Position numbers and translations under genes: made by a program. Shown here piece by piece: positions 1 through 64,000 of a stretch of DNA of 64,000 bases. This DNA is from Alteromonas sp. IB21 (GTDB taxonomy: Bacteria; Pseudomonadota; Gammaproteobacteria; Enterobacterales; Alteromonadaceae), in the NCBI RefSeq assembly GCF_016405965.1, contig NZ_JAEFCD010000022.1, positions 1 through 64,000 on the forward strand. Direction: 5' to 3'. Below the pieces are notes generated by a model that saw nothing but the letters and a program-made list of their open reading frames with translations, was not told the origin of the DNA and did not search any database. Positions within the stretch are counted from its first letter, which is position 1; every line of letters starts with the position of its first letter.

Positions 1-48
1 GATGGTAGTGTGGGGTCTCCCCATGTGAGAGTAGGACACTGCCAGGTC
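1..48 (+). rRNA. rrf: 5S rRNA, 3' end (partial)
   Basis: The first 48 bases match the last part of bacterial 5S rRNA: the helix IV/V segment with GTGGGGTCTCCCCATG, then GAGAGTAGG and a closing CTGCCAGG that pairs with the missing 5' end. The gene begins before the window. An intrinsic terminator follows directly, so this is the last gene of an rRNA operon. The exact 3' end could be 46-50. Confidence 0.93.
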
Positions 49-56
49 CCATTAAG

Positions 57-83
57 AAAAACCCGCCTAATGGCGGGTTTTTT
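57..83 (+). terminator. rRNA operon terminator
   Basis: Hairpin ACCCGCC-TAAT-GGCGGGT followed by a run of six T. It lies just after the 5S gene and just before the stop of the convergent pagL-like gene. Confidence 0.88.
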
Positions 84-87
84 GCGT

Positions 88-618
88 TTAGAAGTGGTAG
101 GCGTATGACAAGTTTAGGAAGTCTAATCCAGGGTTGTCGTTGTTGAAGCCGCCGTTGGAAAAGTGCATGTATCGCAACGCTATATGTTGCGTCTTATCCA
201 GTTCCACAAAGATGCCAATACGATCTTCAAACTGATAATTCGAACCAATATCTTTACCTGCCACTTTCTGATCACCGATATAACTTGCACCGATACCCGC
301 TTCCAAATAAATCGGGTATTTATCATTTAGCGTTGTAATTTGCTTCATGAAAACAGGAGTGATAGATGCGGCATAGCTTGTACTGTGTGTATCACTCTTA
401 CCGTATTCCCAGACTACCGCACTTACCTCCCAATATAGCTTTACGTCACCAAACCAGTCGGTTGCAAGTGTTTGTTCTAAAGGCCTGTAAGCAAACCGCA
501 TTCCGTCGATATCATCGAATCCATGCATATAGTCAACGCTTACAGTCTGTCGAGCTTGCACCGAATTCGCAGTAAAAGTGATTAAAAAAGAAAATAGTAG
601 AAATGATATCTGTTTCAT
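88..618 (-). CDS. PagL-like lipid A 3-O-deacylase (acyloxyacyl hydrolase family)
   Basis: 176 aa with an N-terminal signal peptide (cleavage near residue 22, after VQA). The C-terminal part alternates like a beta-barrel and carries RYMHFSNGG near residues 149-157, followed by a run of Asn and Gly. This is the His-Ser region of the PagL active site, and the protein ends in an aromatic residue (YAYHF) as outer-membrane barrels do. Known PagL enzymes remove the 3-linked acyl chain of lipid A in the outer membrane. It is a monocistronic gene converging on the rRNA operon. The family is fairly clear; the substrate is inferred. Confidence 0.8.
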   Translation of the reverse strand: MKQISFLLFSFLITFTANSVQARQTVSVDYMHGFDDIDGMRFAYRPLEQTLATDWFGDVKLYWEVSAVVWEYGKSDTHSTSYAASITPVFMKQITTLNDKYPIYLEAGIGASYIGDQKVAGKDIGSNYQFEDRIGIFVELDKTQHIALRYMHFSNGGFNNDNPGLDFLNLSYAYHF

Positions 619-752
619 AATTGCTCCTTGATATGCTAATCAACAAGCAAAATTCCCTCCAACTGGAAAAGGTATTTATATCAATGGCATAGGTTCTTTT
701 TTCTATAATTTACGCTTCATTGAATGTGCTATTTACCGTGTTTATGGAATTA

Positions 753-1583
753 TTACAAGCCCGACCAAAGGGCGTTCTTTTGAAGCCCTTGTTCTTTCAT
801 CAGGCGCTGACTTAACGGTAGCGTTTCTTCAATACCATATTTATCCTTTATTTCATCTATGGCTTGTGAGTTGGAATGTAGGAAGGTATTAAACTCTTTA
901 ATAATGCTAGGATACTTTAATGTTGAAATAGAGAAAGAGACCGTGTTGTGAGGAAGGGTGAGATCAGCAGTGAATTGGCCGATATTAGGGTATCGACGAA
1001 GAATACGTTGAGCGACGTTGTAATCTACATCCATGGCATCGGCTTTTTCATTATCTAGAAGTAATAGTCCTTCATGCACGCTACTTACGCCAACCACACT
1101 TACAGTATTTTCGCTGATTTGAGTTTTCCATTTAGCAGGGGTAAAACCATCGGGAATGATGAGTTTACTTACGTAGCTAATGCCTTTACCTTTGTTTTTT
1201 GGTTTAACTAACGTAACTGCAAAAGTGTCTACTAGTGGAAGAGAATACGTTTTATTAAGGCTATGTGTTATTTGATCGCTCCACCTAGGGTTATCTGGAA
1301 AAACGAAATCAACGTTCCCTTTCTTTAATTCAATTTGAAGGCGTTTAACGGGCATGCTTAGGTAAATAAACTGATGCCCACTGTGTTTTGAAAACGCTTC
1401 CAGTATGGCCCATCCTAAACCTTTTTCATGGGGTGAAGAAAAATTGTAATAAGGAGAGTACTCAATATTTTGAGCACCTACGATGTAGGTGTCGGCTTTA
1501 ACAGTTGAAGATAAAGATGAAAAAGAAAGTATTATCGATAGAGCCTGAATAAAACGGCGCGCGTTATTGCCAAACCTCTTCAA
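753..1583 (-). CDS. Periplasmic solute-binding-like protein (SBP family 3 fold), downstream copy
   Basis: 276 aa with a signal peptide (hydrophobic stretch at about residues 10-30). The mature part starts TYIVGAQNIEYSPYY and keeps blocks shared with the neighbouring gene: GWAILEAFSKHSGHQFIY, PVKRLQIELKKGNVDFVFPDN and DLTLPHN. The layout resembles amino-acid-type periplasmic binding proteins. No permease or ATPase gene is adjacent, so it may serve another transporter or a sensor rather than a local ABC system. Its start overlaps the end of the upstream paralogue by 20 bp, so the two are probably co-transcribed. Ligand unknown. Confidence 0.75.
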   Translation of the reverse strand: MKRFGNNARRFIQALSIILSFSSLSSTVKADTYIVGAQNIEYSPYYNFSSPHEKGLGWAILEAFSKHSGHQFIYLSMPVKRLQIELKKGNVDFVFPDNPRWSDQITHSLNKTYSLPLVDTFAVTLVKPKNKGKGISYVSKLIIPDGFTPAKWKTQISENTVSVVGVSSVHEGLLLLDNEKADAMDVDYNVAQRILRRYPNIGQFTADLTLPHNTVSFSISTLKYPSIIKEFNTFLHSNSQAIDEIKDKYGIEETLPLSQRLMKEQGLQKNALWSGL

Positions 1584-2355
1584 TTTTCAATCCTTGTTCA
1601 TTCAAAAGCTGTTTAGATAGTTGTTCGAAAGGTACTATGCCGTACTTCGATTTAATACTATCAATTAATTCAGGGTTTGAGGATATAAAATCATTAAGTT
1701 CAGTAATAATGTTTGGTTGGTAAAGTGTAGATAGGGAGAAAGGAATTTCATTATGTGGAAGCGTTAAATCTAAGGTAAATGTATCTTGGTCAAAGGAAAG
1801 GGATGAAGAGTGTTGACTCACGAAATACTCTAAATCTAAAGCGTCTACGCGTTCTTGATACAAAAGGGCAAGCCCCTGTTGGATATTACTTACCCACGTA
1901 ATTTTAGTACTTTGATTGTTTATTCGCATTTGCCAGTTTACCGGCGTGAAGCCTAAAGGCATGGCGAGATTTTTTATCGTACCAATACCTTTTCCTGCAT
2001 TTTCTTTTTTAACAATAGTGCCAGTCATGGCATATGTAAGAGGAGAAGAGAAGTATTTGTCTTTCGACGTGGTAATACTGTTATACCATCCACTATTGTC
2101 AGGATAAACGAAGTCTACATTCCCCTTGACCAGTTCAAGCTGAAGTCTTCGTATCGGCAAGCTTACGTAGATAAATTCATGCCCAGAAGCCTTAGAGAAC
2201 GCTTCTAAAATCGACCACGCTGCGCCTTTATCAACGGTAGAGGCAAAATCATAATGAGGAAAGTATGCTAAATTCTGAGCCCCAACAATATACTTTTCGG
2301 CATAGACATTGTTACTTAGCAGGTAGGTACAGAAAAGCACAACCCATCGCATCAT
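1564..2355 (-). CDS. Periplasmic solute-binding-like protein (SBP family 3 fold), upstream copy
   Basis: 263 aa with a short signal peptide (MMRWVVLFCTYLLSNNVYA, cleavage about residue 19). It is clearly paralogous to the next gene over its full length: both have YIVGAQN near the mature N-terminus, AWSILEAFSKASGHEFIYVS, a GNVDFVYPDN block, TLDLTLPHN and a C-terminal LLNEQGLK. It is the first gene of a two-gene minus-strand unit. No transport partners are present. Divergence between the copies suggests an old tandem duplication. Ligand unknown. Confidence 0.75.
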   Translation of the reverse strand: MMRWVVLFCTYLLSNNVYAEKYIVGAQNLAYFPHYDFASTVDKGAAWSILEAFSKASGHEFIYVSLPIRRLQLELVKGNVDFVYPDNSGWYNSITTSKDKYFSSPLTYAMTGTIVKKENAGKGIGTIKNLAMPLGFTPVNWQMRINNQSTKITWVSNIQQGLALLYQERVDALDLEYFVSQHSSSLSFDQDTFTLDLTLPHNEIPFSLSTLYQPNIITELNDFISSNPELIDSIKSKYGIVPFEQLSKQLLNEQGLKIEEVWQ

Positions 2356-2497
2356 TTAAGCTCCAAAATGATCACAATACTTTATAAAGCGCCATACGCT
2401 TAATTACTACAGCTGTTAAAACAATTAACCAGCCCTTAAATAAACAAAAAGGCATTGAATTAAGAGATTAAGGTACCATTACTTGAGAGTAAAATCC

Positions 2498-5400
2498 CTA
2501 GTGAAAATCTCGTGAGTTAAGTGATATTTTCTCTAACCAAGGGGTACGATCAATAAGCTTACCGGCGATGATATGTATTACTCCCTCTTTGGAGTGTTCA
2601 ATAATACCATTAACTTGTAGAAGCTTGGCTTTTAAAAAAGTGTGTTGTTGAGCTCGCGCTGTGGATTGCCATACGACTACGTTCATATTGCCAATATCAT
2701 CTTCTAAGGTAAGAAATGTAACGCCAGCCGCCGTACCTGGTGATTGGCGGCCCGTTACGGCGCCAAGGACTTTAACTACCGATTTATTTTTCTTGATAGC
2801 GAGCGTATCAGACCAACTGATATCTTTGAGTTGATGCTGTCGCCGAAGAAGTGAAATTGGGTGGTTATTGACTGATAGTCCCGTCGATGCATAATCTTCA
2901 AGTAGATTCTCAGCCTCAGAGGGTGACACTTTTAATGTGCTAATGCTTTCATCAATACATTTTTCCTCAGCGTCGAATAAAGGTAAGCGCGTTTGCGTAT
3001 CCATTATTTTCCAGCGTGTTTCATAACGGTTACCTGAAATGGTACGAAGTGCGTCGGCGCTAGCGAGCGCTTCTAGCTCGTTACTCTTAAGCGATAGCTG
3101 GTGTAGTTGATCTACATTGCTATACCCCTTGTCAGGTCGGTTCTTGACAACTTGCTGCGACGAGGCTTCGCTAAGTCCTTTAATAAGCTTAAGGCCTAAT
3201 TGTATGTGTTTTTCTTGGTTTACTATGACTAAGGTATGCTCAGTGTCAGACTTGTTCACACAGGGCGCTTCTACGTGAATATTATGGCGCTTTGCATCTT
3301 GAACTAGCTGTGACGGCGTATAAAAACCCATTGGCCAGCTGTTTAATAACGCTACGTAAAATTCTACGGGGAAATAAAATTTTAGCCAGCAAGATACATA
3401 AGCTAACACTGCGAAAGAGGCAGAATGTGACTCTGGAAATCCATACCCTGCAAACCCCTTAATTTGCTCAAATACGTTATGTGCAAAAGTATTGTCATAA
3501 CCTTTATCTGTCATGCCTTTGATTAGCTTGTCTCTAAACTCGAAAATCCTTCCGTCCTTTTTCCAGCTCGCCATAGCACGACGAAGTTGGTCAGCTTCGC
3601 CGCCACTAAAGCCCGCGGCAACCATAGCAAGTTGAATAACCTGCTCTTGGAAAATAGGGACGCCCATAGTACGGGACAGCACCTTTTCGACTTCTTTTGA
3701 GGGGTAGCTAATGTTTTCATTGCCGTGCCGGCGTATTAAATAAGGATGTACCATATCCCCCTGAATTGGGCCTGGTCGTACGATAGCTATTTGCACTACC
3801 AAGTCGTAATAACGGCGGGGTTTAAGCCGCGGAAGCATAGACATTTGTGCCCGCGATTCTATTTGGAAAACCCCAACGGTATCAGCGCGACAAATCATAT
3901 CGAAAACCTGTTTGTCATCGCCAAGTTTAGTGATGAAGGGAATGCTTGTCTGAACTGGGTATTGCTTATTAATGAGGGAAAAAGCTCGGCGAATAGCGCT
4001 TAACATACCCAGAGCCAACACATCGACTTTTAATAGGCCTAGTGTTTCTATATCGTCTTTGTCCCACTGAATAATTGTGCGAGCTTCCATCGCTGCGTTC
4101 TCTACAGGAACTAAGTCATACAGAGGGCCCGCGCTTATTACAAATCCACCTACATGCTGTGATAAATGCCTTGGTGTGCCCAATAAAGCTTCTGTTAAGC
4201 TAATAAGCTGTTGTACGCGTTTCTCTTGTGGGTTTAAACCGAGATTGGCTAGTTGGGACTTCCACGGTATAACGCTATCTCGCCGGTTTATTTGCTTAAC
4301 AACAAAGTCCAGTTGAGATTCGCTAAAGCCTAGTGCTTTTCCCACATCTTTAAATGCTGATTTAAAGCGGTAACAAATCACCGTCGCGGCGATAGCGGTT
4401 CTTTCTCTGCCGTACTTTTTATAAATGTACTGAATAATTTCTTCACGGCGTTGATGCTCAAAATCAACATCAATGTCGGGCGGTTCATTACGCTCTTTTG
4501 AAATAAAGCGTTCAAAAAGTACACTGATTTGTCTAGGGTCAACGGCGGTAATTTCTAAACAATAGCAAACCACAGAGTTCGCCGCAGAGCCACGACCTTG
4601 ATATAAGATGCGTTGTTGTTTGGCAAACTGGACGATATCGTAAATTGTTAGAAAGAAATATTCATACTCTTGCTCTGCAATCAGCGTAAGCTCTTTTTCA
4701 ATTGTCTGCCTAATTTCTGTAGTAATACCTTCTGGAAAGCGAATTTTAATCCCTTCTTCTACACGCTCTCGTAAATAAGACGTTGGTGTGTAGCCTTTGT
4801 GTACAAGTTCGGCTGGGTATTGATAGCGCAACTCCTCTAAAGAAAACGTAAATAATTGGCTAAGAGCATTAGTATTCGCCACCCACTTTTCAGGATATAG
4901 CTTTTTAATTTTATGTATGGTGCGTAAGCTACGTTCTGCATTACTTAGTGCACTCCTTCCTATCTCGTCAACGCTGGTATGAATTTTTGTGGCGTGCAAA
5001 ACATGCTGTAGTGGCAACCTATCTGCGTGATGCATTAATACACCCGTACACGCAATAACAGGAAATGAGTAGGTAGATTGCAAAGAGTTATAGTGCGCAA
5101 ATCTATGATGATCACGTCCATCTAATAAGCGTTGCGCACCTATGTAGGCGTTTATGCTGGGGTGCTTTAACAGCCATTCTGCCCAATGTTTATCTTGAGT
5201 TTCCTTCCCACTGGGTAACCAAATAAACTTACAGTGTCGAATAGTGCGCAAATCCCATTCGTCGAGTTGATATTCACCTTTTTCAGAACGACGCCTCGCG
5301 TTTGTTATGATGCGGCAGAGTTCACTGTAGGCTGCTTTATCTGGGCACAACAACACAAAAGATAAGGTCTCATCAAATACAAAGTAACCGCCCACAATAA

Positions 5401-5587
5401 GCTTGATAGGTAATTTTTGGTGGGTAATCTCATCGAAAGCTCGTACTATGCCTGCTACAGAGCATTCATCAGTAATAGCGAGAGCTTCGTAGCCAAGAAA
5501 AGACGCGGTGGTGACTAGCTCCGCAGGAGAAGAAGCCCCGCAAAGAAAGCTATAGTTGCTTTGACAAAATAGTTCGCTGTACTTCAT
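2498..5587 (-). CDS. dnaE2: Error-prone DNA polymerase III alpha subunit DnaE2 (ImuC)
   Basis: 1029 aa, the usual length of DnaE2 and shorter than replicative DnaE (about 1160). An N-terminal PHP domain (NYSFLCGASSPAELV) is followed by the C-family polymerase core with LYQGRGSAANSVVCYCL (329-345) and the catalytic acidic motif PDIDVDF (370-376). A helix-hairpin-helix region and a C-terminal OB-fold (ITGRQSPGTAAGVTFLTLED) complete it. DnaE2 is the polymerase of the ImuA-ImuB-DnaE2 mutasome, which carries out SOS-induced translesion synthesis. It is the last gene of the imuA-imuB-dnaE2 operon, 29 bp after imuB, and is presumably controlled by the LexA box at 7839. Confidence 0.95.
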   Translation of the reverse strand: MKYSELFCQSNYSFLCGASSPAELVTTASFLGYEALAITDECSVAGIVRAFDEITHQKLPIKLIVGGYFVFDETLSFVLLCPDKAAYSELCRIITNARRRSEKGEYQLDEWDLRTIRHCKFIWLPSGKETQDKHWAEWLLKHPSINAYIGAQRLLDGRDHHRFAHYNSLQSTYSFPVIACTGVLMHHADRLPLQHVLHATKIHTSVDEIGRSALSNAERSLRTIHKIKKLYPEKWVANTNALSQLFTFSLEELRYQYPAELVHKGYTPTSYLRERVEEGIKIRFPEGITTEIRQTIEKELTLIAEQEYEYFFLTIYDIVQFAKQQRILYQGRGSAANSVVCYCLEITAVDPRQISVLFERFISKERNEPPDIDVDFEHQRREEIIQYIYKKYGRERTAIAATVICYRFKSAFKDVGKALGFSESQLDFVVKQINRRDSVIPWKSQLANLGLNPQEKRVQQLISLTEALLGTPRHLSQHVGGFVISAGPLYDLVPVENAAMEARTIIQWDKDDIETLGLLKVDVLALGMLSAIRRAFSLINKQYPVQTSIPFITKLGDDKQVFDMICRADTVGVFQIESRAQMSMLPRLKPRRYYDLVVQIAIVRPGPIQGDMVHPYLIRRHGNENISYPSKEVEKVLSRTMGVPIFQEQVIQLAMVAAGFSGGEADQLRRAMASWKKDGRIFEFRDKLIKGMTDKGYDNTFAHNVFEQIKGFAGYGFPESHSASFAVLAYVSCWLKFYFPVEFYVALLNSWPMGFYTPSQLVQDAKRHNIHVEAPCVNKSDTEHTLVIVNQEKHIQLGLKLIKGLSEASSQQVVKNRPDKGYSNVDQLHQLSLKSNELEALASADALRTISGNRYETRWKIMDTQTRLPLFDAEEKCIDESISTLKVSPSEAENLLEDYASTGLSVNNHPISLLRRQHQLKDISWSDTLAIKKNKSVVKVLGAVTGRQSPGTAAGVTFLTLEDDIGNMNVVVWQSTARAQQHTFLKAKLLQVNGIIEHSKEGVIHIIAGKLIDRTPWLEKISLNSRDFH

Positions 5588-5616
5588 GCTACCGTGTTTA
5601 CTCTAACCGCATATGC

Positions 5617-7080
5617 CTAACAAAAAAGCCCTTGTACCCACCATTGGGATTCTTCGTCTTTAAACACCAATAACCTCACACTCTGCGGCGTCTGGGCGAT
5701 GAAATAATCGCGCTTGGTAGGGCGGTCATGCCACCATTCGCTATGTAACCGTAAGGGCCCAAAACAAATTTGTGTTGGTTGAGTAAGTGGCGTAGGCACC
5801 TCAAATGTAAAAGTAGGCGCAGTATCGCAGGCATAAGCATATTCAGACGCGCTTGGCTCGGTTACCGTCATATATTCAAACTGATGACTGTTAGCTGTGC
5901 GAGGTTGAAAAGTACTGTTATCACCTAGCTTAGCGTTTAAGCGGCCAATTAATTGCTTTTGTGCCACATCATTAAATCGGTCGCTGAAAAAGTCGCCATT
6001 GTGGCTATCTATTTCCTCAAATTGATGGCATTTAAGCTCAACAGCAGTAGCTGGCTCAGGCAATACAAGGTTTTCAATTTTAAGGGTAAATAACGGCAGC
6101 CAGCTTTTAACGGAAGATTGAGGAAGCGCAGATTGAATATCAATACTCATGGGTGGTGCTTCTCTAAAATGAATGTGAACGGCCACGTTTGAGGTGTATA
6201 AATTTCTAGCTCGTAAATAATGAGATAGATGCTCAAATTGTTGAGTAACAAAAGGCCCTAAGTGCTGTATGTTTTCTACGTCAAAAGGTAACAGTAAGAA
6301 GTTATCAAAGCGCTCTAGCGGCCTGAACAGCGTAGCGCGTGGGAACGTCTCTCCTCTCAATGCAGTCAGATACATAATGGTGTTATTGTCAAAGCGTCGA
6401 CCTAGCTCTTGGACAGGCATGGCGAGCAGCTGCTGCACACGAGTAATCCCCACTCTAGCCAGCGACTCTATAACTTTAGGCGCCAGTGCGGTAATAGAAA
6501 GAGGGCATGCATTTAACGCTTTTTTTATGTCATCAAGTGCACATACATAAGTGTCGTGTTTTTGAAGTGCCAGCACCTTTGCGGCTTCTATTGTCCACGC
6601 ACAGCCAAAATGGTAGCGAACATCAGACTCCGATAAAGCCTGAGTGAGGGTTTTCCAAAGCGGTTCATGCCCACCATAGTAATGGGTTAAATTGTCCAAT
6701 CTTATAGCTAGCCCGCCTGAATAGGCATGACTACATAGCACAATGTCGGATGCCAGCGGATAGAGCCGATATGCTAACTGCGTTAGCATATGCCTTTCGT
6801 TTTCTTCATTGAAAGGCAGTACATGTACATAAGGGCATAATGCAGCCGCTTGCGCTAAACCATGCCCAATTTCAATGCCTTCCACCTTTGCAATATCATT
6901 GCATTGAACAATTTTATTCATTTTACTGCAGTAGACGACAACGGGTGTGCTTGATGGTAATGACGAACATTTATTGATAGCGCCGTCACAAGACTCTTGA
7001 TAATGCGCACCTTTACGCCCAGTCGCTCTATTATGACTATCTAAAGTAAGTTGGTAGCAGTAAATATAAGCCCATAGCAT
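5617..7080 (-). CDS. imuB: ImuB, catalytically inactive Y-family polymerase-like mutasome adaptor
   Basis: 487 aa. The fold is that of Y-family polymerases, but the N-terminal strand reads LWAYIYCYQLTLDS and the usual catalytic Asp/Glu set (D-x-D, S-x-D-E) is not visible, as expected for ImuB. ImuB bridges DnaE2, the beta clamp and ImuA. A thumb-like helix-hairpin-helix stretch lies near residues 200-235 (LARVGITRVQQLLAMPVQELGRRF), and the C-terminus ends in a Trp-rich segment (SQWWVQGLFC). The start ATG lies 2 bp after the imuA stop, showing tight translational coupling. Confidence 0.92.
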   Translation of the reverse strand: MLWAYIYCYQLTLDSHNRATGRKGAHYQESCDGAINKCSSLPSSTPVVVYCSKMNKIVQCNDIAKVEGIEIGHGLAQAAALCPYVHVLPFNEENERHMLTQLAYRLYPLASDIVLCSHAYSGGLAIRLDNLTHYYGGHEPLWKTLTQALSESDVRYHFGCAWTIEAAKVLALQKHDTYVCALDDIKKALNACPLSITALAPKVIESLARVGITRVQQLLAMPVQELGRRFDNNTIMYLTALRGETFPRATLFRPLERFDNFLLLPFDVENIQHLGPFVTQQFEHLSHYLRARNLYTSNVAVHIHFREAPPMSIDIQSALPQSSVKSWLPLFTLKIENLVLPEPATAVELKCHQFEEIDSHNGDFFSDRFNDVAQKQLIGRLNAKLGDNSTFQPRTANSHQFEYMTVTEPSASEYAYACDTAPTFTFEVPTPLTQPTQICFGPLRLHSEWWHDRPTKRDYFIAQTPQSVRLLVFKDEESQWWVQGLFC

Positions 7081-7082
7081 GT

Positions 7083-7823
7083 TCAGCTCACTGAGTGTAG
7101 CGCCTGATCAGAAAGCGTATTATGTGTCATCGCCCACTTAATGGCGTTATTGTCAGGCGTCCATTTGTGTGAAATAACGATGTTATCTTTAGGCCACCCA
7201 TGACGCTGTTTGCGAATAGTTACCGATAAAGCGTGCGGGGTTCCTTGCAGATAAAGATCTAAAGTAATAGGTAGCGCATCGTCACTATAACCTTGGGCGC
7301 TGCTCAATGGTCTGTTTTGTTGTTTACTTGACGGTGACAGCTGCCGAAGCAGGGGAGTATAAAGCAAGCATAGGGCATCATTATGCGTCGCAGCTACCTG
7401 TAAACGGCGAGCTTCCTTTTGGCTTATTGTATTGCTCCACAGCACTACGCAATGACAAGCTGTACTTTTTAGGCACTGCTCTGCCGCCCACAATGATTCT
7501 TGCTGTGTATGCGTTTTTACGACAAGTACTTGTTGCGTCTTAAGGCCTAAATTTTCTAACCACGGCGACTGCAAATGCCCTGGAGGATTGATAAATACAA
7601 CGAGTTTATGAGTACGATGCTGGCACATTACGTCTTTAAACAATGAGAGTTCGCCAACGCCCGTTAGAGAAGCTATACGTACTAAGCCTGTAGAAGCAAC
7701 GCCACCGTTAAGCGCTTTATCTAGTCGCGGAAAACCTAATGAAAACTTTGTTTCATTTTGCTTTTGTTCTCTGGCCCGCCAAATATGAGGGTGATTGTTA
7801 AGTACAGATAACGGTTTATTCAT
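7083..7823 (-). CDS. imuA: ImuA, RecA/SulA-like mutasome protein
   Basis: 246 aa from the ATG at 7823 (MNKPLSVL). I prefer this to the in-frame TTG at 7832 because GAGTG lies a few bases upstream of the ATG. The protein has the ImuA layout: FSLGFPRLDKALNGGVASTGLVRIAS near the N-terminus, a degenerate RecA-like core without a canonical Walker A (SLTGVGELSLFK), and a C-terminal region rich in basic residues. ImuA interacts with RecA and ImuB in the SOS mutasome. It is the first gene of the operon, with the LexA box ending 16 bp upstream of the ATG. Confidence 0.9.
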   Translation of the reverse strand: MNKPLSVLNNHPHIWRAREQKQNETKFSLGFPRLDKALNGGVASTGLVRIASLTGVGELSLFKDVMCQHRTHKLVVFINPPGHLQSPWLENLGLKTQQVLVVKTHTQQESLWAAEQCLKSTACHCVVLWSNTISQKEARRLQVAATHNDALCLLYTPLLRQLSPSSKQQNRPLSSAQGYSDDALPITLDLYLQGTPHALSVTIRKQRHGWPKDNIVISHKWTPDNNAIKWAMTHNTLSDQALHSVS

Positions 7824-7838
7824 GGCACTCAAAATGAA

Positions 7839-7854
7839 CTGTATTTATATACAG
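7839..7854 (-). promoter_or_regulatory. LexA (SOS) box upstream of imuA
   Basis: CTGTATTTATATACAG matches the gammaproteobacterial LexA operator CTGT-N8-ACAG, with the preferred TATATATA-like centre altered at one position. It lies 16 bp before the imuA ATG, where repressor binding would block the promoter of imuA-imuB-dnaE2. Confidence 0.92.
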
Positions 7855-8106
7855 TATTATAGTGCAGCAATGATTCATTTCAATATTAAAGGCTCAAGCC
7901 TTGAAGCTTTTAATGCTAACTTATTGATTAGCCTAAAAAGGTAAAAGATTAAATCTTTAAGAAGAAGAAGAGTGTAAAGGGGCGGGCGAGCGTTTAAATT
8001 TTTAATTCAAGAAGAAATAGCTATTAAGGCCTTGGCTGCTCTTTACCATACAGCAAAGAGTAGAAGGCCCTAATAACGCTACACCTATGCTAATCAGTAA
8101 GCAGTA

Positions 8107-8619
8107 CTAGCTTTCTTGTAAGACCGCTGTTGGTTGATTGGCTTTAGTGGTATTTATTGGTGCAGTAACCGTTTGGCAAAACGCGATAAAACCATCTGCG
8201 GTATTTTTTGCCCATACCATGCGTGCATTGCTGGGCAGTGTCTTTACCATATCGCGAACCTCTTCAACCGTTACGTCTTCATTCAGCAACGCTTTATTCA
8301 AAGACTCTTCAAGCGACATACCTTTCTCACAGCACGCCATTACAATGGTCGAGAAATTTCGCATTAGCGGGTGGAGTATTTGATATTGCGATTGTTCGAT
8401 AAGACGACTCTTATAATCACTTTCTACGCGCGCAGTAAGATTTTTTTCTAACGCGTCTGTGACGAGAACAAGATTGCGATAAGCATAAGTTACTTTACTG
8501 CTAGTTTGCTTATTTGAGTGACGCAATAGCGCCAATTCTTTTTGTAAATTCTGCGTTCGCAGTACCAAGTAAATTAAAAACAGGATAAGTAATCCAATAA
8601 CACCAAATGCAACGAACAT
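8107..8619 (-). CDS. Small membrane-anchored coiled-coil protein, DUF2489-like
   Basis: 170 aa. One N-terminal transmembrane helix (residues 2-22, FVAFGVIGLLILFLIYLVL) is followed by a charged segment likely to form a coiled coil and a helical cytoplasmic domain with no catalytic motif I recognise. The layout resembles DUF2489 proteins of gammaproteobacteria, but I am not certain of that family. It ends before a 250-bp spacer and follows the DUF885 gene by 1 bp, so the two are probably co-transcribed. Function unknown. Confidence 0.65.
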   Translation of the reverse strand: MFVAFGVIGLLILFLIYLVLRTQNLQKELALLRHSNKQTSSKVTYAYRNLVLVTDALEKNLTARVESDYKSRLIEQSQYQILHPLMRNFSTIVMACCEKGMSLEESLNKALLNEDVTVEEVRDMVKTLPSNARMVWAKNTADGFIAFCQTVTAPINTTKANQPTAVLQES

Positions 8620-8620
8620 C

Positions 8621-10372
8621 TTATTTTGCCTTTTGCTCTTCTATAAAGGTATTTATGTGTTGTTCTAAAATAAAAAGTGGCACAGAGCCATTTTCTAAAA
8701 CGGCGCGATGAAATTTACGAACGTCAAAACGCTGTCCTAGCGCATTCTCTGCTTTTTCACGCAGCGCTTTAATTTTAATTTCACCAATTTTGTATGATAA
8801 CGCCTGTGCAGGCCATGAAATATAGCGGTCTATTTCAGTATTAACGTTGTGTTCAGAAAGCGCGGTGTTTTCCATCATATAGTCCACCGCTTGTTGACGG
8901 CTCCAGCCCATGGTATGCATGCCAGTATCAACCACTAACCGACACGCGCGCCACATTTCGTAGCTTAAGCGACCAAAGTTGTCATAAGGCGTTTCGTAAA
9001 TACCCGCTTCTATGCCCAAAAACTCAGAGTACAGCCCCCAGCCTTCACCAAAGGCTGAAATATAAGTATTGCGACGTACCATAGGTAAGTTTTCAAGCTC
9101 TGCTGCCAATGATATTTGAAGGTGATGACCAGGCACCGCTTCGTGCAAGGTCAGCGCAGGTAGGGCATACAAAGGGCGCTTATCAAGGGCATAAGTGTTT
9201 ACCCAGTAATAGCCTGGCTGGTCATCGCGGCTAGGATGGATGTACCGTCCCGTTGTATATTTAGGCGCGATAGCGTCTGGTACAGGCGCTACACCGTAGG
9301 GGGTTCTTGGCAAATATTCAAAAAGAGAAGGGAGTTTTGCGTCCATTTTCTTTGCAATAAATGACGCTTCTTTTAACAAATCTTCAGCGCTGGTGGCATA
9401 GAACTGGGGGTCTTCCCGTAAAAAAGTAATGAAGTCATTAATATCGCCATCAAAGCCTAGTTCATCCACAATCTGCTGCATTTGCTCGCGAATGCGTTTT
9501 ACTTCTGATAATCCTAAATCATGGATTTCCTGAGGCGTCATGTCGGTAGTAGTGTAATGCTTCGCTCTATTAGCATAATACGCCACGCCATCAGGCCAGT
9601 TATTCGCAGCAATATCTTTACGGGCATTGGGAATGTATTCATCTACCATGAAGTCGTAGAACATTTGATATGCAGGCAACACGCTGCTGTTTATGGCTGC
9701 CTTACCCTGTTCCGTTAGCGCTGATTTTTGTTCGGCAGTAAAGTACTCAGGAAACCGGGTAAATGGAGAATAAAAACCACTGTCTTCAGCCTTTTCAACA
9801 ATGTAGGACGCCACTGAGTTTTCAAACCCTTTCAACACGACTTTAGGTTGCGTGTAACCTTCCTTTAGCGCCTCTTTCATATAGGTGATTTGCTGTTCAA
9901 AATAAGGCTTTAGTGCGTTTAAACGACTAATGTAGGCTTGGTAATCTTCTACGCGTTTGAAAGTAGATAGATTAGGCAATGACGCCATTGAACCGTGAAA
10001 ACCATATTCTGAATTGATGGGTACCAAGTGCGCGCGATAGGTGTATTCATCCACATAATTGGCTAAACGGTATTGCTGCATCAGCAAAGCAATATAAGCG
10101 TCAGTAGAGATATTCTCTTTTTCGTACTGACTTAAGGCTTTTTGAAAAGCTCGCCATTGCTCATCTTGTGCTTTCAAGGCTTTGGGAGAGTTATCTGGCA
10201 AAACATGAGCGAGTGATGTATCGCCTTCCCTAGAGGCTAAAAGTGGCGAGACCGAAAGCTCATAGTTCCAAATTTCATCGAGAAGTTGGTACAAGCTTTC
10301 ATCGTTCAATTCTTTTGCAGTGGTGCCTATACTGCAAACTAATAGTAATGCCGCGAATATGTAGCGATGCAT
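8621..10372 (-). CDS. DUF885 family exported metallohydrolase
   Basis: 583 aa starting at the ATG at 10372 (MHRYIFAALLLVCSIG), which has GGAG at the right spacing; a longer in-frame TTG start at 10387 has none. A signal peptide is followed by an all-helical DUF885 domain with the diagnostic HEAVPGHH (410-417), a variant of the HExxH zinc-peptidase motif, and a second conserved region, SAFGEGWGLYSEFLG. Family members are predicted M32-like carboxypeptidases. Export suggests a role in peptide breakdown in the periplasm. The small membrane protein gene follows 1 bp after the stop. Confidence 0.88.
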   Translation of the reverse strand: MHRYIFAALLLVCSIGTTAKELNDESLYQLLDEIWNYELSVSPLLASREGDTSLAHVLPDNSPKALKAQDEQWRAFQKALSQYEKENISTDAYIALLMQQYRLANYVDEYTYRAHLVPINSEYGFHGSMASLPNLSTFKRVEDYQAYISRLNALKPYFEQQITYMKEALKEGYTQPKVVLKGFENSVASYIVEKAEDSGFYSPFTRFPEYFTAEQKSALTEQGKAAINSSVLPAYQMFYDFMVDEYIPNARKDIAANNWPDGVAYYANRAKHYTTTDMTPQEIHDLGLSEVKRIREQMQQIVDELGFDGDINDFITFLREDPQFYATSAEDLLKEASFIAKKMDAKLPSLFEYLPRTPYGVAPVPDAIAPKYTTGRYIHPSRDDQPGYYWVNTYALDKRPLYALPALTLHEAVPGHHLQISLAAELENLPMVRRNTYISAFGEGWGLYSEFLGIEAGIYETPYDNFGRLSYEMWRACRLVVDTGMHTMGWSRQQAVDYMMENTALSEHNVNTEIDRYISWPAQALSYKIGEIKIKALREKAENALGQRFDVRKFHRAVLENGSVPLFILEQHINTFIEEQKAK

Positions 10373-10410
10373 AAGGGTCTCCGGCAACCTTTACCGGCTA
10401 GACACGGCGG

Positions 10411-10746
10411 TTACTCTTTCGTTGGTGTATATATTGGACTAGGGAATGCCGTTACTTTATCAGATTTATTTTCTAATTTAGTAATTTTGGCAGAACCTTT
10501 TTTATTTACGGCGTCAATGCGCAAAACATTGTGCATAGGAACATACGTTTTCGTTACTTCTGAAAACTCATTTTTTAGTCTTTCATGGCTAGGGTCCACA
10601 ACAACACTTGTGTGGGTATCCCACACAAAGTCACCTATTTCGATAAAGCCAAACAAAGCGCCTTGTGTAAGGGTTTTAACATACAACTCGTAGCGTTCGC
10701 CATTGCTGATAAATTGGACGCGGTAAAGAATATCGTCTTTCGACAT
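10411..10746 (-). CDS. DUF1820 family protein
   Basis: 111 aa cytosolic protein. The conserved body (ILYRVQFISNGERYELYVKTL, GALFGFIEIGDFVWD and YVPMHNVLRIDAV) is that of DUF1820, a small gammaproteobacterial family of unknown function. The C-terminal 25 residues are basic and proline-containing, probably disordered. It lies 38 bp upstream of the DUF885 gene on the same strand, so co-transcription is possible. Confidence 0.85.
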   Translation of the reverse strand: MSKDDILYRVQFISNGERYELYVKTLTQGALFGFIEIGDFVWDTHTSVVVDPSHERLKNEFSEVTKTYVPMHNVLRIDAVNKKGSAKITKLENKSDKVTAFPSPIYTPTKE

Positions 10747-10933
10747 AGATGCTGCTCTTCACTAAAAAAATAATAATATCCGGAAATCGAGCCGGCATGT
10801 GACTCACAATTTTACCTTGCTCCTAAAATGCGAGCAACGGTAGGAAACACGTGGTAAACGAAAGCTGTTTGATGGTATTTCCCGTATTAACTGCGTTACT
10901 ATGACGCACACTTAGTTATACGGTGAAATTAAA

Positions 10934-12571
10934 ATGATAAAAAAACTCCTTATTGGTAGTGCAATGACGGCAATAACATTTGCTGCAACAGCACACAACC
11001 ACGCATCGACAGATAATGCTTTTAACCCTGATACACAACGAATCAAATCGCACTTGTTTTTCTTAGCAGACGATTTACTTGAAGGGCGTGATACTGGCTC
11101 TCGAGGTCATGAAATCGCGGCGCTTTATATTGCGACCGAATTTGCCAAGTACGGGCTAAAGCCAGCAGGCACAGATGGCTACATACAAAATGTATCGTTT
11201 CGCAAAGCCAATCTGGTTCAAGAATCACCTAAGTTTACATTTACACAAAACGGCGAAACCGTCGATTTTGATTACCCGAAAGAATATCTAGCTAGCCCAA
11301 GCTTGCTTAGCACCGAGGCCAATGTAAAAGGTGAAATGGTATTCGTAGGCTACGGCATTGTAGCTGACGAGCTTTCGCACAACGATTATAAAGACCTAGA
11401 TGTTGAAGGCAAAATTGTTGTAGCACTTGCCGGTAAGCCAAGCGACTTTCCATCAGAAGAGGGGGCTCACTTTGCGTCTGGCTATCAAAAACAAAAGTAT
11501 GCGGTAGACAATGGCGCTATCGGCATGATCACTATTACTACGCCTAAAAACGAGAAAGTGCGCCCGTATCAAAGCCGCTTAAACTACATTCACACACCGC
11601 GTATGGCGTGGTTAGACGAAAACGGCGAGCCTGCGAATAGTTTTTCGCAGCTTAAAGGTGGTGCCTATATGAGTGAAGGTGCTGCGCGTAAACTGTTTCA
11701 AGGCGCAGAAAAGAGCCTTGATGACGTTTATGCAGTTCTTGAAGCTGACAAAGTACCGCAAGGCTTTGCGTTAAACGGCACCGTTGATATCAGTAAGACG
11801 AGTGTACACGACACCATTACAAGCCCAAATGTTGTGGGTGTACTAGAAGGTTCAGACCCAGAGCTTAAAAACGAATACGTGGTTTTTTCTGCGCACTCAG
11901 ATCACATTGGTTTTGCCAAGACCGTGAAGAAAGACAACATTAACAATGGTGCCATGGACAATGCGTCAGGTACGTCAGTGATGTTAGAAACGGCACGCCT
12001 GTTTAGCGAAATGGAAGAAAAGCCAAAGCGCTCAATTTTGTTCGTGTCCGTAACCGGTGAAGAGAAAGGCCTGCTAGGTGCAGACTATTTCGCGCGTAAC
12101 CCAACGGTACCCGTTACTTCAATGGTGGCGAACGTAAACTTGGATATGCCTATTCTGACCTACGAGTTTGCCGATGTTATTGCGTTTGGCGCTAATCACA
12201 GTGACTTACAAGACTCAGTGGAAAAGGCCGCAGCCAATGCTGATATCGAGCTGAGCCCAGATCCATGGCCAGAGCAAGCCTTGTTCACACGCTCAGATCA
12301 CTATGCGTTTGTAAAACAAGGTGTACCTTCAGTGTTTATGGTGCCGGGTCTTAAGTCAAAAGATCCTAATGTAGATGGTAGCAAGGTGTTCGGTCAGTTC
12401 TTATCTACGCACTACCACAAGCCAAGCGATGATCTAAATCAGCCATTTAACTGGAACGCCGCCGAAACTTTTACCAAAGTAAACGCGCAAATCGGTTGGA
12501 CATTAGCAAATCAGAAGAACAAGCCTAAGTGGAACGATGGTGACTTCTTTGGTAAGACATTTAGTAAATAA
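10934..12571 (+). CDS. M28 family zinc aminopeptidase with PA domain, exported
   Basis: 545 aa. A signal peptide (residues 1-20) precedes an N-terminal helix, a protease-associated insert (GEMVFVGYGIVADELSHNDYKDLDVEGK) and the M28 catalytic domain. The zinc ligands can be read in order: H in SAHSDHIGF, D in GAMDNASGTS, the E-E pair in VTGEEKGLLG, D in NVNLDMP and H in FTRSDHYAF. Family members remove N-terminal amino acids from peptides. The gene is divergent from DUF1820 and ends in a terminator-like hairpin. Confidence 0.93.
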   Translation: MIKKLLIGSAMTAITFAATAHNHASTDNAFNPDTQRIKSHLFFLADDLLEGRDTGSRGHEIAALYIATEFAKYGLKPAGTDGYIQNVSFRKANLVQESPKFTFTQNGETVDFDYPKEYLASPSLLSTEANVKGEMVFVGYGIVADELSHNDYKDLDVEGKIVVALAGKPSDFPSEEGAHFASGYQKQKYAVDNGAIGMITITTPKNEKVRPYQSRLNYIHTPRMAWLDENGEPANSFSQLKGGAYMSEGAARKLFQGAEKSLDDVYAVLEADKVPQGFALNGTVDISKTSVHDTITSPNVVGVLEGSDPELKNEYVVFSAHSDHIGFAKTVKKDNINNGAMDNASGTSVMLETARLFSEMEEKPKRSILFVSVTGEEKGLLGADYFARNPTVPVTSMVANVNLDMPILTYEFADVIAFGANHSDLQDSVEKAAANADIELSPDPWPEQALFTRSDHYAFVKQGVPSVFMVPGLKSKDPNVDGSKVFGQFLSTHYHKPSDDLNQPFNWNAAETFTKVNAQIGWTLANQKNKPKWNDGDFFGKTFSK

Positions 12572-12610
12572 CTCATATATTTTTAAATATTAGCTACTAA
12601 ATATTAGTGA

Positions 12611-12637
12611 CTAGCGTCGGCTCTCATTCATGAAGGC
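12611..12637 (+). terminator. Probable terminator after the M28 peptidase gene
   Basis: An imperfect hairpin (AGCGTCGGC pairing with GCCGGCGTT, with one wobble and one mismatch) followed by TTTTTAAT, between the peptidase gene and the convergent GT25 gene. Confidence 0.6.
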
Positions 12638-12649
12638 CGGCGTTTTTAA

Positions 12650-13393
12650 TTATTGACTAATTTCTGTCAAATCAGCAGAAAGCTTTTTACGCTCCAAGTA
12701 CATTTTTATACGGAATTTTAGGTTTCGCCAAAAGGAGCTATGATTGGAGTGGCGGCCCCCGTTTACAGCTTCAATGGCGCTGACGAACGTTTTATCCTGA
12801 GTGAAGGGATACGGGCGAATTCCAACAACGCTGATCCCCACCTCGCTATGAAATTGCATATCGACATCTACGGCCCGAAAAAATAGCTTACGTTTTAGTA
12901 ATTTTTCAGCACCAGATAAACTTAATGCATATGCTGCTGCACAATTTGGAACTTTTAAAAAATTACCTAGAGTAAAGGTATTATCTAATGACATTGAGTC
13001 AATAAAAGGGTTATCGCGGTTGTCGAATAATTTAATCATGTCCCAGCCTTTAAGCTGTTCGATATGCTGTAGCAGAGACGGAAGTTTATCGTCTATACAT
13101 AAATCGTCTTCTAAAATAAGACAGTAAGGTATTTTTTCTTCAGAAATTTTCTTCCACAGGCTTTGATGGCTGATATAGCAACCTATCTCTCCTACGGTAA
13201 GATTTCTATGGTGATACTTACGATTTGCATAAGCATCATAGTGCTGTTCTATTTCTTCATTACTCAATGCCCGTCCAACAGTTGCATCAAACCGAATAGG
13301 ATGAAGACCTAGTGCGTCTAACTTCGAAGATGTTGACTCCCAACGCTCAACGCAGGCTTTCATATTGATTACAAAAATTGGGGTACTCTTCAT
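12650..13393 (-). CDS. Glycosyltransferase family 25 protein (LPS/exopolysaccharide)
   Basis: 247 aa without a signal peptide. The N-terminus PIFVINMKACVERWESTSSK and the later GEIGCYISHQSLWKKI and LILEDDLCI are the GT25 hallmarks; LEDD near residue 100 corresponds to the metal/nucleotide-sugar-binding acidic motif. GT25 enzymes add galactose or other sugars to lipooligosaccharide. A second, diverged GT25 gene lies at 20433, beside the exopolysaccharide operon. Basic C-terminal tail (KFRIKMYLERKK). Donor and acceptor unknown. Confidence 0.87.
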   Translation of the reverse strand: MKSTPIFVINMKACVERWESTSSKLDALGLHPIRFDATVGRALSNEEIEQHYDAYANRKYHHRNLTVGEIGCYISHQSLWKKISEEKIPYCLILEDDLCIDDKLPSLLQHIEQLKGWDMIKLFDNRDNPFIDSMSLDNTFTLGNFLKVPNCAAAYALSLSGAEKLLKRKLFFRAVDVDMQFHSEVGISVVGIRPYPFTQDKTFVSAIEAVNGGRHSNHSSFWRNLKFRIKMYLERKKLSADLTEISQ

Positions 13394-13467
13394 AATTAAT
13401 CGCTTTTAAACAGCTGTCGTACAGCACTATTGAAAAGTGAACTTTTGCAATAGCAGACTTATCCTCG

Positions 13468-14058
13468 TCACTTAACAAACATCTGTTTAAACGTTGCCCA
13501 TTGCTCATTGAACTGCTCTGTAGGCTTTCGTGTAAAGCCGCTGCGAATAAAGCCGTTGATGCGACCATCAGTGTAGCTAATCAACATATTGGCAATAATC
13601 GCTTCATCCGCGGAAAGTGTCTTACCTTCGCGTAGCTTGCGTTCTCTCAATACTTGTTTTAGCTGCGTTTCTAAGCGCTCAAAAAGTTTTGCGATACGCG
13701 CGCGCAAACGGTCTTGTTCGCCCATAAGAGCATCACCATTTAAGATTCGAGTAATGCCTGGGTTTTTCTCCGCAAAGCCTAAAATGAGATGCAAAATAAG
13801 CTGGCAGCGCGTAAGCGAGTCTTTTTCTTCATTCACAATTTTATTGATACGCGTGAAGAGCGTTTCTTCTATAAACTCAATGAGTCCCTCAAACATACGC
13901 GCTTTACTTGGAAAGTGGCGGTAGAGTGCCGCTTCAGACACTCCCACTTTTTCCGCTAACTTAGCTGTAGTGATACGTTGACCAGGGCTGGTTTCTAGCA
14001 TTCCAGCGAGTGCTTGCAGAATTTGGGCTCTGCGATTTGTTTTTTTGACAGCAGGCAT
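13468..14058 (-). CDS. slmA: Nucleoid occlusion factor SlmA (TetR family)
   Basis: 196 aa, close to the 198 aa of E. coli SlmA. The N-terminal TetR helix-turn-helix ([21 protein letters not shown]) and the SlmA-specific segment with [20 protein letters not shown] support the assignment. SlmA binds DNA sites and FtsZ and blocks septum formation over the nucleoid. It has a strong RBS (GGAGGA), preceded by a small hairpin at 14081-14099. It lies next to coaBC as in many gammaproteobacteria, but the dut gene usually found between them is absent. Confidence 0.95.
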
Positions 14059-14080
14059 GACGAAAGTAATTCCTCCGCTA

Positions 14081-14099
14081 CCGAGTTACAGCAACTCGG
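14081..14099 (-). promoter_or_regulatory. Hairpin just upstream of the slmA ribosome binding site
   Basis: CCGAGTT-N5-AACTCGG forms a perfect 7-bp stem between coaBC and slmA, followed on the minus strand by the GGAGGA of slmA rather than by a T-run. It could stabilise the 3' end of coaBC mRNA or affect slmA translation. Confidence 0.4.
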
Positions 14100-14173
14100 G
14101 CTCCATGTTAAGTTGGCTTACACCAAAGCGTTTATATTTATCGTTTTTATTATCGACACTTAATAAGCATCTG

Positions 14174-15403
14174 TTAGCTTTTATTACCTAGCGCGAACCG
14201 CTCTGCAATAAGTGCAACTAGCTGTTCCGCCAGTTCATTTTTACTCGTTGCTGGAAAACGTTTATCTCCGTCTTGCCAGATAACGTGTAGCGCATTTTTA
14301 TCGCTATTAAATCCAAGACCGTCCACAGTAATGTCATTTGCTGCAATCATATCTAGCTTCTTTTTGGCTAGTTTTGAACGTGCATAATCTTCAACGTTTT
14401 GGCTTTCTGCTGCAAAGCCTACGCAAAACGGTCGGTCAGGTCTTCCAGATATATTTGCTAGAATATCAGGGTTTTTAATAAAAGTAAGTGTTAACTCATC
14501 ACCTGTTTTCTTAATCTTGTTATTGGCGATTGTGGCTGCTTTATAATCAGCAACGGCCGCGGTACTGATAAAGATATCTGTGGAAGGTGTGAGCTTTTCA
14601 CACGCCGATAGCATGTCATCGGCGGTCACAACATCAATGCGAGCGCAATTAGCTGGGGTATTAAGAGACACTGGACCTGCGACCAATGTTACGTTGGCGC
14701 CAGCCGCTGATGCAGCTTTTGCAATAGCGAACCCCATCTTGCCCGAACTATGATTTGAGATATAACGTACCGGGTCTAATGGCTCTCTTGTTGGCCCTGC
14801 GGTAATCATCACATTTCTTCCCGCTAAGCTTTTAAGTGCAGGATACCGTTGAAGTACACTGTCTTTAGCACTGTTTAATACTTCAGCAATATCGACCGGT
14901 TCAACCATTCTTCCGGCGCCTATATCTCCACACGCCTGTTCACCGCTAGCCGGACCGATAAACGTGACCCCATGCTCTTCTAAACACGCGATGTTGCGCT
15001 GCGTAGCTACCGCTTTCCACATTTGTTGGTTCATCGCCGGAGCTATGTAGAGTGTTGCCGTTGTTGCTAAATACAACGTAGTAAGTAAGTCGTCAGCCAT
15101 ACCGTGAGCGAGCTTTGCCAGCGTATTAGCTGTAGCCGGTGCAATCAATAAAATGTCGGCCCATTTAGCAAGCTCAATATGCCCCATAGCTGCCTCGGCT
15201 GCAGGGTCTAATAGATGTTGGTGGACTGGATGGCCTGATACAGCCTGTAGTGCTAATGGACTTACAAACTCTGCGGCAGAGTCAGTCACAACAACACGAA
15301 CATTAGCGCCTAACGCGGTAAGCTTTCGAACCATATCGGGAGCTTTGTAGGCAGCAATACCGCCAGTCACGCCCAGCAAAATGTTTTTATTAGCAATAGA
15401 CAT
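14174..15403 (-). CDS. coaBC: Bifunctional phosphopantothenoylcysteine decarboxylase/phosphopantothenate-cysteine ligase CoaBC
   Basis: 409 aa. The N-terminal flavoprotein CoaC domain begins NKNILLGVTGGIAAYK and contains LIAPATANTLAKLAHGMADD, the APAMN substrate clamp and ACGDIGAGRM with the catalytic Cys. The C-terminal CoaB domain begins GRNVMITAGPTREPLDPVRY and contains the ISNHSSGKMG nucleotide site. The enzyme converts 4'-phosphopantothenate to 4'-phosphopantetheine in CoA synthesis. Another CoA gene, coaD, lies at 23563. Confidence 0.97.
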   Translation of the reverse strand: MSIANKNILLGVTGGIAAYKAPDMVRKLTALGANVRVVVTDSAAEFVSPLALQAVSGHPVHQHLLDPAAEAAMGHIELAKWADILLIAPATANTLAKLAHGMADDLLTTLYLATTATLYIAPAMNQQMWKAVATQRNIACLEEHGVTFIGPASGEQACGDIGAGRMVEPVDIAEVLNSAKDSVLQRYPALKSLAGRNVMITAGPTREPLDPVRYISNHSSGKMGFAIAKAASAAGANVTLVAGPVSLNTPANCARIDVVTADDMLSACEKLTPSTDIFISTAAVADYKAATIANNKIKKTGDELTLTFIKNPDILANISGRPDRPFCVGFAAESQNVEDYARSKLAKKKLDMIAANDITVDGLGFNSDKNALHVIWQDGDKRFPATSKNELAEQLVALIAERFALGNKS

Positions 15404-15610
15404 AAAAGAACACTAAATCTAAATATTGATATTAGCCTACCATGGTGACAAAAAATCGGATAGCTGAACGAAAGTCGATGTCGCCGAACGAAGGTGTTTA
15501 ATTTTTTGATTATGGCCTAATGCCGAAGAAGAAACAGACCCTTAATACAGTCGTTAATATATTGGTATTCATCTATAAACTCAGTTTGATTAAGCTGGTG
15601 GACCGAATGT

Positions 15611-16288
15611 ATGTCGATAAAAGTATGGCCGAAAAGCGAAAGGCCTAGAGAAAAGCTATTACAACACGGCGCAGAAAGTTTAAGTGATGCAGAGCTTATT
15701 GCCGTACTGTTAGGAAAAGGCGTTAGGGGTAAGAGCGCAGTGGCAGTGGCTCACGAGCTATTGATTGAGCTTGGGTGCTTACGTGGCGTTGCAACGGCGT
15801 CACTAGAAAAATTTTCTAAAATAACTGGTGTTGGCCCGTGCAAGTATGCGCAGTTTCAGGCTGGGTTTGAAATTTACAAACGCAATTTAGAAATAAAGCT
15901 CAAGCGACAGGATGTGTTTAATAATGTTGATGACACTAAACGCTATCTGCAGGCTAAATTAAGAGATTGTGAACGGGAAAAATTTGCCCTTTTAATGCTG
16001 GATAGTCAGCATCAACTCATTGCATTTCGAACTATATTTAACGGTACGATCAACAGTGCGGCGGTATACCCGAGAGAATTGATCAAACAAGTTATGATCG
16101 ATAACGCCGCTGCGATCATTTTAGTCCATAATCACCCTTCAGGCGTAGCTGAACCCAGCCATGCAGACATCCGTTTAACGGCAGAGATCAAAAGCGCCAT
16201 GGCATCGATCGATGTACCCGTGCTCGATCATTTTGTGGTTGGAGACAAAGAAACCATTTCATTTGCGCAAAGAGGCTTGCTAACATAA
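15611..16288 (+). CDS. radC: RadC family JAMM-domain protein
   Basis: 225 aa, the normal RadC/YicR length. N-terminal helix-hairpin-helix UPF0758 part (SLSDAELIAVLLGKGVRGKS), then the JAMM metal site H173-N-H175-P-S-G followed by D186. Not essential for DNA repair in E. coli despite the name; the function of the family is still unclear. In E. coli radC directly precedes rpmB-rpmG-mutM; here an exopolysaccharide operon and a glycosyltransferase gene lie between them. Confidence 0.92.
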   Translation: MSIKVWPKSERPREKLLQHGAESLSDAELIAVLLGKGVRGKSAVAVAHELLIELGCLRGVATASLEKFSKITGVGPCKYAQFQAGFEIYKRNLEIKLKRQDVFNNVDDTKRYLQAKLRDCEREKFALLMLDSQHQLIAFRTIFNGTINSAAVYPRELIKQVMIDNAAAIILVHNHPSGVAEPSHADIRLTAEIKSAMASIDVPVLDHFVVGDKETISFAQRGLLT

Positions 16289-16298
16289 GAAACCTTAG

Positions 16299-16328
16299 TC
16301 ATTTGTCGATTATAATCTAGTCAAATGA
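16299..16328 (+). promoter_or_regulatory. Possible promoter/operator upstream of the exopolysaccharide operon
   Basis: A perfect -10 hexamer TATAAT (16311-16316) is flanked by the inverted repeat TCATTTG (16299-16305) and CAAATGA (16322-16328). The position, 65 bp before the first gene of the operon, suits a regulated promoter, but no good -35 element is visible. Confidence 0.35.
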
Positions 16329-16380
16329 TTGAAAATGATTTAGCATAGGATTTAATGGGTAATTTTATTAAAGGACTGTT

Positions 16381-16749
16381 ATGAAGAAGTCAATTATCGC
16401 GTTGTTCGCATCTGCTCTTGTTGTTACAGGAGTGAGCGCACAGACATCAGAAGAAAAAAGTGGTGGAATCCTTGCTTTAGGTAACGGAGCTACAAATTCA
16501 GAGCTTGTTGTATCTGGGGCTGTTGGGGTCGGTATCTTGGCTGCTATGATCAACAACAACCGCTCCGAGTCAGGAGGAGTTGGTCCAGATCCAGACCCAG
16601 ATCCAGTTTTCGTTTGTGAAGGCGATGATCCTCTTGTAGACGGCGTGTGCGTTGGTACTACTAATACGGTCACTGTAACGACCTCTGGTACTGTGACACA
16701 AACTATTACTGTGCCTGTTACATTTACTTACGCGCCGACCGTACAGTAA
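16381..16749 (+). CDS. Secreted YjbE/GfcA-like protein
   Basis: 122 aa. A signal peptide (cleavage after VSA, residue 20) precedes a Gly/Ala-rich hydrophobic stretch, an acidic Asp-Pro repeat (PDPDPDP), two Cys residues and a Thr/Val-rich tail. E. coli YjbE and GfcA are also short exported proteins ending in Thr-rich stretches, and they head the same kind of operon, so position and composition support a YjbE-like role; sequence identity is low. A terminator-like hairpin separates it from yjbF, so it may be made in excess of the rest of the operon. Confidence 0.7.
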   Translation: MKKSIIALFASALVVTGVSAQTSEEKSGGILALGNGATNSELVVSGAVGVGILAAMINNNRSESGGVGPDPDPDPVFVCEGDDPLVDGVCVGTTNTVTVTTSGTVTQTITVPVTFTYAPTVQ

Positions 16750-16764
16750 ATCTAAGAGTATTCG

Positions 16765-16795
16765 AAAAAGCCGCTTTTTTTAGCGGCTTTTTTTA
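16765..16795 (+). terminator. Intra-operon terminator/attenuator between yjbE-like and yjbF-like genes
   Basis: AGCCGCT and AGCGGCT form a 7-bp stem flanked by A-run and T-run (CTTTTTTTAT). The next gene on the same strand starts 48 bp later, so this is expected to cause partial termination within the operon. Confidence 0.8.
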
Positions 16796-16842
16796 TTTAT
16801 ATAGCAAAATTATTTGTTTTTAGTTTTAGTCGGCGTACCTCA

Positions 16843-17532
16843 ATGAAACTACACATTCTATCAGTCATTCTAGGCTTTCTTTGTTTTTCTCTCTCAGGGT
16901 GCTCAACCACAACACTCGCTTATAACAATACACTCAAGCTCGCTTTTAAAGACCGAAGTGTATCGTATACGGTCGAGGAAATAGCGGCGAGTAAAGCAGA
17001 TATCATGCAAATTAAAGCGGGTGAACGAGATACTGCTTCACTTGCATTAGCCTACATTGATGGTGACAAGTACAGATGGGTATCAGGTGACAGAGTAATT
17101 TTCACTTTGCACCACGGTATCATCGTTAAAACAGAAGGTTTAGATAACGACCTTTATTACACGGGCAACCTTCAGCATAACCCACTTGCAACGAATAATG
17201 TTTTGCCGTTTAACTGGGATCGCAAGGTTGACATTGCCGCTATTGGATACGGCATACCAATAGACTCATCGTGGAGAATTGAGGGAGAAGAAACCCGTGA
17301 ATACCTTGGTTTTTCTGTGCCTGTAATCAAAGTCGTTGAGCGCGTGTCATTTTCAGAATACACCCCTTTTATTGATGTGGGTTTGTCGTGGGAAAATACT
17401 TATTTTTTGCATCAGTATTCAAAAGCGCTACTGGCCTCAAAGCAGCAGTTTAGCCCGGAAGGGGACGTGTACGACATGGTCTACTTAAGCCGAATTGTGC
17501 GTGAAATGACCAAGCAAGGAGCGGCACAATAA
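16843..17532 (+). CDS. yjbF: YjbF/GfcB-type outer-membrane lipoprotein of exopolysaccharide export
   Basis: 229 aa with a lipoprotein signal peptide; the lipobox LSGC puts the lipidated Cys at residue 20. The remainder (DKYRWVSGDRVIFTLHHGIIVKTEGL) is the YjbF/GfcB domain. Family members are lipoproteins encoded with exopolysaccharide or group 4 capsule secretion genes. The stop overlaps the start of the next gene, indicating translational coupling. Confidence 0.87.
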   Translation: MKLHILSVILGFLCFSLSGCSTTTLAYNNTLKLAFKDRSVSYTVEEIAASKADIMQIKAGERDTASLALAYIDGDKYRWVSGDRVIFTLHHGIIVKTEGLDNDLYYTGNLQHNPLATNNVLPFNWDRKVDIAAIGYGIPIDSSWRIEGEETREYLGFSVPVIKVVERVSFSEYTPFIDVGLSWENTYFLHQYSKALLASKQQFSPEGDVYDMVYLSRIVREMTKQGAAQ

Positions 17533-18281
17533 TGAAGTTTATCTCTACGCTTATTGCTGCGTTAGGCATTACCGCAGCAGGTTCACTCTTTGCTGACGAC
17601 AATATGGTTAGCATAAGGATAAACAAGCAAACGTATCAGTTTGACAGGCCTATAAGACTGTCTAGTGCACTATCCATTGTTGCCGACAATGGTGACTGGT
17701 ATTGGCCAAGTGCATCTGCGTTTGATTTATCTAATTCTAAAGCGGAGCGCGAGAAAGAAATCGCGTTGTCTGAAATTAGAACGCTTTTAACCCAATTTGG
17801 TAAAGATTCTAAAACTCACGAAGCGCTTGAGAATTTGTACGAGCAGGTTACATCATGGACAGTGTCTACCCGAATTGACATGCCAATTTCCTACAACCGT
17901 GCTCGGTTATTCTATGAAGATAACCCAATGTTCCAGCCTGGAAACTACTGGATTCGTTTAAATGGTAGACCGAATGTTGTGCATTTCTCTGGTGCAGTGG
18001 TAAAGCCTGGCGCTTACAAGCATCAAAGTGATACCTCGGTTTATACGGCAGTGCACACGGTTAAAAAAGCAGTTGATGCTGACAAAAGTCACGTTTATGT
18101 AATCGACCCAATGGGTAACATTGAAGAAAAAGGGATTGCTTACTGGAATTTAGACTTTGCCCAAATTATGCCGGGAAGTCAGGTTTATGTGCCAATATCT
18201 TCAGAGCTTTTCAGCGATAAACTTAAGCAATTAAATAAGCGCGTCGCCGCGTTAGCAGTACATAGGGTTTTACCTCAATGA
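17532..18281 (+). CDS. yjbG: YjbG/GfcC-type capsule biosynthesis protein
   Basis: 249 aa with a signal peptide (cleavage after LFA, residue 21). The GfcC domain is recognisable from FSGAVVKPGAYKH, an SLBB-like beta-grasp element similar to those in Wza, and a C-terminal amphipathic helix. GfcC/YjbG are periplasmic proteins of exopolysaccharide export. The gene overlaps both neighbours by 1-4 bp. Confidence 0.87.
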   Translation: MKFISTLIAALGITAAGSLFADDNMVSIRINKQTYQFDRPIRLSSALSIVADNGDWYWPSASAFDLSNSKAEREKEIALSEIRTLLTQFGKDSKTHEALENLYEQVTSWTVSTRIDMPISYNRARLFYEDNPMFQPGNYWIRLNGRPNVVHFSGAVVKPGAYKHQSDTSVYTAVHTVKKAVDADKSHVYVIDPMGNIEEKGIAYWNLDFAQIMPGSQVYVPISSELFSDKLKQLNKRVAALAVHRVLPQ

Positions 18282-20380
18282 GTGCGCCACAACTTTTCAC
18301 TAAAAAAACACTAGCGCTTGTAATTGGAAGCGCACTTTCTTCCGCCGCGTTTGCCGATAAGCAAATTCGGGTTACTCCGTCGCAAATGGTGCAAGGCGGT
18401 AATGGCCTTATTCAGACACCAACGGCGCGCATGCGAGACGAAGGTGGAATGGCCATCAACTATACCGACAATGGTGAATATCGTTTTTGGTCGGTCAATA
18501 TTCAGTTGTATGATTGGATGGAAGCCACCGCTCGCTATACCGACGTGCGTACGCAATTATATAGCCAGGTTGAATCGTTCAGTGGCGATCAAACCCTTAA
18601 AGATAAAGGGTTAGATGTTAAATTTAGACTATGGAAAGAAAGTTTCTACTTACCTGACATCAGCGTTGGCTTTCGAGATTTTGGCGGCACAGGCTTTTTT
18701 GAAAGCGAATACGTAAATGCTAGTAAGTCTGTGGGACCATTTGATTTTCACTTAGGCTTGGGCTGGGGATATTTAGGTACAGCAGACGATATTACTAATC
18801 CTTTTTGTGAAGTTAAAGACAGCTTCTGTGAACGTCCTGGCGGCTTTTCAGGCCGAGGCGGCAAGGTGGATTACGACCAGTTCTTCAAAGGCACTACCGC
18901 CTTCTTTGGGGGAGTAGAGTATCAAACACCATGGGAGCCGTTAACGCTTAAACTGGAGTTTGAGGGGAATGATTACTCTCGTGACAGAGCGGGTCGTTTA
19001 GAGCAGGATTCTCGCTGGAATGTAGGTGCGGTTTACCGCTACAAAGACTTCGATTTCTCGTTGAACTACCAACGTGGAAATACGATCGGTTTTGGTGTGA
19101 CCTATCGCTTTAATATGAATACAGTATCGCAGATAAAGTTTGATAAAGATCCGCGCAATTTGATGGGTAGAAACGCGTCTTCTAATGTGAAAGACGTCGA
19201 TAAACCTCGACTTTATAACGACCTGTATAATCACAGTGGCTTTTTCTTATCTGATGCTGAAATTAAAGAAGACAGCGCAACCTTTTACGGAACTCAGCTA
19301 AAATATCGCGACGAAGACGACGCTATTGAACGAGTTGGCCGTGTCGCCGCCTCAGAACTCCCTGATAGCGTAAAAACTTATCATATTGTGGATAACCGCG
19401 GTGGTCTGCCGATGGTCGATACGCAAATAGATGCGGAAGCCTTCATCGCTGCAGCGCGATATGAATCGGTGGACGCCGACATAAAAGAAACGTATGTGAG
19501 AACGTCACCATCTAAAGAGATCAGAGACGCGTACGATCCTGAAAATACCTCAGGGATATTCTATGGCGCTGATTTCTTCTTTACTCAATCGTTTGGCAAT
19601 CCGGAAGATTTCTTTTTGTATCAGACCGGTCTGCTGTTAAACGGTGGCTATGCGTTCAATGAAAACTTCTCGGTTATGAGTAGTGCGCGAGTCACGCTTC
19701 TTGATAACTTTGATAAGTTTAACTACCTAGTTGACGGTGAAGATGTATCTTTACCTCGCGTTCGTACACGGGTTCGCGAATACGTGTCTGAAAATGACGT
19801 ATGGTTAGATACCGCGTTTTTACATTACAAAGACAATATTGCCGAAGATCTTTATGCCCAAGCATACGCAGGTTATCTCGAAACCATGTTCGCCGGTGTA
19901 GGTGGTGAAATATTGTATCGTCCTGTTGATAGCAATGTTGCGTATGGCGTAGATATTAACTACGTAAAACAACGTGATCCTTACAGTCAAACAGGCTTGG
20001 AGGATTACGACACCATTACTGGGCACGCGAGCGTATATTGGCAGCCTGAATTCTTAGACGATACACAAATTACGGTAAGTGCCGGTCAGTTCTTGGCAAA
20101 AGACAAAGGTGTTAATATTGACTATGCCAAGCGCTTTGACAGCGGCATTATCGTTGGTGCTTACGCCGCGTTCACAGACGTATCGTCAGAGGAATATGGA
20201 GAAGGAAGTTTTACCAAAGGTTTTTATATTTCCATCCCTACAGACTTGTTCTTACTCGAACCGTCTAAGGGCCGTGGATTATTCCCTTGGGTGCCTATCT
20301 CTCGTGATGGTGGGCAGTTACTACGCCGTCCTTCACGGTTAATAGACCTTACAGAAACCAGGTCTCCTTTTTACGACTAA
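18278..20380 (+). CDS. yjbH: YjbH/GfcD-type outer-membrane exopolysaccharide export protein
   Basis: 700 aa, the typical YjbH length. A signal peptide ends near ALSSAAFA, followed by the conserved GGNGLIQTPTARM start of the YjbH domain, long beta-barrel-like repeats with many aromatic residues, and the C-terminal LRRPSRLIDLTETRSPFYD. Predicted to form an outer-membrane barrel pair secreting a polymer. Its start codon overlaps the previous stop (ATGA), and a strong terminator follows, marking the end of the operon. Confidence 0.92.
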   Translation: MSAPQLFTKKTLALVIGSALSSAAFADKQIRVTPSQMVQGGNGLIQTPTARMRDEGGMAINYTDNGEYRFWSVNIQLYDWMEATARYTDVRTQLYSQVESFSGDQTLKDKGLDVKFRLWKESFYLPDISVGFRDFGGTGFFESEYVNASKSVGPFDFHLGLGWGYLGTADDITNPFCEVKDSFCERPGGFSGRGGKVDYDQFFKGTTAFFGGVEYQTPWEPLTLKLEFEGNDYSRDRAGRLEQDSRWNVGAVYRYKDFDFSLNYQRGNTIGFGVTYRFNMNTVSQIKFDKDPRNLMGRNASSNVKDVDKPRLYNDLYNHSGFFLSDAEIKEDSATFYGTQLKYRDEDDAIERVGRVAASELPDSVKTYHIVDNRGGLPMVDTQIDAEAFIAAARYESVDADIKETYVRTSPSKEIRDAYDPENTSGIFYGADFFFTQSFGNPEDFFLYQTGLLLNGGYAFNENFSVMSSARVTLLDNFDKFNYLVDGEDVSLPRVRTRVREYVSENDVWLDTAFLHYKDNIAEDLYAQAYAGYLETMFAGVGGEILYRPVDSNVAYGVDINYVKQRDPYSQTGLEDYDTITGHASVYWQPEFLDDTQITVSAGQFLAKDKGVNIDYAKRFDSGIIVGAYAAFTDVSSEEYGEGSFTKGFYISIPTDLFLLEPSKGRGLFPWVPISRDGGQLLRRPSRLIDLTETRSPFYD

Positions 20381-20382
20381 AC

Positions 20383-20412
20383 AAAAAAAGCCACATCGTG
20401 TGGCTTTTTTTA
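20383..20412 (+). terminator. Terminator after yjbH, bidirectional
   Basis: AGCCACA-TCG-TGTGGCT stem flanked by A7 upstream and T7 downstream, so it can serve both yjbH and the convergent GT25 gene. Confidence 0.9.
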
Positions 20413-20432
20413 AGTAACTAATCTGTAGTTTA

Positions 20433-21218
20433 TTAAAACTCCAGGCTTTTAAGTTGCTTACTCACTTCGTATTTATTGCGGAAGTATTGATAGCATTGTT
20501 GTGAAAGCCTGCGTAGAGGACGTCTGTCTTGTTTTGATTTTTTACTGCACGCGATGGTGCTGGCACAGGTTACATCTTGCGCAAATGGATAAGGCATTAG
20601 TGATAAAACAGTAATGCCGTGCTCCCAAAAATGTTGAATTTCTGTATCGCAAGGTCTGCCAAATTTAGCCGTAGAGGCATAGAGCTTTTGCGCTCCTTTT
20701 TTAGAAATCGCTGTCGCTGCGCCACCACTCATTGGCTTTTTATGAACGACTAGATTGAATTCGTCGTTGATAGAAAATTGTTTGGCGATCGGCCGTGTTC
20801 TGTTAGCGTAAGCGCTGAGCTTAATTAGATCCCAATCATGGGTAAGGCTATTGAGCGTAGCAAAAGCTTTTTGCACGTTGCCTTCTACTAAAAAGTCATC
20901 TTCTAAAACGATGCCGTAATCAGCTTCTCCCTCGGCGATACGACGCCATGCTTCACGATGGCTTAAGAAACAGCCAATTTGAGCAGGTGTCAAATTATAA
21001 TAATAACGAGCCTTGTTTAAGTTAGGGCAGTAATGCTCCAAGCAAGAATCCTCTGATAGTAAACGACCACAAATAGCAGGGACGCGCTCAAACACTATGT
21101 TGTGTTTTTCCAGAAGCGCCCGAGACTTCTGAAGTCGCTCGGTACTTCTATCTAAATTAATGAGGTAAACCGGGGGCGTGCTTTGTGTGTTGTGTTTACG
21201 ATCGACCATAGAAAGCAA
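20433..21218 (-). CDS. Glycosyltransferase family 25 protein, second copy
   Basis: 261 aa. PVYLINLDRSTERLQKSR at the N-terminus, AQIGCFLSHREAWRRIAEGE and the acidic motif IVLEDDFL identify GT25. It is paralogous to the gene at 12650 but well diverged. It converges on the exopolysaccharide operon and shares its terminator, so it may modify the exported polymer or the LPS core; this is inference. A second ATG (MVDRKH) at 21209 is an alternative start. Confidence 0.87.
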   Translation of the reverse strand: MLSMVDRKHNTQSTPPVYLINLDRSTERLQKSRALLEKHNIVFERVPAICGRLLSEDSCLEHYCPNLNKARYYYNLTPAQIGCFLSHREAWRRIAEGEADYGIVLEDDFLVEGNVQKAFATLNSLTHDWDLIKLSAYANRTRPIAKQFSINDEFNLVVHKKPMSGGAATAISKKGAQKLYASTAKFGRPCDTEIQHFWEHGITVLSLMPYPFAQDVTCASTIACSKKSKQDRRPLRRLSQQCYQYFRNKYEVSKQLKSLEF

Positions 21219-21461
21219 GGTTGCTGATAATGACTACAGGTGATCTGAAATACTAAAGCCCAACCATGACACCATTACTAATATTTAGTGACATATTTAT
21301 GTCTGATAAGCTAAATCAACAATAAAAATTTAAAATGCAAAGCGTAAATTTATTCGTAGCTTAACTTGCGAGAGAAAAGTACAATACACGCCACAAAAAA
21401 GAGTGTTGGTGGTATTTTGCGCAAAAATCGTACGTAAAAGTAACCTTTTTGTACTTTCTTA

Positions 21462-21490
21462 TTGAAATGATCCTGCCTTTGCTGTATAAA
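21462..21490 (+). promoter_or_regulatory. Sigma-70 promoter of rpmB-rpmG
   Basis: TTGAAA (21462-21467), a 17-bp spacer and TATAAA (21485-21490). Transcription would start near 21497, giving a leader of about 97 nt before rpmB. The remaining upstream spacer (21219-21461) shows no gene; it is AT-rich. Confidence 0.72.
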
Positions 21491-21593
21491 ATGCGCCCTC
21501 TAATTTATAGTAATACGTCATTTGACCCAACCACTGTTTGAGCGCTTGGGATTAACTGACGCGACAGTTATCGTTGTTCTGGAGACAAATACA

Positions 21594-21830
21594 ATGTCAA
21601 GAGTATGCCAAGTAACAGGTAAGCGTCCAACGGTTGGTAATAACCGTTCACACGCACGAAATGCGACTCGTCGTCGCTTTTTACCAAACCTTCAAACACA
21701 CCGTTTTTGGGTTGAGAGCGAAAGCCGTTTTGTAAAACTACGTTTGTCTGCTAAAGGCATGCGTATCATCGATAAGAAAGGTATTGATTCAGTACTAACT
21801 GATATCCGTGCCCGTGGTGAGAAAATCTAA
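21594..21830 (+). CDS. rpmB: 50S ribosomal protein L28
   Basis: 78 aa, same length as E. coli L28, starting [20 protein letters not shown]. The ATG at 21594 with GGAGAC 8-13 bases upstream is chosen; an open frame continues upstream to 21522 but its added residues are unlike L28. Contains the usual [19 protein letters not shown]. First gene of the rpmB-rpmG pair, 11 bp before rpmG. Confidence 0.97.
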
Positions 21831-21841
21831 GGAAGCCGACA

Positions 21842-21997
21842 ATGCGTGATAAAATCAAACTAGTTTCTTCAGCAGGTACAGGTTTCTTCTACACCACTGA
21901 TAAAAACAAGCGTAACATGCCTGGCAAAATGGAGATCAAAAAGTATGATCCCGTTGTGCGTAAGCACGTTATGTTCAAAGAGGCCAAAATCAAGTAA
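21842..21997 (+). CDS. rpmG: 50S ribosomal protein L33
   Basis: 51 aa, reading [20 protein letters not shown] and ending VMFKEAKIK. The length and the [10 protein letters not shown] and [11 protein letters not shown] motifs are those of L33. The short type lacks the zinc-binding Cys pairs of the C+ paralogue, so it does not depend on zinc. Same strand as rpmB, 11 bp downstream, followed by a strong terminator. Confidence 0.97.
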
Positions 21998-22020
21998 TTA
22001 GCTTGCTTTTGTCTCCACGA

Positions 22021-22046
22021 AAACCCAGCCTTTGCTGGGTTTTTTG
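22021..22046 (+). terminator. Terminator after rpmG
   Basis: CCCAGC-CTTT-GCTGGG stem followed by TTTTTTG, 24 bp after the rpmG stop. Confidence 0.9.
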
Positions 22047-22261
22047 CTTTCAAAACCTTGCTTTGGTCCAGTTTCTATGTAGATCAAAGTAGATTATCAT
22101 CAAAACGCAGGATTGATCGCTAACTACAGTGCGATCCGCCGTACCGAAAAACGAACGACTTTCCCTGTCTGACGACATTTATCGAATTGAATTAGCGTCT
22201 GTCCAAATGAGGTATTAGTATATGGCGGTATTGGTTACTTTGATATTGATGGGTATAAAGC

Positions 22262-22726
22262 GTGGCTAGACTTTCTCAGCGAGCGATGAATAACGTTGTT
22301 ATCATTGCTATGCTTATAATGATCGCGCTGTTTAATTTAGACAGTCTTCGCCCTAAAAGCAACATTGTGCAGACCCGCAGTTTATTGCCTGAAGATGCCT
22401 ATGTGTTAAAAATAGAGCACGATGGAAACAGCTTGGAACGAGTAGGGCAGCAATGGCGTCAAAAAGGGCAAGTTGACAGTCTTACCATGGCCCCGGATAT
22501 GCAGTTCTCTCAATGGCAGCGCGGGGTATTAACGCCTGCTACTTCTATCCCTGAAGCGTTATCCGACGTTGAGCCCTATATCACGGTTGTGTGGCTAGCA
22601 GGTAACACGAATGGCCTTGTATACGCCATCTATCCAGATACTTCACCGACAGTGATCAAATTTGAAAATAATTGGTACACATTAGCCAATACAGAAATCG
22701 ATAAACTTTTACCCTGGATTGAATGA
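22262..22726 (+). CDS. Unknown membrane-anchored protein upstream of mutM
   Basis: 154 aa from a GTG start (ATG at 22286 is an alternative). A single transmembrane helix at about residues 10-26 (NNVVIIAMLIMIALFNL) is followed by a periplasmic domain of about 125 residues with several Trp residues and no motif I recognise. The TGA stop is immediately followed by the mutM ATG with no spacer, so the two are translationally coupled. Function unknown. Confidence 0.75.
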   Translation: MARLSQRAMNNVVIIAMLIMIALFNLDSLRPKSNIVQTRSLLPEDAYVLKIEHDGNSLERVGQQWRQKGQVDSLTMAPDMQFSQWQRGVLTPATSIPEALSDVEPYITVVWLAGNTNGLVYAIYPDTSPTVIKFENNWYTLANTEIDKLLPWIE

Positions 22727-23536
22727 ATGCCTGAGTTACCAGAAGTTGAAGTAAGCCGGTTGGGCGTCTCTCCACATCTTATTGGCAATACGATTACACA
22801 AGTCGTGGTTCGTGAGCGAAGAATGCGCTGGCCAATACCCAACGAAGTGTCCCTCGTTGAAGGACAGAAGGTTACGGCAGTTAAGCGTCGAGCGAAATAC
22901 CTGCTCATTGAAACGGCTACTGGTACGTTAATATTACACCTCGGCATGTCGGGCAAGTTGCGGGTCATTGATGCGTCAACACCGGTAATCAAACACGATC
23001 ATGTAGACATTGTTTTGAACACAGGCAAATGCTTGCGTTTAAACGACCCTAGGCGCTTCGGTGCAGTGTTGTATCAGGCTCCTGATGCCAAGGTTGCTAT
23101 GCTCGACAATTTGGGGCCTGAGCCACTTACAGACGATTTCGACGATGAACGCTTGTTTGCGTTATCGCGCAACCGAAAAAGCCCCGTCAAAAACTTTATT
23201 ATGGATAATGCTATTGTTGTAGGTGTGGGAAACATCTATGCAAACGAGGCATTATTTTTAGCAGGTATCGACCCGCGACGAGCGGCTGGCAATATAAGTG
23301 CAGCGCGATATAAAGTGCTCACTGCAAAAATAAAACAAGTATTAGCTAAAGCCATAGAGCAAGGTGGAACTACCTTGAAAGATTTCGCGCAGACCGATGG
23401 TAAGCCGGGCTACTTTGCTCAGCACCTCAACGTATATGGGCGGAAAGGTGAGCCGTGTGAAGTTTGTGGTAAGACAATAGAAAGCAAAGTTATTGGGCAG
23501 CGCAATACGTTTTTTTGTACCCGCTGCCAACGCTAA
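22727..23536 (+). CDS. mutM: Formamidopyrimidine-DNA glycosylase MutM (Fpg)
   Basis: 269 aa. Begins [11 protein letters not shown], giving the catalytic Pro1 and Glu2 after Met removal, and ends with the zinc finger C-E-V-C-x16-C-T-R-C. NDPRRFG and the [11 protein letters not shown] motif are also present. Removes 8-oxoguanine and related lesions from DNA by base excision with an AP-lyase step. Directly follows the unknown membrane protein and converges on coaD. Confidence 0.97.
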
Positions 23537-23543
23537 TTTTATC

Positions 23544-23562
23544 AAGCGCCTGCTAAAGGCGC

Positions 23563-23564
<2 letters not shown>
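23544..23564. terminator. Hairpin between convergent mutM and coaD
   Basis: AAGCGCC-N7-GGCGCTT, a perfect 7-bp stem overlapping the coaD stop by 2 bp, with short T-rich tracts on both sides. Probably terminates both genes, though the U-tracts are weak. Confidence 0.5.
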
Positions 23565-24096
<532 letters not shown>

Positions 24097-24156
24097 TTAA
24101 TGTAGCATAATAATCACGGAAGTAGAGCGCCGCTGGCAATACATCACCATGTGCCA

Positions 24157-24882
24157 TTATTGACTAATGCCAGCACGATACCCGTCTATGCACCAAGCCC
24201 ACTGCTTTTCGTCCCAATGAAATACGGGGTTTTTCGCTTTCTCTTTGTGTAACGAGCGCAACAAACGGTCCAAATTACTTTGCTTCCAGTCATCCCCTTC
24301 TTTTATATGACAACGATCAAAATCGATTAGCCATATCTGAAGGTCAGCATCAATCATAATATTTCTAACATTGGCATCATGATGGTACACCTGACAGTTA
24401 TGTATGGCTGCAAGTGCATGTCCTACTTTGTGCCATTCCTCTTTTTGAAGGGATTGATTGCAAAGTACATGATGTAAATCCCGGCTGTTAGGGATGTTTA
24501 ATGTAATGAGATCGCCGCGATAAATGAGTCCTCTGCGATGAATGCGTGCCGCTACCGGAACAGGAACACGCAAACCTTGGGCCTGCATATGTTCAAGTAA
24601 TCTGAACTCTTCAAAGGGACGTGAACGTTCAACACCAAGAAACACGTATTGATCGCTAAGTATTCTGCCAACCAAGCCACCGCGTTTGAAATGACGTAAA
24701 ACCCATTTTTGGCTTTCGTGCTCAATGAAGATGGTGGTACCGCGTCCTTTTGCCTGACCTGTTATTTTGTCCTGCGCATGCCAAAACTCGGGGTTGAACA
24801 TATCTGTGCTGGGCTGATTGACTAAAGCGTCGTCGAAAATAAAGTGGTGTCCAGCACCGATGTCTCGTCGTATTGTCGCCAT
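24157..24882 (-). CDS. kdkA: 3-deoxy-D-manno-octulosonic acid (Kdo) kinase
   Basis: 241 aa from the ATG at 24882 (MATIRRDIGAGHHFIFDD); a GTG three codons upstream is possible but has no better RBS. A protein-kinase-like fold is seen from YHHDANVRNIMID (catalytic loop) and LIDFDRCHI (metal-binding D), with GGLVGRI upstream. KdkA phosphorylates the first Kdo at O-4 in the LPS inner core of species with one Kdo. The divergent heptosyltransferase gene next to it fits LPS core synthesis. Confidence 0.9.
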   Translation of the reverse strand: MATIRRDIGAGHHFIFDDALVNQPSTDMFNPEFWHAQDKITGQAKGRGTTIFIEHESQKWVLRHFKRGGLVGRILSDQYVFLGVERSRPFEEFRLLEHMQAQGLRVPVPVAARIHRRGLIYRGDLITLNIPNSRDLHHVLCNQSLQKEEWHKVGHALAAIHNCQVYHHDANVRNIMIDADLQIWLIDFDRCHIKEGDDWKQSNLDRLLRSLHKEKAKNPVFHWDEKQWAWCIDGYRAGISQ

Positions 24883-24954
24883 GTTGCCCACAACTTATGG
24901 TAAATTTCACATTCTAACGATTTATTTCAGTTTTTCAGCAACGAGAGAGCTTCT

Positions 24955-25980
24955 GTGGGAAAAAAGATTTGTTTAATGCGCTTATCGGCCATAGGTGATG
25001 TGTGTCATGCCGTCGCTATGGTCACTCGAATTCAATCGCAGTGGCGCGATGCTGAAATCACATGGATCATTGGGAAAGTGGAATATCAGCTGGTTAAGCT
25101 GATGCCAAATATTCGATTTATTATTTTCGATAAATCACAGGGAAAAGCTGCCGTTGAATCGTTAAAGGCTGCCGTGGCAAATGAGACCTTTGATGCACTT
25201 TTGATGATGCAGGTGGCCTTGCGCGCCAATATGGCGTCGAGAGTGATTAACGCAAAACAGCGTATTGGATTTGACTGGGCCCGCAGTAAAGAATTGCATT
25301 GGTTGTTTGCCAATAAGCGTATTGCCGCAACAAAACACGCTCACGTTCTTAAAGGTTTCATGGACTTTGCCGATGCACTAGGCGTGCCTGCGTCAGACTC
25401 ATTGACGTGGAATATACCTGTAAGTCCAGAAGACGAAGTGTGGGGGGCTGAGCAGGCCGTTGGGCTTGGCAAATACGTGGTTATTTCTCCTGCCGCCAGC
25501 AAAGCTGAAAGAAATTGGTTACCGCAGCGATACGCGGGTATCGCTGACTATATCCAAGAAGCGGGAGTCAACGTGATACTGTGCGGCGGTCCGGGAAGAT
25601 TAGATCGGCAAACAGCCGATGAAATCAAAGCTAACGTAAGATATCCGCTTAAAGACTTCACTGGGCAAACGTCATTGCATCAACTTCTGATGTTGTTGAA
25701 GCATGCTCACCTTGTTATCGCTCCTGATACAGGACCTGCCCACATGGCGACGACTGTTGGTACGCCGGTGATAGGGCTTTATGCGCATTCCAACCCAAGA
25801 CGTACAGGGCCTTATTTAGATCTTGATAAGGTAGTGTCGGTATACGACGAGTGCATCGAAGCGCAAAAGGGGAAGTCGTGGGAACGTCTTCCGTGGGGAG
25901 CGCGTGCTAAAGGTAGTGCATTAATGGAAAAAATTTCAGTGGAGATGGTGAAGAAGAATGTTGCGCCATTTATCCTGTGA
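24955..25980 (+). CDS. Glycosyltransferase family 9 (LPS heptosyltransferase-like)
   Basis: 341 aa from a GTG start with GAGAGA upstream. It begins ICLMRLSAIGDVCHAVAMV, the GT9 N-terminal motif, and has PAASKAERNWLPQRYAGI, LCGGPGRLD and the donor-binding APDTGPAHMA near residue 260. GT9 enzymes transfer ADP-heptose to the LPS inner core (WaaC/WaaF/WaaQ type); I cannot tell which step. Divergent from kdkA by 72 bp. Confidence 0.9.
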   Translation: MGKKICLMRLSAIGDVCHAVAMVTRIQSQWRDAEITWIIGKVEYQLVKLMPNIRFIIFDKSQGKAAVESLKAAVANETFDALLMMQVALRANMASRVINAKQRIGFDWARSKELHWLFANKRIAATKHAHVLKGFMDFADALGVPASDSLTWNIPVSPEDEVWGAEQAVGLGKYVVISPAASKAERNWLPQRYAGIADYIQEAGVNVILCGGPGRLDRQTADEIKANVRYPLKDFTGQTSLHQLLMLLKHAHLVIAPDTGPAHMATTVGTPVIGLYAHSNPRRTGPYLDLDKVVSVYDECIEAQKGKSWERLPWGARAKGSALMEKISVEMVKKNVAPFIL

Positions 25981-26069
25981 TTTACTTTGTTGTAAGGTAA
26001 AACAATCAGCTATTATCTACACTTAGCGTTGCAAAGTGTACCTCCGATATAACAGGGAGTCGTTTCTGA

Positions 26070-26540
26070 ATGAAAAAGCCAGCGTTGCGGTGGCTAACTC
26101 ACGTGTTTGCTTTGAAGAAGTTTAAATTTGCGCTGCTTATTATAGCAGCGCTGCTTTTAAGTGTTCATAAAGCAGATGCCTCAGAGCTTAACGTCATGGT
26201 AAATGAAAGTGTGATGGTAACAGAGCTAAGCCGTTCTGAGCTTCGCCAGATTTTTACAGGGCAGCGTCAGTACTGGGATAACGGCACCAAAATCACGGTG
26301 TTTGTGCTTCAAGATAGAGACGAACTGCACAAACAGTTTTGCCGCAACATACTTCAAATGTTTCCTTATCAATTGTCCCGATTGTGGGACCAAATCACTT
26401 ATTCAGGTCAAGGAGTGACGCCGGTGAGAGTGACCTCGTATCAAGCATTAATCGACGCATTAGAAAACACGCCCGGCGCTATTGGCTATGTCGAGCGCAC
26501 TGATATCGTGAAGCTACGACGGGTAGAGGTAAATTTATAA
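26070..26540 (+). CDS. PstS-like periplasmic phosphate-binding-type protein
   Basis: 156 aa with a long signal peptide (hydrophobic core FALLIIAALLLSV, cleavage near KADAS). The mature part ELNVMVNESVMVTELSRSELRQIFTG...YWDNGTKITVF is a short PBP-like domain related to the N-terminal half of PstS, ending GAIGYVERTD. Such single-domain proteins are found beside porins or regulators and not with Pst permeases. Its stop overlaps the start of the porin gene. Good RBS (AGGGAG). Ligand unproven. Confidence 0.75.
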   Translation: MKKPALRWLTHVFALKKFKFALLIIAALLLSVHKADASELNVMVNESVMVTELSRSELRQIFTGQRQYWDNGTKITVFVLQDRDELHKQFCRNILQMFPYQLSRLWDQITYSGQGVTPVRVTSYQALIDALENTPGAIGYVERTDIVKLRRVEVNL

Positions 26541-27715
26541 TGAAAAAATGGTTTGTTTTCGCGTTGTGTTTTGCCAGTTTCAACACTGCTGCCTCTTCGT
26601 CCGACTTTTCTTGGCATGGCTATATTTCTCAAGGCGCTACCCAGTCAAAAGGCAGTAGCTTTATCACCGATAATGACGATGTGACCGGAGAGCTTACTGA
26701 AATTGGACTCAATGGCTATTATCAACTGGCTGAGAATATCTCTATTGCTGGGCAAATTAACTATCTAGATGGTGGCAATCGGTTCGAGCAAGGGGCGCGT
26801 CTCGATTACTTGTTTGTAGATTGGAAACTGCCCAACTTGCCCGGCGGGTGGCGTGGCCAAATCCATGCAGGTCGCTTTAAAAATAGACATTGGCTGTACT
26901 CGGTAACACGAGACGTACCGCAGACACGCTACACTTCAGTACTTCCGCAATCGGTTTACTTCGATGGTTTTCGGGATGTTGCGCTTGGCAGCAACGGTAT
27001 TCAGACGAGCTTTTCCCACTTTGGAGAAAATAATATTTGGGAACTGAACTGGAGCTATGGACGGTCGAATATCAATGACTCTCAACGAGACTTTTTGTTA
27101 GGGAATGAGGCCAAGGGCAAAATCAAACAGGATTTTGTTCATCAAGCCAGTGTGTTTTGGCAGCCCTCATCAATGACATGGAAGTTAGGAGCGAGCTGGT
27201 TGAACTCAGATTTTCGATATACGCCCTCTGAAGACGACAACCGGCTCGCTGGCGGGGCTAACATTGAAAGAATCATGCTGTCAGGTCAATACTTTGCCGA
27301 AAGCTGGGAAATCTCTGCTGAACTAATCAGAGAAGCTCAAGACAGCCAGGGCCTATTCTCTCCTAACTTTGTTTCAAAACGAACAGGCGAAGGCGGTTTC
27401 GTCCAATTTAGATATTTGTTCAACAACGACGTAAGTGGGCTTATTGGCTTTGATACATACGTTAATGACACGTCAGACAGAAACGGAAAACAGTTAGAGG
27501 CGATGTCAGGCGGGTTAATACCGGCATATTTTGGCTATCAGGATACCTATACATTAGGGTTGCGTTGGGACATCGCGCCGAAATGGCGACTTCAAGGTGA
27601 GTATCATTGGGCCGAGGGAGCGACACGTGTGGTAAGTTTGTTGAATATGGACGTTGCATCCCATGCTGACAAATATTGGGAAATGTGGTCTCTGCAATTG
27701 ATGTACTGGTTTTAA
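26540..27715 (+). CDS. Porin-like outer-membrane beta-barrel protein
   Basis: 391 aa. A signal peptide (residues 1-18) precedes WHGYISQGATQSKGSSF and repeated amphipathic strands rich in Trp and Tyr, ending SLQLMYWF with the terminal aromatic typical of barrels. Strand GRFKNRHWLYSVTRDVPQTR resembles porin-like proteins encoded with PstS-like and GGDEF-EAL genes. It overlaps the preceding gene by one base and precedes the GGDEF-EAL gene by 8 bp. Confidence 0.78.
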   Translation: MKKWFVFALCFASFNTAASSSDFSWHGYISQGATQSKGSSFITDNDDVTGELTEIGLNGYYQLAENISIAGQINYLDGGNRFEQGARLDYLFVDWKLPNLPGGWRGQIHAGRFKNRHWLYSVTRDVPQTRYTSVLPQSVYFDGFRDVALGSNGIQTSFSHFGENNIWELNWSYGRSNINDSQRDFLLGNEAKGKIKQDFVHQASVFWQPSSMTWKLGASWLNSDFRYTPSEDDNRLAGGANIERIMLSGQYFAESWEISAELIREAQDSQGLFSPNFVSKRTGEGGFVQFRYLFNNDVSGLIGFDTYVNDTSDRNGKQLEAMSGGLIPAYFGYQDTYTLGLRWDIAPKWRLQGEYHWAEGATRVVSLLNMDVASHADKYWEMWSLQLMYWF

Positions 27716-27723
27716 GGGATAAA

Positions 27724-30168
27724 ATGAAGGTTCAGGTATCTTTTACTACCAAAACCATCCTCATCTTGCTGGCAATGGTTTTAACCGTTGCTATCGTTAT
27801 ATCGACTGTTTTGATCCAAGAATCTGACGCTAGAGTGCTACTTCAGCAGCGCGAGAGTCAAATAGCCAACCATCGTCGCGTCCAGCTTTTTGAAGACATA
27901 CTTCACGGACGTATGGTCACCCTCATCGACCTCATTAGCCGAAGAAATGATGCCTACACAACTAGCGTAGATGAACTACAACAGTCGTTAAGTAATCTCA
28001 ATGAATATCTCACTTTAACGTACCAAGTTGAGTCGTTATTGTTGTTCGACGAAGACGGTGTGGTAGGGAGTCCAGGTCGACCCGTTGATGCGAAAATTAC
28101 CAATCTCGTCAATACCACTCGAGCCACTTTTGAAAGTCGCTCGCTGTTGGCTTGTAACAGTGTGTGTACTCACCATATTTCAATTCCTGTGATGGCTGAT
28201 GGCGATGTCATTCCCATCATTGTGGTGTCAACATCAATGCGCGAATTATTGTATTTGTTCAGTCGTGCAACGGATGTTCACAAGGTGGCCATTGTTCAAG
28301 CAAGAGAAACGCGAGATAACGCGGTAGCGCTCACCATAGCAAGCCAAGTCTCTGCAGCAAACCGTCAGTATCTGCAGTCACTTTTTGACGCTTTACCCCA
28401 AGCGTGGCGTATTGATGATTTAGTGATAAAAGGGCTCAATATCGCGCTTGAAAACAAACACCTGCTAGTGAGTTTGTTGCCATTTGAACATGCAACCGGC
28501 GATCGGCCTTATTTGCTAATAGTGCAAGACGTATCCGCCACCGTACAACAAAATGAACAGTATCAATATGTGGTTATTTCCAGCGCGATCGCGCTTTTCT
28601 TAATTTTTTCATCACTCCTTTATCTGTTTTTAAATCAATATCGCATCAGGCTTCTAGGCATAAGCGAGCGCTTACCTATGTTAGCTGAGCACAAGTTTAG
28701 TGAATTTTACACCAGTGCGGCTAAGCGCAGAATGACTCCCGTTTTCAGGTTTACTGATGAGCTTGACGTTGTAGAAGAAGCTGCTAACGATTTAGCCCGT
28801 CAACTCGAAAGCTTTGACGGTCAAATGGCCATCAATACAGCTAAACTTGAAAAAATGGCCATGTTCGATGTGCTCACAGGCTTGCCTAATAGAAATATGC
28901 TGACCTTTCAAATAGAAAAGCAGTTGGCGGGTTCTATCCGAGATGAACGGTTAGTGGCGCTTATGTTTATGGACTTGGATGACTTTAAAAAAGTGAATGA
29001 TAGTCATGGCCATGACGTGGGCGACAAGTTATTAAAAGCTGCTGCAATGCGTATTTCTCGCCCTATTAGAGAATCTGATATCGCTTCACGATTCGGCGGC
29101 GATGAGTTCGTTATTTTATTATCAAACATCGAAAGCAAGAAACACATCGATAAGGTCGCGCAAAAAATTATCGACGAGTTCAAAGAGCCGATAATAGTTG
29201 ATGGGGTGACTTTTTATGTCTCTATCAGCATAGGTATTGCCATAACCAGCCATGCACGAGCCACGCCTGTAGAGCTCTTACGTCACGCTGATATTGCTAT
29301 GTATGAGGCCAAAGCCAAAAAAGGCGCTGCGTTTAGAGTTTATGATGCCACCATGAACCTAAAAGTAATGCAAAAGGTGGAGTTAGAGTCTGAGGCAAGA
29401 GAAGCACTTAGAGATAACCAGTTCAGCTTAGCGCTTCAGCCTCAAATAGAGATGCATACTGGCAAGCTAGTAGGGTTTGAAGCATTACTACGCTGGAGTC
29501 ACCCAACGAAAGGGCAAATCTCACCGGCAGAGTTTATCCCATTACTTGAAAACACCTCTTTCATGCTTGAATTAGACTACTGGGTTATCGCGCGCTCAAC
29601 CCATTTAATTCGCGAGTTTAACAGTAACGGATATTCACATATCAAGATTGCTATTAACTTGTCCGCAGGCCAGTTTTTGGACCCAACGTTGCCAGAGTTT
29701 TTGCAGCAGCAGATCATCATAAATGACATCGCGCCAAACCAAGTTTGTTTAGAGTTGACCGAAACCGTGCTCGTTTCTGACATCAATCGTGCAACCAGCA
29801 TTATGAAAACCATTCAGGACATGGGATGTATGCTTGCAATTGATGATTTTGGAACCGGCTATTCATCGCTCAGCTATCTCAAATCCTTGCCGGCAGACTA
29901 CATTAAAATAGACCGATCATTTGTTGCTAATATAGCCAGTAGCGCCGACGATAGGAACATTGTTCATTCCACTATATCCATGGTGCGTAATATGGGAATG
30001 CAGGTTGTGGCAGAGGGTATCGAAACCAGCGAGCAGTATGAATTACTGTGTCATTTTGACTGCGATATCGGACAAGGCTACCTCATTAGTAAGCCGATAT
30101 CAGAAACAGATATCTGGGCCGTGCTGGACAGCAAAGTAGAGTACAACCTTTGGAAGGACTTTGCGTAG
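27724..30168 (+). CDS. Membrane GGDEF-EAL protein (c-di-GMP cyclase/phosphodiesterase)
   Basis: 814 aa from the ATG at 27724, which has AAGGGA upstream; the open frame also extends into the porin gene. Transmembrane helix at about 10-30, periplasmic sensor of about 240 residues, second transmembrane helix near 280-305, then GGDEF at 458-462 with a preceding RxxD inhibitory site (RESD), then EAL at 586-588 with LELTETV, IDDFGTGYSS and EGIE intact. Both domains look active. Third gene of the PstS-like/porin/GGDEF-EAL unit, so the periplasmic domain may read the state of its partners. Confidence 0.92.
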   Translation: MKVQVSFTTKTILILLAMVLTVAIVISTVLIQESDARVLLQQRESQIANHRRVQLFEDILHGRMVTLIDLISRRNDAYTTSVDELQQSLSNLNEYLTLTYQVESLLLFDEDGVVGSPGRPVDAKITNLVNTTRATFESRSLLACNSVCTHHISIPVMADGDVIPIIVVSTSMRELLYLFSRATDVHKVAIVQARETRDNAVALTIASQVSAANRQYLQSLFDALPQAWRIDDLVIKGLNIALENKHLLVSLLPFEHATGDRPYLLIVQDVSATVQQNEQYQYVVISSAIALFLIFSSLLYLFLNQYRIRLLGISERLPMLAEHKFSEFYTSAAKRRMTPVFRFTDELDVVEEAANDLARQLESFDGQMAINTAKLEKMAMFDVLTGLPNRNMLTFQIEKQLAGSIRDERLVALMFMDLDDFKKVNDSHGHDVGDKLLKAAAMRISRPIRESDIASRFGGDEFVILLSNIESKKHIDKVAQKIIDEFKEPIIVDGVTFYVSISIGIAITSHARATPVELLRHADIAMYEAKAKKGAAFRVYDATMNLKVMQKVELESEAREALRDNQFSLALQPQIEMHTGKLVGFEALLRWSHPTKGQISPAEFIPLLENTSFMLELDYWVIARSTHLIREFNSNGYSHIKIAINLSAGQFLDPTLPEFLQQQIIINDIAPNQVCLELTETVLVSDINRATSIMKTIQDMGCMLAIDDFGTGYSSLSYLKSLPADYIKIDRSFVANIASSADDRNIVHSTISMVRNMGMQVVAEGIETSEQYELLCHFDCDIGQGYLISKPISETDIWAVLDSKVEYNLWKDFA

Positions 30169-30330
30169 CAGTGCGTTGCACCGCTTCACGCAGATGTCTG
30201 TACATTCAAGTGTGTTGAATAATTTACAAACTTAGTCGACAAACCCATTAAATACACCGCATGGGTGTGTACCCTTCAACCCGCTTTCATTACACTACAG
30301 GTTTTTAAATACCTACACTCGGAGAATGGC

Positions 30331-31527
30331 ATGTCTGCGGCATTTATCTCTCAATTGCAATCGCAAATTGAAGCCACGAAAGAAGATGGTTTGTACAAGA
30401 AAGAGCGTGTTATCACGTCGCAACAGCAAGCAGATATAGGCGTAGCTGGTGGCGATCACGTTATTAACTTTTGTGCTAACAATTACCTTGGTCTAGCAAA
30501 CAATGAAAGCTTGATAGAAGCGGCTAAAAACGGTCTGGATAGCCATGGATTCGGTGTAGCTTCCGTACGTTTCATCTGCGGAACTCAAGATATTCACAAA
30601 GAACTTGAAGCGTCGATTAGCGACTTTTTAGGCACGGAAGATACAATTCTTTATCCTTCTTGCTTCGACGCCAACGGCGGTTTGTTTGAAACCCTACTTG
30701 GGCCAGAAGATGCCATTATCTCTGACGCGCTAAACCACGCCAGTATTATTGACGGCGTGCGCTTGTCAAAAGCGAAGCGTTACCGTTATGCGAACAATGA
30801 CATGGCCGCACTAGAAGAGCAGCTGAAGCAAGCGAATGCCGATGGAGCGCGCTTTAAAATTATTGCCACAGACGGTGTGTTCTCAATGGACGGTGTAATT
30901 GCCGACTTGGCCTCAATTTGCGACCTAGCGGATAAATATGATGCCATGGTAATGGTTGATGACTGTCACGCAACAGGTTTCCTTGGTGAAAACGGCAAAG
31001 GCAGTCACGAATATTGTGGCGTTATGGGCCGTGTAGACATTATCACTGGTACCCTTGGTAAAGCACTAGGCGGTGCGTCGGGCGGTTATACGTCGGGCAA
31101 AAAAGAAGTGGTTGAATGGTTACGCCAGCGTTCTCGTCCTTACCTTTTCTCTAACTCTGTTGCGCCACCTATTGTTTCGGCATCACTTAAAGTATTTGAA
31201 ATGATGAAAGATGGCGATGAGCTTCGCGCTAACCTGTGGCGCAATGCCAACCATTTCCGTAAACGTATGGAAGACGCGGGCTTTACGCTTGCGGGTAAAG
31301 ACCACGCTATTATTCCAGTTATGCTAGGTGACGCCCGTTTAGCAAGCGAAATGGCAGACAAACTGCTTGAAAAAGGCATTTACGTTATTGGTTTTTCATA
31401 CCCAGTGGTACCGAAGGGGCAAGCCCGAATTCGTACCCAAATGTCAGCTGGTCATAGTTTAGAACACGTTGATAAAGCCATTGACGCGTTTATCGAAGTT
31501 GGTCGCGAAATGGGAGTGATTTCATGA
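30331..31527 (+). CDS. kbl: 2-amino-3-ketobutyrate CoA ligase (glycine C-acetyltransferase)
   Basis: 398 aa, identical in length to E. coli Kbl when started at the ATG at 30331 ([10 protein letters not shown], with GGAG 7 bp upstream). PLP-dependent alpha-oxoamine synthase fold: [30 protein letters not shown] and the PLP lysine K244 in [12 protein letters not shown]. Cleaves 2-amino-3-ketobutyrate with CoA to glycine and acetyl-CoA in threonine breakdown. Overlaps tdh by 4 bp. Confidence 0.97.
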
Positions 31528-32549
31528 AGTCACTAGTTAAAGCGAAAGCAGAAAAAGGCATTTGGCTTCAAGACACGCTAAAACCTGAGGTAGGTCATAA
31601 CGACCTGCTGATTAAAATTCGCAAAACCGCAATTTGTGGTACCGACATGCACATATACAACTGGGACGAGTGGTCGCAAAATACGATCCCAGTACCCATG
31701 GTGGTAGGTCACGAGTATGTAGGCGAAGTGGTTGGCATGGGCCAAGAAGTGAAAGGGTTCAGCGTTGGCGACCGGGTTTCTGGTGAAGGTCATATCACGT
31801 GTGGCCATTGCCGTAACTGTCGAGCAGGCCGGGTGCATTTATGCCGTAACACTGAAGGTGTGGGCGTGAATCGTCCAGGCGCATTTGCCGAATATTTGGT
31901 AATCCCTGCGTTCAACGCATTTAAAATACCAGACAACATCAGTGATGATCTCGCGTCTATCTTTGACCCATTTGGCAATGCGGTTCACACCGCACTCAGT
32001 TTTGATTTAGTGGGTGAAGACGTACTTATTACTGGGGCTGGCCCAATTGGTATCATGGCAGCGGCAGTAGCGAAGCACGTTGGCGCACGTCACGTTGTTG
32101 TCACCGACATCAATCCATACCGTCTTGAACTTGCAAAGAAAATGGGCGCCACTCGCGCCGTGGACGTCAGCAAGGAAGATCTTAAAGACGTGATGAACGA
32201 CTTGGGCATGACAGAAGGCTTTGACGTAGGTCTTGAGATGTCAGGTGTGCCGGCTGCGTTCAGAGACATGCTTAACAAAATGAACCACGGCGGCAAAATA
32301 GCCATGCTAGGTATTCCGCCACAAGATGTGGCGATTGACTGGAATCAGGTTATTTTCAAAGGCTTGGTGATAAAGGGTATCTACGGCCGAGAAATGTTTG
32401 AAACCTGGTACAAGATGGCAAGCCTGCTGCAAAGTGGTTTAGATTTATCACCCATTATTACTCATACCTTTTCTATTGATGACTTTCAGAAAGGGTTTGA
32501 TACCATGGGATCAGGACACTCAGGTAAAGTTATTCTGGACTGGCAATAA
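31524..32549 (+). CDS. tdh: L-threonine 3-dehydrogenase
   Basis: 341 aa, as in E. coli. Zinc alcohol dehydrogenase family with catalytic Cys38 in [23 protein letters not shown], the structural zinc cysteines in [15 protein letters not shown], and the Rossmann motif [10 protein letters not shown]. Oxidises threonine to 2-amino-3-ketobutyrate, the Kbl substrate. Overlaps kbl by 4 bp and glpE by 1 bp, so the three are one operon. Confidence 0.98.
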
Positions 32550-32860
32550 TGACAACATTCACACACATTAGCGTAGACGACGTGGCTAATTTTCAAGGCG
32601 ACGTCACTATTGTGGACATACGCGATCCTCAATCATTTGCTAATGGGCATATGCCGAACGCTTCCCCGTTAAACAATGACAATTTTGCTGCGTTTATCGA
32701 GCAGACGCCTAAAGACATGCCCGTGGTGGTTGTTTGTTATCACGGTGTAAGTAGCCAACAAGCTGCGCAGGTAATAGCTCAGCAGGGTTTTGAAACCGTC
32801 TATAGTATGGACGGTGGGTTTGAAGCCTGGCGACTAGCAAACCCAGTAGAAACAGCATAA
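32549..32860 (+). CDS. glpE: Thiosulfate sulfurtransferase GlpE (rhodanese)
   Basis: 103 aa single rhodanese domain. VTIVDIRDPQSFANGHMPNA and the active-site loop with Cys63 in VVCYHGVSSQQ match GlpE (CYHGNSS in E. coli). The domain ends MDGGFEAWR. Transfers sulfur from thiosulfate to thiol acceptors or thioredoxin. Co-transcribed with kbl-tdh and followed by a strong terminator before glpG. Confidence 0.92.
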   Translation: MTTFTHISVDDVANFQGDVTIVDIRDPQSFANGHMPNASPLNNDNFAAFIEQTPKDMPVVVVCYHGVSSQQAAQVIAQQGFETVYSMDGGFEAWRLANPVETA

Positions 32861-32892
32861 AACAAAGGTGCACAATGTGCACCTTTGTTTTA
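32861..32892. terminator. Terminator after glpE
   Basis: A perfect 13-bp stem (AACAAAGGTGCAC against GTGCACCTTTGTT) with a 3-nt loop, followed by TTTTA, starting at the glpE stop. It separates the threonine operon from glpG. Confidence 0.85.
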
Positions 32893-32999
32893 TGCTTTTC
32901 ACTCGCAATACATTCCAGTATAAAGGTGTTATGTAGGGCATCCTCACTAAACGTAACGTCGCGTTAATTCATTTCATGCTTTAGGGTAATAAGTAGCTT

Positions 33000-33863
33000 A
33001 TGGGCCATCCTTTAATTGCGTTTAATCAACAAAGTCCCGCGCATCTTCTCGCTAACTACCTAACCAGTCAAAGCATCACGGCAACGGTGATGCAGAGTGA
33101 CAAAGAGTTTGTTGTAGTGCTAAATGATCATGCACATGTCGATCGCGCAAAAGTAATTGCAGAAGACTTTTTGGCCAACCCAACCCATCCTAAATATCAG
33201 CAAGCGGCCTGGGATAGCGGTAAGAATGTGCAGTTAGCGCCTTCTGGTAGTGGCTTATCAGTGAAAAACATCATTCATGATGCAATTAAAGCTCCCTTCA
33301 CCTCAGTCGTGTTTCTTCTTTGTGTTGCGGTTTATACATTGTCGTTATTAGGGCTATTTGCGCCTATTGCGCAACATTTGCTCATGCAGCCATTCTCAGT
33401 CTTATTGGAAAATCACGAGTGGTGGCGCTTATTGGGCCCAGCGTTTATTCACTTCTCAGCCTTACACATCATATTTAACCTGCTTTGGTGGGGCATGCTA
33501 GGCGCCAAGATAGAACGTACGCTTGGGGTGAGTATGTTACTTATCGTGTTCTTAGTGTCGGCGACTATTTCAAACGCTGCTCAAGCTATCTTTAGCGACC
33601 CGGTTCAGGCTAATTTGTATTTGTTTGGCGGACTGTCGGGTGTTGTTTATGCCGTAATGGGCTTTGTTTGGTGGTTGGGCTGGTTACGACCAAGCTGGGG
33701 CTTGTCGTTACCAAACTCCATAGTTGGCTTCATGCTGGTATGGTTAGTTTTAGGTTACGCTGACATTCTTTGGGTAAATATGGCGAATGCTGCTCATACG
33801 GCGGGTCTTATTTCAGGTTGCTTACTGGCAGGAGCTTTAAGCTTAGGCTCTGCAAAGCGATAA
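33000..33863 (+). CDS. glpG: Rhomboid intramembrane serine protease GlpG
   Basis: 287 aa. Cytoplasmic N-terminal domain of about 95 residues, then six membrane helices. The catalytic Ser213 in GGLSGVVYAVMGF and His266 in NAAHTAGL, plus H156 and N160 (HIIFNLLWW) lining the oxyanion hole, are all present. Cleaves transmembrane substrates within the bilayer. It follows glpE as in E. coli, but the glpR regulator is missing. Confidence 0.95.
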   Translation: MGHPLIAFNQQSPAHLLANYLTSQSITATVMQSDKEFVVVLNDHAHVDRAKVIAEDFLANPTHPKYQQAAWDSGKNVQLAPSGSGLSVKNIIHDAIKAPFTSVVFLLCVAVYTLSLLGLFAPIAQHLLMQPFSVLLENHEWWRLLGPAFIHFSALHIIFNLLWWGMLGAKIERTLGVSMLLIVFLVSATISNAAQAIFSDPVQANLYLFGGLSGVVYAVMGFVWWLGWLRPSWGLSLPNSIVGFMLVWLVLGYADILWVNMANAAHTAGLISGCLLAGALSLGSAKR

Positions 33864-33897
33864 CAATAGAAAGCGGTTATCGATGACGCCTAATCGC

Positions 33898-34311
33898 TTA
33901 ACCGCCTTGGTAAAGGTATTTTGTGAAGATAACATTTTTCACCACTTCGCCGCCGGTTTCCTGTTTCATGTGCTCTTGAAGGGCTTTCAGAATGGCGCGG
34001 CGGATGTCTTCACGACCGGTCAGTGATTTGACCTTTTCCGCTGGCTGCTGACCGAATATCTCAATGGCTGTCGAACGCAGTAAAGGTAGATGGTGCTCGG
34101 CAATTTCTAATTGGCTCACATCGTTGATCATCAATTCCACAGATACGCGAACGTAGCCTAACTTTTGTGCGCTGTCGCTAATGTAGTTTGTAACAATTTC
34201 TGGCTCTAAACTTAAATAGGCAAAATTGGCTTTATCTTGCGCCATTGCTGGGCTACCGCCGATAACCAACAAACCAAGCGCAAAAACGCGTAAAACTAAC
34301 GACTTAAGCAT
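33898..34311 (-). CDS. FliL-like flagellar basal body-associated family protein
   Basis: 137 aa. Instead of the usual cytoplasmic tail and TM helix of FliL it has a cleavable-looking signal (MLKSLVLRVFALGLLVIGGSPAMAQ written in parts, cleavage after AMA). The FliL domain is seen in ANFAYLSLEPEIVTNY, LGYVRVSVELMIND and ILKALQEHMKQ. No flagellar genes are near. Several marine gammaproteobacteria carry such a lone FliL-like gene beside ubiC. Divergent from ubiC; role unknown. Confidence 0.78.
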   Translation of the reverse strand: MLKSLVLRVFALGLLVIGGSPAMAQDKANFAYLSLEPEIVTNYISDSAQKLGYVRVSVELMINDVSQLEIAEHHLPLLRSTAIEIFGQQPAEKVKSLTGREDIRRAILKALQEHMKQETGGEVVKNVIFTKYLYQGG

Positions 34312-34458
34312 AGTGAAGTCCGGAATACCAAAGTTAAAAATTCCCTAGTAGTTTAGCAAAACTCAGATTAAACACACTACTGCAAAAGTTTAACCTAATG
34401 AAAATATTTGAATATGACGTGTTATCATACTAACAGATTCATTATTCGGGTTTTTCGT

Positions 34459-35028
34459 GTGAGTTTTAATGCCACTTTTCCAGTGGGTCTGCCGGTAAAC
34501 TGGCAAGCACCGTCTGACGTCACAATTCCTCATTTACAGCTTAACAGCTGGCTATTAGACACGGGTTCACTTACCGAACGTGTGCAATCCTCAAGCGAAC
34601 ATTTCGCGTTAGAGCTACTAGGTCAACAAACTCAAACCCCTCATAGTAACGAACTGTCTCTTTTGCACGTTAACGGAGAAACCAGCTATCAAGCCCGGGA
34701 AATATTGCTATGTGGCGATCACACCCCTTGGGTATTTGCGCGCTCTATCATTCCCCAGGCATTTGTTGATAGTGAGTTATCGAACCTAGGTCAAGAGCCG
34801 TTGGGAAAGCGTCTTTTTAATGATGCGCGCTTTATCCGCTCTGCCTTTGAAGTATGTCAGGTTTCGGCTTCGCAGTTTGGCATACATAGCAATGAAGTTT
34901 TGTGGGGTAGACGGTCGTTGTTTACGTTAGACAGTTACAGCATGATAGTGGCCGAGGTTTTCCTTCCGGCTTGTCCAGCTTATCGTCAGCCCGCGAGCAG
35001 TAACATAAAAAGCGAAAAGCAATTATGA
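34459..35028 (+). CDS. ubiC: Chorismate lyase UbiC
   Basis: 189 aa from the GTG at 34459 ([10 protein letters not shown]), the start that best fits the family length; the frame stays open upstream to a TTG at 34408 (206 aa). [44 protein letters not shown] and [11 protein letters not shown] correspond to conserved UbiC blocks, including the WGRRS product-binding region. Removes pyruvate from chorismate to give 4-hydroxybenzoate, first step of ubiquinone synthesis. Overlaps ubiA by 4 bp. Confidence 0.9.
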
Positions 35029-35882
35029 AGCACAATTGGAATGCGTACGCGCGACTCATGCGCTTAGATAAACCCGTAGGTATTTACTTACTACTATGGC
35101 CAACCCTGTGGGCGCTTTTAATGGCCGCTCAGGGCGTGCCGTCGTTAACTATAACGCTAATTTTTGTGGCTGGCGTTATCGTTATGCGTTCGGCAGGCTG
35201 CGTGATTAATGACTATGCAGACAGAAAAGTGGATGGAAGCGTAAAGCGCACGGCGCAGCGACCGTTGGCAACCGGAGAAGTCACATCTAAACAAGCGCTT
35301 CAGCTATTTGGCCTGCTTATCGCCATAGCATTTGTGCTCGTGCTGTTTCTCAATTGGCAAACCATTGCGCTGTCGGTTATTGCTTTGCTTCTTGCTGCAA
35401 GCTATCCCTTCATGAAGCGTTATACCCACTTACCGCAGGTGGTTTTGGGTGCCGCCTTTGGCTGGGCCATTCCTATGGCTTTTATGGCAGTATTGGAGAC
35501 TGTACCTACGTACGCGTGGTGGTTGTTCGTTGCCAACTTGCTATGGACAGTAGCGTACGACACTATGTACGCCATGGTAGATCGCGACGACGACTTGCAA
35601 ATAGGTGTTAAGTCTACCGCCATATTGTTCGGTAAAAACGACGTACTGATAGTCATGCTGCTGCAAGCCTTGGCGCTAACAATTCTGTGGTTTATAGGCT
35701 GCGCTATTAATGCCACCTGGCCTTACTATACCGCAGTCCTGTTTTCGGCTCTTTTATGTGTGCGCCAATATCAACTTATTAAACGCCGCCAGAGAGAAGG
35801 TTGCTTTACCGCGTTTATTGAAAACCACTATATCGGCTTAGCCATTACCCTAGGTACTGCACTTCATTTTTATATGGTTTAG
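35025..35882 (+). CDS. ubiA: 4-hydroxybenzoate polyprenyltransferase UbiA
   Basis: 285 aa integral membrane protein with eight or nine helices. The two Asp-rich motifs that bind Mg-prenyl diphosphate are intact: [14 protein letters not shown] near residue 62 and the [17 protein letters not shown] block near residue 185. Attaches the polyprenyl chain to 4-hydroxybenzoate made by UbiC, whose gene overlaps it. Confidence 0.97.
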
Positions 35883-35929
35883 GCGCGTAAGAAATGCGCC
35901 CCGTCAGATTTTATATTTGCTCATTCAAA

Positions 35930-35951
35930 AAAAGCGCCGTAAAGGCGCTTT
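35930..35951 (-). terminator. Terminator of ubiK
   Basis: On the minus strand AAAGCGCC-N5-GGCGCTTT is followed by a T-rich run (TTTTTTTGAATG). It lies 24 bp beyond the ubiK stop and also faces the convergent ubiA gene. Confidence 0.8.
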
Positions 35952-35974
35952 CTGGTTTCTAAAAGTACAAATGT

Positions 35975-36226
35975 CTACTTTTCTGCTAGCTTCGCTTCAA
36001 GCTCAGCAATGCGACCTTCCATCGCGTCTAGCTTTTCACGGGTGCGAATAAGCACTTGGCTTTGAATATCAAATTCTTCACGAGTCACTAAATCAAGCTT
36101 AGATAGCTGCGACTGCAAAACTGTTTTTACGCGGGCCTCAGCTTCTTCAGCCATGTTTTTTACGCCGGGTGGTACGGCATCAGCAATTTGTTTCGCTAAA
36201 TCTTCGAGTTTCTTCGGATCCAACAT
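35975..36226 (-). CDS. ubiK: Ubiquinone biosynthesis accessory factor UbiK (BMFP family)
   Basis: 83 aa. N-terminal amphipathic MLDPKKLEDLAKQIADAVPPG, then the trimeric coiled-coil C-terminal half (REKLDAMEGRIAELEAKLAEK written in parts) of the BMFP/YqiC family. UbiK helps the UbiJ-containing Ubi complex and binds membranes. It converges on ubiC-ubiA, giving a ubiquinone mini-cluster. Divergent from rep. Confidence 0.92.
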   Translation of the reverse strand: MLDPKKLEDLAKQIADAVPPGVKNMAEEAEARVKTVLQSQLSKLDLVTREEFDIQSQVLIRTREKLDAMEGRIAELEAKLAEK

Positions 36227-36337
36227 GGAATTCCCTTATAATGCGCAGCTCAAAATATGAAAGCTATTCTATCGGTATCGGCACGACATGCAATGAAAAC
36301 TGTGTTGAACCCCCGTGAACGTTGTTTTAGGAATTAG

Positions 36338-38353
36338 ATGAAACTAAATGAAGCTCAAGAATCTGCCGTAACCTACGTCTCTGGACCATGTTTGGTGCTG
36401 GCTGGGGCTGGTAGTGGTAAAACCCGTGTAATTACCAACAAAATTGCTCATTTAGTGCGAAACTGCGATATGCCAGCCCGGTATATTGCAGCCGTTACCT
36501 TTACCAACAAAGCCGCACGTGAAATGAAAGAACGTGTGGCGCAAACCTTGGGTAAGCCCGAAGCGCGCGGGTTAAAAGTATCTACCTTCCACACTATGGG
36601 CTTAACCATAATCAAAGCCCACGTGAAAGATTTAGGGTTGAAACCAGGCTTTTCTTTGTTCGATGATAAAGACTCGTTTGCCCTGCTTAGTGATCTAACA
36701 TCCGACACCCTAGATGGTGATAAAGATCAGCTTCAGCTCTTACAAAGCTGTATCTCGAACTGGAAAAATGACCTTATCTTGCCCGATGCCTTACTACGGT
36801 CGGCAACGAGTACTGGCGAGCGAGAATTTGCAGAAGCCTATAAACGCTATCAAGATAACCTAAAAGCTTATAACGCGCTGGATTTCGACGACCTCATTCT
36901 TCTTCCCACGCTTCTATTGAAAAGTAGCGAAGCCATAAGAACAAAATGGCAAAGCAAAATTCGCTACCTGCTGGTGGACGAATATCAAGACACCAACACC
37001 AGTCAGTATGAGCTGGTAAAGCTTTTGGTAGGGGAGCGCGCGCGCTTCACCGTGGTAGGCGACGACGACCAGTCTATCTATTCTTGGCGGGGCGCTAAGC
37101 CTCAGAACCTGCATTTATTGCAGCAAGATTTTCCCCGTTTAAACGTAATTAAGCTGCAGCAAAACTATCGCTCATCAGGCCGTATTCTGCATTGCGCGAA
37201 TATTCTTATTCAGAATAATCCGCACTTGTTCGACAAAACCCTGTTTTCAGAACTGCAGTACGGTGAACCGCTAAAAGTCATCGAGGCAAAAAACGAAGAG
37301 CACGAAGGCGAGCGTGTAGTGGCAGAATTGCTGGCGCACAAGTTTATGAACCGCACGCAATTTAAAGACTACGCTATTTTGTATCGCGGTAACCACCAAA
37401 GCCGTATCTTCGAAAAGCTGCTAATGAGCAACCGCATTCCGTACAAGATTAGCGGCGGTATGTCGTTCTTTGGCCGGGCCGAAGTGAAAGACATCATGGC
37501 CTACTTACGGCTGCTAGTGAATCAAGATGACGATAATGCCTTACTGCGTATCATTAACACGCCAGGGCGGGGCATAGGCCGTGCTACGCTAGAAAAGCTA
37601 GGCAACTTTGCCAATAGCTTAGGCGTGTCTATGTTTGAGGCGGCCACACATCCTAACTTAAATAGTGTATTGCCAGATAAAGCCTTTCACGCGGTATCGA
37701 GCTTTTCGCGATGGATAGTTGAACTTTCAGACAACGCTGAGCGCGGCAATACGGCAGACGCTGTGCGTACCATGATCCGCACCATGGGTTACGAAGAATG
37801 GCTATATGAAACCAGCGCCAGCCCCAAAGCCGCTGAAATGGCGATGGCTAACGTAAGTACCCTATTTGGGTGGGTGAATGACATGCTAGAAGGCAACGAC
37901 CTCGACCAGCCCATGACGTTAACCGAAGTTGTGAACCGCCTTATTCTGCGAGACATGATGGAACGCGGCGAAGACGATGGGGAAGGGGACCAAGTTCAGC
38001 TAATGACCCTGCATGCCTCCAAAGGCTTGGAATTCCCTATTGTATTCTTAGTGGGAATGGAAGAAGGGTTGTTACCCCACCAAAGCAGTATTGATGAAGA
38101 TAATGTTGAAGAAGAGCGCAGGCTTGCGTATGTAGGTATTACCCGAGCCCAGCGTGAACTTATTTTCAGCCTTGCCAAAGAACGGCGGCAGTTCGGAGAA
38201 GTCATTAATCCAGAGCCGAGCCGGTTCTTATTTGAGCTACCGCCTGATGATGTTCAGTGGGAAAATCAAAAGCCCAAAGCAACCAAAGAAGAGCGTCAGC
38301 AAAAAGCGCAGGTGGGCATTGCTAATCTTCGAGATATTCTTGGTAAGAAGTAA
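36338..38353 (+). CDS. rep: ATP-dependent DNA helicase Rep (UvrD family)
   Basis: 671 aa, the size of E. coli Rep. Superfamily 1 motifs in order: [11 protein letters not shown] (Walker A, 23-33), [59 protein letters not shown] and [12 protein letters not shown] 3'-5' helicase that helps replication forks through protein roadblocks. Its last codons and stop lie inside a 7-bp tandem repeat. Confidence 0.96.
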
Positions 38354-38405
38354 GAAGTAAGAAGTAAGAAGTAAGAAGTAAGAAGTAAGAAGTAAGAAGT
38401 AAGAA
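38343..38405 (+). repeat. Nine tandem copies of the heptamer GTAAGAA
   Basis: Nine exact copies in a row, the first spanning the last codons of rep and the second holding its TAA stop (38351-38353). Read in frame, copy-number changes would not alter the Rep protein as long as two copies remain. Likely a slippage-expanded microsatellite in the rep 3' untranslated region. Confidence 0.95.
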
Positions 38406-38446
38406 GTACTTATTTTTAGGCTATATTTGATAGTAAGTACTTGCTT

Positions 38447-41047
38447 TTAACTTGCAAGCGACGACATATCAAGCACTCTTGCATGCTTTAATATTTTGCC
38501 TTGCCCATAAATACATTCAATTTCATTAAGCGCATCTAGCTGGGCTTGAGAGTCAACACCCTCTGCAATAACCTGAAACTTCAAATGCTCGGAAATAAGC
38601 ATGACAGACTGAATAAGTTTTAGGTTACGTTGAGAGCGAGGAAGCGACTTCACAAATCGATGGTCAATTTTAATATAGTCAAACGGGTAGGCAAATAAAT
38701 AACTTAAGGAGGCCAAACCGCTACCAAAGTTATCTAACACCAGCGTCACGCCTGCACGCTTTAATTTTTTAATGGCAGGTAGGATAAACTGAGAGCGACG
38801 GTTCAGATCATTTTCATCAAACTCGAAAACTAACTGGCTGGGTGTTATGCCAGAAGTATCTATTACGGCTAGCATTTGGTTGACCATAGAGGCTTGCAAT
38901 AGATGATTTATCGAGACGTTTACCGCAATCTTGTTGATAGGTTCGTCGGTATTCGCGTAATAGTTCAGCAACTCGCAAGCCTTCGTTAGCTGAAACAGGT
39001 CGAGGTCTAAAGTAAGTCCACTTTGCTCGGCCACTTGCCTAAACTGTTCCCTGGCTATCTTGCCATAAGCAGGATGCGACCAACGAATATACATCTCTCT
39101 GTAAAGCGTGCTATTGTCGTTAAGCTTGATAACAGGCTGTAGGAAGTAGTCGAACTCTTCTTCACGTAAGGCTCGCCTAAACTCATTCTCAAGTTCAAGC
39201 TCTTCAATAAGCCTGTCGCGCATGCTTTTATCGAACATCACAAAGCGACCGCGGCCAAGAGTTTTTGCTTGGTACATGGCAGCATCGGCGTCACGTAATA
39301 CTTCATCTGCGCTGCGATAATAGCTCTCTAGATGCGCAATACCTATACTCGCACCGGAATACATTTCGCGGCCATCAAGTAAAAACGGCTCAGAAATAGA
39401 CGAGATAATGCGGTTAGCGACTTCTTCCACATCGGCCTCATCTTCGAAGTTATCCAGCAGCACAACAAACTCATCGCCGCCTAGTCGGGCTAATAAGTCG
39501 TGGCCGCGAATACACAGCGTTATGCGCCGAGATACTTCAATAAGAAACTCATCGCCTGCATGATGGCCAAGGGTATCGTTAATAACTTTAAATCTGTCTA
39601 GGTCGATAAACAAAACCGCAAACATGCTATCGCTGTAGCGTTGCTTGCTGGCTATAGCAAGTTCTAAGCGGCTGGTGAACATAGAGCGGTTTGGCAAGTC
39701 AGTCAGCGCGTCGTGATGCGCATCATGGATAAGCTTAAGCTCAATTTCTTTACGCTCTTCAATCTGCTGTTTTAGGAACTTGTTGGTACGGTTTAGTTCG
39801 GCAGTGCGCTCTTTTACACGTTCTTCAAGCTGCACGTTATAGCGCTGCATTGATTCCGTATTGCGTTTACGCTCAATGGCAACAGCAATATGGTGCGATA
39901 CAAAACGCAACAACTCTTGGTCTCGTAAATTATATTTCGCTAATTTTCCGTAAGTTTGTACCGCGATAACACCCGCTATTTCACCATCAACAACAAGTGG
40001 AGAGCCTAGCCATGAGTTTGCGCTATTCAACATGGTTTGCGCTACCGATACATCAATCTCGCCTGACTCTGCTAGCTCTAATACTCTTGGCGGGTTGATG
40101 AGCTCTGCATGACCAGTGCGCAATACAAATTCAGTCAGGCCCAAACCGAGTGGCCTAGCACTTATTTCACTTTGCTTGGTATCGCTAAAATAAGGAAACT
40201 CTAATAAACCTTCTTCTTTATTAAGGATAGCAATGTAACAGTTAGGTGCACTGATAAGCCTTGCCAAAATTTCATGCAAACTGGAATAAAACGCATCCAT
40301 ATCGCCTTCAAGGTTAGCGGCAAGTTCAGAAATTTCGAAAAGCGCTTGTTGTAACGACTCTACTTTTTGACGTTCGAGAATTTCTTCCTGAAGATCATCG
40401 TTAATTTTTCGTAGCTGACGGGTTCTTTCGCGAATGGTGCGTTCGGTGAGTTCTCTATTTTTTACTCGATCTACCGTGGTCACAATATGCTGTGAAACAA
40501 ATAGCAGAACTTCTAAATCTTCTTGTGAATAATGCACACCCTCATCATAGGTTTGCACTACCATTGCCCCAATAACTTGACTGCCACGTTTTAACGGCAC
40601 GCCTAGCCATTCAACAGGTGGCGAACCTACCAGTTTGATACCGTATTCTGCAGCGAGCCGTTCTTCATCATCGCGTTTGTAGAACAAATGATTGCCGGTT
40701 TTCAGAATGTAACCGGTCATGCCATCCATTAATTGTTCAGCGGGTAATTGCCTGACGGTTTTTTCGTCGAACTCATCAACAAAATAGGCAAAATCAACTA
40801 CGTGGGTTTCTGGTTCGTAAAAGGCGACAAAGAAGTTATCTGCGTTCATGAAGTCGGCAATGATTTCATGAATGGCGGAGTAAAGACGATTGAGTTGGCT
40901 TACAGAGCTGGCAAGCTCGGAAATATCAAAAAGCGCCTTCTGAACACGCTCAGCACGCTTATATTTTTCGGTGAGTTGCTGAAGCTGCGGTATAAGTTCG
41001 CGCAGTTCTTCTTCCGTCAACTCATGTTGCGTCGAATCTTTTGACAT
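38447..41047 (-). CDS. GAF-GAF-GGDEF-EAL protein with degenerate EAL domain
   Basis: 866 aa, soluble. Two GAF domains (about residues 40-190 and 225-385), each with a similar SLHEI/AIHEI plus YFVDEF or YFSD layout, joined by coiled-coil linkers. GGDEF at 523-527 with an RxxD site (RGHD) five residues before it, so the cyclase looks active and feedback-inhibited. In the EAL domain the signature is REM at residue 650-652 (E651 kept, A-L lost), the DDFG motif reads LDNFG, ELTE reads FEFDEN and EGVE reads EGVD. The EAL part is probably not an active phosphodiesterase. Monocistronic. Confidence 0.88.
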   Translation of the reverse strand: MSKDSTQHELTEEELRELIPQLQQLTEKYKRAERVQKALFDISELASSVSQLNRLYSAIHEIIADFMNADNFFVAFYEPETHVVDFAYFVDEFDEKTVRQLPAEQLMDGMTGYILKTGNHLFYKRDDEERLAAEYGIKLVGSPPVEWLGVPLKRGSQVIGAMVVQTYDEGVHYSQEDLEVLLFVSQHIVTTVDRVKNRELTERTIRERTRQLRKINDDLQEEILERQKVESLQQALFEISELAANLEGDMDAFYSSLHEILARLISAPNCYIAILNKEEGLLEFPYFSDTKQSEISARPLGLGLTEFVLRTGHAELINPPRVLELAESGEIDVSVAQTMLNSANSWLGSPLVVDGEIAGVIAVQTYGKLAKYNLRDQELLRFVSHHIAVAIERKRNTESMQRYNVQLEERVKERTAELNRTNKFLKQQIEERKEIELKLIHDAHHDALTDLPNRSMFTSRLELAIASKQRYSDSMFAVLFIDLDRFKVINDTLGHHAGDEFLIEVSRRITLCIRGHDLLARLGGDEFVVLLDNFEDEADVEEVANRIISSISEPFLLDGREMYSGASIGIAHLESYYRSADEVLRDADAAMYQAKTLGRGRFVMFDKSMRDRLIEELELENEFRRALREEEFDYFLQPVIKLNDNSTLYREMYIRWSHPAYGKIAREQFRQVAEQSGLTLDLDLFQLTKACELLNYYANTDEPINKIAVNVSINHLLQASMVNQMLAVIDTSGITPSQLVFEFDENDLNRRSQFILPAIKKLKRAGVTLVLDNFGSGLASLSYLFAYPFDYIKIDHRFVKSLPRSQRNLKLIQSVMLISEHLKFQVIAEGVDSQAQLDALNEIECIYGQGKILKHARVLDMSSLAS

Positions 41048-41150
41048 TCCGCTCGCCAGTTAAAAAGTAACATTTCACCACCAAGGTAAATTACCCGATA
41101 AGTAGGTAAAACGCTACTTTTTCCATCAAGTTGTAGGGATTGTGCGGGTA

Positions 41151-41558
41151 TTAGATACCTTCAATCATGTACTCGATTGCAGCTTTAATTTCGTCATCAG
41201 AACAGTTTCCGCATGTGCCGCGAGGAGGCATGGCGTTAATACCGTTTAATGCGTTTTGCCATACACCGTCAAGACCGCGATCATCTAAACGAGGTTGCCA
41301 GTCAGCTGCGTTTTGAAGCTTGGGTGCACCTAGTACGCCCGCTGCGTGACATGCAACACACGCTGAGTTGTAAACGTCTTCACCAGACTTTGCGCCGCCA
41401 GCTGCTGCCGCGCTGCCTTGAGCTGCTGCGCCCGCCACGTGTACCTGGCCTAGCGGTTTAATACGCTCGGCAATTTCATCGTTACTCATTTCTTGTGCTT
41501 GTGCTGCAAAAACAGTTAGCGCAGTAGCAGCCACAGTTAACCAAGTCTTTAATTTCAC
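41151..41558 (-). CDS. Cytochrome c5 family protein
   Basis: 135 aa with a signal peptide (cleavage after AAQA, about residue 21) and an Ala/Gly-rich linker. Heme site C67-V-A-C70-H71; Met110 in INAMPPRG is the likely axial ligand; Cys116 and Cys119 (TCGNC) are the extra disulfide of cytochromes c5. Periplasmic electron carrier toward terminal oxidases. Monocistronic, upstream of the tRNA gene. Confidence 0.93.
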   Translation of the reverse strand: MKLKTWLTVAATALTVFAAQAQEMSNDEIAERIKPLGQVHVAGAAAQGSAAAAGGAKSGEDVYNSACVACHAAGVLGAPKLQNAADWQPRLDDRGLDGVWQNALNGINAMPPRGTCGNCSDDEIKAAIEYMIEGI

Positions 41559-41823
41559 ATCTGTCTCCAGGCAATGATGAATTTGTTTAAAATATAACTG
41601 GCCAGATTATAACGGTAAATTAGGGCTGAACAACTATTTGAAGCCAATTACCCATAAAAAGTAAGGATTTTTAACACTAAAGCCAAGCTACCTGAAGAGA
41701 TTTTAATAAATGAGTTGATGCCAGCCCGTGCCATAAGTATTATTACGCCCCGTTCGCATTATACGTTTAACACCGCAGTTCATTAGTGCAAACGCCACAA
41801 AGTTACTACATTGTTTACACAAA

Positions 41824-41900
41824 CCGCCCTTAGCTCAGCTGGATAGAGCGCGGCCCTCCGGAGGCCGAGGCCAGAGGTTCGAATCCTCTAGGGCGGGCCA
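41824..41900 (+). tRNA. tRNA-Arg (anticodon CCG)
   Basis: 77 nt. Acceptor CCGCCCT pairs with AGGGCGG, followed by the discriminator G and an encoded CCA. The D-arm is AGCTCAGCTGGATAGAGC; the anticodon arm CGGCC-CTCCGGA-GGCCG gives anticodon CCG; the T-arm is AGAGG-TTCGAAT-CCTCT. Reads CGG codons. It stands alone and is followed by gene fragments, as expected for an integration site. Confidence 0.96.
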
Positions 41901-41999
41901 TTTCCCTCTTGTTTGTCCTTCGCTTTATTTCGTTACAACTTGCCCAAAAGCGACCTGTGACCACGTTGTGACCAAGTAGTACGCTTTGAGCTCGAGTTA

Positions 42000-42239
42000 C
42001 TAAATATCTTCCTTACTGGCAAGCCGCTTGGTTAGCTCGTCAGGCTCGATTACTCTATATTGTGGCTCATTTGCATCTGGTGAAACTTCTGACTCCTGTT
42101 CACTCGCCTTAAATAAAAAGGCCCCTGCCAGATCATTGCCAATGGCTCTGACTTGGGAATAGACGTTTCTTTCTGAGATACCGAGATGATCAGCTAAGAG
42201 CTTTCGCGCTTCACCATACCCATCGCCGTTCGCTTGGCT
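42000..42239 (-). pseudogene. C-terminal fragment of an unknown helix-turn-helix protein
   Basis: Open frame of about 79 residues ending at 42000. The preserved part reads GDGYGEARKLLADHLGIS then ERNVYSQVRAIGNDL, which looks like a helix-turn-helix DNA-binding segment, followed by an acidic tail ending KRLASKEDI. No start codon or RBS; an in-frame TAA lies immediately upstream, at the junction with the AbiEii fragment. Family not identified. Confidence 0.5.
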
Positions 42240-42246
42240 TTAATGA

Positions 42247-42681
42247 GTTGTCCCAACACGTAAGCATCTTCCGGTACAAAGCAGCAAAGAGATACTGGCC
42301 GACAATCTGATTGCGTTAGCGTTTCGAGAGCACCGGATAAAACCAAGGGACGTGTGGGACTTAGCGTGGCTAAGCCAACAGAACGTTCCGATTGAAGCTT
42401 CACTGGTAAAAAAGAAGCTTGTGATGCGTGGTAAAACTCAGAAAGGTTTTCTCAAAAATATAAAGATACACGTTGGATCCATTCTGGCGTCGGATGAGAC
42501 GAAATTTCACTTTGAGAGAGAAATGTTACGATTTGTCCCTAAAGATATCCGCGAACGTACCTTAAATCGCAAGGAGTTTTGGCCATATGTGGGTGAAACG
42601 ATAGCCTCACAAATCGAGACAATTGGAGCGGCGCTGAATAGAAATTCCACAAATGGCCACGATTCATACATGAAAATGTAG
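42247..42681 (+). pseudogene. 5'-truncated AbiEii/AbiGii-type nucleotidyltransferase toxin
   Basis: An open frame of 144 codons without a proper start that carries the C-terminal half of an AbiEii nucleotidyltransferase: SSKEILADNLIALAFREHR, then IKPRDVWDLAWLSQQN. The EILADK...RDxxD pattern is typical of the family (PF08843). The N-terminal nucleotidyltransferase core with its G-S and D-x-D is missing, so it is inactive. In type IV toxin-antitoxin pairs this toxin partners an AbiEi-type antitoxin, which is absent here. Its 5' edge meets the truncated HTH gene at about 42240. Confidence 0.65.
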
Positions 42682-42701
42682 AAAGCAAAGCTCACTACAC
42701 C

Positions 42702-43523
42702 CTAAAAAATATAAATAAAACCCACGCCCACTTCAGTTTCGTAATCGCTTCGCGCGATAGGGCTATCTTGCACGTCACTACTGTAATACTCAAAAAGTGC
42801 CTCGCCATAAAGCTGCCAACTGTCATTGATATAGTGTCGAAAACTATAGTCAACGCCAATGGAACGCAGGCCACCGCTTAAGTTAGTTTCAGCCAATCCA
42901 GAGGCTTGCGCTTGCTCGGCGTTTATGCCGAAACCTCTATTGGCATATTCACTATCATGAAACACGGCTACTAAGTTTATTTCATGGCCGGTACCGTCAA
43001 TGTGGTCGCCAAAGCGGCGGCCTATGCCAAATAACCCTAAATTTCCGTCTCCGCCGGTTACCACTCGGCCAACCAACCAGTAACGCCAGTCATCAGTAAA
43101 TGAACGTCGAGCTTGAAGTACCAATTCAAATCCTTCGTCTTGTTCACCTAAGCCATCAAGGTTGCCATCGTCAGAGTCGCCTTCTTCTCGGCCCTCTTCA
43201 AAACCTAATAAGGCTTCTAACAGCCATTTGTCACCTTGAAGTCCTCGCCAGCCAAATGCCTCTCCGGCAAAATAAAAAATATTATCACCGCTGCGCCACT
43301 GCACGGCTCCTGCAGGTTGAAGTTCTAACCCAAACTCATCCGAGCCTTCGTATGCGGTTTCGTATTCAATACCTAAGCCAAGGCCAAAGCTCCAACCGTC
43401 TTCCCCCTTAGTAAAGTCGTCTAGCGATGGCAAAGGAACCAGTGCAGCATTGTTCTCCTGTGCCGAAGCCAATTGAAAAGTGAGGCAGTAAATACACAAT
43501 ACAAATGAGATAGCCTTTTTCAT
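42702..43523 (-). CDS. MipA/OmpV family outer-membrane protein
   Basis: 273 aa from the ATG at 43523 (MKKAISFVLCIYC), which has GGAG ten bases upstream; the frame stays open further but without a signal sequence. The signal peptide ends LASA; the mature N-terminus GWSFGLGLGIEYETAYEGSD is the MipA start, and the C-terminus ends GVGFIYIF. MipA in E. coli is a scaffold protein for murein synthesis; many homologues are outer-membrane proteins of unclear role. Confidence 0.87.
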   Translation of the reverse strand: MKKAISFVLCIYCLTFQLASAQENNAALVPLPSLDDFTKGEDGWSFGLGLGIEYETAYEGSDEFGLELQPAGAVQWRSGDNIFYFAGEAFGWRGLQGDKWLLEALLGFEEGREEGDSDDGNLDGLGEQDEGFELVLQARRSFTDDWRYWLVGRVVTGGDGNLGLFGIGRRFGDHIDGTGHEINLVAVFHDSEYANRGFGINAEQAQASGLAETNLSGGLRSIGVDYSFRHYINDSWQLYGEALFEYYSSDVQDSPIARSDYETEVGVGFIYIF

Positions 43524-43891
43524 GTAACAGTAACTCCACATTGTTATTTTTAATTGTAAGTTCTTAGTTGCGCAACACATCAAACAGCCGAGTTTACTAT
43601 TGAGTTTCGCGCCATGGTTAATCAGTGTTTTTGAATCATCCGATACGCTAAATAACAGGCCGCGCTAGTAACGCAGATATTTGGTTTAACATGGGCATGA
43701 GTATAGACGACCGTTCGGCGGTGCATATCGAAAATGTAGAAGCTGTTGATTTTATGTATGAATGGCCAACGATTATTCGACCATTTCCACTAGCAACTTG
43801 TGAAAAAAACTAACCGTTAATACAAAAAAGGGGTATTTCGTTGAGTGTTCACTGTATAAATGTATGTGATACGAACCTAGGAGCGCAGTAA
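43524..43891. other. Intergenic spacer between mipA-like and LytTR genes
   Basis: About 370 bp between divergent genes. It holds one small plus-strand open frame, 43691-43813 (40 aa: MGMSIDDRSAVHIENVEAVDF, continuing MYEWPTI), with no RBS. Its short conserved-looking block (ENVEAVDFMYEWP) reminds me of the small DUF982 family but I cannot confirm this. Otherwise it carries presumed promoters for both genes; no clear motifs seen. Confidence 0.4.
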
Positions 43892-44776
43892 GTGTTAGTT
43901 AGCGATACAGTTTTAGGCAGGGCACCGTTAAAGAGTGGATTTGCCGTTACAGCATTTGGCCTCACCCTGTTGTTTACGTTAATGGAGCCGGAATCTTCTT
44001 ACGGCCTAAACTTTTTCCAACGATTGCTATTCTGGTTTCTGCAAATTTCGGCTGCGTTACTGGGGTTAATGTTTGCTAGCTACGTAACCACCAAGATGCC
44101 ACCCAAGCAATTTCCTTTGTACTTATTACTACTTATATCTGGTCTTTTGGGGGCCGTGCTTGTTTCTCCTATTTTTGCATCAATCGATTATTGGTTTCCC
44201 GGCTTAGAAGATGAGCCGGACAGTTGGGTTGATATGCTCGATCAGAAAGGCCCTTTCTTTCGGGTAATATCAGAATTTCTTGAAGTGACACCTGGCATTA
44301 TTACGCTATGGTTTTTAATAAACATTCCATTACTTTTAAAGGTTACTTATAAACTACCTAACGAGAAAGATAATACGCCTGAACGACATAGCCGGCCTAA
44401 AACCGAAAAAGAACTAGAACTAGAAAAGCGGAAAAAGCTAAAGGCTGAATTTTACGAAAGACTTCCGAAAGTGCTTGGCCGAGATATAATTTCTATAAGC
44501 TCCGAACTTCATTATGTGAACGTGAAAACCACAAAAGGGAATACACTCATACTTGGTGCGCTAAACCAAATAGCACACGCCTTAGACGATGAAGGTATAT
44601 TAATTCATCGTTCTCACTGGGTGCATAAAGATCACGTTATTAGGGTGCATATTTCAGGCAGTGACGCGTGGTGTGAAATGCCTTATGGCGCAAAACTGCC
44701 TATCAGTAGAAGTAAGCGTAAGCTCGTAAAGCTGTATTTTGGTAATGAAACGAATATTGATAATGTAAAAAGTTAA
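43892..44776 (+). CDS. LytTR-type transcriptional regulator with N-terminal membrane domain
   Basis: 294 aa from a GTG with TAGGAG upstream. Four predicted membrane helices in the first 150 residues, then a charged linker (KTEKELELEKRKKLKAEF) and a C-terminal LytTR DNA-binding domain: DIISISSELHYVNVKTTKGN, then LIHRSHWVHKDHVIRV. Membrane-bound LytTR proteins of this type work without a kinase partner; the membrane part is presumably the sensor. Target genes unknown. Confidence 0.87.
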   Translation: MLVSDTVLGRAPLKSGFAVTAFGLTLLFTLMEPESSYGLNFFQRLLFWFLQISAALLGLMFASYVTTKMPPKQFPLYLLLLISGLLGAVLVSPIFASIDYWFPGLEDEPDSWVDMLDQKGPFFRVISEFLEVTPGIITLWFLINIPLLLKVTYKLPNEKDNTPERHSRPKTEKELELEKRKKLKAEFYERLPKVLGRDIISISSELHYVNVKTTKGNTLILGALNQIAHALDDEGILIHRSHWVHKDHVIRVHISGSDAWCEMPYGAKLPISRSKRKLVKLYFGNETNIDNVKS

Positions 44777-44973
44777 ATTTGTTTTTTGTTTAACTCCACT
44801 TTAATGCGATACGTTGTACATTAATTTGCGCTGCATCGTGTTGATAAATGCCGTTTAACAACGGTGCTTTACTATCGTTAGCGTCAAAGCACACAATAAC
44901 CTTGACTCCGCGCACAACTCCTCTCAGGATCAACATATTGTTCATTAGTTTAATTGAATGCAAGGCTACCGTT

Positions 44974-45066
44974 ATGAAAATAGATATCGCGCTTTTAGAA
45001 GGGCAAAAACTACAGGCGAGCTTTGGTAAGCATCAAATTATCAGCGCCTACCAACTATCTCTTTAA
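44974..45066 (+). pseudogene. Possible N-terminal remnant of an OsmC-family gene
   Basis: 30-codon open frame MKIDIALLEGQKLQASFGKHQ, which resembles the beginning of OsmC-like proteins (M-K-I-D-x-x-x-L-E-x-x-K-L-x-A-x-F). It stops before the catalytic Cys region. Likely a decayed fragment, but the evidence is one short stretch. Confidence 0.35.
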
Positions 45067-45267
45067 AAAGTGAACTATTTTGCGCAAACATGTCAGTGTG
45101 TCCTCGGTTATAGCCTCACCAACCTCTTTGTCAAAAAGCATATTGGCTTCCTTCAAAGATGCTCGTAATGCTGGTTCTAATTTGCCCACTAAAGACGTCA
45201 TGATAGCGAGAGTTTGCGCTTCACTTATTCCCTGCTTTTTATCATGTTCAGGCCAGTGCCAAGGCAT
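45055..45267 (-). CDS. Small hypothetical protein
   Basis: 70 aa, MPWHWPEHDKKQGISEAQTL at the N-terminus, then a helical region with alternating charges ending CLRKIVHFLKR. A weak GGA precedes the ATG. The upstream minus-strand sequence to 45500 is also open in another frame, so this may be the end of a frameshifted gene. No family recognised. The rest of the 44777-45579 spacer shows no other supported gene. Confidence 0.35.
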   Translation of the reverse strand: MPWHWPEHDKKQGISEAQTLAIMTSLVGKLEPALRASLKEANMLFDKEVGEAITEDTLTCLRKIVHFLKR

Positions 45268-45579
45268 AATTTCATTCCATCTGTAGTGTGTGTATTTGCT
45301 TTAACATTCATTCCAGCTGGGGGCTTACCTTCTGACAATCTGGAGTAGGGAGGGAAATGATTTATTGCAAAGCACATAGTTCCACATATCACTTCGCCAT
45401 GGCTCGTTATAGCCAGGCTTAGGTCCGCTTTGCTGGTTACATAGAAGCCATGATTGCTGAAGACTTTGAAATAATGAAATGCAGGCGAGCCCTTTCTCAC
45501 ACGCTTTGTTTTACTTAATCACAAGTTATATAAAAATAGTTATACTGTTCTTCACTACTTAATTTTTAAGCGTATCAAC

Positions 45580-46986
45580 GTGTCTTCAATGTCGCCTCAG
45601 TCTTTACGTACTCCGAATTTTGCTCAGTCACTGCTTTGTTTTAGCGTTATTGTTGCGCTAATAGCAGGTGGGTTGTTCGGCTTAGGTATTAGCCTACACG
45701 CGCTCATATTTTTATGTTTGCTGTGGGCTGGGGCGAATGCTTTTAGTTTGGGCTACACGTACCTGCAAATTCGCGAATTAATGACAAGCGCATTAACGCG
45801 GGCGATGCCGGCAATTTATATCTTCATTTTAATTGGTATGGTTATCGCCAGCTTTATGCAAAGCGGCACTATTTCAACCCTCATTTATTACGGGTTAAGT
45901 TGGCTAAATCCCAGTGTGTTTCTAGCGGTGGGATTAATACTGTGTGCGATAATGTCGGTGTCAACAGGCACGTCGTGGGGCACCGTGGGCACTATGGGCG
46001 TAGTTTTGATGGGGATTGGCGAGGCTATGAATATACCGTCGCCTATAGTGGCTGCAATGGTGGTATGTGGGGCGACCTTTGGGGATAAAATGTCGCCAGT
46101 CTCTGATACCACCAACCTTGCTGCGATGAGCGCAGGCACGAACCTTTATCGGCATATGTATGCCATGCTGTTTACAACGTTGCCTAGCTTCCTTCTCACA
46201 CTGGTCATTTTTTTAGTATTAGGTTTTAGCTATGCAAATCAAAGTTTAAACGTCGACCAGGTATTTGAAATTAAGGCAGCGCTTGCCACGCATTATAACC
46301 TTGCGCCTTCCATAACACTGTTACCACTGGTGTTGCTTACGGTGTTAAGCATTAAGAAAGTACCCGCTGAAGTGACCATGTCGTCCAGTATTCTGCTTGC
46401 CGTGGTTATTGCTATTTTTTATCAAGATACTAATACAATACATGTACTTAATGCACTGTGGGAAAATACCCCTCAAAACACGGGAATTGCGAATCTAGAC
46501 GCACTATTAGGCCGGGGCGGCATCAGCAGTATGAGCTGGACGCTATTACTCGCCCTAATGGCAATAGCATTAGGCGGCATATTGCATGGTGCTGGCTTTT
46601 TGGCAGCCCTGTTGGCCGGTATTATTAAACGGGTAAAACGCACGGCAAGCTTAATAGCGGTAACCATAGCCTCTGGCTTTTTGGGCAATGTGGCTATGGG
46701 CGAAGCCTACATCTCAATCATATTAAATTGCCAGTTGTTCAAATCGAAATATGAACAACAAAACCTCGACCCTGCTGTGCTGTCACGGTCGGTAGAAGAG
46801 GGCGCCACCATGACCACAGGCCTTATACCTTGGACAACAGCGGGAGCATTCTATTCTGCCACCCTTGGGGTTGAGGTTCTCGACTATGCACCCTATGCCT
46901 TTTTTAACTATCTAAACGGCGTTATCGCGGTAACCATGGCCGCATTGGGTGTGGGCTTATTGAAAGGGAAAACCGCAAATCGTTAA
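45580..46986 (+). CDS. NhaC family Na+/H+ antiporter
   Basis: 468 aa with 11-12 membrane helices; the GTG start (ATG three codons on is an alternative). The transport core is clear from GTSWGTVGTMGVV, GDKMSPVSDTTNLAAMSAGTN with conserved Asp residues, and MGEAYISIIL. NhaC proteins exchange sodium for protons across the inner membrane, useful in seawater. Followed by a large inverted repeat. Confidence 0.9.
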   Translation: MSSMSPQSLRTPNFAQSLLCFSVIVALIAGGLFGLGISLHALIFLCLLWAGANAFSLGYTYLQIRELMTSALTRAMPAIYIFILIGMVIASFMQSGTISTLIYYGLSWLNPSVFLAVGLILCAIMSVSTGTSWGTVGTMGVVLMGIGEAMNIPSPIVAAMVVCGATFGDKMSPVSDTTNLAAMSAGTNLYRHMYAMLFTTLPSFLLTLVIFLVLGFSYANQSLNVDQVFEIKAALATHYNLAPSITLLPLVLLTVLSIKKVPAEVTMSSSILLAVVIAIFYQDTNTIHVLNALWENTPQNTGIANLDALLGRGGISSMSWTLLLALMAIALGGILHGAGFLAALLAGIIKRVKRTASLIAVTIASGFLGNVAMGEAYISIILNCQLFKSKYEQQNLDPAVLSRSVEEGATMTTGLIPWTTAGAFYSATLGVEVLDYAPYAFFNYLNGVIAVTMAALGVGLLKGKTANR

Positions 46987-47023
46987 GTGAGCCATTTGCA
47001 CTTTTTGTAAGTGGCAGCCACGG

Positions 47024-47073
47024 TTTATCCCTTGGTGGGGATAATTATGACTTTATCCCCACCAGGGGATAAA
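47024..47073. repeat. 21-bp inverted repeat between convergent genes
   Basis: Arms 47024-47044 and 47053-47073 pair along 21 bp with one G-T position, around an 8-nt loop. The core is TCCC-T/C-TGGTGGGGATA. It lies between nhaC and the convergent yeeE-like gene. The hairpin is much longer than a normal terminator and has no clear T-run; it may end transcription on both sides. Confidence 0.75.
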
Positions 47074-47097
47074 GCCGCAAAAAGAGGCCGTTATGTT

Positions 47098-47517
47098 TTA
47101 AGCCGATTTAGGCTTCAACCAATGCTGCGCCAGCATGCCAACGATCATAGCACCTACAAACAACAGCACATCAGCTTGAAGTGAGGCGATAGCTACCACA
47201 GCAGGCCCTGGGCAAAAGCCGCTGATACCCCAACCAATACCGAAAGCGGCAGACCCCAGTATTAACTTAGCGTCGATAGTTGTGCTGGTTGGAATATCAA
47301 ACTTATCGGCAAACAAAGGCTTGTTGCGCTTGCGCACCCAATACATACCTGGTGCAGCCACCAAAATAGCACCGCCCATTACGAACGCTAACGTGGCATC
47401 CCAATTGGCGCTTAAATCTAAAAAGTTAAGCACGCGGGCAGGGTTGCTCATACCTGATATCAGAAGGCCTAAGCCGAACAACAGTCCACAAATTAGTGAG
47501 GCGATAATGACTCTCAT
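47098..47517 (-). CDS. YeeE/YedE family (DUF6691) sulfur transport protein, second half
   Basis: 139 aa with four membrane helices. Contains GLLFGLGLLISGMSNPARVLNF and GIGWGISGFCPGPAVV; the SGFCPGP Cys motif is a hallmark of the YeeE fold, which imports thiosulfate in YeeE itself. It is the partner half of the preceding yeeE-like gene, 21 bp upstream. Together they likely move a reduced-sulfur species; direction unproven. Confidence 0.87.
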   Translation of the reverse strand: MRVIIASLICGLLFGLGLLISGMSNPARVLNFLDLSANWDATLAFVMGGAILVAAPGMYWVRKRNKPLFADKFDIPTSTTIDAKLILGSAAFGIGWGISGFCPGPAVVAIASLQADVLLFVGAMIVGMLAQHWLKPKSA

Positions 47518-47538
47518 GGTTTTTCTCCTCCAATAAAT

Positions 47539-47967
47539 TTACAGATGTCTGATGATTGTGGTGGTAATGACAGCCGCACACATGAACGTGAGCGTGGCAA
47601 CAATAGAACGGGGTGATAACCTTGAAAGGCCTGCTACACCATGGCCCGACGTGCAGCCAGAACCAAGGCGTGTACCAAAGCCTACTAGTAAGCCTGCTAC
47701 TACCAACCACGCCGACCCCATCTGAGTTTGTACCTGCATGCCACCGGTAAACGCAATATAAAGTACGGCAGACAAAACAATGCCTGCTAAAAATGCCAGC
47801 CGCCAGTAACGTTCCGAGCCTTGTTGCGTCATTGCGCCTGCTGCAATACCTGAGATGCCTGCTATACGACCAAGCGTATATAGCAGCAATACCACCGACG
47901 AGCCGATAAGCAGTCCGCCTGCCAAACCGGCAAATGGCTCAAAGGGGGTTGATGTCCAGTTTTCCAA
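47539..47967 (-). CDS. YeeE/YedE family sulfur transport protein, first half
   Basis: 142 aa, four membrane helices. [21 protein letters not shown] at the N-terminus and [19 protein letters not shown], the conserved GCTSGHG Cys motif. In YeeE the repeated Cys motifs pass thiosulfate along a Cys relay. Paired with the next gene, and preceded by the Rrf2 regulator gene 88 bp upstream on the same strand, so regulation by it is likely. Confidence 0.88.
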
Positions 47968-48055
47968 TTTCCTCTCCTAAATCTACCCGCGCGATGCCCA
48001 AGTTAAATGACGCTATCGCGAATAAACACAGTACAAATAGAAGCCTTAAAAACTT

Positions 48056-48508
48056 CTACTCAACTTCTATAAAATCGATGGCAAGGTGCATCGCTAATGC
48101 ACCCTCTCTGTCTTTAACCAAGTCATGAAGCGTGAATTGATCAAGCTCGCTTATGAATTTATCCGCAGCGTCTTGAAGAATTGTCTTCAAGCGACATGTT
48201 GGCGAAATAACGCATTTATTCGTTGGCGATGCAAAACACTCAGCTAACGCTACATCTTCAACAGTTAATCTAAAAACCTCGCCTATGTTTATTAGGTTGG
48301 CTTCTTTCGCCAACCGAATGCCGCCACCGCGCCCTTTCGTACCAATGATATATCCCTGGTCAATTAGCAAAGTGATGACCTTTTTTAAGTGATTGAAAGA
48401 CACAAAGTACGCGTCTGCTATTTCACTGGTCTTTACAGTTTGGTTTTTGCGTAGCGCGAGATAGATCAAAACACGAAACGCTAAATTAGTAAAAGTATTG
48501 ATTTTCAT
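48056..48508 (-). CDS. Rrf2 family transcriptional regulator with [2Fe-2S]-type cysteines
   Basis: 150 aa from the ATG at 48508 (MKINTFTNLAFRVLIYLAL); a longer in-frame start adds 12 unrelated residues. Winged helix with TSEIADAYFVSFNHLKKVI and KGRGGGIRLAKE, typical of NsrR-like Rrf2 proteins. Cys91, Cys99 and Cys105 (C-x7-C-x5-C) match the cluster-binding region of NsrR/IscR, though the first gap is longer. Lies between the yeeE pair and the divergent TSUP-PDO-SQR operon, so it is the obvious local sulfur or NO/redox regulator. Confidence 0.87.
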   Translation of the reverse strand: MKINTFTNLAFRVLIYLALRKNQTVKTSEIADAYFVSFNHLKKVITLLIDQGYIIGTKGRGGGIRLAKEANLINIGEVFRLTVEDVALAECFASPTNKCVISPTCRLKTILQDAADKFISELDQFTLHDLVKDREGALAMHLAIDFIEVE

Positions 48509-48567
48509 GGGATATCTAAAAAAACGATTAACGTAATCTAGCAATTTTACAGCACCCTGAAAATTAA

Positions 48568-48588
48568 ATATATATTTAGAATATACTT
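48568..48588. promoter_or_regulatory. AT-rich palindrome upstream of the TSUP-PDO-SQR operon (candidate Rrf2 operator)
   Basis: ATATATATT-TAG-AATATACTT lies 60 bp from the Rrf2 start and 50 bp from the TSUP start. It is closely similar to the perfect palindrome upstream of cydA (59695). The shared half-site AATATACWT and location in a divergent regulator/target spacer fit an autoregulated operator. Confidence 0.55.
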
Positions 48589-48637
48589 TATTGTATATTT
48601 TGTTCTATCATATAACAAAATGAAATAAGGTGTCGAT

Positions 48638-49438
48638 ATGATTATTCTTGGCTACATCGCTGCTGTTCTTATGGGAATGGTTTTAGGCGTAATAGGTGGA
48701 GGGGGTTCTATCCTCACCGTGCCTATCCTCGTTTACTTAATGGGCGTCACGCCAGATATCGCTACCGGCTATTCTTTGCTTATTGTGGGTGCCACAGCCG
48801 CATTCGGCGCGGTAAGGTATTTCAAAGAAGGTCTAGTAGACGTTAAAGCGTCTATTTTATTTGCCGTGCCTTCCATCATTGCTGTTTATCTTTCAAGGGC
48901 CTACCTAATGCCCGCCATTCCCGAAACTATTTCTTTTCAATCGCTAACCATAGATAAGAACCTGGGCATCATGGTGCTCTTTGCTGCACTGATGTTGGCC
49001 TCGGCCGCCATGATGTTGAAAAAGGCTTACAGCAAATCGGGCCCGGTAGCAGATGTCGTTGAGAAAAAACAACCTAACGTAGGGTTGATAGTTATTGAAG
49101 GCGCAGTGGTGGGAGTTATCACCGGCATACTCGGCGCGGGTGGGGGCTTTCTTATTATACCTGCTTTGGTACTTATTTTAGGCATGCCCATGAAAAACGC
49201 GGTGGGCGCGTCTTTATTCATTATCGCCTTAAAGTCGTTACTTGGCTTCATTGGCGACCTACAAACCGGAATTCAATTGGAGATGCCTTTGCTGCCGCTT
49301 ATGTTGGTAGCCACGTTTATTGGGATGGCAGTCTCCACGAAGGTAGCGGGAAAACTAGACGGTGCAGCTTTGCAGAAGTTCTTTGCATTTTTCACTCTAG
49401 TTATTGCCGTTTTTATCATGACCAAAGAGCTTCTTTAG
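48638..49438 (+). CDS. TSUP (TauE/SafE) family sulfite/organosulfur exporter
   Basis: 266 aa with about eight membrane helices. The two repeats start GVIGGGGSILTVPILVY and GILGAGGGFLIIPALVL, the TSUP signature. TSUP proteins export sulfite or related anions. First gene of the TSUP-PDO-SQR operon (10 bp before the dioxygenase), so it probably removes sulfite formed by persulfide oxidation. Confidence 0.9.
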   Translation: MIILGYIAAVLMGMVLGVIGGGGSILTVPILVYLMGVTPDIATGYSLLIVGATAAFGAVRYFKEGLVDVKASILFAVPSIIAVYLSRAYLMPAIPETISFQSLTIDKNLGIMVLFAALMLASAAMMLKKAYSKSGPVADVVEKKQPNVGLIVIEGAVVGVITGILGAGGGFLIIPALVLILGMPMKNAVGASLFIIALKSLLGFIGDLQTGIQLEMPLLPLMLVATFIGMAVSTKVAGKLDGAALQKFFAFFTLVIAVFIMTKELL

Positions 49439-49448
49439 GAGAACACCC

Positions 49449-50303
49449 ATGAACGTTGAAACATTTTACGATAACAAAACGGCCACGTTTACCTACGTGC
49501 TATTCGACCCCGCTTCCAAAGAGTGTGGCGTGATAGACTCGGTTGCTGACTACGATATCTTTTCGGGTCGCGCGTCAATGGAAAGCGCCGACAAAGTTAT
49601 CGACTTCATTAACCAAAACCAGCTTACTAATAAGTGGATTCTAGAAACCCACGTACACGCCGACCACATTACGGCTGCGCACTACTTAAAGTCTATAATT
49701 GGCGGCAAAATTGGTATTGGCTCAGGTATTAAAACGGTGCTAAATACCTGGCTAGATGTATTTGAAACGGCCAATGACACGCCAAGCGATGGCAGTCAGT
49801 TCGATGTGCTGTTCGAAGAAGGCGACACGTTCAATATCGGCGAATATGAAGTGACAGTATGGCATACGCCGGGGCATACCCCAGCCTGTGCAAGCTTCTT
49901 AGTAGACGGCAAAATATTTGTGGGCGACACCATGTTTGCCCCCAACTTAGGTACAGCACGATGCGACTTCCCGGGTGGCAGTGCAGAGCAACTTTACAAC
50001 ACCATTCAGCGCTTCTTCACCCTGCCTGACGACACCACTGTTTATCTTGGTCACGACTATCCCAAAGAAGGTACAGCGCCGCTATCAACAGTATCTATCA
50101 AAGAAGCCAAGGAAACGAACAAGCAAATTCGCCCAGAAGTTACGCTTCAGGAATATGTGGAAAAACGCGAGGCAAGAGATGCAACCCTTGCGGTACCCAA
50201 ACTACTGTTACCCGCTATTCAAGCAAACCTTCGAAACGGCCAGTTTGGCGAAAAATCTGAAGGCGGTAAGCAGTTCATTAAAATTCCTGTAAATGCCATT
50301 TGA
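49449..50303 (+). CDS. Persulfide dioxygenase (ETHE1/Blh-type metallo-beta-lactamase fold)
   Basis: 284 aa. The metal motif is intact: H68-V-H70-A-D72-H73 in ETHVHADHITAA, then WHTPGHTPAC and VGDTMFAPNLGTARCDFPGG with further ligands. This class uses one iron to oxidise glutathione persulfide to sulfite. The gene sits between the TSUP exporter and the SQR fusion, which provide the export and the persulfide. Confidence 0.92.
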   Translation: MNVETFYDNKTATFTYVLFDPASKECGVIDSVADYDIFSGRASMESADKVIDFINQNQLTNKWILETHVHADHITAAHYLKSIIGGKIGIGSGIKTVLNTWLDVFETANDTPSDGSQFDVLFEEGDTFNIGEYEVTVWHTPGHTPACASFLVDGKIFVGDTMFAPNLGTARCDFPGGSAEQLYNTIQRFFTLPDDTTVYLGHDYPKEGTAPLSTVSIKEAKETNKQIRPEVTLQEYVEKREARDATLAVPKLLLPAIQANLRNGQFGEKSEGGKQFIKIPVNAI

Positions 50304-50314
50304 AGGGGTGAGTT

Positions 50315-51988
50315 ATGCAATACGCCAACGTAACACAACAGCTATCTGTCTGCCCTCAAATTTCAGTTGATGACATCGAGGTAATCAAAGCAGCAGGGTT
50401 CAAATCTATTATTTGTAACCGCCCTGACGGTGAAGGTGCAGACCAGCCCACCTTTTCTGAAATAGAAGCAAAAGCATCCTTATTGGGCATGCCCTGCGTG
50501 TATCAGCCAGTAGTTAGCGGAAAAGTAACTCAGCAAGACGCAATAAAATTTGAAGCGAACTTACAAAAGCTAGAAGGCCCGGTATTTGCCTACTGCAGAA
50601 CAGGCACGCGCTCTATTACGCTATGGGCAATGACCGCAACCAAAACCCTTTCTTATGAAGAGATACTCGGTCTTTCACAAAAAGCCGGCTACGACCTAAG
50701 CGGGGTAGTGCGACGCCTAAAAAACGGCGGCGAAACGCCCAGTGATCATGCCGATCACTCTCATGCTGTAGTGATAGTAGGGGCTGGCGCGGGTGGTGTT
50801 GCCGTAGCATCAAGTTTGAAATCGCGATGCCCAGATTTAGATATCGCCATAGTAGAGCCCAATGAAGTGCACTACTACCAGCCTGGCTGGACGTTAGTAG
50901 GCGGTGGCGTATTTAACGCCAACGACACGGTGCGCACCGTAGCGTCTGTGATACCAAACAACGTTAGGTGGATAAAAGCCGGCGTAGCGGCCTTTGCGCC
51001 AAAAGAAAACATGATTGTGGTAGACGGCTGCCGCACCATTAAATACGAACACCTAGTGGTTTGCCCCGGCATTAAGCTAGATTGGAATAAAGTGGAAGGC
51101 TTAAGTGAAACCCTGGGCGAAAATGGTGTGACGTCAAACTACCGTTTTGACTTGGCGCCCTACACATGGGAATTGGTGAAAAACCTTAAAAAGGGAAAGG
51201 CGGTATTTACACAGCCGCCAATGCCAATTAAGTGTGCAGGTGCGCCGCAAAAAGCCATGTATATGTCTTGCGACCATTGGTTTAAAGAAGGCGTGCTAGA
51301 TAACATTAACGTTGAGTTCTACAACACGGGCGCCGTACTTTTTGGTGTAAAAGAATACGTGCCGGCACTTATGGAATACGTCAAAAAATATCACGCAACG
51401 CTCAACTTTGAACACCAGCTGGTGAAGGTTGATGGCAAAGCAAAAGTGGCTTCATTTAAAAAGGTGGCAGACCCAGACGCCCCGCTTGTTGAAACTGAAT
51501 TCGACATGCTGCACGCGGTTCCGCCCCAGTCTCCGCCAGACTTTATAAAAGTTAGCCCGCTTGTAGATGGTAACGGTTGGATTGATGTCGACCAATCAAC
51601 GCTACAGCACAAGTCGTTCCCCAATATCTTTGCCCTTGGCGACGCCATAAACGCCCCTAATGCTAAAACAGCCGCTGCGGCGCGCATGCAAGCCCCGGTG
51701 GTTGCCAATAACTTGCTTTACGAGCGCGGTGTACAAACAGATAAAGCCATTTACAACGGTTATGGCAGCTGCCCGCTCACTGTAGAACGCGGCAAAGTGA
51801 TATTGGCTGAATTTGGCTATGGCGGGAAAATACTTAACAGCATGCCAACGTGGGTACTCGATGGCACGAAGCCGTCGCGCCTAGCATGGTATTTAAAAGA
51901 AAAGTTGCTGCCCCCCATTTATTGGGAAGGTATGCTAAAAGGCAGAGAGTGGCTGGCTAAACCAGAAACACAGCACGTTAATAAATAA
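50315..51988 (+). CDS. Fusion of DUF442 phosphatase-like domain with type II sulfide:quinone oxidoreductase
   Basis: 557 aa. Residues 1-110 form a DUF442/TIGR01244 domain (VCPQISVDDIEVIKAAGFKS) ending in the Cys-phosphatase-like loop C94-R-T-G-T-R99-S. Residues 150-557 form an FAD oxidoreductase: dinucleotide motif VVIVGAGAGG, IKCAGAPQKAMYMSC with Cys307, LGDAINAPNAKTAAAA, and GYGSCPLTVERG with Cys486. Cys307 and Cys486 match the two catalytic cysteines of human-type SQOR. Oxidises sulfide and passes electrons to quinone, probably making a low-molecular-weight persulfide for the dioxygenase encoded 11 bp upstream. Confidence 0.92.
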   Translation: MQYANVTQQLSVCPQISVDDIEVIKAAGFKSIICNRPDGEGADQPTFSEIEAKASLLGMPCVYQPVVSGKVTQQDAIKFEANLQKLEGPVFAYCRTGTRSITLWAMTATKTLSYEEILGLSQKAGYDLSGVVRRLKNGGETPSDHADHSHAVVIVGAGAGGVAVASSLKSRCPDLDIAIVEPNEVHYYQPGWTLVGGGVFNANDTVRTVASVIPNNVRWIKAGVAAFAPKENMIVVDGCRTIKYEHLVVCPGIKLDWNKVEGLSETLGENGVTSNYRFDLAPYTWELVKNLKKGKAVFTQPPMPIKCAGAPQKAMYMSCDHWFKEGVLDNINVEFYNTGAVLFGVKEYVPALMEYVKKYHATLNFEHQLVKVDGKAKVASFKKVADPDAPLVETEFDMLHAVPPQSPPDFIKVSPLVDGNGWIDVDQSTLQHKSFPNIFALGDAINAPNAKTAAAARMQAPVVANNLLYERGVQTDKAIYNGYGSCPLTVERGKVILAEFGYGGKILNSMPTWVLDGTKPSRLAWYLKEKLLPPIYWEGMLKGREWLAKPETQHVNK

Positions 51989-52010
51989 CTCGTAACTATA
52001 TGTGACAGGA

Positions 52011-52045
52011 AGCTTTAGCCCAGTGAATTGGGCTAAAGCTTTTTT
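52011..52045 (+). terminator. Terminator after the SQR fusion gene
   Basis: A perfect 12-bp stem (AGCTTTAGCCCA with TGGGCTAAAGCT) followed by TTTTTT, ending the TSUP-PDO-SQR operon. Confidence 0.92.
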
Positions 52046-52158
52046 GTTCTAATAACAGTTTGACCCGAAAATCCAGATCTCAACGTCATCTATCTGGCGG
52101 GGATGTTAAGTAACATATACCTTGCCCAATCTTTCGTACTCCTCCCAATTTAAAAATC

Positions 52159-52192
52159 AATATTAAATATAAACAAACTCTTATTTAATATT
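52159..52192. repeat. AT-only inverted repeat
   Basis: AATATTAAATA (52159-52169) and TATTTAATATT (52182-52192) are perfect inverted repeats separated by 12 nt. They sit just upstream of the -35 element of the possible small-RNA promoter. Confidence 0.55.
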
Positions 52193-52219
52193 GTAATGTG
52201 TATATGAAATATATATTAT
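52191..52219 (+). promoter_or_regulatory. Promoter with overlapping palindrome, in front of the possible small RNA
   Basis: TTGTAA (52191-52196), 17-bp spacer, TATTAT (52214-52219). The spacer contains the palindrome-like ATGTGTATA-TGA-AATATATAT (52196-52216), which matches the cydA and TSUP palindromes at 15 of 18 arm positions against the cydA site. Repressor bound here would cover the promoter. Confidence 0.45.
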
Positions 52220-52224
52220 CAGGT

Positions 52225-52346
52225 GTAGTGAGTTAGCGAAGTTCAAAATTGGATATCGCTTAACTCATTACGAGGCACTTCATGTCTTTTCCATTTTGGA
52301 TATGGTCGAAACTACTTGGCCACCTCTTAGAGGTGGCGTTTTTTTT
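52225..52346 (+). ncRNA. Possible ~120-nt small RNA or orphan structured leader
   Basis: Starting at the predicted transcription start, GTAGTGAGTTA-GCGA pairs with TCGC-T-TAACTCATTAC (52256-52271), an almost perfect 15-bp stem with one bulge and one wobble. A second stem, GCCACCT-N5-AGGTGGC followed by T8 (52319-52346), is a textbook terminator. No convincing coding sequence lies between, apart from a 31-codon frame from 52281 that runs through the terminator. The unit could be a small RNA or a riboswitch-like leader of the broken TonB receptor downstream. I recognise no known family. Confidence 0.45.
52319..52346 (+). terminator. Terminator of the possible small RNA
   Basis: Stem GCCACCT (52319-52325) with AGGTGGC (52331-52337), loop CTTAG, followed by GTTTTTTTT. 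Confidence 0.85.
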
Positions 52347-52636
52347 AATTTCTCAATTGCACATATGGCCGGAGTAGATACGGTAAGTACAAGCGGGCAA
52401 GCGGGCAAGCGGGCAAGCCAGTTATAAGAGGCTTAACCGGTAACCGCGTGCGAGTGTTGCAAGATGGTGTGCCTCAGGACTTTCAACAGTTTGGAATTAG
52501 ACATGCACCAACCGTTGGCCCCGTTAATGCCTATAGAATTGATGTAGTACGTGGGCCTACGAGCGTTATTTTGGGGTTGGATGCATTAGGTATGGGTAGG
52601 AATATTCAGCTTAGCCTGTCGGCTCAACTTAGGTAA
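52347..52636 (+). pseudogene. TonB-dependent receptor remnant (plug fragment joined to last barrel strand)
   Basis: Translation gives AHMAGVDTVSTSGQAG, then after a frame change PVIRGLTGNRVRVLQDGVPQ and NAYRIDVVRGPTSVILG, the unmistakable plug domain of a TonB-dependent receptor. After LDALGMGRN it jumps to IQLSLSAQLR, which looks like the C-terminal strand. The rest of the barrel (hundreds of residues), the signal peptide and the start are missing. The frame change is caused by a third copy of an 8-bp repeat (52391-52414). Non-functional. Confidence 0.8.
52391..52414 (+). repeat. Three tandem copies of AAGCGGGC
   Basis: Exact 8-bp unit repeated three times within the TonB receptor remnant. 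With two copies the plug reads in frame (SGQAGKPVIRG); the third copy shifts the frame to a quick stop. Confidence 0.9.
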
Positions 52637-52642
52637 TTGATC

Positions 52643-53179
52643 ATGGATCTCGCTTTAACAAACAAAGATGACAGAACCACACTCTTGATCTTATCAATAG
52701 TGCTCGGTGTAGCAGCAACCGCCTTTTTAGACGCTGTGAACTATCTGCAACATATCGTCCTAGATAAGCCACTAACGCGGTATGAATTTATTGGGCGATG
52801 GGTTATTTATATGACAGACGGCGTATTTTCCCATGAATCAATTAAAACCGCGGAGCCGCGAAAGGGTGAATTACTGCTGGGGTGGTTTGGTCACTATGCG
52901 ATTGGCGTCGGGTTTGCTTTGCTTATGCTCATTTTTACCGGCGTTAAATGGGTGCTGAAACCATCTTTCTTGCCAGCGTTTATTGTGGGTTTTGCAACGT
53001 GCAGTATTCCTTTTTTCCTTATGTATCCAGGAATGGGATATGGTATCGCAGGCTTACACACACCTAACCCCGCCATGCTTCAGTCGAAGGTACTGTTATC
53101 CCATTTTATTTTCTCAGTTGGTCTTTATGCCGCAGGCTGGCTCTTAAGCAGGCGTATTCAAGATGCCAGTAATGAATAA
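52643..53179 (+). CDS. DUF2938 family membrane protein
   Basis: 178 aa from the ATG at 52643 with AGGTAA upstream. Four to five predicted membrane helices; VLGVAATAFLDAVNYLQH at the N-terminus, GWFGHYAIGVGFALLMLIF and GYGIAGLHTPNPAMLQSKVL are DUF2938 features. Function of the family unknown. It follows the TonB receptor remnant by 6 bp, so it may have lost its original promoter or operon partner. Confidence 0.82.
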   Translation: MDLALTNKDDRTTLLILSIVLGVAATAFLDAVNYLQHIVLDKPLTRYEFIGRWVIYMTDGVFSHESIKTAEPRKGELLLGWFGHYAIGVGFALLMLIFTGVKWVLKPSFLPAFIVGFATCSIPFFLMYPGMGYGIAGLHTPNPAMLQSKVLLSHFIFSVGLYAAGWLLSRRIQDASNE

Positions 53180-53254
53180 AAAGACTTTCACCACACGCAC
53201 AGACGCGCGTTTGCGTTAAATAAAACAGCGGAACGTCACTCAGGAGTAAACCAT

Positions 53255-53740
53255 ATGAAAACGATACGCCTAAATTCACACCGCTTAGCTTTAAAGTACG
53301 GTTTCTTGTTACTGATATTGTCTGTTCAGGCGTTCTCCACAGACGCTTCAGAGCATGAACATAGTCCTAATCATGTCTCGTTATTTATCGGTCATACGGA
53401 TTTTTCTGAACATGGTAAAGGTGAAACAGTTGGTATCGATTACGAATACAGAGTTTCACCGTTATTAGGTTTAGGTAGTGTAGTGGAGTACGCATTTGGC
53501 TCATTAGACGCACTAACTGTGCTTGCAGTGGCAGATATACATCTCACCGATGAGTTTATTATTCAGGTGGGTCCTGGCTACGAGTACACCTCTGAACATG
53601 AGTTCTTTGTTTCACGACTAGGTGCCTTGTATGAATTTCGATATAGCGGGTATACCTTTTCGCCGCAATTTCATTTTGATTACCATGAGGGCGTTGGAAG
53701 TTCAAAGGTTGCTGGTTTGGCTGTTGGTTTCGACTTTTAA
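53255..53740 (+). CDS. Small exported beta-barrel-like protein of unknown function
   Basis: 161 aa with a signal peptide (hydrophobic core LKYGFLLLILSVQAFS, cleavage near STDA). After a His-rich start (SEHEHSPNHVSLFIGHTDFSEHG) come about eight amphipathic strands, ending GLAVGFDF with the aromatic terminus of outer-membrane barrels. Size fits a small OmpX/OmpA-like barrel. No specific family recognised. Follows DUF2938 by 75 bp and converges on cydC. Confidence 0.7.
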   Translation: MKTIRLNSHRLALKYGFLLLILSVQAFSTDASEHEHSPNHVSLFIGHTDFSEHGKGETVGIDYEYRVSPLLGLGSVVEYAFGSLDALTVLAVADIHLTDEFIIQVGPGYEYTSEHEFFVSRLGALYEFRYSGYTFSPQFHFDYHEGVGSSKVAGLAVGFDF

Positions 53741-53836
53741 CTTATCCTTTTTGCTTGCCGCTTCATACGTTAACAGCGAGACAGGATAATGAACGCATAG
53801 GCGCCAGCATTCGTTAAATAAACGGCGCCTCAAATT

Positions 53837-55501
53837 TTACGCTGCAGATAAATCCACATTAAGCGAGCGATAATCAATACTTTGCTGCTCGATAAACAAG
53901 GGCACTTCATGAAGTAAAACAATAGATTTTCGTAACACCAGCCAAGGCAATATACGCATAAAGATGCGTTCGGCCATAGCGCTATCTAGGCCATTAAACG
54001 GCTCATCTAATACAATAAGCTCTGGGTTTCTAAGTAATAACCTAGCCAAACAAATACGCCTTGCCTGCCCACCAGAGACCTTTGCTCCACCTTCACCTAA
54101 CCAGGTATTCAATCCCTCGGGAAGTGAATCAGCCCACGCTTGTAGCTCTACTAGCGAAAGTACATCGAACACTCTATTGTCTTCTATGCTTTCAAGCCCC
54201 AACGTCAAGTTGTAGTACAAACTGCCAGACAATAACGAAGAGGTTTGCTCTAGATAGGCACAATGGCGATATAAGCTGTCTGACGAAATGTTTTGTACAG
54301 AAGTGTTATTTATCGCAACGCTAGCGTTCGATTTATCTAACGGTACAAGCTTGAACATAAGCTTGGCCAAGGTTGATTTGCCAGAGCCAGAGCGCCCTGT
54401 GATAAAAAGAGGGGTGCTATCACTCAAATTAAAGCTTATGGTGCGTGACGCACTCGCGGGAATATGTGGGTGATTGCTTATCGTGCAAGACACTTCGCTT
54501 ATCGCCGTGATATCAGAGCTATCGTTATCACTGCTTTCATTGGCCAAGGCTGATAATCGCTGACTTGCATAGTCGGTTTTTCCCCATGTACTGAACTGTT
54601 CTGGGGTAGTTTGTAGTAATTCAGCCACACCAATAAACAAAAGTGCCAACATGATAGCTGTTGGCCCCTCAATAATGTGTTGGTTTACAGCCCATAGGCT
54701 GGCATAAAGCGTAGCTACAAGCGCAATACCAAATATTGAATCGGTTACCACCTGAATTCGAGCAATACGTTTTTGCAAAATATTGTGATGTTGTTCAAAT
54801 TGCGAGAGTGCCTGGGTAGTATCTTGTGAGTGATAACTCATCAAATGCTGGCTATTGAGCACAAACGCGCCCTTGAGATGGCTAATCAATGTTTCTCTAG
54901 TGTGGTTTAGGTGCGAAATGGCTTGCGAAGCGGCACCTCTGGTTTGTCGTATCGAAAACAGTATAAGAAGCAACCACGCTAGTGTAGAAGCAACTAGAAA
55001 AACAATACCAAAATCAAACCAGATAAAGCACAAAAATAGGCTCACCACACCCAAAAGAAGCCCTGTGGCAAGAGTTGGAATGGTGTAGCGGATTAAGATG
55101 CTATCAAGGGCATCTAAGTCTGAGGTTAGCCGGCTTAACCACTCGCTGTCAGACGTTTGCCTAACATCGTGAAGTGGCTTATGGGAAAGCGCATTAAATA
55201 TCGTGACTCGATATGTCGCAATTAACCTTAGTATAGTGTCGTGATTGTATAGCCTTTCAATGTATCGGCCAATGGTTCGACTAAGCGCAAAATAGCGGAT
55301 CCCAGAGCCCGGCATATACATATCAAGCTTTACAATTAAACCCGCACCTATGGCTATTCCAGCTAACGCTGTGGCAGTAATAAGCCAACCGGAAAGCGCC
55401 AGCAACCCCACGCCAGAAAGCATGGTAAAAAACGACCAAAAGAGCCCAATTAGCAGGCGTTTACGCTCATTCTTAAAGATAATTGAAAACCAAAACTTCA
55501 T
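53837..55501 (-). CDS. cydC: Heterodimeric cysteine/glutathione ABC exporter subunit CydC
   Basis: 554 aa ABC exporter: six membrane helices then the nucleotide-binding domain with Walker [10 protein letters not shown], signature [17 protein letters not shown] and Walker [13 protein letters not shown]. With CydD it exports thiols to the periplasm, needed for assembly of bd-type oxidases. Last gene of cydA-cydB-cydD-cydC, 7 bp after cydD. Confidence 0.94.
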
Positions 55502-55508
55502 ATTACCG

Positions 55509-57200
55509 TTAGGCCTTATTGGTTAAGTCAAAATGATTACTGGCTTTTGCAATAAGTTCACTGTCGTGCGTTGCAACCACTACAAGGGCGCGGCTTTTAA
55601 GCTCGTCTAAAGCCTCTATAATTACGAGCCTACTTTTTATGTCTAAGCTTGCCGTGGGCTCATCAAGCAAAATGAGTTCGGGTGAATTTAATAGTACTCT
55701 TGCTAGCGCAATACGCTGCATTTGTCCTCCAGATAACCCTTGCCCATGCTCACCGATCACGGTGTCTAGCCCGTTATGATGTGTTAGAAGCTCATCTGAC
55801 AATTCAAGCTTTTCAAGAACCCTTAACATCTCTTCATCTGATGCGAAGGCGGCGGTGACGGATAAATTATCTCGAACTGTAGCGTTTTTAATCCATGCCT
55901 TCTGAGGCAAGTAGGTAATGGAGTTTGCTTCTTTAAGCGCTACTTCAACGCTGCCAGAAACTGGGTGTAAATAGCCTGCAATAGTATTGAGAAGAGTAGT
56001 TTTGCCACACCCCGATTCGCCAGAGAAAACCAGCAAGCCTCGCCCGGAAAATGAAAAGTTGAGAGCAGGCTTCTTCTGTTTATTGCCGTTATACCCGATT
56101 ATGGCGTCTTTTAGCATCAAGCGAGTAACATCATTTGAAGCCGTAACCTGTCTGGCATCGCTGTCGCCTAATACTGCTTCCTGTTCTTCCAAATGCTGCA
56201 GTGAAGACACAATATTATTAGCGGCGCCTAAAGCGCTGGCTCTGTCGTGATAGTAAGTAGATAGAGTGCGCAGAGGCTTAAAGAACTCAGGTGCAAGCAG
56301 TAAAATACCAAGCCCTGAAAACAGCGTTAACGACTGTGCGGGCCCCCAATTTATTGCTCCATAAAGTGAAAAACCAATATAAATAGCAAGGCTTGCTATG
56401 GCTACGCTGGTGAAAAATTCGAGCACGGTTGAAGAAAGGAACGCCAACTTAAGTGTTTTCATAACAACGTTACGATAAGTGTCACCGCGCTTAGCAACCT
56501 CATCAGACATAGTTTCCTGAGCACCTAAAAGCGCAATAGTTGAGAGGTTCGCTACACGATCAAGAAAGTGGCCTGCCAATCGTTGTCTTAATAGCGCATA
56601 CTTTTCGTTCACGTGTTCTGCACCCATGCCCACTAAAATCATAAATAGTGGAATGAGAGGCGCTGATACTAAGAGCAAAATGGCACAAAGCCAATTTAAA
56701 TAGGCAACGGTGATAAGAATAAACAGTGGGGTTATCACAGCAAGCATTTGCTGCGGCCAATAACGAGAAAAATAGCCATCGGTAGCTTCGATATCTTCAA
56801 TCCACTGCGACGCCAATGCGCCGTTAGATAGGCTTTGTAACGCAACAGGGCTGGTGGCACTCCACCGTTTAAGTAATGTATTCCTCAAAAGGTTTCTTAC
56901 ATTAGCGCTTGCGTCTTGCGCTAGGTTTGTTTGTTTCCATGTGAATATCGGTTTTACAACACTTACGGCTAAAAGTAGCAGCCAGTAGCCTGGCATAGTA
57001 CTGATAGGGGACTTGTTCACGAGCGTGTCGTGTGCAATTAGTGCAACCAACAGCCACTGCATTATCATGAGTACTGACCCAAGCGAACCATAAAGCACTG
57101 ACTGGTTCAAAAGTGAGCGCTGGCTAATCACTTGCTCTTTTAAAAACTGCACGCCTGATACAGCCTTGGTATCAGGCGCACTTGGGGTACTACTAGTCAT
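55509..57200 (-). CDS. cydD: Heterodimeric cysteine/glutathione ABC exporter subunit CydD
   Basis: 563 aa ABC exporter subunit: membrane domain, Walker [14 protein letters not shown], signature [17 protein letters not shown], Walker [13 protein letters not shown]. Forms the thiol exporter with CydC. Only 2 bp separate it from cydB, so oxidase and its assembly exporter are one operon; in E. coli they are separate. Confidence 0.95.
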
Positions 57201-57202
57201 GA

Positions 57203-58204
57203 TTAATGATAACCAGCGTCGCCCACTTTTCCTCTAAATACCCAATAGGTCCAGCTGGTATAGGCTAATACAATAGGAATAACGAACAAGAAGCCTAACA
57301 ACAGGAACAGTTGCGAATTATAAGAAGAGGCGGCGTCGTAAATGGTAAAGTTTGGCGGAACAATATACGGCCATTTACTCACTAATAAACCCAAGTAGCT
57401 GAACAAGAATATACCCATGGTGGCAACGAAAGGCATGCCATCTTGCTGCTTTTTAACCGAACGAAACACCACATAAGCACAAAATAATACTAAAACCGGA
57501 AGTGCCCAAATAATGCTAATGCCTTCAAACCATCTGACCATTGCTGTGCTATCTACATAAGGCGTATAGAAAGACACCACACCAAATACAATAAGCAACG
57601 CGATAAGCAGTTTGGGCGTAATTTTGTATGCCCATTGTTGTACAGCACCATCTGTTTTCATAATGAGCCAGGTGCTACCAAGAAGCGCATAGCCTATAAC
57701 AAGACCAAAACCTGTTAATACGGTAAACGGCGTTAACCAATCAAGGGGGCCACCTGAGTAAGCAAATCCCTCAGTTTCGAAACCCTGAATATAGGCACCC
57801 ACTACCGCACCTTGCGCGAACGACGCAATGAACGAACCGATAGAAAATGAATAGCTCCATAGGTACTTAGAAGTTTTCGCCTTGAACCTAAATTCAAAGG
57901 CAACTCCTCTGAAAATAAGGCCAGCCAGCATTAAAAACACGCCAATATAAAGGGCGGGTAAAAAGACTGAATAAACTAACGGGAAAGCCGCAAGTAGACC
58001 TGCGCCCCCCAATACAAGCCATGTTTCATTGCCGTCCCATACTGGCGCCACCGAGTTCATCATTTTATCTCGCGCTTGTTCGTCAGGCGCGAAGGGGTAC
58101 AAAATGCCTTGGCCTAAATCAAAGCCATCCATTAGTACATACATCATGATCCCAAAACCAATAATGCCAGCCCAAATTAAGGTTAAATCAAATGTTGGTT
58201 CCAT
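57203..58204 (-). CDS. cydB: Cytochrome bd-type quinol oxidase subunit II (CioB-like)
   Basis: 333 aa with eight or nine membrane helices, starting FDLTLIWAGIIGFGIMMYVL. The MDGFDLGQGILYPF and GNETWLVLGGAGLLAAFPLVY blocks identify CydB/CioB. The length is that of CioB (about 335) and not E. coli CydB (379). 2 bp after cydA. Confidence 0.95.
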   Translation of the reverse strand: MEPTFDLTLIWAGIIGFGIMMYVLMDGFDLGQGILYPFAPDEQARDKMMNSVAPVWDGNETWLVLGGAGLLAAFPLVYSVFLPALYIGVFLMLAGLIFRGVAFEFRFKAKTSKYLWSYSFSIGSFIASFAQGAVVGAYIQGFETEGFAYSGGPLDWLTPFTVLTGFGLVIGYALLGSTWLIMKTDGAVQQWAYKITPKLLIALLIVFGVVSFYTPYVDSTAMVRWFEGISIIWALPVLVLFCAYVVFRSVKKQQDGMPFVATMGIFLFSYLGLLVSKWPYIVPPNFTIYDAASSYNSQLFLLLGFLFVIPIVLAYTSWTYWVFRGKVGDAGYH

Positions 58205-58206
58205 TT

Positions 58207-59604
58207 TTATAAGTCTCCGTCAATAGCCACGTGGCCAGCAGAAAATGGGCGGGCTGGACGTTCTACTTCATCCATTTCATGAGGAGCGTTAGCTTTTTCT
58301 AAGCCGCCTTTGAATACTTTCAGTAAGTAGTAAATACCCGCGCTGAATACCAGTGCGTATACCACCACATAACCAATTAAAGAGAATAGCGCCATGCCAC
58401 CGGTTAGCGAAGGCGTTAACCCTTCTGCGTGTGTCATTTGGCCATAAATAAGCCAAGGCGCTCTTCCAGCTTCAGTAACTATCCAACCTGCTAGAACCGC
58501 AAAGAACGGGCTGATGCTCATCAGTCTAAGGCCCTGTAAGAACACAGGTGATGTATAAATTTTGCCGCCTTTTCTATAAAAAAGCCCCCACACACCAAAC
58601 AACACCATCAGCAGTCCAAGCCCAACCATGACCCTGAATGACCAAAATACGACAAACACAGGCGGCTGTTCTTCTTTTGGCACTGCTTTCAATCCGGGCA
58701 CTTCACCGTCCCAGTCATGAGTTAGTATGAAGCTGGCTAACTTAGGAATTTTTAATTCAAAGTGGTTGGTTTGCGCTTCTTTATCTGGAATTGCAAAAAG
58801 GAGTAGGGGAACTCCAGTACTGGTCTCCCAGTTACCTTCCATAGCCGCAACTTTTGTAGGCTGATGTTTCATGGTGTTTAAGCCATGGAAGTCACCAACA
58901 ACCGTTTGAAGTGGTGCAAGGAATAATAAGAACCATAACGCTACCGACAGCGCTTTTTTATTCGCTTCCAGTTCACGTTTCTGCAAAATGAACCACGCAC
59001 TTACGCCTGCTACAACAAGAGCAGCAGTAAGGAAAGAGGCTAGGGCCATATGCGTAAAGCGATAACCGAAAGAGGCCGTAAATAATGCATCAGCCCAAGA
59101 TTTCACGTGGTAGATGCCGTCAATAAGCTCTAAGCCGTCTGGGGTTTGCAACAGTGAGTTGGCTGACAATATCCAAAATGAAGAGATAAACGTTCCTGTT
59201 GCCACCATGATAGCGGCAAAAAGGTGTACCCCTTGCGGTACTTTTTCTCGACCAAAAAGCAGAACGCCAAGAAACGCCGCTTCTAGGAAGAAAGCAGTAA
59301 TGACTTCGTAACTTAGCACAGGCCCTAAAAAGTTAGCCGTGGCATACGAGAAGTTACTCCAGTTAGTACCAAACTGGAATGACATAACAATACCTGAAAC
59401 CACGCCAATACCGAAAACAACGGCGAAAACCTGTATCCAAAATTTCGACAAACGTTGCCAGATGGGGTTTTCAGTTTTGAAGTAAAGTGTTTCAAATCCA
59501 GCAATAGTACTTGCCAGACCAATAGTAAACACTGGGAATATGGCGTGAAAACACACCACAAATGCAAACTGTATTCTCGACAGTACGAGAGGATCTAATT
59601 CCAT
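58207..59604 (-). CDS. cydA: Cytochrome bd-type quinol oxidase subunit I, short Q-loop (cyanide-insensitive type)
   Basis: 465 aa, shorter than E. coli CydA (522), the difference lying in the Q-loop, as in the cyanide-insensitive oxidase CioA. MELDPLVLSRIQFAFVVCFH places a heme His at residue 20. The bd signature reads GWIVTEAGRAPW instead of the usual GRQPW. Oxidises quinol and reduces oxygen without pumping protons. Bd oxidases resist sulfide, which fits the sulfide-oxidation genes nearby. Own promoter region of 154 bp containing the palindrome at 59695. Confidence 0.94.
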   Translation of the reverse strand: MELDPLVLSRIQFAFVVCFHAIFPVFTIGLASTIAGFETLYFKTENPIWQRLSKFWIQVFAVVFGIGVVSGIVMSFQFGTNWSNFSYATANFLGPVLSYEVITAFFLEAAFLGVLLFGREKVPQGVHLFAAIMVATGTFISSFWILSANSLLQTPDGLELIDGIYHVKSWADALFTASFGYRFTHMALASFLTAALVVAGVSAWFILQKRELEANKKALSVALWFLLFLAPLQTVVGDFHGLNTMKHQPTKVAAMEGNWETSTGVPLLLFAIPDKEAQTNHFELKIPKLASFILTHDWDGEVPGLKAVPKEEQPPVFVVFWSFRVMVGLGLLMVLFGVWGLFYRKGGKIYTSPVFLQGLRLMSISPFFAVLAGWIVTEAGRAPWLIYGQMTHAEGLTPSLTGGMALFSLIGYVVVYALVFSAGIYYLLKVFKGGLEKANAPHEMDEVERPARPFSAGHVAIDGDL

Positions 59605-59694
59605 AATGCTGGCCTTTTTAGAGATAAACGCAATCAGGTTATAAATTCACCCTATTTAGGACTGATAGCGGTATTTTACGCTCTAACTTCTTAA

Positions 59695-59715
59695 ATGTAT
59701 ATTTTAAATATACAT
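59695..59715. promoter_or_regulatory. Perfect palindrome upstream of cydA (candidate Rrf2 operator)
   Basis: ATGTATATT-TTA-AATATACAT, two perfect 9-bp arms around 3 nt, 91 bp upstream of the cydA start. Similar palindromes occur at 48568 beside the Rrf2 regulator and at 52196. The pattern recalls NsrR-type sites (ATGTATTT-N-AAATACAT) but with two extra bases per half. Confidence 0.6.
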
Positions 59716-59758
59716 ATTGGTTTATGTGTTAACTATATTTAATGTTTTGTTGGGGCTC

Positions 59759-61024
59759 TCAAAAAGCATAGCTAGCCTGCAGATAGGCGTAACTAGTGAG
59801 TCGTTCGCCAGTGACCACTTTTCTGTTTAGATTGGCAAGCGCTATTCCTGACTCAAATTGCACGCTTTCAGCTATTTGGCTTCGAAAACGTAGCTCAGAC
59901 AGCGTACCTAGAAAGTCACCATTACCGAGTAATTCGCCGTTCAAACGACTTGAAACGCTACTTCGATGTATATCGAACGCACGTATCTGCATAAAAAGGT
60001 GATTGCGTTCATTTAATTGAATGTCAGACGAAACGCCCATCGATGCCATATTGCTGCGCGCAAATAAGCCAAAAATTCCTGTTGGCCCATACTCGAACCT
60101 TCTTGCACCAAACAGTGTGCTGAAACCTTCAAACGAGTCTGTTGACGTGTCATCACCCGATGCAAAATCATAAAACACATTCACGTTAGCTCGATTGAAC
60201 CTTGAAGATAGCGCTATGTGGAAAAAGTTAGCGCTAATGGGTTGTGATCGATAATCTCCGCGCTGTAAAGCTACTTCGTAATTTATACCTAATTGTTGTG
60301 AAAGTTTTATGTTGGCCAGATTACCGAAGGTTTGTCTTTGTGTTCTATTTAGTGAGTCTTGATCTTGAAGCCCATAAAATTCGACGTCACCAACAGATGT
60401 TTTTAGGCTTGCATGAATTCCATAGAAACGCACGTCTGAACTTGATGAGTCAAGCTCCCTATCATTAATGCTTTGATGAATATCTAAAGTAGGCTTTCGG
60501 GTAACAGGTAAGGTATAAAACGCTGTAATTGATAGGTTTGATAGAAAGGCATCAATTTTTACGCCGTCGAAGGTATTGAGCGTATTCCTGAATCTATTTC
60601 TGGCTATGAGGCGTCTGCTTCCCACGTCCATCGTGAACCGGCCTGCTTTTAACGCAATCGTTTCTAAATTTTCGTCGTCTACTACACCTCGCCAAGACGC
60701 AGCGAGTTGTACGGGCTCTAACGCATTAGAATCATCTGTACCCACTGGCGTATATTGGCCCTGTTTAAAAATCCGGCTGTCCATGAGTTCAGCCTCAAAC
60801 TGAAGTGGACCATATTGGTAAGCAGCATGTGTGGATATTCTTGTTACGACTGCATCGTCAGCTGCGTTAGATGCAGGCAATTGATTATTTACGTATTCGT
60901 ATCTAACCCGAACATTAGTCGTTATTCTAACGCTATGTTCGGGTGTTTTATTTGCTATTACAGTGTTAGGTAAGAATATGAGAACTAAACCCAATGACAG
61001 GGTAGAAAGCTTAACTAAAGACAT
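59759..61024 (-). CDS. Alginate-export-family outer-membrane porin
   Basis: 421 aa. Signal peptide ends VIANK; then SVRITTNVRVRYEYVNNQLP, a conserved LKAGRFTMDVGSRRLIARNRF strand and NTFDGVKIDAF, typical of the alginate_exp family, and FYDFASGDDTSTDSFEGFSTLF near residue 300. It ends ASYAF. The family includes exporters and general porins; a substrate cannot be read. Lies between the rhodanese and cydA genes on the same strand. Confidence 0.82.
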   Translation of the reverse strand: MSLVKLSTLSLGLVLIFLPNTVIANKTPEHSVRITTNVRVRYEYVNNQLPASNAADDAVVTRISTHAAYQYGPLQFEAELMDSRIFKQGQYTPVGTDDSNALEPVQLAASWRGVVDDENLETIALKAGRFTMDVGSRRLIARNRFRNTLNTFDGVKIDAFLSNLSITAFYTLPVTRKPTLDIHQSINDRELDSSSSDVRFYGIHASLKTSVGDVEFYGLQDQDSLNRTQRQTFGNLANIKLSQQLGINYEVALQRGDYRSQPISANFFHIALSSRFNRANVNVFYDFASGDDTSTDSFEGFSTLFGARRFEYGPTGIFGLFARSNMASMGVSSDIQLNERNHLFMQIRAFDIHRSSVSSRLNGELLGNGDFLGTLSELRFRSQIAESVQFESGIALANLNRKVVTGERLTSYAYLQASYAF

Positions 61025-61072
61025 TTTGCTTGAACTGCTGTCTCATCAGGTATCTCAACTGTACCGTGCACA

Positions 61073-61468
61073 TTAATGACTTAATGGCAGCTGTTTACGT
61101 TGCCACTCATCCATACCTCCGGCAACAGAAAATACATACTTATGGCCCATATCAGTTAACGATTTAGCCGCCAACGCAGACCGGCCGCCTGTCTTACAAA
61201 TTAGGTAAACACTGCGTTGCGCCAAGTCGTTAATTGCGTCCTGTTCCTCGCAATGATGGGCAAGAAGTGGGTGGCTACATATTTTTGCTTCAAGCATGCC
61301 TCTAGGAAAATTCACCGAGCCGTTAATGTGGCCGTGTTGGTATTCCTCACTTTCCCTAACATCAATCAAAATAACGTCTGGTTGGGTCAGCGCCACCATT
61401 AAATCGTCTACTGTAACTTCCTCAACCGCAGCTTTCACTTCGCTAATAAATACCTTTGGCGTTTTCAT
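61073..61468 (-). CDS. Rhodanese-like sulfurtransferase
   Basis: 131 aa, no signal peptide. ILIDVRESEEYQHGHINGSVNFPRG and the active-site loop VYLICKTGGRS, with the Cys in position and the following GGRS typical of a rhodanese phosphate-loop. The domain ends AGGMDEWQ. Follows the metallo-hydrolase gene by 8 bp, so one transcript: peroxiredoxin - dioxygenase-like - rhodanese. Likely moves persulfide sulfur. Confidence 0.9.
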   Translation of the reverse strand: MKTPKVFISEVKAAVEEVTVDDLMVALTQPDVILIDVRESEEYQHGHINGSVNFPRGMLEAKICSHPLLAHHCEEQDAINDLAQRSVYLICKTGGRSALAAKSLTDMGHKYVFSVAGGMDEWQRKQLPLSH

Positions 61469-61476
61469 CGTTCACC

Positions 61477-62340
61477 TCACAGTTGATTAATAGGCACTTT
61501 GATATAGCTAACGTTATTGCTTTCTGGTGGTGGTAACTCACCGGCTCTCACGTTAACTTGAATAGAAGGCAAAATAAGTCTGGGCATACTTAACGTCGCA
61601 TCCCGCGCTTCACGCATTTTTACAAATTCATCCTTTGAAATACCGTCTTTAACGTGAATGTTGTATTCCCGCTGCTCGCCAACTGTTACCTTACTTTCAT
61701 GTGTGCGATGTTGAGTGGGGTAATCATGGCAAACGTAGATATTGGTTTCTTCAGGTAATGCCAAAATACGATGTATGGAGTCGTACAGGGTAGTTGCGCT
61801 ACCACCGGGGAAATCACATCGTGCGGTACCCACGTCCGGCATAAACATTGTGTCACCCACAAACACCGACTCGTTATTAAGTAAATAGGCAATGTCTGCA
61901 GGTGTGTGCCCCGGTACATGCATAACCTCAAAGCGCATGTTACCCACTTCAAGAACCTCACCCTCTTCAAACAATCTATCGAATTGAGCACCGTTAGGTA
62001 AAAACTCTTTCTCTAAATTAAACAGCGCTTTAAATATTTTCTGTACTTCAGTAATGCGCGCGCCGATACCAATTTGGGTGTTATATTTGCGCTTAAAAAA
62101 TGGTGCGGCTGATAAGTGAGCAGCATGGGCATGGGTTTCCAAAACCCATTCTACTGAAAGCCCTCGTTCATCTACAAAGTCTGCAATTTTCTGTGCACTG
62201 GCGGTATGTACGCGGCCCGCGCTGTAGTCAAAATCTAATACCGGGTCGATGATTACCGCTTTTGAAGAAACTTTATCTTCAACTACATAGGTAAAGGTTT
62301 CGCTGTCATCGTCTAAGAAAGAAGTAATTTCAATATTCAT
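61477..62340 (-). CDS. Persulfide-dioxygenase-like metallo-beta-lactamase protein lacking the motif Asp
   Basis: 287 aa, homologous over its whole length to the dioxygenase at 49449. The metal motif reads H70-A-H72-A-A74-H75, so the Asp of H-x-H-x-D-H is Ala. VMHVPGHTPADIAY and VGDTMFMPDVGTARCDFPGG, which hold the other ligands, are intact. The mononuclear iron of ETHE1 is held by two His and one Asp outside this position, so activity may survive, but the change is unusual. Between the peroxiredoxin and rhodanese genes. Confidence 0.88.
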   Translation of the reverse strand: MNIEITSFLDDDSETFTYVVEDKVSSKAVIIDPVLDFDYSAGRVHTASAQKIADFVDERGLSVEWVLETHAHAAHLSAAPFFKRKYNTQIGIGARITEVQKIFKALFNLEKEFLPNGAQFDRLFEEGEVLEVGNMRFEVMHVPGHTPADIAYLLNNESVFVGDTMFMPDVGTARCDFPGGSATTLYDSIHRILALPEETNIYVCHDYPTQHRTHESKVTVGEQREYNIHVKDGISKDEFVKMREARDATLSMPRLILPSIQVNVRAGELPPPESNNVSYIKVPINQL

Positions 62341-62403
62341 GGTGATCTCCTAAATTTAGAATTAGGTGGCATGACTATCATGCCACCAATAAAAGCGTTT
62401 TAC

Positions 62404-63054
62404 TTACAGCGCTTTTTTACAGAAGTACCAGTCGACATAATTGTAGCCCGCAGACTCGCGACCTTCGGCATCTTCGATAGTGTGAGGAGGCGGTACAATC
62501 ACTTCTTCACCAACCTTCCAGTTTTCAGGGGTTGCACAGCTGTTTGCATCGCTGGTTTGTAATGCTTCAACTAGTCTTACAAACTCACTAACCGCACGGC
62601 CGTTGCTCATTGGGTAATACACCATGGCGCGAAGAATACCTTCTGGGTCGATAATGAAAGTTGCACGAACCGCAGACGTGTCGCTGGCACCAGGCTGAAC
62701 CATGCCGAAAGCCTTCGCTACTTCCATCGACAAGTCAGCAATGATTGGGAAAGGAATGGTTACGCCAAACTTCTCTTTAATATTGCGAACCCAAGCAATG
62801 TGCGAATGCGTGCTGTCGATGGAAAGGCCAAGTAGCTCAGTATTAAGTGAAGCAAACTTGTCAGCTGCATTGGCAAAACCAATAAACTCAGTAGTACACA
62901 CTGGCGTGAAGTCAGCAGGGTGAGAGAAAAGCACTAACCACTTGCCTTTGTAATCAGAAAGTGACTTTTCACCGTGCGTTGTCTTTGCACAAAAGTCAGG
63001 GGCAGGGCGGTTAAGTTGCGGGAAAGTTACGTTGTTTTGAATTTCTGTCGTCAT
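62404..63054 (-). CDS. 1-Cys peroxiredoxin (Prx6/AhpC-TSA type)
   Basis: 216 aa, peroxidatic Cys53 in HPADFTPVCTTEFIGF, the Prx6-type PVCTTE. LLGLSIDSTHSHIAWVRNIKE and FIIDPEGILRAMVYYP follow; a C-terminal extension fits the 1-Cys class. Reduces peroxides and possibly persulfide-derived oxidants. First gene of the peroxiredoxin - dioxygenase-like - rhodanese operon, with a GTGTA-N7-TACAC dyad upstream. Confidence 0.93.
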   Translation of the reverse strand: MTTEIQNNVTFPQLNRPAPDFCAKTTHGEKSLSDYKGKWLVLFSHPADFTPVCTTEFIGFANAADKFASLNTELLGLSIDSTHSHIAWVRNIKEKFGVTIPFPIIADLSMEVAKAFGMVQPGASDTSAVRATFIIDPEGILRAMVYYPMSNGRAVSEFVRLVEALQTSDANSCATPENWKVGEEVIVPPPHTIEDAEGRESAGYNYVDWYFCKKAL

Positions 63055-63078
63055 GATTAAGCTCTCTTTTGTTTAAAG

Positions 63079-63095
63079 GTGTATTTAACTTACAC
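63079..63095. promoter_or_regulatory. Inverted repeat upstream of the peroxiredoxin operon
   Basis: GTGTA-TTTAACT-TACAC lies 25-41 bp upstream of the peroxiredoxin start and resembles the NsrR half-site spacing (TGTA-N7-TACA). It differs from the longer palindromes near cydA and TSUP. Confidence 0.4.
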
Positions 63096-63188
63096 ATTTA
63101 ATGTATAGTGAGTTATGAGGTTTTTCTAATGTATTTTTTTGAATAGCTTCATCGGATTAATCGTTTAATGAAATTAATTAGGAATGAA

Positions 63189-63635
63189 ATGATGACAAAA
63201 TTTTTAAAAGCACTTGTTGTAGGAGCGCTCTTAGCTAGCGTTTCAGGCCTCGTTGAGGCAAAAGAGAGCGACTTAGTAGACGGTCTAGCAGTAGTCATTA
63301 CATCAGAAAATGAACAAGCTCAGATGATGGCCATGGTGCTATCGCTTCAAACGATAAAGGCGCATGGAAAAGAGGCACATATAACGTTATGTGGTTCTGC
63401 GGGCGATTTAGCACTAAGCAGCACTGAAACAAAACCGATGAAGCCAATGGACGCCTCACCGTCGATGATGCTTAAAAAGTTAATTCAGTTAGGCGCAAAA
63501 GTAGAGCTTTGCCCGCTTTATCTTCCTAATAAACCGGGTTCTGACAATGCACTAATAGAAGGAATTACCGTTGCTAAACCCGTTGAGGTTGCAGAGCGCT
63601 TACTAAATAGCAATTTTAAGAACTTAACGTACTAG
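63189..63635 (+). CDS. Exported DsrE-like protein
   Basis: 148 aa from the ATG at 63189, which has AGGA upstream (an earlier ATG at 63168 has no RBS). A signal peptide (cleavage near VEAKE) is followed by a DsrE-like fold: LAVVITSENEQAQMMAMVLS, HITLCGSAGDLAL, KKLIQLGAKVELCPLYLPN. Two Cys remain, in the places of sulfur-carrying cysteines. The DsrE fold often takes part in sulfur transfer, consistent with the neighbourhood. Divergent from the peroxiredoxin operon. Confidence 0.75.
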   Translation: MMTKFLKALVVGALLASVSGLVEAKESDLVDGLAVVITSENEQAQMMAMVLSLQTIKAHGKEAHITLCGSAGDLALSSTETKPMKPMDASPSMMLKKLIQLGAKVELCPLYLPNKPGSDNALIEGITVAKPVEVAERLLNSNFKNLTY

Positions 63636-63646
63636 TATAGCGAAAT

Positions 63647-63677
63647 GGAAGCCTTGGCTTATAGTTGCCAGGCTTCC
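63647..63677. terminator. Hairpin between convergent DsrE-like and TlpA-like genes
   Basis: GGAAGCC-(T)TGGC pairs with GCCA-GGCTTCC (one bulged T) around an 8-nt loop. T-runs are weak on both sides. Confidence 0.5.
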
Positions 63678-63679
63678 CC

Positions 63680-64000
63680 TTAATCACTGCTGTTGATAGC
63701 TTTTTTTCGTAAGGGGGCTAAGTAATATTGAAGGCTTGCCTCGGACAATTCGCCCATATGGCTGTCAACCAATTTACCGCCGGCATTAAAAAATAAGGTG
63801 GTGGGAAGCCCGAAAGCGCCTAACTCTTTTGCTGTGCTGCCAGTAAAATCAAAATATGTATTTTTCAAATCAATTTTTTGTTTGCCCAAAAATTGTCGTA
63901 CTTTACTCGGCGCTTCTCCCTGATTTACAAAAATATACTCTATGTTTACATCGTTTTTTTGCGCGTATTCCAACATTGGCATTTCTCGCCTACAAGGCGG
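63680..64000 (-). CDS. TlpA/ResA-like thioredoxin, 3' part (gene continues beyond the window)
   Basis: The open frame reaches the window edge. Beyond the first Met in the window it reads PPCRREMPMLEY, i.e. the end of a CxPC or CPPC redox motif, followed by FGLPTTLFFNAGGKLVDSHMG with the cis-Pro loop of thioredoxins (LPTT). A periplasmic thiol reductase of the TlpA/ResA family is likely; the N-terminus with its signal peptide lies outside. Converges on the DsrE-like gene. Confidence 0.85.
   Translation of the reverse strand, partial: PPCRREMPMLEYAQKNDVNIEYIFVNQGEAPSKVRQFLGKQKIDLKNTYFDFTGSTAKELGAFGLPTTLFFNAGGKLVDSHMGELSEASLQYYLAPLRKKAINSSD

Follow-up and report, generated by a model that had tools for sequence, protein, structure and literature searches.

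A candidate Rrf2-controlled cluster combining sulfide oxidation with a CIO-type bd oxidase in Alteromonas

In the excerpts of related literature cited here by PMC number, sulfide-responsive regulators are of the ArsR, CsoR/CstR or FisR types. For A. baumannii, a link between SQR and bd oxidase through the quinone pool (ubiquinone) has already been published as a prediction (PMC7315123). In E. coli, the ArsR-type regulator YgaV was proposed to connect sulfide with bd oxidase expression (PMC9774250).

Here we describe a sulfide cluster from the marine bacterium Alteromonas sp. IB21, located at 47098-64000 of a 64-kb window (the whole stretch of DNA analyzed). Judging from a sequence-defined switch, sulfide oxidation and a dedicated oxidase appear to share control by one member of an Fe-S regulator family. 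The bacterium could then keep respiring oxygen during sulfide clearance, and the putative joint switch is testable in a cultured marine bacterium.

Genes of the cluster

Sequence analysis of the 18 proteins of 47098-64000 located every gene named in an earlier sequence-only reading where that reading had put it; the DsrE-like identity is weak. The proteins are:

47098..47517, minus strand: YeeE/YedE half, DUF6691 (PF20398)
47539..47967, minus strand: YeeE/YedE half, Sulf_transp (PF04143, 36.8 bits; TsuA match weak)
48056..48544, minus strand: Rrf2-family regulator (PF02082, 108 bits)
48638..49438, plus strand: TSUP (TauE/SafE) exporter (PF01925)
49449..50303, plus strand: PDO1, persulfide dioxygenase-like (MBL fold; HxHxDH kept as HVHADH)
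50315..51988, plus strand: DUF442 sulfurtransferase-type II SQR fusion (TIGR01244 and SQOR homology)
52637..53179, plus strand: DUF2938 protein (profile match)
53255..53740, plus strand: small outer-membrane barrel-like protein (weak match only)
53837..55501, minus strand: CydC subunit of a thiol ABC exporter (290.9 bits, below the NCBIfam cut-off of 329.05)
55509..57200, minus strand: CydD subunit of the thiol ABC exporter (profile match)
57203..58204, minus strand: CioB (CydB), bd oxidase subunit II (profile match)
58207..59604, minus strand: CioA, bd oxidase subunit I with short Q-loop (PF01654, 516.8 bits)
59759..61024, minus strand: porin of alginate-export type (profile match)
61073..61468, minus strand: rhodanese (profile match)
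61477..62340, minus strand: PDO2, second persulfide dioxygenase-like protein (MBL fold, ETHE1/PDO type)
62404..63054, minus strand: peroxiredoxin (Prx) with 1-cysPrx_C domain (PF10417)
63168..63635, plus strand: DsrE-like protein (plasmid homologs; the N-terminus looks signal-like by eye)
63680..64000, minus strand: TlpA-like protein, C-terminal thioredoxin-like part (the full protein, 280 aa, extends beyond the window)

The DUF2938 gene, the small outer-membrane-like protein and the alginate-export-type porin were absent from the earlier list. The porin was not found in the cluster of genome G013, and G018 has a fragment of it.

As in bigR/cst/fisR-type sulfide operons, SQR and PDO are accompanied by TauE- and YeeE-type transporters. 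Among the 18 proteins scanned there is no ArsR, CsoR or FisR persulfide sensor, and Rrf2 is the sole regulator.

The DUF442 domain of the SQR fusion matches TIGR01244 with 128.6 bits (cut-off 85.85) and has the active loop CRTGTR (CRTGTRS) with Cys94. The SQR part is closest to human SQOR (330 bits vs 82 bits for the next other protein), with a TM-score of 0.86-0.88 when normalised by target length. Cys307 and Cys486 align with human SQOR; these two and Cys94 are invariant across 18 aligned DUF442-SQR fusions. We take the SQR class to be type II and Cys307 and Cys486 to have its redox roles. For both dioxygenase-like proteins, ETHE1 stands lower in the list of PDB matches than the best match, which is 9g8t for PDO1 and 4ysk for PDO2. 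The metal-site motif of PDO2 is HAHAAH, without the Asp; it is HAHADH in G013, G007 and G018.

The '1-Cys' name given earlier to the peroxiredoxin suits its family (PF10417) but not its cysteine content, since the protein carries Cys22, Cys53, Cys173 and Cys212. Pfam yielded nothing for the DsrE-like protein, even at E 5, nor did the PDB sequences at E 10; its single-sequence fold model was poor (pLDDT 50.6) and matched nothing. Homologs were found by tblastn in 14 plasmid records, and 2 of 8 listed homologs are annotated as 'DsrE family' (33.5 and 40.3% identity). The TlpA-like protein combines a thioredoxin-like domain with a membrane part that is weakly LGT-like (23.4 bits, cut-off 24.9).

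That the oxidase is of CIO type was borne out: the Q-loop insertion of E. coli AppC (chain residues about 317-378) is absent from CioA, and the bd tree places CioA apart from three CydA entries. The presumed axial heme ligands, the His in VCFHAIF, the His in YRFTHMA and the Met in FWSFRVM, each have an aligned E. coli residue. By analogy, the cluster CIO would resist sulfide. The CIO of P. aeruginosa is insensitive to sulfide and also confers NO tolerance (PMC10968556). One study reports that sulfide inhibited bd-dependent E. coli respiration in the gut (PMC12452934), which counts against our main reading.

Operator-like sites and the Rrf2 regulator

With up to 2 mismatches allowed, a 21-bp palindrome occurs at exactly four sites in the 4.54 Mb genome, all within the cluster (strand not assigned):

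48568..48588: Rrf2/TSUP intergenic, ahead of the Rrf2/TSUP-PDO-SQR divergon (2 mismatches)
52196..52216: about 420 bases upstream of the DUF2938 gene (2 mismatches)
59695..59715: before cioA (cioAB-cydDC), with perfect 10-bp arms (0 mismatches, the best match in the genome)
63077..63097: between the peroxiredoxin and DsrE-like genes, in the peroxiredoxin-PDO2-rhodanese/DsrE divergon (2 mismatches)

A matrix built from eight relatives' sites ranks the same four first in the window, at 18.9-30.1 bits with the next site at 10.7. Using one Colwellia site alone likewise puts all four on top. The cioA site comes first (28.0 bits) with a matrix from the relatives' Rrf2/TSUP sites alone (9 loci with 5 distinct sequences, one identical to the window's own Rrf2/TSUP site); this matrix leaves the Prx site barely above the next window site (13.9 vs 13.5). 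Among the cioA promoters of four genomes, which have diverged, the palindrome is a conserved island. The DUF2938-upstream site has 1 mismatch in G013; at this place none was seen in G007 or G018. No such palindrome at up to 4 mismatches occurs in six Rrf2-bearing loci from outside Gammaproteobacteria.

With the matrix from the eight relatives' sites, 200 approximate first-order shuffles of the window contain a mean of 0.01 sites as good as these four. Across genomes, the reversed pattern gives 2 sites in this genome and a mean of 1.56 in 59, and the 55 genus genomes without the window-type CIO average 1.98 palindrome sites. Because chance sites are not rare, it is the position of the sites that is unusual, not their number. 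The share lying inside the cluster is 4/6 in G013 and 3/7 in G007. Judged by these sites, the region looks like a single regulon with a common site, oxidase arm included.

The likely start of Rrf2 is an inner ATG, 12 codons in. Three of its Cys line up with the residues that bind the cluster in S. coelicolor NsrR, in a C-x7-C-x5-C spacing whose first interval is two residues longer than in ScNsrR. All three are kept in 18/18 aligned Rrf2 proteins (from SQR or SQR-remnant loci) and probably hold an Fe-S cluster. The match to the RirA equivalog (102.2 bits) is below its cut-off of 193.

Distribution, proposed mechanism and alternatives

The window-type CIO is present in 4/59 genus genomes, including this one. 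In all four, an intact SQR lies no more than 7 kb away, and the same palindrome precedes the CIO. The sequence-only reading took the region for a compact one of sulfide detoxification and sulfide-tolerant respiration, a view that scattered genes without co-regulation in relatives would contradict. At the sequence level its core stands: all four CIO genomes keep Rrf2, TSUP, PDO1, SQR, CioAB, CydDC, rhodanese, PDO2 and Prx together, with one operator-like site before all arms. Its accessory genes are patchy; YeeE halves and the DsrE/TlpA pair accompany the core in two of the four, and the cluster stretches of G007 and G018 yielded neither.

Beyond the genus, a phylum sample had a bd oxidase within 10 kb of SQR in 8/40 loci (0.23 expected) and COX1 in 0/40. 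On the bd tree, these SQR-linked oxidases fall into four distinct regions. A gammaproteobacterial repeat found bd near SQR in 1/33 places and COX1 in 2/33, so the linkage is lineage-dependent and no general rule. A near-relative sample had bd in 3/34 loci, one of them outside Alteromonas. CioAB with a similar gene set was found in 4 of the 10 plasmid loci examined; on Paracoccus and Chelativorans plasmids, Rrf2, Prx, CioAB, YeeE halves, SQR, an MBL protein and rhodanese are co-located. Judging by the plasmid versions, sulfide-tolerant respiration may be mobile as a unit.

We consider it rather likely that the cluster is one sulfide-survival regulon, in which sulfide oxidation and a sulfide-resistant quinol oxidase are jointly released by an Rrf2 Fe-S regulator. 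The Rrf2-family repressor would occupy the palindrome before four transcription units, and sulfide or a sulfide product would alter it, releasing every unit together. SQR would then oxidise sulfide and pass electrons to quinone, while its fused DUF442 domain would pass sulfane sulfur to thiol persulfides, which PDO1 and PDO2 would convert to sulfite. Transport of sulfur species would fall to TSUP and the YeeE halves, and the remaining tasks to rhodanese, peroxiredoxin and periplasmic thiol proteins. Once heme-copper oxidases are poisoned, the dedicated CIO with its own CydDC would drain the quinol pool. We infer the repression, the sensor ligand and the SQR-to-CIO electron flow; the roles of single enzymes are those expected of their families. 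A broader version, with chances not far short of even, is a mobile module in which the Rrf2 Fe-S protein senses sulfide or persulfide and SQR and CIO form a private co-regulated sulfide-to-oxygen route, assembled repeatedly with different bd oxidases and switches (Alteromonas, alphaproteobacteria, plasmids).

The CIO might instead be co-induced as general respiratory protection, with SQR electrons not specially routed and any quinol oxidase serving SQR. The quinone pool is common, and the genome encodes two further bd oxidases and two PF00115 (COX1) proteins. In A. gracilis (L008) and Alteromonas sp. a30 (L011), SQR is intact but this CIO does not occur within 10 kb of it, so the cluster CIO is not obligatory for SQR. 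We see this as a real possibility, clearly on the minority side. Against it, among the ten genus genomes where the cassette was reached via SQR or an SQR remnant, SQR is intact in 4/4 that have this CIO vs 1/6 that lack it (two-sided Fisher test, p 0.048; the genomes are related).

A nitric-oxide role is unlikely. Here Rrf2 would be an NsrR-type sensor, the cluster would answer NO or mixed NO/sulfide stress, and CIO would serve NO-tolerant respiration, as reported for CIO (PMC10968556). NsrR is the best equivalog match and S. coelicolor NsrR the best solved relative of Rrf2, and A. baumannii nsrR-hmp is induced by sulfide (PMC7315123). However, the NsrR score of 114 bits is under the NCBIfam cut-off of 182, and no globin match, hence no recognised Hmp, was found genome-wide. 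The palindrome has no further site with up to 2 mismatches elsewhere in the genome, and the recognised metabolic genes behind it suit sulfur and respiration.

Slightly less probable still is a mosaic island of separately acquired modules, adjacent without joint function. The distribution is patchy, with porin, YeeE and DsrE/TlpA variably present and decaying cassette copies in KUL42 and A. marina, and window vs G007/G018 identity is 67-70% for CydDC vs 91-95% for CioAB. Such an island is at odds with an operator-like site common to the arms and kept in diverged promoters, and with plasmids that hold similar genes in a different order.

A cyanide-tolerance cluster, with CIO respiring in cyanide and rhodanese and DUF442 forming thiocyanate, is very improbable: all three are present, DUF442 domains transfer sulfur to cyanide in vitro (PMC5823870) and C. 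violaceum owes cyanide resistance to CioAB (PMC11837568), but SQR, two PDOs, TSUP and YeeE halves suit sulfide better and the 18 proteins scanned include no cyanide-degrading family.

Comparison with known systems

The A. baumannii FisR/BigR operons are similar in having PDO, SQR and TauE in one operon and YeeE-YedE-PDO2 in another, and sulfide induces cydAB (PMC7315123). They differ in using a sigma54 activator and an ArsR-type repressor where Rrf2 is found here; locus tags place cydAB elsewhere, and the excerpt describes no shared site (PMC7315123). E. coli YgaV is likewise sulfide-responsive, and its mutant has higher cydAB read counts; in contrast, it is of SqrR/BigR (ArsR) type with about 150 targets, and no SQR-PDO-oxidase cluster is described in the excerpt (PMC9774250).

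The Xylella/Agrobacterium bigR operon also places a DUF442 sulfurtransferase, PDO and a TauE-type transporter under a sulfide-sensitive repressor. There, DUF442 is fused to PDO rather than SQR, the regulator type is another, and the excerpt describes no bd oxidase (PMC5823870). Cupriavidus pinatubonensis has the same DUF442-SQR fusion with the same CRTGTR loop, and sulfane sulfur transfer was demonstrated there; the excerpt describes neither an oxidase nor an Rrf2 regulon (PMC8533005). C. violaceum cioRAB and P. aeruginosa cioAB encode bd oxidases permitting growth in sulfide, NO or cyanide, and the excerpts describe no tie to SQR or PDO genes (PMC11837568, PMC10968556). A short Q-loop, as in the window CioA, was demonstrated for C. 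violaceum CioAB, whose control is of MarR type (PMC11837568).

The Paracoccus and Chelativorans plasmids have an additional Crp/Fnr regulator, SulP and another conserved promoter element, and no CydDC is annotated in the stretches examined, whereas CydDC is present here. Like the Alteromonas cluster they arrange similar genes divergently, as Rrf2-Crp-YeeE-PDO-SQR / Prx-CioAB divergons, and there CioAB and SQR flank one promoter region.

Gene arrangement and protein identities

Every gene named in the sequence-only reading was recovered at its place in the window, which belongs to contig C14 of a 4.54 Mb genome. The cluster consists of four groups of genes, and a 21-bp operator-like palindrome (the site) matches at four positions.

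minus strand, Rrf2-family regulator and two YeeE halves, divergent from TSUP-PDO1-(DUF442-SQR)
plus strand, DUF2938 gene, then a small barrel-like protein
minus strand, cioA-cioB-cydD-cydC, 5' to 3'
minus strand, peroxiredoxin-PDO2-rhodanese-porin, with a DsrE-like gene divergent and a TlpA-like gene converging
48568, site match
52196, site match
59695, site match
63077, site match

The closest match of the SQR part is human SQOR (330 bits), which is also the best structural match of an AlphaFold model of the DUF442-SQR fusion (pLDDT 78.3, pTM 0.70). Cys307 and Cys486 are invariant across 18 aligned fusions and align with the two redox-active positions of human SQOR. The nearest named relatives in the SQR search are Alteromonas. 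The DUF442 loop, CRTGTR, is the same as in a Cupriavidus fusion where, according to an excerpt of PMC8533005, it has already been studied; the fusion is therefore not new. The long Q-loop is missing from CioA, and the genome encodes three bd oxidases and two PF00115 (COX1 family) proteins.

Three cysteines of the Rrf2 protein align with the cluster ligands of Streptomyces coelicolor NsrR and are kept in all 18 aligned Rrf2 proteins from loci with an SQR or SQR remnant. Identification as plain NsrR or RirA was rejected: the protein scores under both NCBIfam equivalog cut-offs, and the lack of any globin match in the genome was also counted against it. The genome has one further Rrf2 match, IscR-like by eye.

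The DsrE-like protein gave no match by fold model and fold search or by PDB sequence search, and the TlpA-like protein extends past the window edge. PDO2 (61477-62340, minus strand) reads HAHAAH in the window versus HAHADH in three genus genomes with the same CIO (G013, G007, G018), a difference that either arose in this genome or is a sequencing error. Ahead of the DUF2938 gene, a frame at 52380-52636 (plus strand) resembles a TonB-dependent receptor plug with an outer-membrane-like tail (family assigned by eye) and reads like a remnant. Across 53837-59604, identity to G007 and G018 is 67-70% for CydDC and 91-95% for CioAB, a gap that reflects unequal rates or separate origin.

The operator-like site and its distribution in Alteromonas

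The site pattern, ANGTRYATTTNAAATRYACNT, was first noticed as a palindrome in intergenic regions. At up to two mismatches it has exactly four matches in the genome, all in the cluster; 26 further genomic matches have exactly three mismatches. Within the window at up to three mismatches, shuffles average 0.70 matches and none of 100 reaches the observed four. The reversed pattern, as a control at up to two mismatches, matches twice in this genome and on average 1.56 times over 59 genus genomes. The number of sites alone is unremarkable; the clustering of all four within 15 kb in this genome is striking. Four of six sites in G013 and three of seven in G007 also lie inside the cluster. When cioA promoters from four genomes are compared, the site is conserved as an island amid diverged flanks. 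A sigma70 promoter scan found 14 candidates versus 30.3 in shuffles and is therefore uninformative.

Because the pattern had been read with the window in view, we built matrices from relatives only and applied them to the window, to some loci of relatives and to a few pieces of the genome. The first was trained on eight relatives' sites (orthologous cioA, peroxiredoxin and Rrf2/TSUP). It ranks the four cluster sites top in the window (30.1, 24.0, 21.3 and 18.9 bits, with the fifth at 10.7), and 200 approximate first-order shuffles average 0.01 sites of 18.9 bits. The second was trained on relatives' Rrf2/TSUP sites only (nine loci, five distinct sequences, one identical to the window's own). 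It places the cioA site first in the window at 28.0 bits and the peroxiredoxin site fourth at 13.9, hardly over the next window site (13.5). A single Colwellia site used as a model also puts the four window sites on top (13.2-19.1, fifth 11.1). An AT-rich chance motif was rejected as an explanation, since the four sites in the window are also recovered by the relatives-only matrices and by the lone Colwellia site.

Of 59 genus genomes, this one included, six have near-full-length SQR matches and four have window-type CioA (at least 95% identity): this genome (G000), G013, G007 and G018. Each of the four has this CIO no more than 7 kb from an intact SQR, and the site upstream of cioA has 0, 0, 0 and 2 mismatches, respectively. 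The YeeE halves and the DsrE/TlpA pair are in the cluster of G000 and G013; neither was found in the stretches examined around the cluster in G007 and G018. We compared ten genus genomes in which an SQR or SQR remnant led to the Rrf2-TSUP-PDO1 cassette. Those with this CIO all have an intact SQR (4/4), as against 1/6 of those without it (Fisher two-sided p = 0.048), a weak association because the genomes are related.

Among individual relatives, Alteromonas sp. a30 and A. gracilis have SQR with this CIO absent within 10 kb. In Alteromonas sp. KUL42 (G034), one of the six genomes with near-full-length matches, a stop interrupts SQR at codon 474; this decaying version of the cluster (L049 8500-13200) has PDO2 in two frames and a rhodanese fragment, and CioAB-CydDC was not found there. 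In G001, G038 and G039 (loci L052, L053 and L051) the SQR part is lost and DUF442 is open as its own frame of 138-147 residues. G030 encodes a CioA of 69-70% identity with CydDC, in a genome without an SQR match.

Linkage of SQR and bd oxidase beyond the genus

A phylum sample of 398 genomes contained 54 SQR places; with the window excluded, the next 40 by E-value were used and the 13 weakest left out. The genomes concerned contain 44 bd subunit I genes and 111 PF00115 genes (112 matches, less one fragment under the cut-off); the PF00115 family also includes NO reductases. Eight of the 40 places, from six families, have a bd gene no more than 10 kb from SQR (0.23 expected), and none has COX1 at that distance (0.61 expected; both expectations ignore contig ends). 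By kinship, bd linkage occurs in 7 of 21 places outside the window's own class and 1 of 19 inside it.

We repeated the analysis on 369 genomes of that class (Gammaproteobacteria in the GTDB sense; G000 excluded, as were G140 and G195, which the first sample had already contributed), searching for bd and COX1 by tblastn with queries from this genome rather than by profile. In the 33 of 36 places analysed (580 kb in total, several shortened by contig ends), bd was found in 1/33 and COX1 in 2/33. A general rule for Proteobacteria is rejected on these counts, which make the linkage lineage-dependent: it is strong outside the window's class in the phylum sample and near chance inside that class. 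Among 34 loci from named genomes, bd oxidase occurs in three (L009, L010 and the Kordiimonadales locus L019) and COX1 in none. L009 is from A. hispanica LMG 22958, where the cluster has no YeeE halves next to it.

In a tree of 53 bd subunits, SQR-linked ones fall in four parts: an Alteromonas clade, a C76-like CIO clade, a position among CydA and the clade that holds the Kordiimonadales row, where six rows are linked and one is not; they include two long-Q-loop CydA. A single lineage of SQR-linked bd oxidases is thereby rejected, and the scatter suggests that the linkage probably arose several times. Two loci deserve separate mention. At L151 10391-13703 (G724, own class), about 80 bases separate a PDO2-like gene from the CioA and CioB that follow it, and a DUF442-SQR sits some 3 kb away. 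At G192:C12:21325-25646 (L138), one of the 13 weakest places outside the count of 40, a CydA is found 1.6 kb from a second SQR-like match, a distant one at 32% identity with a single internal TAG.

Plasmids carry related versions. We examined 10 loci from the best 20 listed (114 records matched), and four contain CioAB (L140, L142, L144 and L145, with L140 and L145 identical in layout). All four have a divergent region with peroxiredoxin and CioAB on one side, joined in L140 and L145 by a DsrE-like gene and in L144 by a multicopper oxidase. The opposite side, annotated in L140, L142 and partly L144, reads Rrf2-Crp/Fnr-DUF2892-YeeE-DUF6691-(PDO)-SQR-SulP-MBL-rhodanese; L145 is unannotated and its genes were located by tblastn. 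Rrf2 and CioAB are both absent from the other six (L059, L060, L061, L141, L143 and L146). The plasmid divergent promoter region has a conserved GTGACATTGTCAC-type element, which makes a different switch on the plasmid versions probable. Within the divergent peroxiredoxin/Rrf2 promoter, the conserved segment containing GTGACATTGTCACCCAGC..TTGCAAAAAAGTTATA (L140 6048-6168) is matched in L142, L144, L145 and L065 with a few changes between loci. Six loci with an Rrf2 gene from outside Gammaproteobacteria (L015, L019, L020, L064, L065 and L067) lack the window's own palindrome at up to four mismatches.

Proposed switch and comparison with known systems

A site ahead of every arm of the cluster, the regulator's own included, suggests a self-limiting repressor. 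The Rrf2 protein would repress all arms, and its release would raise sulfide oxidation and the quinol oxidase jointly. The proposal that the bd oxidase serves as electron sink for SQR in sulfide is partly supported, and the shared operator-like site strengthens it; the SQR-to-CIO route, taken as a private one, and the regulator's ligand are what we infer.

In the bd gene-cluster survey PMC5322542, the main text has no words beginning with 'sulfide' or 'SQR' (non-British spelling). Among the matches listed from excerpts of the open-licence PMC literature, none joins an Rrf2 regulator with SQR control and none reports SQR-bd gene linkage. Excerpts of four papers bear on the physiology: in Pseudomonas aeruginosa, the CIO is insensitive to sulfide (PMC10968556); in Acinetobacter baumannii, SQR and CydAB are predicted to be linked via ubiquinone (PMC7315123); in Escherichia coli, cydAB is affected by a sulfide-responsive ArsR-type regulator (PMC9774250); and in gut E. 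coli, inhibition of bd-dependent respiration is linked to sulfide, which counts against the simple picture (PMC12452934). Sulfide-oxidation clusters are known; what is new here, as read from the genes and their promoters, is a putative Rrf2 switch over such a cluster that would also cover a dedicated CIO.
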